This document shows positions 1 through 20,249 of a DNA stretch of 20,249 nt, one piece after another. Origin of the DNA: a virus; the IMG/VR virus record IMGVR_UViG_3300020152_000062, positions 1 through 20,249 of that record; one strand, given 5' to 3'. A program made the position numbers and the translations under genes. The notes beneath the pieces are model-generated. The model was not told where the DNA came from and searched no databases. It saw only the letters and a list, made by a program, of their open reading frames with translations. Within the stretch, counting starts at the first letter, position 1. Each line of letters starts with the position of its first letter.

Positions 1-38
1 TTCGCACCCCCTAGGATGCCACTGAGCAAGCTCGCCAT
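1..38 (-). CDS. Start of an unidentified gene, truncated by the window edge
   Basis: An ATG at 38-36 follows a textbook Shine-Dalgarno with a 7-nt spacer (AGGAGTGAATCAATG) and lies 4 nt after the stop of the upstream gene. Only twelve codons are visible, reading MASLLSGILGGA, a hydrophobic glycine-rich start. The spacing and direction match the rest of the operon, so I take it as a real gene whose body lies to the left of the window. Such a beginning could fit a small membrane or virion protein, but twelve residues do not allow a function call. Confidence 0.6.
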   Translation of the reverse strand, partial: MASLLSGILGGA

Positions 39-42
39 TGAT

Positions 43-351
43 TCACTCCTGTTCTTCCGGTTCAGCCCAGGTCAACTTGTCCGAAGGCGCCACTGTGATC
101 GATTCGATCTTCGTCGTAAGAATCGCAACTGTGTCAGTCGCCTCACGAATCGGAGCATCTGTGAAATTGCAACCGATAACACCGGCCGCATTTTCAATCC
201 CAACCCACCACCAGAACGGTGAACCAGCCGGCACTGCCGCTTTCACGACAAGTGCTTGATTCGAAGGAGCAGTCGTCAGTACAATGAGACGCTGTTCTCC
301 GAACACATCCTTCTCAAAAACAAGTTTGGCCACGTTGTTCTCCTCAGCCAT
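43..351 (-). CDS. Small hypothetical protein downstream of the tail-fibre genes
   Basis: This 102-residue protein has no similarity I recognise. It starts MAEENNVAKLVFE, has a central hydrophobic and aromatic stretch (FWWWVGIENAAG, about residues 46-57) and an acidic C-terminus. No signal peptide or clear membrane helix is evident; the tryptophan run looks more like a beta-rich structural protein. The ATG is preceded by GAGGATGTGATTCA, a moderate ribosome site, and the gene begins 4 nt after the stop of the previous one. Its place at the end of the fibre block suggests a virion accessory or fibre-associated protein; this is inferred from context only. Confidence 0.75.
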   Translation of the reverse strand: MAEENNVAKLVFEKDVFGEQRLIVLTTAPSNQALVVKAAVPAGSPFWWWVGIENAAGVIGCNFTDAPIREATDTVAILTTKIESITVAPSDKLTWAEPEEQE

Positions 352-355
352 TGAA

Positions 356-826
356 TCACATCCTCATCACAAAAATGGTCATGCATGCCGGGAGCGCAGC
401 ATTCCCCTGCAGGTCCTGGCTATTCACAATGAATCCATATTGGTCTTTTTCTTCTGGATTCACATAGCAATGAGAACCTCCGCAATCGAAGAAAATCGAA
501 TACGGCTCTGTGATTTCCATTGCGAAAATCACATAAATCTGGTTCTCACTGATTGGGAAAGCCCCGGCGAATCCGCCGGAACCGTGAATTGTCGTAACCT
601 CTCCGTTCTCGATTTTCAGAGTCGTGAGAGTATAAGCAGAAGGAGCAGCTATTGCTGGCAGAAGATCCTCTTCTTCGTAAGGAGGAATCACATTGCCTGC
701 AGCTTCCCACTCAGCAATCAACTGTCGATCTCGATTCGAGAGATCATCAGGAACAATGCTTTCGATATCACTTCCATCAAAAATGATTCGAATAGCCCCA
801 TTCTTGTTATACCCAATGATGTTCAT
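356..826 (-). CDS. Hypothetical protein, possibly fibre-associated
   Basis: The protein has 156 residues. I chose the ATG at 826, giving MNIIGYNKNGAIRIIFDG, because GGAG stands 7 nt upstream and because it begins just after the stop of the long fibre gene (TGACATG), whereas the longer reading frame would overlap that gene. The N-terminal half contains a charged helical segment (NRDRQLIAEWEAAGN, about residues 31-45) followed by a proline and acidic turn, a layout I associate with small proteins encoded beside tail fibres. The C-terminal half looks beta-rich. It may be a fibre chaperone or a small receptor-contact protein, but I do not recognise a family. Confidence 0.75.
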   Translation of the reverse strand: MNIIGYNKNGAIRIIFDGSDIESIVPDDLSNRDRQLIAEWEAAGNVIPPYEEEDLLPAIAAPSAYTLTTLKIENGEVTTIHGSGGFAGAFPISENQIYVIFAMEITEPYSIFFDCGGSHCYVNPEEKDQYGFIVNSQDLQGNAALPACMTIFVMRM

Positions 827-827
827 G

Positions 828-2489
828 TCAAAGCTCCGAATCCGCAGTAGCGCCAGGTACAATTGCGGTAGCTGGATCAGTTGGACTAAGTGCAAATCGC
901 ACACCGTCTAGCTCAGCAGCTGACTCGTTTAGACTACCACCTGTTGCTGATGCTGTGATAGTTGGAATCGAACGTTTTCGTGTCTTGAAAAACCACATGG
1001 CAACTGCCGTAGTCTGCCAACCAGTTGGTGCTGCTCGTGGTGACGTGATGATGGAGATAGTTTTCATTTTTTCAAAAAACCGAAAACACAGTGATTCCTC
1101 TTGATCCGTCGACCTCATTCCAAATGGATCATCCTCTTTGCTGGCATCGCCTATGACAAGACTGACTCTGGTCATATCAAAGGTACCAGATTGCTGGCCA
1201 AGATTCAATGTATCAGCATTGAGATTTGAGCCAGCATCAAACCAAAAAGTCAAACCCAAATAGTGATCATTATTAGTTCCAAGCGTCTTGTCTGCGATTC
1301 CAGGAACATCGATAACCGCTGTGAATTTCTGCCATTCCGTCGAAAGCGTGAATCTCTGCGCACCAATAAGAGTCACAGCAGCGGATGGAGAACCTCCAGT
1401 TCCAAAACTCTGTGCCAGATTCATGGCAATATCTTTTACTGAGTCAGCTTTCGCATAAAAAGTCACTGTAACCTTTTTACCCGCAAGTATTCGAACATCT
1501 TCGATTCGTTGCTGGCGATAAACAGTATTCGCTGCACCAGCTACACTAACAACAACTGTTCTTGAATAGAAAGGTGTATTCTTCAGTGCAGCTAAATCAT
1601 TCAGAGGAGTGGCAATGATTGAATGAGTCTTCGTTGAGCCGAAATGAGCGTTGCGCCAACGATCGTCACTTCCGTAACCACTGGTTGTTTGTGAATCTGC
1701 ACGTTGCCGCACTCTGGAATCACCATTGATAATATAATTCCATCGACCTAGGGAGGCTCCATTCAAATCAAATGCGTCTGTAATCGAATTCCCATCCATG
1801 TCAACATCGCCAGTGATAGTTCCACCAGCTTTATCGAATTTCTGATTCAAGTCGGCCGTTGTGACACCTGTGGAAAGAATCCAATCTTCCCACACAGTGT
1901 CCACTTTAGCTCTGGTATAAATCTTTCCAGAACCGTCTCGGTCGTAGAGCACTTGAATCAAGTTATCAATGCTTTGTGCATTGACGATGATCGACACATT
2001 ACGATTCGTACCAGTGTCAATATCGGCTGGCAGATTCCCAGCTGTGGACGGGTCAGCCGTATAGAACCCATTGTAGATGGCATCATTCAAATCATTCACA
2101 TTCAAAGCTGCAGCCTTGAGTCGATCCTGATGTGCGCCATCTTTGAGTCGCCATGTGCCAGCAACAGTCGTGTCCGCTAACTTCTGAAAGATAGCAAGCA
2201 GCACGGATGCTTTCCAGACAGCGACCTGCTCATCACCCTCGAGTCCATCATCGCCGATTTCAACCATGGTCTTCGTGCCTTGCAGCAAGATATTTGAATC
2301 CTGAAGCAAGTCATGCAAATGCCCAACCATGACCACCTTGTGACCACCGGCTGTCGTGCCATCCATGATATGAATCGACCAATCGGTCGTATTGATGATT
2401 AACTGGCGTGCCGCACCAATGGTAACAGCGATAACCCCTTCAGTCCCACCGGCCTGCTGCGCGACTTTATAATTGCTCGGAAACGTCAT
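828..2489 (-). CDS. Putative tail fibre / receptor-binding protein with carbohydrate-binding-like C-terminal half
   Basis: This protein of 553 residues is preceded by AGGAGAATCAGATG. The first 90 or so residues look like a virion-attachment region. The middle carries two segments typical of phage fibres: a stretch with SIIVNAQSIDNLIQVLYDRDGSGKIYTR (about 166-193), of the kind repeated in fibre shafts, and KFDKAGGTITGDVDMDGNSI (about 215-234), the fibre motif of G-T-x-T-G-D-x-x-M. Residues of about 245-440 begin RWNYIINGDSRVRQR and have the layout of a jelly-roll carbohydrate-binding domain (VYRQQRIEDVRILAGKKVTVTFYAKAD). The last about 100 residues resemble a receptor-binding tip. It probably sets host range. 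The function comes from motif recognition and position, not from a search. Confidence 0.85.
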   Translation of the reverse strand: MTFPSNYKVAQQAGGTEGVIAVTIGAARQLIINTTDWSIHIMDGTTAGGHKVVMVGHLHDLLQDSNILLQGTKTMVEIGDDGLEGDEQVAVWKASVLLAIFQKLADTTVAGTWRLKDGAHQDRLKAAALNVNDLNDAIYNGFYTADPSTAGNLPADIDTGTNRNVSIIVNAQSIDNLIQVLYDRDGSGKIYTRAKVDTVWEDWILSTGVTTADLNQKFDKAGGTITGDVDMDGNSITDAFDLNGASLGRWNYIINGDSRVRQRADSQTTSGYGSDDRWRNAHFGSTKTHSIIATPLNDLAALKNTPFYSRTVVVSVAGAANTVYRQQRIEDVRILAGKKVTVTFYAKADSVKDIAMNLAQSFGTGGSPSAAVTLIGAQRFTLSTEWQKFTAVIDVPGIADKTLGTNNDHYLGLTFWFDAGSNLNADTLNLGQQSGTFDMTRVSLVIGDASKEDDPFGMRSTDQEESLCFRFFEKMKTISIITSPRAAPTGWQTTAVAMWFFKTRKRSIPTITASATGGSLNESAAELDGVRFALSPTDPATAIVPGATADSEL

Positions 2490-2501
2490 CTGATTCTCCT
2501 A

Positions 2502-3110
2502 TCAGGCCCAAGAACCCCACACGCCAGCCGCTTTCCGCCTCGTGTAGACAGTATTAGTTGAAGTTGTCAGCGAAATAACTCGCTGAATCACGAACTCTTC
2601 ATCGCTAGTATTCTTACCAGCAATGACCCAAAGTGCCCCGTCAGCAACTCCAGCTAGAGCAGCAGGCATTGCATTCGCATTGCGGTCAGTCGCATACTGA
2701 CCCGACTCCGTAGCTGCATCAAGATCATCAATGAACGTCAGTGTCCCTGACAATCGAGCAGCCGTTCGAATCGTAATATCACCCGCTTGTCCGTTCGGAT
2801 TATCGATGATGATTCCATCACCGGGAATCAATTTGCGAAGTCGAAATGTCTTGTCAGCGACTCGCACCATGATTCCCAGTAAATCCGAAGCAAACTTGAT
2901 TTGCCCCAGTTCTGAATCAGCTCGAACAAACAATTGCTTAAGCTGATCCAGATTCGGAATACGGAATCCACCTCGCTTCTTGCCATTATGCAAGCGAAGT
3001 TCACTACGCTGTGAATCAACAGTCACCTGCCCCGGCGGCCCAACGTAATCATCGTTGACAGCCGTTGTGTTGCGCGGAAACTGGACTCGCTTGTTCGATG
3101 CATCAACCAT
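2502..3110 (-). CDS. Putative tail-fibre or tail-hub protein with Mtd-like N-terminus
   Basis: The protein has 202 residues. The N-terminus (NKRVQFPRNTTAVNDDYVG, then GQVTVDSQRSELRLHNG) follows the pattern of the short attachment domain at the start of many fibre proteins, including the major tropism determinant: a residue that replaces a time/parameter block, then a line describing a parameter set. Residues 90-200 repeat the shaft type seen in the next gene, for example TLTFIDDLDAATESGQYATDR and VYTRRKAAGVWGSWA, so the two genes share a domain and may form one fibre together. It stops 12 nt before the long fibre gene. The ribosome site (AAGGGCAG) is weaker than its neighbours'. Confidence 0.8.
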   Translation of the reverse strand: MVDASNKRVQFPRNTTAVNDDYVGPPGQVTVDSQRSELRLHNGKKRGGFRIPNLDQLKQLFVRADSELGQIKFASDLLGIMVRVADKTFRLRKLIPGDGIIIDNPNGQAGDITIRTAARLSGTLTFIDDLDAATESGQYATDRNANAMPAALAGVADGALWVIAGKNTSDEEFVIQRVISLTTSTNTVYTRRKAAGVWGSWA

Positions 3111-3122
3111 TGGTATCTGCCC

Positions 3123-4955
3123 TTAACCCTGTTGTCCTGCATAATGTAACGTAATTTCCAACGACCTCATGTGATATTTTTCACCTGATTGAGTCGCAGA
3201 GAAAGTGAGTCGGTGATTGTGCCCGTGCGTGAAACAAGTCCACATGTCCATGTCGATGCGTCGAGTAGCTAGGACCGGCGTCACTTCGAGTTCTGATTCA
3301 TAACCATCGAGGTTACTCGTGAGTCGCAAGCCATATTCATAGGCATTCAAGAACGACTGTTCCTTGTACCAGTCCTCATCGCCATTCAGTTTCAGATTCC
3401 AATCTTCGAGAGGAATCACATCATAGCTGCCTTCTGGCGTGTCATTGTAATCCTCAGCCGGACCCCAATCATTGAAATCAATCGAAACCGGCCCGATGAC
3501 GTCCATATTCATGTCGACTGAATCACTGAACAACATCAAGTTGTAATCCTCGACGCCTTCCATGAAATTGTAATCGTCCTTGTAGTCATTCAAACCGTAT
3601 GCATTGTAATCGTCATTGACATTGACGAATCCAGTATTCCAGTTAATGAATGACTCATCTCCATTCCAATCTTCTTCAATGACAGCTGTGTCCGTCAATC
3701 TCGGTCCATTGGACGTGAGGACTTCCTGAATCTCAAAATTGCCATCAGCAGTCTGAACTTGGCTGGGACGAATGTAACCCAGGATGATTTCCGAGTCGAG
3801 TCCTGCTTGCTGACCATCCACTGATTCCACAACACCAGAAGCGTCAAATAGATGAGGAAAGCCCTCCAAATCAATCCAACCATAATCGTCGATTTCATTA
3901 CTGAACCTTACGATTCCATGATGATCAGTTGAAAAGATTCCCCATTTGTCCAACTTGACACTGAGGACGTATGTGTGATTGAAGTGATTCGTTCCGTCCA
4001 TGATCTGCACATAGAGATGATCCATCTCCTGAATGTACGAGAGGCGGAACACAATATCCTCTGATTCACGAATGAATTCTCTCAGATACTCATTGAATAT
4101 CGGAGTCAACTCTTGGAATCCAGCTTGTGCCGTAGACCTCATGAGTCCTTGTTTAGTCATGATGACGATCGAACCATCTTGCATGTTCGACCAGGCTGCT
4201 CCGCCAATGAGCAGCTGATCGGTGTTGACTCGATCGAAACGAAATACTGATTCACCACCCACATATTCGCCGATGAGTACTCCCCCATCAGTCCACAACA
4301 AGAATCCACCCTCAAACGTCGTGAGCGTGATCGGATTCCCAGGCACCAATTCTGCCGTGACTTGGAAACCGGCGCCACCGAGAGTTGGAGTGAAGTCATC
4401 ACCATCAAACGGAGCCGAATAGGCCAGAGTGAAGCGAGTCAACACTACCAGTCGGCCATTCGTCTCCACAATGGCGATCGGATCTTCAGGGATTCCAGGA
4501 CCTGTATGCGGCTCTAATGAATCACTAAGCACTTTAAAAGTGCCCCTCTGCGGATGACAAACATAGTACGCATACCCAACATATGCGCTCGTCCATTTCT
4601 GATTCTTCACATCTCTGGCATACAGTGATTCAAACTCAGCCACCGTATTCCAATACTCATATGCTTCGCCCTCGAGAGTGACTGGTTCTAGTCCTGTCCA
4701 CCTACGATCGAGTGCCTTTGTTTCTGTGAAGAGAATCGTGCGGTCTGCAAAGCTAATTGATTCAGTAACAAAACCACCTGCGCTGATAGCCCCACCGGGC
4801 AACACGCTGCTTCCGAATCCAGACTTCGGTCCTTTGGAATCAAAATAGTAATTCCGACCGTTTAATACAAAAAGACTCCCGTTCTCGACAGCTTTCGCCT
4901 CGACAGCGGGAGTCCAAGACTGAACCTCAGGAAATGCAACTCTAGTCGAGGGCAT
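3123..4955 (-). CDS. Putative tail nozzle / tail tubular protein B-like structural protein
   Basis: This 610-residue protein lies where podoviruses carry the nozzle (T7 gp12, P22 gp10, SU10 nozzle). It is beta-rich with repeated WTDGGVLIGEY-type and FDASGVVESV-type blades, as expected of a beta-propeller platform. I assign it by size, composition and place beside the fibres. An odd region at about residues 427-530 is packed with short acidic-aromatic words of the form D-Y-N or D-W-N (about nine copies), which may bind metal ions or form a surface insertion. The ATG is preceded by GGAGGTTAGTATG; the Shine-Dalgarno lies inside the last codons of the 49-codon gene, so the two are probably translationally coupled. 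Confidence 0.75.
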   Translation of the reverse strand: MPSTRVAFPEVQSWTPAVEAKAVENGSLFVLNGRNYYFDSKGPKSGFGSSVLPGGAISAGGFVTESISFADRTILFTETKALDRRWTGLEPVTLEGEAYEYWNTVAEFESLYARDVKNQKWTSAYVGYAYYVCHPQRGTFKVLSDSLEPHTGPGIPEDPIAIVETNGRLVVLTRFTLAYSAPFDGDDFTPTLGGAGFQVTAELVPGNPITLTTFEGGFLLWTDGGVLIGEYVGGESVFRFDRVNTDQLLIGGAAWSNMQDGSIVIMTKQGLMRSTAQAGFQELTPIFNEYLREFIRESEDIVFRLSYIQEMDHLYVQIMDGTNHFNHTYVLSVKLDKWGIFSTDHHGIVRFSNEIDDYGWIDLEGFPHLFDASGVVESVDGQQAGLDSEIILGYIRPSQVQTADGNFEIQEVLTSNGPRLTDTAVIEEDWNGDESFINWNTGFVNVNDDYNAYGLNDYKDDYNFMEGVEDYNLMLFSDSVDMNMDVIGPVSIDFNDWGPAEDYNDTPEGSYDVIPLEDWNLKLNGDEDWYKEQSFLNAYEYGLRLTSNLDGYESELEVTPVLATRRIDMDMWTCFTHGHNHRLTFSATQSGEKYHMRSLEITLHYAGQQG

Positions 4956-4956
4956 A

Positions 4957-5106
4957 CTAACCTCCGTTTTCCAATTGCTTGACTCTCTCCTTGAGAGTCT
5001 CTATTTCTTTTCGCAACTCGGATTCCAGGTCACGACAATCCTTAATGAGCTTTTCTATGCTCAATGTGTCTTTGCCATAACGCTGGAATCGAGTGCTTTG
5101 ACTCAT
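4957..5106 (-). CDS. 49-residue coiled-coil protein between virion lysozyme and nozzle genes
   Basis: This gene encodes 49 residues, starting MSQSTRFQRYGKDTLSIEKL and ending LKERVKQLENGG. It begins in an ATGA overlap with the stop of the virion lysozyme gene and ends one base before the ATG of the nozzle-like gene, so it fits exactly between its neighbours. GGAG stands about 10 nt before the ATG. Residues 16-46 form a continuous charged helix with leucines and isoleucines at roughly heptad spacing, predicting a coiled coil. It could be a small virion or assembly factor; there is no family I recognise. Its reality rests on the perfect packing, ribosome site and non-random composition. Confidence 0.75.
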   Translation of the reverse strand: MSQSTRFQRYGKDTLSIEKLIKDCRDLESELRKEIETLKERVKQLENGG

Positions 5107-6890
5107 GATATCGTACTCCACTGATAAGGCTTACGAGTCGTTTTCGGCAACGAAATGTCAATTGCCAATGGTTGAATCATCTCCAGATTCGGCAACGTGA
5201 ATTGTGGAATTTTGATCCCGAAATCATCCGAGCCTGCGCTTCCACTATCATCACTTGATGCCATCTCTTTTGACTCACCCTTCCCACTCTTATTGTCACC
5301 GCGCTGATACGCGAATCCACCGAGTCCAGTTTTATCCGTCGTATCTGCGCTGCCATCGAATAGATTCCCAAGGAATCCAGCCAGCCCTTTCGGCGCATCC
5401 GGATCAGGTTCACCTTCAGGCCCTGGATTATTCATCCGAGGACTGTTTGTGATTGAATCAACGATGGTATCGAGTACGAATCCAACTGGATCTCGAATTA
5501 CTCTCGTCGCCTCAATAGCCGCCTTAACCGGCTTCTGGTCATCGAGCAACTGGCTGACTCTAGCTGCTCCCTGCCTCTTCGTATCCGCAATTTGCGGAAC
5601 TCCTGGCTCTGGCTCACCACGAGCAATTCGACCAGCTGGAGTCGATATCCTGTCAACATAGGCACCAGCGACAGTTTGCCCAACTTGAGACTTCTCTGCC
5701 TCGTCACCGGCAAAGAATCCGCCTGCCATTTGAGCGAGTCCGCCCAATCCCAACTCACTGCCAATCGTGTCGGCCAAGTCTCTGGCAAATGAGCCAAGTG
5801 GATTCGATGCTGTTTGAGTCGCGGTCGAAGACTTACCAGCCGGCGTCTGTACACCAGAGGTCACTTCCGAAATGGCAGCCTGAGCAGGACTCTGGTCAGC
5901 TGAAGCAGTCTGACTCCCAGACATTGCCGACATAAGACCGCGAGCATTATCCACCGTATTGGTGAAGCCATGTCCAGCTGTTGGATTCGAGGCTGTATAA
6001 CCCTGTGGCCGCTCATAATGCATCATGCCAATAGCGGCTTCTTCTTCCGTCTTAGCATTAGTCAGTGCTTGTAATGCCCTAGCCTCATCCGGGTTATTCC
6101 TGATCTCATGATCGAAGAATCGAGCTTGTGCCTCAACATCATTCCAGTCCATGCCAATGCTCTCAGCATATGCCCTGCCTGCTTCAAGCCTCTCACGATT
6201 CCATTGACCAATACCAACAGAATGAAGACCTGGACCTGCATCATTCAATCGAGTGGCATTCGGGTCAAGGTGGTCATATGACTCTTGCTGAAAACGACCA
6301 ACGATTCCAGCAATATGATGAGGCTGCCAGCCTAATTCAGCTAGCGTGTTCGCAACGATTCCAACATTGCCAGTCAAGCCAGCAAAAGCTGTCGTCGGTG
6401 TAACTGGAGTCCCAGCAATAGTCGAAGCAAGCGCATTCAGCGCAGAACCAACAGTACTGCTGGTTCTCGTTTCCATGCGATCAAAGAATCCACTAATAGC
6501 ACTACCAATGGAATTCAAAGCATCGCGAGTCGAATTCATCGCATCTTGCGTAGCACGACTTCCGCTTTGCGTACCACTGGGATTCGATCCACCATTACTA
6601 CCAGAGAATCCACTAGATGAACGTCCACTGTTACTACCACGACTGCTACCACCATTGCTGCCACTGAATCCACCACTGGAACTACCATTACGGCCACCGC
6701 CGCCATAGCTAACACCACTAGTGGAAGTCTGATTCCCAGAACGGCTCTGAGAACCAGACTCCTGTCGTCCAGAAGACGGACCGGTTGAGCGACCGCTAGT
6801 TGTATTACCAGTGGACCCACGTCCGCCAGGAGATGCAGAGTTAGGACTGCTAGCGCCACGGCTTGCATTTTCGTCGCTAGTCATACCCAT
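5103..6890 (-). CDS. Virion-associated lysozyme (phage tail lysozyme-like domain) with long Ser/Gly-rich N-terminus
   Basis: This protein has 595 residues. Residues 1 to about 112 are low-complexity Ser/Gly/Asn/Arg with a duplicated block (GFSGSNGGS at about 74-82 and 94-102). Residues about 173-322 match the phage tail lysozyme pattern: helix GIVANTLAELGW, then HHIAGIVGRFQQESYDHLDPN with a likely catalytic glutamate near 203, then HSVGIGQWNRERL and a late HYERPQGYTA segment. The remainder is Asp/Gly/Pro-rich and uncharacterised. The enzyme probably cuts peptidoglycan during genome entry rather than lysis, since a separate endolysin exists. GGGAG stands 9 nt before the first ATG; a second ATG is two codons later. 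It overlaps the 49-codon gene by 4 nt. Confidence 0.8.
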   Translation of the reverse strand: MGMTSDENASRGASSPNSASPGGRGSTGNTTSGRSTGPSSGRQESGSQSRSGNQTSTSGVSYGGGGRNGSSSGGFSGSNGGSSRGSNSGRSSSGFSGSNGGSNPSGTQSGSRATQDAMNSTRDALNSIGSAISGFFDRMETRTSSTVGSALNALASTIAGTPVTPTTAFAGLTGNVGIVANTLAELGWQPHHIAGIVGRFQQESYDHLDPNATRLNDAGPGLHSVGIGQWNRERLEAGRAYAESIGMDWNDVEAQARFFDHEIRNNPDEARALQALTNAKTEEEAAIGMMHYERPQGYTASNPTAGHGFTNTVDNARGLMSAMSGSQTASADQSPAQAAISEVTSGVQTPAGKSSTATQTASNPLGSFARDLADTIGSELGLGGLAQMAGGFFAGDEAEKSQVGQTVAGAYVDRISTPAGRIARGEPEPGVPQIADTKRQGAARVSQLLDDQKPVKAAIEATRVIRDPVGFVLDTIVDSITNSPRMNNPGPEGEPDPDAPKGLAGFLGNLFDGSADTTDKTGLGGFAYQRGDNKSGKGESKEMASSDDSGSAGSDDFGIKIPQFTLPNLEMIQPLAIDISLPKTTRKPYQWSTIS

Positions 6891-6893
6891 GAG

Positions 6894-7232
6894 TCAGATC
6901 TCCCTGCTGTCCGCCAACTGCTGCATACACTTCACTAACTTGCGAAGCTCATCCGTAATGTCTTCCATCATCTCTTGAGTCCGACGTTCGCGTCGTATCG
7001 AATCATCATGCATATCACCCATGCGGTCAACTGCATGATCAATCGTCTCAATCAGGCTCTTGATGGCCCTATTATCCACGGCGCTGGCGATTACTTCAAC
7101 TTGATTCTCAGGTTGCACATTCGAACCTTTCGCCCAACCCATCTTAGTCGCCACCCCAACCACTACAGCTACTGCGAATCCAACTAACCATTGGGTCCAC
7201 TCACTAATAACCTGCGCGTGTTCTCCTGCCAT
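6894..7232 (-). CDS. Small membrane protein, N-terminal helix plus coiled coil (holin or spanin candidate)
   Basis: The protein has 112 residues with one hydrophobic helix at about residues 14-34 (WLVGFAVAVVVGVATKMGW) and then a long charged helical region (about 45-108) rich in Glu, Arg and Asp, suggesting a coiled coil. I chose the ATG at 7232 (MAGEHAQV), where GAGGG is 11 nt upstream; an ATG six codons earlier has no clear ribosome site. It overlaps the end of the multi-helix membrane protein by 29 nt and is the last gene of the lysis cluster. One membrane helix plus a coiled coil fits an i-spanin or a one-helix holin, or a virion protein; context favours a lysis role. Confidence 0.75.
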   Translation of the reverse strand: MAGEHAQVISEWTQWLVGFAVAVVVGVATKMGWAKGSNVQPENQVEVIASAVDNRAIKSLIETIDHAVDRMGDMHDDSIRRERRTQEMMEDITDELRKLVKCMQQLADSREI

Positions 7233-7707
7233 TACGATAGACCCTCGCATCTATGATTGCCGTATAGATCGCTGCGACCTCGAAGGATGCAGAAGGTAAA
7301 TACATCGCGATTCCAGTTGATGGAGGGTTCCCATAAACTAACCACGATATGAACATACTGGTTGCAATCATGCTGAAGGCAATACAGCCTAGCACAGCCC
7401 TCCCGACTCGTATCCAAGGAGTTACCGACTCCATAGAACCGTTAATCACGAGTCCAATGAGACCGGATGCTCCAATCATCATCAGAAACCAGCCCCAGGA
7501 CTCCTCCTGGCCCCATGTTGCCATAGCCAAAAAAGCCCCGGAGGTACTAAATGTTGGGGCGGAATCAAGGAGAATCCACCCTAACAGAAACATTTGAATC
7601 GAAGCAAGCCACTCAATGTTTCGCTGTCGAAACTTATGTTTGACTCGCAGCACCATTCGATGCTGGGACGCTTCCGTCAGGACTTCCTGTTTCTGTATTC
7701 TGTCCAT
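7204..7707 (-). CDS. Multi-pass membrane protein, holin candidate
   Basis: The 167-residue protein starts MDRIQKQEV at the ATG at 7707, which has GGGAGTCCAA immediately upstream; longer in-frame starts lack such a site and would overlap the o-spanin-like gene more. A charged N-terminus (about 1-30) is followed by about four hydrophobic segments: WLASIQMFLLGWILL (about 33-47), WGWFLMMIGASGLIGLVI (about 71-88), VLGCIAFSMIATSMFISWLV (about 104-124) and the weaker SASFEVAAIYTAII (about 140-153). It lies next to endolysin and spanin-like genes, so a holin or antiholin role is plausible, but the sequence matches no holin class I can name. Confidence 0.75.
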   Translation of the reverse strand: MDRIQKQEVLTEASQHRMVLRVKHKFRQRNIEWLASIQMFLLGWILLDSAPTFSTSGAFLAMATWGQEESWGWFLMMIGASGLIGLVINGSMESVTPWIRVGRAVLGCIAFSMIATSMFISWLVYGNPPSTGIAMYLPSASFEVAAIYTAIIDARVYRNGRRTRAGY

Positions 7708-7927
7708 TTGGACTCCCACACTTGTAGATGTTGAATCTGCCTCGGTGACGAGCAAGTCCTCGCGCAGCCGGTTTGTCGTTTTCGACCAGATACGCATTTG
7801 TTGCGCGACTCGTGGGGATATCGACGAGGACGTCACAGGGTTTGACTCCCGATGTGGTTTCACAGCCCTTAGCACCCGCCAAGAATACTGCACAGAGCGG
7901 AATCATCAGCATTACTGATTTTCTCAT
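7634..7927 (-). CDS. Small secreted lipoprotein-like protein, putative o-spanin
   Basis: The 97-residue protein begins MRKSVMLMIPLCAVFLAGAKGC, a typical signal with a positive start and hydrophobic core ending in Cys22. The residues before the cysteine (A-K-G) depart from a consensus lipobox, so lipidation is probable rather than certain. The mature part includes TNAYLVENDKPAARGLARHRG, a pattern I recall from small phage lipoproteins coded beside Rz-type genes. The gene overlaps the preceding i-spanin-like gene by 59 nt in another frame, the classical overlapping spanin arrangement, and its own tail overlaps the next membrane-protein gene by 74 nt. AAGGA lies upstream of the ATG at 7927. It would tie the outer membrane to the inner spanin. 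Confidence 0.7.
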   Translation of the reverse strand: MRKSVMLMIPLCAVFLAGAKGCETTSGVKPCDVLVDIPTSRATNAYLVENDKPAARGLARHRGRFNIYKCGSPNGQNTETGSPDGSVPASNGAASQT

Positions 7928-8081
7928 CGATCTTCTTTCCTTCTTCCAGAGTGATAACACGGTCTTTGAGGCCCTGAGTCAAGACTTCTTGTCGACCGAC
8001 GGACTTACCCTTGAGATACCCACCCCCGAAGCCGAGGGTGAGTCCCGCCAAGACGCCAATGACGACGTAGAAAATCTTCAA
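7869..8081 (-). CDS. Putative i-spanin, TTG start
   Basis: The 70-residue protein reads MKIFYVVIGVLAGLTLGFGG and continues with a charged helical part (LTQGLKDRVITLEEGKKIDEKI) that suggests a short coiled coil. Residues 3-20 form one N-terminal membrane anchor, as in inner-membrane spanins. I chose a TTG start at 8081 because GGGAGG stands 5 nt upstream and because it begins 1 nt after the endolysin stop; no ATG lies near. It is shorter than lambda Rz. It ends in CSILGGC with two cysteines. With the overlapping lipoprotein gene it would make a two-component spanin that disrupts the outer membrane after the endolysin has acted. Confidence 0.7.
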   Translation of the reverse strand: MKIFYVVIGVLAGLTLGFGGGYLKGKSVGRQEVLTQGLKDRVITLEEGKKIDEKISNADDSALCSILGGC

Positions 8082-8082
8082 G

Positions 8083-8931
8083 TTATCCTCCCATTCTGAT
8101 TCGGCGAACGAAATAGTATCCGCCGACGAGAGAACCGACAATCAGAACCGCAACTGCTCCGTACTGAAGCACTGGATTCCCAGAAAGGATACCGCCAATG
8201 GCAGTTATCACAGCCGGCGCCGATGTGAGAATCTCCTTGTTCTGGAGAATTTTCGGCAGACCTATTGATTCAGAAGTTGCTTTGGTCTCAGCCTGGACTG
8301 CCACTTCAGCTGGAATCGCAACTGGCTCAAGCTTGACTTTGCTCTCACGCATCATTGCGAGAGCATGCCCAATGACTCCAGGTTGATCCTTCCACTGGCC
8401 TTTGGGATCCTTACCAGTGACTCGAATGGTCCAACCACGGCCATTAGCAGAGAAGCCCTGCCGGCCCTTGAGTCCACGAAGGAACGACATGCGCTCCTCG
8501 CAATAGGCCTTCATCAGAGCTTCGAGTCCACCTGGATAATTATTGACTCCATCAATGGTGCCAACACCAATCCAACCATCGATCTTGCCAGTGTAAACAC
8601 CAGCACGCTGAAGAACTTGCTGAAGCTCTTTAACAGCACGATTCGGTCCCGAATTGACTCCGAAGTCGAAAGCCATGTAATCGAGTCCGATCGGTAACTG
8701 ATCGCCACCAGATTGAACCCAGTAGTTCTTCCGATAGATAGCCTCAGCCTCTGTCAGAGTCAAGGCTTTCACCTCAGCTGCCGACACAGACGGCACACCG
8801 CGATAGGCAGCTAGTGTCTTGTGCGTGATTCCGTACTTGGTCGGTCCGCCAGCGTCTGTGGCAGCATTCACATAGCCACCCTCATGGCCAAACATCAGCT
8901 TGAGGGCACGCTTTAGCGTTTCTCTTGCCAT
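8083..8931 (-). CDS. Endolysin, GH108-type muramidase with C-terminal membrane segment
   Basis: The 282-residue enzyme has the glycoside hydrolase 108 signature near the start: HEGGYVN at 16-22 with the likely catalytic Glu17, then DAGGPTKYGIT at about 26-36. Residues about 95-160 (AVKELQQVLQRAGVYTGKIDGWIG) fit the associated peptidoglycan-binding module. It should cleave the glycan strands of peptidoglycan at lysis. Unusually, the C-terminus adds a linker and two hydrophobic stretches (about 237-250 and 256-276, the latter GAVAVLIVGSLVGGYYFV) ending in RRIRMGG, so the enzyme may be membrane-tethered. Most such lysins are soluble or have an N-terminal signal-anchor. AAAGGA lies 9 nt before the ATG. 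The TAA is one base before the i-spanin-like TTG. Confidence 0.9.
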   Translation of the reverse strand: MARETLKRALKLMFGHEGGYVNAATDAGGPTKYGITHKTLAAYRGVPSVSAAEVKALTLTEAEAIYRKNYWVQSGGDQLPIGLDYMAFDFGVNSGPNRAVKELQQVLQRAGVYTGKIDGWIGVGTIDGVNNYPGGLEALMKAYCEERMSFLRGLKGRQGFSANGRGWTIRVTGKDPKGQWKDQPGVIGHALAMMRESKVKLEPVAIPAEVAVQAETKATSESIGLPKILQNKEILTSAPAVITAIGGILSGNPVLQYGAVAVLIVGSLVGGYYFVRRIRMGG

Positions 8932-8958
8932 TTTCCCGGTTCCTTTCTGAATCAGGTT

Positions 8959-9681
8959 CTACCTTGCATAGCTTGCTGTCATTTCGACTGATTCTGCATT
9001 CTGCATACCAGTCCGCATAGCCTGAAACTGGCTATAAGCCGTACTGGCTCGGAATTGGTCATCCATGCGTTTGTAGGCTTTGGCTCTGATTCCTTCTTTG
9101 AGGACTTCAGCATGCCTCTGTAAGAGCCAATTGGTTGATAGATTCATGGCCTCTTCAAGAGAGATGGTCGCGCCTTGCGGCTGTGCATACTCCATCGTCT
9201 CTTCATTGTAGGTCAGAGGACGAGTCGACCCAGGAAGATAATACCTGAGACTCCTGGGATAGGCGAACCAACTGATTCGCACAGTTTTCCCATCGCCGCC
9301 AGTCCCAGCCATAGCAATTTGCGGACCGCTTCGATACCAATAGTATCCACCATTGGGATCGGAAAGATCGTTGAGTCGCGCAACTTGCGGACTCTTCTGC
9401 TTTGCATAGCGATTCCCATAGCCATAGTTAATTGCTTCAATTGCCTGAAGCAATGCCATGTTGGGTATGTCCCACAAAAATGTGCCGTCGTTGCTATCAG
9501 CTTGACTCACTGTCACTAAAGCTTCATTTCGATTATCATCGAAAAAAACCGGCATATTCGTCTGGGCATGCATATGCATTTCACGAATCGTCTGGTTGAG
9601 GAAGCCAGGAATCATTGTAATCATGTCAGGACGGACGATCTCTAGAGTCATCTCGTCTACAACTTGGCTAAATGTCGTCAT
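8959..9681 (-). CDS. Putative head-tail adaptor / connector protein
   Basis: The 240-residue protein starts MTTFSQVVDEMTLEIVRPDM, followed by a helix (MIPGFLNQTIREMHMH) and then a beta-rich middle containing YYWYRSGPQIAMAG. The N-terminal helix pair is what I remember from adaptor proteins of SU10-type and P22 gp4-type podoviruses, which dock beneath the portal. I place the start at 9681, where GAGGAAGCC stands just upstream; an earlier ATG nine codons upstream has a poorer site. The C-terminal half is helical (LSTNWLLQRHAEVLKEGIRAKAY), as expected for an adaptor tail that inserts next to the portal. The call relies on gene order and pattern, without a search. Confidence 0.65.
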   Translation of the reverse strand: MTTFSQVVDEMTLEIVRPDMITMIPGFLNQTIREMHMHAQTNMPVFFDDNRNEALVTVSQADSNDGTFLWDIPNMALLQAIEAINYGYGNRYAKQKSPQVARLNDLSDPNGGYYWYRSGPQIAMAGTGGDGKTVRISWFAYPRSLRYYLPGSTRPLTYNEETMEYAQPQGATISLEEAMNLSTNWLLQRHAEVLKEGIRAKAYKRMDDQFRASTAYSQFQAMRTGMQNAESVEMTASYAR

Positions 9682-9711
9682 GGCTTCCTCACGTTTAGTT
9701 GGAATCAAGGA

Positions 9712-10386
9712 TTAGGTGTTAACCTTGGGATCCTTGATACTGCGGGCAGACAAGGCGCCACGAATGGCTCGCTGCGCATCGACAGGGGATTCAACGGAAG
9801 CTGCCTTCCGCCAATCGTACTTGACGATCTGTGTCTTGTCAGTCGAATCCAGACCTTTGTACAGCTGCAGGAAGTCATCATTGTCTTCCTCAGTATACAG
9901 ATAGAGCAACCCATCCTTGAAGACATGCCGGCCAACCTTGAATCGCGAAATGCGTCGATGCTTGTAAGCAGCAACGGGCTCACGATCCAGTTCTTCGACT
10001 GGCATTTCATCTTCGAATCCGGGTTCATCACGGAAATTGTAGTCCATACGGGCCACATTTTCCGTATTGATGGCTTCGGCAGCCTTCTGAGTCGCATCGA
10101 CAATTGCATCCGAAGCAGCCTTGCGCGCTTCACCAACTTCTGTCGGACCTGGCTGATTCTCAGGAATGTCCGCCGTGACCGTCGTTGCAATCGTATTGTC
10201 CGAACCAGTCGTCACGACCGGAACAATTTCCGGTTCCTGTGATCCGTGGTCGGGATTCGGTGTCGCTGCCGAAGTTCCAGTTGTCGTCGATGCAGTGTTC
10301 TCACCTCGCTCCGAAGTCGGAGCCGAATTTGCCGGCTGAGAGGTCGAAGACTCAGTCTTGCCTTTGCCGGGAATCATTGTGGTCAT
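9712..10386 (-). CDS. Putative head-associated protein with disordered Ser/Thr-rich N-terminus
   Basis: The protein has 224 residues. The ATG at 10386 (MTTMIPGKGKTESS) has AAAGG 7 nt upstream; an ATG two codons earlier stands too close to that site. Residues 1 to about 85 are low-complexity Ser/Thr/Pro/Asn, probably disordered. A helical part (about 86-110, EARKAASDAIVDATQKAAEAI) is followed by a compact domain (about 130-195) containing HRRISRFKVGRHVFKDGLLYLYTEEDNDDF. Its place between capsid and adaptor genes suggests a head decoration or completion protein. It does not resemble a known family to me. It is separated from the capsid gene by a hairpin pair that may reduce its expression. Confidence 0.7.
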   Translation of the reverse strand: MTTMIPGKGKTESSTSQPANSAPTSERGENTASTTTGTSAATPNPDHGSQEPEIVPVVTTGSDNTIATTVTADIPENQPGPTEVGEARKAASDAIVDATQKAAEAINTENVARMDYNFRDEPGFEDEMPVEELDREPVAAYKHRRISRFKVGRHVFKDGLLYLYTEEDNDDFLQLYKGLDSTDKTQIVKYDWRKAASVESPVDAQRAIRGALSARSIKDPKVNT

Positions 10387-10419
10387 GACCATACCTTTCG
10401 AGTTGTTGAATGGGGAGAA

Positions 10420-10451
10420 CCGGCGGGAAGCAGAAGGGCACTCCCCGCCGG
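10420..10451 (-). terminator. GC-rich hairpin downstream of the capsid gene
   Basis: CCGGCGGG and CCCGCCGG form an 8-bp GC stem around a 16-nt loop, 42 nt after the capsid stop. No T-run follows on the minus strand, so it may be a weak terminator, an RNA-stabilising structure, or a site that lowers read-through to the gene starting at 10386. Confidence 0.5.
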
Positions 10452-10453
10452 AC

Positions 10454-10491
10454 TTGAGTCTGAGGGAACCGGGAGACCCTCAGTGACTCAA
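10454..10491 (-). terminator. Long hairpin right after the capsid stop codon
   Basis: TTGAGTC-TGAGGG pairs with CCCTCA-GT-GACTCAA (13 bp with a 2-nt bulge, 10-nt loop). It begins one base beyond the capsid stop. It contains two GANTC sites facing each other in the stem. Lack of a T-run suggests partial termination or transcript 3'-end protection rather than full termination. Confidence 0.55.
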
Positions 10492-10492
10492 C

Positions 10493-11695
10493 TTAGGTCG
10501 AAGCAACACTTGTCTGGATATTTTTCATGATTCCAGACAGCTCAGCACCCTTGACTTCCAGGCCCATTTCGTCACCGATATAGCCTTCTTCGGCATCGAT
10601 TCCCTGGTTGTTGGAACGCTGCGGGCCGAATTCCTCAGTCCAGGTCTCGCGAAGCTTCCGCTTGCGAATCAATCCGGGATGGAACACGATCAGCATCTTG
10701 CTCCACAGGGAGTTTTCGCTCATCAGCGGATGAGTCAGAATCTTCAGTCTGTTGCCGACGAAAGAAAGTGTCGTGACATCGAATCCAAATTCGCTGTCCT
10801 TCACAGTCACTTCGTACTGAGTGTCCTTGCGGACCATCTTCTGCAGCAGATTCAGAATCTGAATGCTACCGAATGCGACTCGTTCGTTGGGCAAGCCCTT
10901 CGCATTCTTCTGGAAAATGGGCATCATGAAGTCCTGGATGCCATCCGTAGACATGGCGCCGGTCACCGAGCCATAGGCGGCTGATTCAACCGTGCCGCCG
11001 AAGTCTTCGATCTGGGGAACCAGGCCATGAGTCGTACGCAGTTCCTTGTTGTTCAGAGTCGAGACCGACTTCCGACCGAACAGGAACGAACGTTCGATAT
11101 CCTCAGCATGATACTGAGTGGCCTGTTCACGCGACTCGGCGAGCTTGTTGCCCGTCAGATACTGAACAGCCTTGGCTGTGCCAGTGATGGCCCAACCATT
11201 CTTGAAGATCTGCACGAAGTTGGTGAACGAATCACCACCCTGCATGACCGGAGTCGGCTTGCCGCCACCTTCTTCAAACGCCGTGCCAAGAAGCTGCAAG
11301 GAACCACTGGCCGGAATCGTAGTTGGCGTCGTTCCTTGGAATCCGCGACGAACCGTAATCGAGGTATTCGACGGCACCGTCAGAATGAGCATGTGCTCAC
11401 CGGTCGCCTCGACCATGAGAACCGAATTCGGAGTCCAGATGCCGGCATCGACAACAGTCAGCGTCGTTGCCGAATCAGTTGCACCGCCAGCACCGACATT
11501 GCCGTTACCAGAAATGTGCGAATCCTCGATCCAGGACCACGAAGTGTCCGAGACCTTGTCTTCCTTCATGCCGGCCGACAGAGCGAGAAGTGGCGCACTG
11601 CCGCCCCAACCCTTTTTGAGCACTCGGCCAGAGAGGGTATTGACTCGGTCCCCTACAATGCTCGAGTGAGAAGCAAATACACCACGTACTGCCAT
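10493..11695 (-). CDS. Major capsid protein (HK97-fold, SU10/DUF5309-like)
   Basis: The protein has 400 residues from the ATG at 11695 (MAVRGVFASHSSIVGD). GAGAGG lies upstream; a GTG ten codons earlier gives a longer frame but has no comparable ribosome site. The order of features (an N-terminal arm, then a middle with VQIFKNGWAITGTAKAVQYL and a helix RSFLFGRK, and late GSIQILNLLQKMVRK and RLKILTHPLMSEN) fits the capsid family I know from SU10-type phages. It would assemble the icosahedral shell with the acidic scaffold coded just upstream. Length, position after portal and scaffold, and the hairpins after its stop codon all support a highly expressed coat protein. GC content seems higher than in neighbouring genes. 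Confidence 0.85.
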   Translation of the reverse strand: MAVRGVFASHSSIVGDRVNTLSGRVLKKGWGGSAPLLALSAGMKEDKVSDTSWSWIEDSHISGNGNVGAGGATDSATTLTVVDAGIWTPNSVLMVEATGEHMLILTVPSNTSITVRRGFQGTTPTTIPASGSLQLLGTAFEEGGGKPTPVMQGGDSFTNFVQIFKNGWAITGTAKAVQYLTGNKLAESREQATQYHAEDIERSFLFGRKSVSTLNNKELRTTHGLVPQIEDFGGTVESAAYGSVTGAMSTDGIQDFMMPIFQKNAKGLPNERVAFGSIQILNLLQKMVRKDTQYEVTVKDSEFGFDVTTLSFVGNRLKILTHPLMSENSLWSKMLIVFHPGLIRKRKLRETWTEEFGPQRSNNQGIDAEEGYIGDEMGLEVKGAELSGIMKNIQTSVAST

Positions 11696-11776
11696 TGATT
11701 CATTCCTCTCGTTGAAATAGGCCACTCATCTCACTTGAATCCGGAGACGAATGGCCTTTCGCTCGTTTCCGGATGT

Positions 11777-12550
11777 TCACTCGCCGAAGATGGACCTCAG
11801 AGCGTCATCGCCCTCAAGCCTTGATTCAGGCTGTTTACCAGACCGTCCTCGGCTGTTTCCGTTTCCCGCCGGACCCTTCGACGTCTTACCCAAAGCTTCC
11901 ATTGCCTTGGACGTTGCGCGAGCGGCCTTCTCAGGAGTCATCTTGCTTTCGCGAATCGCTCTCTCGTAGATCGATTTCGCGAAAGCCTTGTCTGCACCTT
12001 GATAACCCAGGTCATTAAAAGCCTGAGTCGCTGAACTCTTGCGAGACTGTCCGCCTACAGCGGAGTCGATTCGTTTTTCCAGACGAGGGACGAGAATGCC
12101 GAGAGCGTGATTCAGAATCTTCGGCACTAAGGAAAGAGCTCCTTGAGCAGCTGCCTGTTGATTCTTTGCCATCAAGCCAGCGATTTGTTTTTTGTCATTC
12201 CAGTCGAAGTCGTCCGGAATCTGACTCTCGTCGAAATTCATCTTGCCGATGAGCTGTTTGATCTCATTACCCAGAGCGGCACCGGCTTCTTTCTGCTCTT
12301 GAGTCAACTCCTCATCGCCGCCACCTTCGTCGTCGCCGAGATCGAGTTCTTCTTCTGATTCAGCGTTCAGCAAAGCGTCAATGTCGATATCATCATCGTC
12401 ATCACCGCTTTTCTGTTGTTGCTGCTGATTCGCATTGTTATTGGAGTCAGATCCGCCTGGACCTCCTGACATATTGGGGTCATCTGGCGGCGCAGACAAG
12501 AACCCTGTTCGTGTAATTTTTCCAAGGTATCGATTCAAAAGAGTATGCAT
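11777..12550 (-). CDS. Putative scaffolding protein
   Basis: The 257-residue protein has an Asn/Gln/Asp-rich low-complexity region (about 35-80, including five Gln and a DDDDDIDIDALL run), then a long helical part and a basic, Ser/Gly-rich C-terminus (GNGNSRGRSGK). Acidic N-terminus, helical centre and basic end immediately before the capsid gene are typical of phage scaffolds, which direct shell assembly and are then lost. Sequence similarity among scaffolds is poor, so this is a call from composition and gene order. The ATG at 12550 is preceded by GGAAGGGAAACTAGGA. Confidence 0.7.
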   Translation of the reverse strand: MHTLLNRYLGKITRTGFLSAPPDDPNMSGGPGGSDSNNNANQQQQQKSGDDDDDIDIDALLNAESEEELDLGDDEGGGDEELTQEQKEAGAALGNEIKQLIGKMNFDESQIPDDFDWNDKKQIAGLMAKNQQAAAQGALSLVPKILNHALGILVPRLEKRIDSAVGGQSRKSSATQAFNDLGYQGADKAFAKSIYERAIRESKMTPEKAARATSKAMEALGKTSKGPAGNGNSRGRSGKQPESRLEGDDALRSIFGE

Positions 12551-12571
12551 TCCTAGTTTCCCTTCCGTGGG

Positions 12572-12784
12572 TTAAGCTTCAAGTTTCTGTGCAACAGTTT
12601 CGAAGATTGTGTGAATCAATCGATATTTCACAGCAATTTCGAAAGCCTGCTCTGGAGTCGTTGCACTATTCAACTCCTGAGCAGTTGAGGTCATCAGCTC
12701 ATTTTTCACTTGTTCCCAAGTTCCATTTTGCTGAATCGTATTGAAAAGTTTACGCACTTCTGAACGTGTAATTGAGTCATTCAT
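12572..12784 (-). CDS. Small helical protein upstream of the scaffold gene
   Basis: The 70-residue protein starts MNDSITRSEVRKLF with a clear AAGGAG six nt upstream of the ATG at 12784. It is predicted almost wholly helical (WEQVKNELMTSTAQEL, then EQAFEIAVKYRLIHTIFETVAQKLEA). It lies between the 64-residue basic protein and the scaffold. I do not recognise a family; head-assembly accessory is a contextual guess. Confidence 0.75.
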   Translation of the reverse strand: MNDSITRSEVRKLFNTIQQNGTWEQVKNELMTSTAQELNSATTPEQAFEIAVKYRLIHTIFETVAQKLEA

Positions 12785-12800
12785 GGCTTGCTCCTTCGCG

Positions 12801-12995
12801 TCAATCCCATCGCTTATTATCTGAGTCCTGACGCTTCCTGGCTTGAATAGCCTTATTTTTGAAGTGAGTCTCAGAGGCGACTTTCTTCGCATCCGCCTCT
12901 GCCTTCAGCTTCTTTCGTCTTTGTTTACCGTAAAAAGACTTAGCGATTCGCTCTCTTTCACCCGGCTTCACATACTCATTGATGTTTTTGATCAT
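12801..12995 (-). CDS. Small highly basic protein downstream of the portal gene
   Basis: The protein has 64 residues. The ATG at 12995 (MIKNINEYVKPGERERIAK) is preceded by AAAGGATTCAGCT, a strong site, whereas the long upstream reading frame runs through a hairpin-rich GC spacer and is probably not translated. It is rich in Lys and Arg with few acidic residues (GKQRRKKLKAEADAKK, then KNKAIQARKRQDSDNKRWD), suggesting nucleic-acid binding or neutralising packaged DNA. No family recognised. It is followed 16 nt later by the 70-residue gene. Confidence 0.75.
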   Translation of the reverse strand: MIKNINEYVKPGERERIAKSFYGKQRRKKLKAEADAKKVASETHFKNKAIQARKRQDSDNKRWD

Positions 12996-13066
12996 AGCTG
13001 AATCCTTTAGCTGCACGACCCCTCTGAGCCGTGGGTTCCCCTGCGCCATTCCCACTCGACTACTCC

Positions 13067-13105
13067 GTCCCCGCCCTTTGCTCCGCTTCGCTCCGCTGCG
13101 GGGAC
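13067..13105. other. Hairpin GTCCCCGC / GCGGGGAC
   Basis: A perfect 8-bp inverted repeat with a 23-nt loop that contains repeats of GCTCCGCTTCGCTCCGCT. It lies in the portal downstream spacer. No T-run flanks it. Confidence 0.45.
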
Positions 13106-13175
13106 TCCGCTTAACGTCGAGCGTGAACCTTGGCTCTGGTGACATGCGCTCCGGGAAGAATCGCTGACGCTCGCT

Positions 13176-13204
13176 AGTTGGCCTTGGGTACCCCAAGGCC
13201 AACT
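13176..13204. other. Perfect 13-bp hairpin downstream of the portal gene
   Basis: AGTTGGCCTTGGG and CCCAAGGCCAACT are perfect inverted repeats around a 3-nt loop (TAC), 66 nt after the portal stop codon. The minus-strand sequence after it (AGCGAGCG) is not T-rich, so a Rho-independent terminator is uncertain; it may act as a processing or stability element. Confidence 0.6.
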
Positions 13205-13270
13205 CGCAAGCTAGCTTATCTACCCGTCACTCCTGTCAACCCACTAGTCTCAACCGGGGCCGCCGTTGAT

Positions 13271-15178
13271 TTACTGAATGATTCCAGCCATTCCAGCAGG
13301 CATCGATTCCGTAGAAGCTCCTGTGGCGGCTCCTGTTGTGGGATCAACTGCGGTCTGTTCGTTGGAGAGAGTTGGTTGAATCATGAATTGACCAAGATCA
13401 GTTCCGATGTTGAGGAGCAGACTGTAGAGAGTCCACAGTCCCATCATGTCAATTCCCTTGGCTGCGTCTGGATTCTGAATCAGTGCGAAGATCAACGATC
13501 GAATCTGCTCGGCTGCGGCTTCGCGCGTGATTTGGCCTAGGCCGCTGTTCAGCAAGTCTGCGACTTCTTCGTCGGTCACAGCGGTGAACTGACTCTTCTC
13601 CTTGTCGTACTTAGCAATGTTTCGATACTGCGCCATTCTGGTTGGCAACATCAGTGATGAATCAAGCATACGCACGAACATATGAAGTTTACGCATGCTG
13701 CCTTGCATGACAGCTGAGACCTGACTCGTGATTGCTCTGTCCATGCCGGCAATCTGAGCAGGCAAAGATTGATTCGGGAAGAACTGCTTCATCAGATCCA
13801 GAACGCTGCCGGCGTCGGCCATGTTCTGTCTGGAATCAAGATTGTTATCAAGCTTTACGAGTCCGCTACGCACATCACGACCACCGATCTTTGAAACCAG
13901 TAGACCTGAGGTTTCACCATTCTGAATCTTGCTGACGTCGAACATGGTAGGGTCAACGCCTTTCAAGCCCCAGATTTGTGAACGAATCCCTTCAATGTGG
14001 GTATTGATGAGGAAGCTCATGAATCGTTGGAATGGCTTAATGTGTTCAGCGATACTGCGGGCTGCTTCTTTTAGTTCATCCACATTGAGTCGTGCCATGT
14101 AAATAGGAAGTTCGGTCGCTTCTTCCATTTTATCCATGGCAACGATCCAACGACCATCCACAAGTGTGAATCGATATAGCTGAATCGGTGATTCCTCGTT
14201 GTCTTCGTCATACAGATCGAACTGCTTTTCATTGATCCAGCAGTACATGAGGATCACTTCATGGCCATCGATGTCAACAACGGAATCAGCATCTGTCCCG
14301 AGACCATACTTGGCCCAGTCAACATTACTGACTCCATTACCAGACTTCGTGTCACCGCCATCTGATTCAATATTTGTCTGACTCGGAGGATATCGATAAT
14401 ATGATGCCTTACCGAACTCGTACGAATTCGACCCATCGCCAGGACGCTCACTGAAGATTTTGTCGAGATTGATGAGTCCATTTTGCTCAGCCTGTCGAAT
14501 CAACCACAGACGATTACGAACTCCGGCAATAGCTGCCCACTCGCCATCCTTGTGCAACTTCTGCATGTCGACAACTGACGGATCGTACATGAAATTGTAG
14601 ACGTCAATTGATTCACACTTGTTACCTTCTGACTCATCGAGCTTATTACCCGGAGTCCAGGTGATATGAAAACCACCGAGGTTATACTTGTGCAGTGCCC
14701 GCATGGCGCAGGTAATATTGAAATAGTAATTGTTGATCTTGGTGTCTTGATTCATCTTGGCCGTCAACTTCTTGACAGCTTCGGTCTTGCTGCGCTGACC
14801 TGGATCAGCATAGAAGTTGCCACCCAAGGGTGCAAAGACCTCTGAGAAGAATGCAACAGCGTCATCGATATGCGCTTGCGCTACCGGCAGATTCACAGGA
14901 ATAGCCTGCGACTTGCCAGTCATATCTTCTCGTGAATCACGCATGGAATCTTCTTCGCTAAGTCTCTGCCAAGTCGACACCATTTGGTCGATACGAGCGA
15001 AACGCTGAATGCGATTCCCGCGTTTAGGTCTTTCCTTGTCCAACTTGGACTTCAGGTAATCCACTAGCTGCGTGTGTTGCTCGTCGGAGAGCATTGATTC
15101 ATCAACAGCCTCACCAGAAGGCTGCGCCACATCCTTGTCAGGATCGAACTGCATGCGTGCGTCATCTTTGTCGTACAT
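13271..15178 (-). CDS. Portal protein
   Basis: This protein has 635 residues, the usual size of a podovirus portal. It begins with an acidic arm and DYLKSKLDKERPKRG, and includes typical features of the clip/stem region and crown: QAIPVNLPVAQAHIDDAVAF, a wing with HVITWTP-like beta strands (GGFHITWTPGNKL), and late helices QPFQRFMSFLINTHIEG-like (about 395-410 KPFQRFMSFLINTHIEGIR). Its C-terminus is Ala/Thr/Gly-rich (DPTTGAATGAS). It forms the dodecameric channel for DNA packaging with the terminase. The ATG has AGGAGAGAATCAT in front, and that Shine-Dalgarno overlaps the terminase stop codon, so translation is coupled. Confidence is high from context; sequence signatures of portals are weak. 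Confidence 0.85.
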   Translation of the reverse strand: MYDKDDARMQFDPDKDVAQPSGEAVDESMLSDEQHTQLVDYLKSKLDKERPKRGNRIQRFARIDQMVSTWQRLSEEDSMRDSREDMTGKSQAIPVNLPVAQAHIDDAVAFFSEVFAPLGGNFYADPGQRSKTEAVKKLTAKMNQDTKINNYYFNITCAMRALHKYNLGGFHITWTPGNKLDESEGNKCESIDVYNFMYDPSVVDMQKLHKDGEWAAIAGVRNRLWLIRQAEQNGLINLDKIFSERPGDGSNSYEFGKASYYRYPPSQTNIESDGGDTKSGNGVSNVDWAKYGLGTDADSVVDIDGHEVILMYCWINEKQFDLYDEDNEESPIQLYRFTLVDGRWIVAMDKMEEATELPIYMARLNVDELKEAARSIAEHIKPFQRFMSFLINTHIEGIRSQIWGLKGVDPTMFDVSKIQNGETSGLLVSKIGGRDVRSGLVKLDNNLDSRQNMADAGSVLDLMKQFFPNQSLPAQIAGMDRAITSQVSAVMQGSMRKLHMFVRMLDSSLMLPTRMAQYRNIAKYDKEKSQFTAVTDEEVADLLNSGLGQITREAAAEQIRSLIFALIQNPDAAKGIDMMGLWTLYSLLLNIGTDLGQFMIQPTLSNEQTAVDPTTGAATGASTESMPAGMAGIIQ

Positions 15179-15189
15179 ATGATTCTCTC

Positions 15190-16728
15190 CTAGTAAGGAA
15201 CGTATTGAGATTGATGTACTGACTCAGCCATTACTTGTTGCTGAATCAGCTGAAGTTTCTCTTTCAGGAATCCACCTTCCTGAATTTGCTCACCTGCTTG
15301 CGCCCAGGCTATGACACCGTAGGCGGCTGCATCAGGAATGTCTTCGTGATCGGTTGAATCAGGATCATAGAGACTAATTTCAGTCAATAGCTCTTCTTCC
15401 TCGATTGCGACTCCATAATTGCCCGATGCAATCGAATTAATCATCGCAAGAATGCGACTCGCCTTGGCAACACCACCGGACGGAAGCCCAATCATGGTGA
15501 ATAGCTGCTCTGGAATCTGCCTTTCCTTTAACTTTGCCTTGAAAAGACTAATCAAAAGTCGTTGAGCAGCTACTGACTCGATTCCCCAGGTTGAAATATT
15601 CCAGTAATAACTCAATTCAATAAGCGTATCCAGCATTTGATCCTCGGACATGCGTCCTTTACGTGAATCAACGATGAATGGGATCACTCGCTCCTTAATT
15701 TTCACGTGAACCACTATGCCTGTGGGATCATGCCAACTTTTTTGTCCGAATGCAGGGTCAACTGTGATGATTCCAGCAACGACTTCGTCTGGATTCGGTC
15801 TTGGAATGCGAACAGCCTGGCTGAGATCAATTTTGAAGATTGAATCAGCAGTCATATTCATCATTTCATAGACCCAGACGTGTCCAACACCCTTGGATCG
15901 ATAGTTTTTGTAGTCCTCTAGCAGTTCTTCTAGCGTGTAGAGTCCAGACCAGAGAGCTTTCAACTCGCCAGTGGTCTTATCTCTGATGATTGCACCGTAT
16001 ACAGTTGGATTCCAAGCTGGATCCTTGCTGAATCGATACAACATTGTCCTCGAATTGATCATGTTACCAAGCATAATGCGAACAGAACGTCTCGCAGTTG
16101 CCTTTAGCAGGTTACCCATGAGCCAAGTATCAAGATTTGCCTGTGATTCATCACTCGCTGCCGTTCTGTTGTCTTCACAGTCGTCGATAACCAGCAATTC
16201 AGGGCGCTTATTGTCAACCAGAGTACCACGAACCTGCTGATCAGAGCCAATAGCTTTCAACAAAACAGTTTTTCTGCCTCGATTCGGCGTTCCAATCTCT
16301 AGAATCCACAACTGTTCAGCCTCATTGGACTTAATAACCGTCGTATGGCCAAAAACATGCTGGTCATGGTCAGTCCGAAGCCAGTTCACTATGTCTCGAC
16401 ACGCCGCTTTCGCGATACCTGCCGTCAGTGAGGCATAGACCGCAAAGCTGATTCGCGAATAACGAAAGAAAAGAATGATTGCCAACTTTGTGAGAGTCGA
16501 TTTCGCATGACCACGAGGTACACAAAAGAGTTTCTGTAAGTGCCCACGCCAGTCATCGAGATTCACAGCGTTCACAATATTAACAAACTCGTCCCAAATC
16601 TCCTCATGCAGCTGTGGAACATCGAGAGTCAGCTCATCTTGAAGATAAAAACTCAAGAAAGCAACGCAATCAGTGCGCATTGCCTCCTTGAGTTCTTCAA
16701 TATCGAGTTCAACTAGCTGCGAATCCAT
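15190..16728 (-). CDS. Terminase large subunit
   Basis: The 512-residue packaging motor has an ATPase domain with a deviant Walker A, VPRGHAKST at about 70-78, and Walker B LLVIDDCED at about 178-186, with Asp183 or Glu185 as the likely catalytic acid. The nuclease domain follows: first aspartate in ITVDPAFG near 324, later acidic motifs in WGIESVAAQRLL and in EDIPDAAAYGV near the end. It cuts the concatemer and pumps DNA through the portal. The gene starts one base inside the stop of the upstream gene (TAATG) with GGAGAG upstream, and stops just before the portal. Length and motif order are normal for the family. Confidence 0.93.
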   Translation of the reverse strand: MDSQLVELDIEELKEAMRTDCVAFLSFYLQDELTLDVPQLHEEIWDEFVNIVNAVNLDDWRGHLQKLFCVPRGHAKSTLTKLAIILFFRYSRISFAVYASLTAGIAKAACRDIVNWLRTDHDQHVFGHTTVIKSNEAEQLWILEIGTPNRGRKTVLLKAIGSDQQVRGTLVDNKRPELLVIDDCEDNRTAASDESQANLDTWLMGNLLKATARRSVRIMLGNMINSRTMLYRFSKDPAWNPTVYGAIIRDKTTGELKALWSGLYTLEELLEDYKNYRSKGVGHVWVYEMMNMTADSIFKIDLSQAVRIPRPNPDEVVAGIITVDPAFGQKSWHDPTGIVVHVKIKERVIPFIVDSRKGRMSEDQMLDTLIELSYYWNISTWGIESVAAQRLLISLFKAKLKERQIPEQLFTMIGLPSGGVAKASRILAMINSIASGNYGVAIEEEELLTEISLYDPDSTDHEDIPDAAAYGVIAWAQAGEQIQEGGFLKEKLQLIQQQVMAESVHQSQYVPY

Positions 16729-17606
16729 TATGTCTCTCCATCAGCCAGCTTGCTCAGTTGTGGAATATCGGTCGACGTCAGCATTTCTGCTGAATCAGCC
16801 AGTCTCACAACCTCCCCTTCGATCGTTTTTGGTTTTGAAAGTTGATTCATGGTCCTCTGAGAGAGGCTGAGAGTCACTCTTCCGATCGATCCGGGCCCTG
16901 GCAGCCCGCCATCTGACTCGATAGGCTGTCCATATTGATTCAATTGCACATTAACCTGTGTGCCAGGAGCATGCGGCTTACCGTCCATGATCTCACCTCC
17001 TGGACCTCGACGAGTCGCTGCATTCGCCACCCTGGCAATCTGCAAGTACTCCCCGGTGGTTAAGTTTTTCTTCTCAACGAGTCCGATGATTTTCGCCAAA
17101 GCAGCGTTTTCGACTCGATCCCAATTGAATCCACGTTTCCGTAGTGATTCAAGCTCTAGCAATTTCTCCAATCGACGAGCTTGTACTTGATCCGGATTCG
17201 AAATCTGAATGCAATGCTGAAGCTCACCTACCTCACAGCGAAGCCTCTTCGACAAAGCAGCAACTTCCGGTCCATCCCACTCGTCTTCATCCTGAATCAA
17301 AGCCTCTAGAATATTCTCCTGCAACTCCCCCCACTTCAGCCAACCCTCAGGAGGCATCTCGGATGGAATCAACTCTGATTCAGCAGATACCCCCGGGGTT
17401 GACTCACTGATTAACTCAACGTCGGCACCAATCTCCAACTCAACTTCAAATTCCTCTTCCACTGCCGAGGCCGATACCTCTTCAGCTAGTGATTCACTAA
17501 TCACTTTCCTCGGCCTCCCGCCTAAATTCCTTTCCTTCGCCCCATAAAGGGAATCCGGCCCTAGCCCCTCTACTAGCGAATCACTATCTTCAAACCCTAT
17601 TTCCAT
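16728..17606 (-). CDS. Putative terminase small subunit
   Basis: The 292-residue protein immediately precedes the large terminase and overlaps it by one base, the usual place of the DNA-recognition subunit. It is longer than typical small terminases. GGRPRKV at 29-35 resembles an AT-hook core. Residues 37-90 are acidic, with repeated E-S and D-S pairs, and residues of about 100-175 are helical (EVGELQHCIQISNPDQVQ, RRLEKLLELESLRKRG), which could carry the helix-turn-helix. A further NLTTGEYLQIARVANAAT helix follows. A perfect AGGAGG stands 5 nt before the ATG. The function is inferred from position; no motif is decisive. The E-S/D-S pairs largely reflect GANTC sites. Confidence 0.65.
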   Translation of the reverse strand: MEIGFEDSDSLVEGLGPDSLYGAKERNLGGRPRKVISESLAEEVSASAVEEEFEVELEIGADVELISESTPGVSAESELIPSEMPPEGWLKWGELQENILEALIQDEDEWDGPEVAALSKRLRCEVGELQHCIQISNPDQVQARRLEKLLELESLRKRGFNWDRVENAALAKIIGLVEKKNLTTGEYLQIARVANAATRRGPGGEIMDGKPHAPGTQVNVQLNQYGQPIESDGGLPGPGSIGRVTLSLSQRTMNQLSKPKTIEGEVVRLADSAEMLTSTDIPQLSKLADGET

Positions 17607-17692
17607 TCCAGCCTCCTATAAAGTGCCGAATCTGTCCACCCCCACGCGGGATAGGGGTGGTCTTATTAACGGGCCGACTCCCGGCTGCGGAA

Positions 17693-17709
17693 GGGGGGCT
17701 CTACCCCCC
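17693..17709. other. G6/C6 hairpin
   Basis: GGGGGG, loop CTCTA, CCCCCC: a compact stem of six GC pairs in the spacer before the terminase genes. A further G-run (GGGGGG) lies at about 17732-17737. Confidence 0.5.
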
Positions 17710-17924
17710 GGCATTCGGATTCGGAGCAGTAGGGGGGAGGCCCTTTCTTGCTCGAAGCGGTTGTGTTAGCGTGCGAGTCGCAGACGAGCCATGAGCCGAA
17801 GGCGAATCAAGCATGCGTCGCAGACTCCGCTCTTGCGAGCCAACGGCGAGCCAAGCAAATAAGTAGTGAGCGTAAGCGAACGCCGCTTCCGATTCGGAGC
17901 GAGCGCAGCGAGCGGAGAAAATTT

Positions 17925-17967
17925 CCGAGATTCAATCTTGAACCTTTGAGTCAAGATTGAATCTCGG
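17925..17967 (-). terminator. Perfect 17-bp-stem hairpin after the small early genes
   Basis: The arms pair over 17 bp with a 9-nt loop and lie 52 nt after the stop of the 89-residue gene. Each arm carries a GANTC site. On the minus strand it is followed by AAATTTTC, a short T-run, so it may end the leftward transcript of the small genes, though it is not a textbook terminator. Confidence 0.55.
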
Positions 17968-18018
17968 CAGTGATTCAGAGTTAAGGAAGGTTTCGGACCC
18001 TGCGGGAGTCCACGCTGT

Positions 18019-18288
18019 TCAGAATCTGCTGGCAAGCCATGATTCGGCAAGCCATGCGACGGGTTGAATCGCTAACGCGGCTATCAGCGGCCACGCAATC
18101 AAGCACACAACCATTTCCACCTCGCTGCCGCCCTTCACCCAGCGTTCCACACCTTCCCAGCCGCTGCCGCTGCCACTGGCCTTGGCCTTGCTCTGCTCTT
18201 TGACTCGACGAGAGAGTGACCATGTGAGAGTCAATCGGCCAAGTTTGACGAAATGAAGTCCACCCACTTTGAAAACGCGCTTCCTCAT
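18019..18288 (-). CDS. Small membrane protein, unrecognised
   Basis: The 89-residue protein starts MRKRVFKVGGLHFVKLG, with basic and beta-type residues, a Ser/Gly linker (KASGSGSGWEG, about 39-49), and a hydrophobic C-terminal region (EMVVCLIAWPLIAALAIQPVAW, about 59-80) that looks like a membrane segment. I chose the ATG at 18288, with GAGGAGG 10 nt upstream, over a TTG three codons earlier that lies only 1 nt from the site. It starts 5 nt after the stop of the preceding gene. A competing frame over the same bases has poorer composition. The function is unknown. Confidence 0.6.
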   Translation of the reverse strand: MRKRVFKVGGLHFVKLGRLTLTWSLSRRVKEQSKAKASGSGSGWEGVERWVKGGSEVEMVVCLIAWPLIAALAIQPVAWLAESWLASRF

Positions 18289-18293
18289 TGGAG

Positions 18294-18629
18294 TCAAGCC
18301 TCCTCAATGAGCGCGGCGAAGGCGATTAGCTGGGCCAAGGCTTGGCGAGTCGCTTCGATCTGCTGGGCAAGCATGGGGCCATGTGAGGCACGAGTGACTT
18401 CGGCATGCATTGCCATCTTGCGCAAGTGTTGCACCGAGTCATTGGTGTTTTCAAGGTAGGCAGTGATTGTGCCAAGCGTAGGGGCTTGCCATGCTCCGGG
18501 CTTGGCTTCTTGCTTGCGAGTCATCAGGCGCAAATAGCTTTGCAAGTCGCTTTGCAAGAGCGGGGCTTGCTCCAAGGCAGAGGTGGCGGCGATGGAATCG
18601 AGTGTGTCGGGAGAGATCGAGTGTGTCAT
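18294..18629 (-). CDS. Hypothetical helical protein
   Basis: The 111-residue protein begins MTHSISPDTLDSIAATSALE at the ATG at 18629, with AAGGA 9 nt upstream. The frame extends further upstream, but without a better start. It is helical throughout, with Q/E/A-rich stretches (LQSDLQSYLRLMTRKQEAK, AYLENTNDSVQHLRKMAMHAEV, LAQQIEATRQALAQLIAF). No membrane or signal features. Two ATCGAGTG copies lie near its start, inside and just ahead of the gene. No family recognised; small regulatory or host-interaction protein is possible. Confidence 0.7.
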   Translation of the reverse strand: MTHSISPDTLDSIAATSALEQAPLLQSDLQSYLRLMTRKQEAKPGAWQAPTLGTITAYLENTNDSVQHLRKMAMHAEVTRASHGPMLAQQIEATRQALAQLIAFAALIEEA

Positions 18630-18672
18630 GATGTTGATTCCTTGGTTGCGAGTGAGTGAGAATCGAGTGATA

Positions 18673-18918
18673 TCAGTGAAAACCACGGTCGGCAATGCCA
18701 GCAAGCTCCGCCTTTAAAGCGTCCAGAGCCTTCTGGTGCGAGGCAACGAGTTGCTCCTGCATCTGAATGTGGCTTTCCATGATGCTACGAGCAATGTCTA
18801 TTGGATTCACCATTCCCTGCTTTGCAAAGTTGCTAACTAGTGCCCTCTCATATCCGCTCAAGTCGCGGGCGAGAACGGTTTCGACTTCTTTGCGGATCTG
18901 AATCGAGTGAGTGGCCAT
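18673..18918 (-). CDS. Hypothetical protein, first gene behind the leftward promoter
   Basis: The 81-residue protein starts MATHSIQIRKEVETVLA at the ATG at 18918, where AGGAG is 9 nt upstream; a TTG two codons earlier is only 3 nt from the site. It is helical (ERALVSNFAKQGM, IARSIMESHIQMQEQLVASHQKALDALKAELAGI) and looks like a small oligomerising protein. It is the first gene after the promoter with the inverted repeat, which could suit a regulator controlling its own transcription, but no helix-turn-helix is clear. Confidence 0.7.
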   Translation of the reverse strand: MATHSIQIRKEVETVLARDLSGYERALVSNFAKQGMVNPIDIARSIMESHIQMQEQLVASHQKALDALKAELAGIADRGFH

Positions 18919-18934
18919 TTCCAAAAACTCCTAT

Positions 18935-18969
18935 GAGGCGTAATTGCCTATGGACTCAATATACGCCTC
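18935..18969. promoter_or_regulatory. Inverted repeat overlapping the promoter, operator candidate
   Basis: GAGGCGTA (18935-18942) and TACGCCTC (18962-18969) are perfect 8-bp inverted repeats 19 nt apart. One arm overlaps the -10 box by 2 bases and the other lies just after the expected start of transcription. This would suit a repressor that loops or covers the promoter, or a hairpin in the 5' leader. Confidence 0.5.
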
Positions 18970-18986
18970 AAACCTTAACAATTCAA
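18958..18986 (-). promoter_or_regulatory. Sigma-70-like promoter for the leftward small-gene transcript
   Basis: On the minus strand TTGAAT (18986-18981) and TATATT (18963-18958) are separated by exactly 17 nt. This is the best promoter I found; the start would be near 18950, about 30 nt ahead of the gene at 18918. Confidence 0.55.
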
Positions 18987-19249
18987 TACCTTCATCCAAT
19001 TAATTCTCCTTGGAATCGAGTGCCTAACACTCTTGCGAGTGGGCAAGTGCAAGGCGGAATCGAGTGTCCTAGAGAGTGATCGAGTGAAGCAGGGTTGTCG
19101 CAATCGAGTGAATGACGAGTGCCGCAAACCCTTTTGACTGTGATTCAGCCCATACCCTCACAATCGGCCACAGAAGGCCACACAGAGGCTTTTGACTCTC
19201 GCCAGTATAACCACATAGGCAACCATGCTGGACGCGCTCTGTGGCGATT

Positions 19250-19265
19250 TAGGAATTGATTCCTA
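19250..19265. promoter_or_regulatory. Near-perfect palindrome TAGGAATTGATTCCTA
   Basis: Two 7-bp arms flank a 2-bp centre. It contains a GANTC site. It lies between the terminator and the repeat array and has the size and symmetry of a dimeric repressor site. No matching regulator gene is in the window. Confidence 0.4.
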
Positions 19266-19317
19266 GAAACAATGGTGCGCGATTGTTCGCAATTAGTAAA
19301 CAGTCCTCATAGAACGC

Positions 19318-19352
19318 AAAAAGGCCGCAACCCTTTCGGAATTGCGGCCTTT
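19318..19352 (-). terminator. Intrinsic terminator of the rightmost gene
   Basis: AAAGGCCGCAA and TTGCGGCCTTT pair over at least 11 bp around an 11-nt loop, and the minus-strand transcript continues with TTTTTGCG. It begins 23 nt after the TAA of the gene at 19376, so this gene block is cut off from the small genes to the left. Confidence 0.85.
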
Positions 19353-19375
19353 GGAGTCAGTCGGGTTTGAGTCGA

Positions 19376-20249
19376 TTAGAACTCAATGCCAACGAGGTCG
19401 GATGCATTGACGGTCGGTTCGCTATAACCGAGGTTCAGGCTCTCGCGGTTGTCGATCCAGTCTTGAACAGTGGACATGTCAACTGGCGTTGGCTTGCCGT
19501 CGGCGTCCTTCATCTGCGGTCCGGCCTGAATCATCGCCTTCGCGATCTTCACGAAAAGTCCGGCTTCTTCAAGAACCGTGCACTTCGGGTTGGCCTTGGC
19601 ATAGCTGGCCGAACGAATCGACTTGATGATGTCGGGCTTGGTTGGCAGTGCTGCTTCAACCTTCGGCATCTTCTTACGCAGGACTCCAATGCGGAATGGC
19701 ATCCACACAGCGTCGAAGGCGTCGGTGTCAAGGCCGCTGGATTCACGCGACGTGGTCACGATATCGCCGACCGTGGCAGGAATGCCCACAACAGCCGTTT
19801 CAAGATCGGAAAGCGATTCCGCCGCACGGAGACCTTGGAACGCAACATCGGTTGCCTCGCGTTCAATCAGCTTGGCAACCCAGTTGACGGCGGCCTCTGA
19901 TTCATCGGTCTTGAAGTCATCGATTGCGGGCGCCTCAAAAGCAACGATTGCCTTCAAGCCATTCGTCGAAGTGGCCTTGTCGCGGACTCCCACAGTTGCA
20001 ACGCAAATGCGTTTCGCGTCGGTGATGTGGGCCGATTCGCTGCCTTCACGAGTCAACAACGGCAGACCATAAAAAGAGTCGGTCTTGCCGCTGGCTTCTT
20101 CAATAGCCTTGCTGGCCTTGTCGAAAGCGCTATTGCCTTCGCCTTCTTCCGAGTCATAGAAGACACGGTCGCCACCAAGTGCGGCTTTCACAGCCTTCAC
20201 CTTGTCCTTGTCCATCAGTGGGACAAGCTTGTCGGAAGTCGGTGCGGAT
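19376..20249 (-). CDS. Unidentified phage protein, 5' end outside the window
   Basis: The frame is open to the right edge: an ATG at 20215 is visible, but SAPTSDKLVPL is readable in frame before it and no stop interrupts, and no Shine-Dalgarno precedes that ATG, so the true start probably lies beyond 20249. At least 290 residues are coded. The protein is acidic, alpha/beta mixed, with the repeated charge pattern of a soluble enzyme or binding protein (GLKAIVAFEAPAIDDFKTD, VGDIVTTSRESSGLDTDAFDAVW), ending in SDLVGIEF. No family recognised. The terminator after its stop suggests the last gene of an upstream operon, perhaps DNA metabolism. GC content is higher and GANTC less dense (11 in 869 bases) than in the structural genes. 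Confidence 0.75.
   Translation of the reverse strand, partial: SAPTSDKLVPLMDKDKVKAVKAALGGDRVFYDSEEGEGNSAFDKASKAIEEASGKTDSFYGLPLLTREGSESAHITDAKRICVATVGVRDKATSTNGLKAIVAFEAPAIDDFKTDESEAAVNWVAKLIEREATDVAFQGLRAAESLSDLETAVVGIPATVGDIVTTSRESSGLDTDAFDAVWMPFRIGVLRKKMPKVEAALPTKPDIIKSIRSASYAKANPKCTVLEEAGLFVKIAKAMIQAGPQMKDADGKPTPVDMSTVQDWIDNRESLNLGYSEPTVNASDLVGIEF

Follow-up and report, generated by a model that had tools for sequence, protein, structure and literature searches.

We analyzed 20,249 bp of DNA from an uncultured tailed phage (IMGVR_UViG_3300020152_000062, positions 1 to 20,249), referred to here as the window, which matches at 100% identity bases 24,870 to 45,118 of a 49,526-bp IMG/VR contig, IMGVR_UViG_3300020156_000008 (G1). 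The window encodes an SU10-type major capsid protein (10493 to 11725, minus strand; PF17236, E = 1e-30), a large terminase (15190 to 16728, minus strand), a GH108 lysozyme, a protein with a tail-lysozyme domain, and a fiber. Gene order, after the terminase, places a 635-aa gene in the portal position (13271 to 15178, minus strand); Pfam and PHROG scans of it gave no match. The 3′ part of a gene that we call the 355-aa family lies at 19376 to 20249 (minus strand), with its start beyond the window. The nearest named phages were EBPR podovirus 3, Polaromonas phage Tiera, PaP2, and Kuura, with terminase identities of only ∼24 to 28%. Relatives were collected through terminase, capsid, helicase, and nuclease searches, with the capsid protein of the window among the queries. 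The genomes are metagenomic contigs throughout, part of them partial, and their ORFs were called in this analysis. A host search among genome contigs found no relative.

An array of 357 GANTC sites runs through the window (1 to 20249) with a mean spacing of 56 bp, against expectations of 78 sites from composition, 127 from an order-1 Markov model, and 152 from an order-2 model. Every full kilobase of the window holds 14 to 24 sites. When motifs of the form dinucleotide-gap-dinucleotide were scanned, GA-N-TC came out on top with a z of 20, and the next motif did not exceed 10; the next palindrome of the type XYNY′X′ was TANTA, at 1.66× on 31 sites. Eight GANTC sites fall in a noncoding stretch (18919 to 19375), so the saturation is not due to coding. 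Pairs of sites 22 to 26 bp apart are most numerous at 3295 to 7737, which holds 19 of the 43 such pairs in the window (for example, 3627/3652, 3912/3936, 5888/5912, and 7405/7427/7450).

The saturation had been described in a first-pass annotation from hand counts, and our recount returned the same values for positions 1 to 3000 (49 sites, 38 of them GAATC or GATTC, and 14 GATC), 15181 to 16200 (18), 19381 to 20249 (11), and the noncoding stretch; the 20 sites given for 10501 to 11520 were 19. The annotation had used GATC as a control near expectation, but under the Markov model this palindrome is itself depleted, to 0.65×. GATC is depleted in both the window and G1 (0.63 to 0.65×). G1 also shows a mild enrichment of CANTG (codon-shuffle z = 8.6), which has no spacing pattern. 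The description of the saturation as genome-wide was borne out by the full G1 contig, which holds 903 sites (2.89×). Two null models had been proposed that could have reduced the excess to composition. Under the Markov null the excess stayed, with no other XYNY′X′ palindrome close to it, and when synonymous codons were shuffled in 33 genes of G1 (36.5 kb of coding sequence), 277 ± ∼11 sites resulted where 647 were seen (z = 32). The excess over the shuffle was present in all three codon phases, and the G1 sequence outside the shuffled gene set carried 19 sites per kb.

Saturation extended over whole genomes in nine members of one lineage and in a tenth contig (L064), at 1.9 to 2.9× and 14 to 18 sites per kb. 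The order-1 enrichment was 2.89 in G1, 2.74 in G2, 2.39 in G4, 2.66 in G5, 2.64 in G6, 1.90 in G7, 2.72 in G8, 2.58 in G9, 2.80 in G11, and 2.45 in L064. GANTC density was nearly constant along the saturated genomes, with G7 patchier. This least saturated genome comes from metagenome 3300047678, a Sphagnum microbiome (PMC9584203), and its largest GANTC gaps cluster at ∼10700 to 18400 (G007, L040), a region that looks as if it had been recently acquired or relaxed. A tandem array of ∼72-bp repeats lies at the contig end of the G11 phage (L066:13883-14222 and L065:12467-12940).

The distant relatives were without saturation (Tiera, 1.02; EPV3, 0.98; PaP2, 1.21; Kuura, 0.25), and GANTC stood at 0.22× in G12. 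Known Caulobacter phages avoid the motif: Kuura is one, and the first 50 kb of phiCbK stands at 0.34×. The nearer relative G10, whose capsid shares 52% identity with the G8 capsid, has GANTC at 0.52× yet possesses 27 of the 28 conserved protein families. No conserved core gene therefore accounts for the trait, which was gained or lost without a change in core genes. G10 (L068:1-19412) has no GTAC in 19.4 kb and CATG at 0.39×, and thus shows ordinary palindrome avoidance instead of saturation.

Individual sites have moved while their density has not. Ten genes orthologous between G1 and G2 carry 217 and 209 sites, respectively, and only 49 of these (23%) coincide, so that ∼77% have turned over at unchanged density. 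For instance, the terminase gene has 24 sites in the window and 25 in its G2 orthologue (62% identical), with 7 at the same alignment position, and 5 of the 35 sites in the portal-position gene are common to G2. Other palindromes in the same comparison were 3 to 33% common. We therefore rejected conservation of individual sites, as 23% is within the range of other palindromes at such divergence. Because density is held while most positions move, it is coverage that counts and not the single site. Selection for the motif at the DNA level is thus supported by the codon-shuffle null, the excess in all phases, the noncoding sites, and the turnover at steady density.

The sites are spaced far more evenly than random placement would give. 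In the window, the standard deviation of the gaps was 32 bp versus 56 bp at random placement (the lowest of 500 simulations was 48), and the longest gap was 159 bp versus a simulated mean of ∼360 bp for the same number of randomly placed sites. Long site-free stretches are strongly disfavored, and in each genome 95 to 98% of the positions (85% in G7) have a site no more than 50 bp away, compared with 75 to 85% under random placement. Close to an existing site, the frequency of GANTC falls to the neutral rate at distances of 5 to 20 and 29 to 36 bp, with a sharp peak at 24 bp between them. In five genomes pooled (G1, G2, G4, G5, and G6; neutral rate, 6.6 per kb), there were 326 pairs at 9 to 20 bp (808 uniform and 306 neutral expected; observed/neutral, 1.07), 198 pairs at 29 to 36 bp (539 uniform and 204 neutral; observed/neutral, 0.97), and 433 pairs at 22 to 26 bp (337 uniform and 127 neutral; 3.4× neutral). 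A further dip was found at 58 to 62 bp. The 24-bp peak is present in G8 and absent in G7 and G9. Because the dips of the main clade lie at the neutral rate, they reflect an absence of benefit rather than avoidance, and active avoidance was rejected; G7 to G9 lie somewhat under neutral at the dips. Adding a second site thus gives no benefit at the wrong distance but does at 24 bp.

At larger distances, the hazard of meeting the neighboring site climbs from a neutral 6 to 8 per kb to 40 to 60 per kb at 75 to 112 bp, and past 38 bp its maxima fall near 40, 53.5, 67, 80.5, 94, and 107.5 bp, that is, at multiples of ∼13.5 bp. Since common ancestry makes the sites partly nonindependent, we tested two clades and new contigs separately. 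The gap periodogram gave 13.8 bp in the first clade (2,565 gaps) and 13.5 bp in G7 to G9 (1,764 gaps), with matching phase and each beyond all 2,000 simulations (P < 1/2000); the P values for spacing derive from smoothed-histogram simulations. With period and phase fixed beforehand, the signal was replicated in new contigs (P = 0.0036). The z was 4.7 in G11 alone and 10.3 in nine genomes pooled. A component of ∼25 bp is also present, and in several genomes a period of 23 to 25 bp is as strong as that of 13.5 bp. Codon phase as the sole cause of the spacing was rejected, as the period persists inside gap-mod-3 classes: two classes gave 13.4 to 13.5 bp and the third about double. None of 20 control motifs in the same genomes had a spacing signal (z ≤ 2.4). 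One-mismatch variants of GANTC showed no spacing relation to it either, which points to exact recognition and led us to reject near-cognate sites as weak members of the array. The order is local, reaching about 110 to 120 bp with nothing visible farther; there was no sharp global Fourier peak, and a long-range coherent lattice was rejected.

The array has conserved breaks. G1, G4, G5, and G6 have their longest site-free interval at the same place in the DUF3987 gene, ∼200 to 620 bp from its 3′ end, with 318 to 402 bp between site starts (L004:16010-16328 in G1, 28235-28637 in G4, 26459-26828 in G5, and 44392-44753 in G6). This GANTC-free zone of 314 to 398 bp is kept in the four genomes at 52 to 65% protein identity; G7 has 207 bp there, and G8 has nothing. 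The zone would mark some functional site, possibly for origin, loading, or packaging. A second break of 112 to 218 bp lies directly upstream of the 355-aa-family gene in seven genomes, spanning, relative to the gene start, −307 to −89 in G1, −166 to −49 in G2, −230 to −31 in G4, −167 to −55 in G5, −233 to −31 in G6, −230 to −21 in G8, and −216 to −20 in G9; G7 differs. We read this second break as a probable open promoter. Gaps are present in the divergent early region too. Gene upstream regions in general showed neither depletion of GANTC nor a concentration of sites.

We propose, with roughly even confidence, that a putative DNA-binding protein uses GANTC as its anchor site and coats or organizes the phage genome from end to end in a regular lattice, which would make it a viral nucleoid encoded in the sequence. 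Judging from the distances, the repeating protein unit would cover ∼13.5 bp (∼27 bp per dimer), and two anchored units would touch at 24 bp. Sites too close together or out of step would not both be usable, long bare stretches would weaken the coat, and the break upstream of the 355-aa gene would keep its promoter open. Repeating units anchored at GANTC would explain together the useless distances, the 24-bp peak, the 13.5-bp steps, and the even coverage. Contrary to this model, the 24-bp peak is missing in G7 and G9, and 13.5 bp is not the helical repeat of DNA. We are a little more tentative about the fuller statement, namely, that ∼900 exact GANTC sites, set at 24 bp and then at multiples of ∼13.5 bp, place a nucleoprotein lattice with conserved openings over coding DNA, as a form of viral chromatin whose positioning code would be written in the genome.

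We weighed several other explanations. That composition, codon usage, or dipeptide bias yields the excess has a negligible probability, and we consider it refuted: the codon-shuffle result contradicts it in all phases, it leaves the spacing pattern unexplained, the trait is absent from G10 despite nearly equal core genes, and no supporting point was left after testing. GANTC is the CcrM site, which speaks for a different reading in which the host carries a GANTC methyltransferase of the CcrM type, and the phage gathers sites so as to bear the host m6A pattern densely and evenly, as a self-mark against a nuclease or for strand marking in repair; the even coverage would then give the underdispersion. 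Methylation of GANTC is known from some environmental Caudovirales and Alphaproteobacteria (PMC9516812), the neutral density beside an existing site and the hazard rising with distance would fit one mark per stretch, and the depletion in G10, G12, and Kuura suggests that hosts may sense the motif. However, a host mark predicts neither the 24-bp peak nor the dips at 29 to 36 and 58 to 62 bp nor the 13.5-bp steps, and the known Caulobacter phages Kuura and phiCbK avoid GANTC. The phages themselves are without a detected methyltransferase domain: the window has no N6_N4 methyltransferase domain (PF01555), neither PF01555 nor PF02086 (D12) was found in G001, G002, G004, and G005, where records may be incomplete and divergent enzymes possible, and the Pfam-scanned proteins of G1 include no methyltransferase domain. 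The first-pass annotation had supposed that the phage profits from the methylated state or from a GANTC-binding protein and had suggested looking for a CcrM-like enzyme; selection on the motif is supported and the spacing favors a bound protein, but the CcrM part gained no support, as no such methyltransferase was found in the window or in the scanned genomes of the lineage. A mark that needs only to be frequent explains the even coverage; the useless distances, the 24-bp peak, and the 13.5-bp steps favor a bound repeating protein. We consider the host mark unlikely, although host methylation may still be involved.

GcrA is the GANTC-reading regulator of Caulobacter. In a further reading, which we regard as rather unlikely, the sites are occupied by a GcrA-like regulator, encoded by phage or host, that brings in RNA polymerase, or they titrate this regulator away from the host genome; the array would then serve as a genome-wide device for transcription or timing or as a sponge. 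This reading draws on one or two small early proteins in each of G1, G2, G4, G5, and G6, with an N-terminal helix-turn-helix (HTH) and a C-terminal ribbon-helix-helix (RHH), encoded where the early operon begins (L006:6867-7707 in G1, L007:5116-6141 in G2, L024:7222-7937 in G4, L025:8365-8781 in G5, and L037:12397-13142 in G6). Their HTH resembles the GcrA DNA-binding domain: the G6 copy matched PF07750 at E = 2e-4, with a best score of 22.0 bits, below the cutoff of 26.9, and a profile search of the genomes gave E = 1.4e-5 and 0.001, both under the cutoff. GcrA was matched among PDB profiles at E = 0.002, and the best fold match was the GcrA DNA-binding domain 5yiu (probability, 1.0; root mean square deviation, 1.3 Å over 46 residues), with an E value of 0.089 and HTH folds being common. 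A GcrA homologue is also encoded by phiCbK (PMC3556154). Against this, gene upstream regions show no concentration of sites, a sponge requires no spacing rule, and the recognition helices of nine HTH copies are not conserved, which would be improbable if these proteins all read a single motif at 900 places. Saturated G7, G8, and G9 are without HTH-RHH proteins, and G8 nevertheless has the 24-bp peak; these GcrA-like proteins are unsupported as the common binder and are only a lead. The HTH-RHH proteins evolve fast. The least probable of the readings that involve a protein, and a very improbable one, is that the sites serve a phage or host system that cleaves or modifies DNA at site pairs with set distances, for instance, a self-protected nuclease degrading other DNA. 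A PD-(D/E)XK nuclease is indeed the most conserved protein compared (72 to 75%), but it matches phage exonuclease families and is also present in unsaturated G10 and G12, no methyltransferase partner was found, and the regular coverage to 107 bp would be hard to explain. No restriction-modification pair was apparent, with no methyltransferase and, among the scanned proteins, a sole nuclease that is exonuclease-like.

As for the binder that the proposed coat would require, every saturated genome has the 355-aa family, but so do unsaturated G10 and G12, and the family is therefore unsupported; its structure model is of low confidence, and a fold search with it gave no match. A 282-aa family is the sole one of the 28 that is missing from both G10 and G12, where the G10 contig ends at the locus and the matches in G9 and G11 are weak. 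A host-encoded protein is equally possible. Several unrelated early proteins (L004:13-861, L004:1234-2232, L004:5706-6491, and L007:3364-4227) carry a similar motif near or at the C terminus, RFGDxxxxDF-like, which recalls the acidic tails of single-strand binding proteins.

Regardless of the binder, 18 sites per kb in steps of 13.5 bp, kept over large divergence and missing in G10, constitute a precise, reproducible, and unexplained phenomenon. If the coat model is true, a phage lineage bends its codon choice genome-wide to position a protein lattice, which amounts to a positioning code for phage chromatin. The code would predict protein positions, unit length, and open sites, and how phage DNA is organized and protected inside the cell, a long-standing question, would become directly testable.

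Known systems share single features with this array. SeqA of Escherichia coli binds pairs of palindromic methylation sites (GATC) at set distances and polymerizes; the motif and the genomes are different here, and the distances are regular to ∼107 bp. The stoperators of mycobacteriophages, Chi, KOPS, and DNA uptake sequences are short overrepresented motifs read by a protein, but they are far sparser, mostly asymmetric, and without lattice-like spacing. The CcrM/GcrA system of Alphaproteobacteria uses the same motif, and GcrA-like HTHs occur in small proteins of five of our phages; in contrast to that system, no methyltransferase was found here, the sites are not promoter directed, they number 18 per kb with quantized spacing, and the GcrA matches lie under the Pfam cutoff. 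Our searches of open-access papers gave no report of GANTC-saturated phages, and we know of no described system with a genome-wide palindrome at such density and with quantized spacing. The GcrA homologue of phiCbK (PMC3556154) offers the parallel of a phage with a GcrA-family protein, but the first 50 kb of that phage is GANTC depleted, whereas the genomes here are saturated. Protein p6 of phage phi29 binds as dimers every 24 bp and as monomers every 12 bp and compacts the genome (PMC10899789), which gives a precedent for a phage genome coated by a protein in a 12/24-bp repeat. Both cases would share a phage-wide organization of DNA with a short repeat, and a preferred distance of 24 bp occurs here too; here, however, the array is an exact palindrome written in the sequence and the step is ∼13.5 bp rather than 12, and p6 did not appear by name among the Pfam and PHROG matches of the scanned proteins (names only). 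If the binder proves to be a p6-like organizer, the system would be a variant of the phi29 p6 type of genome organization.
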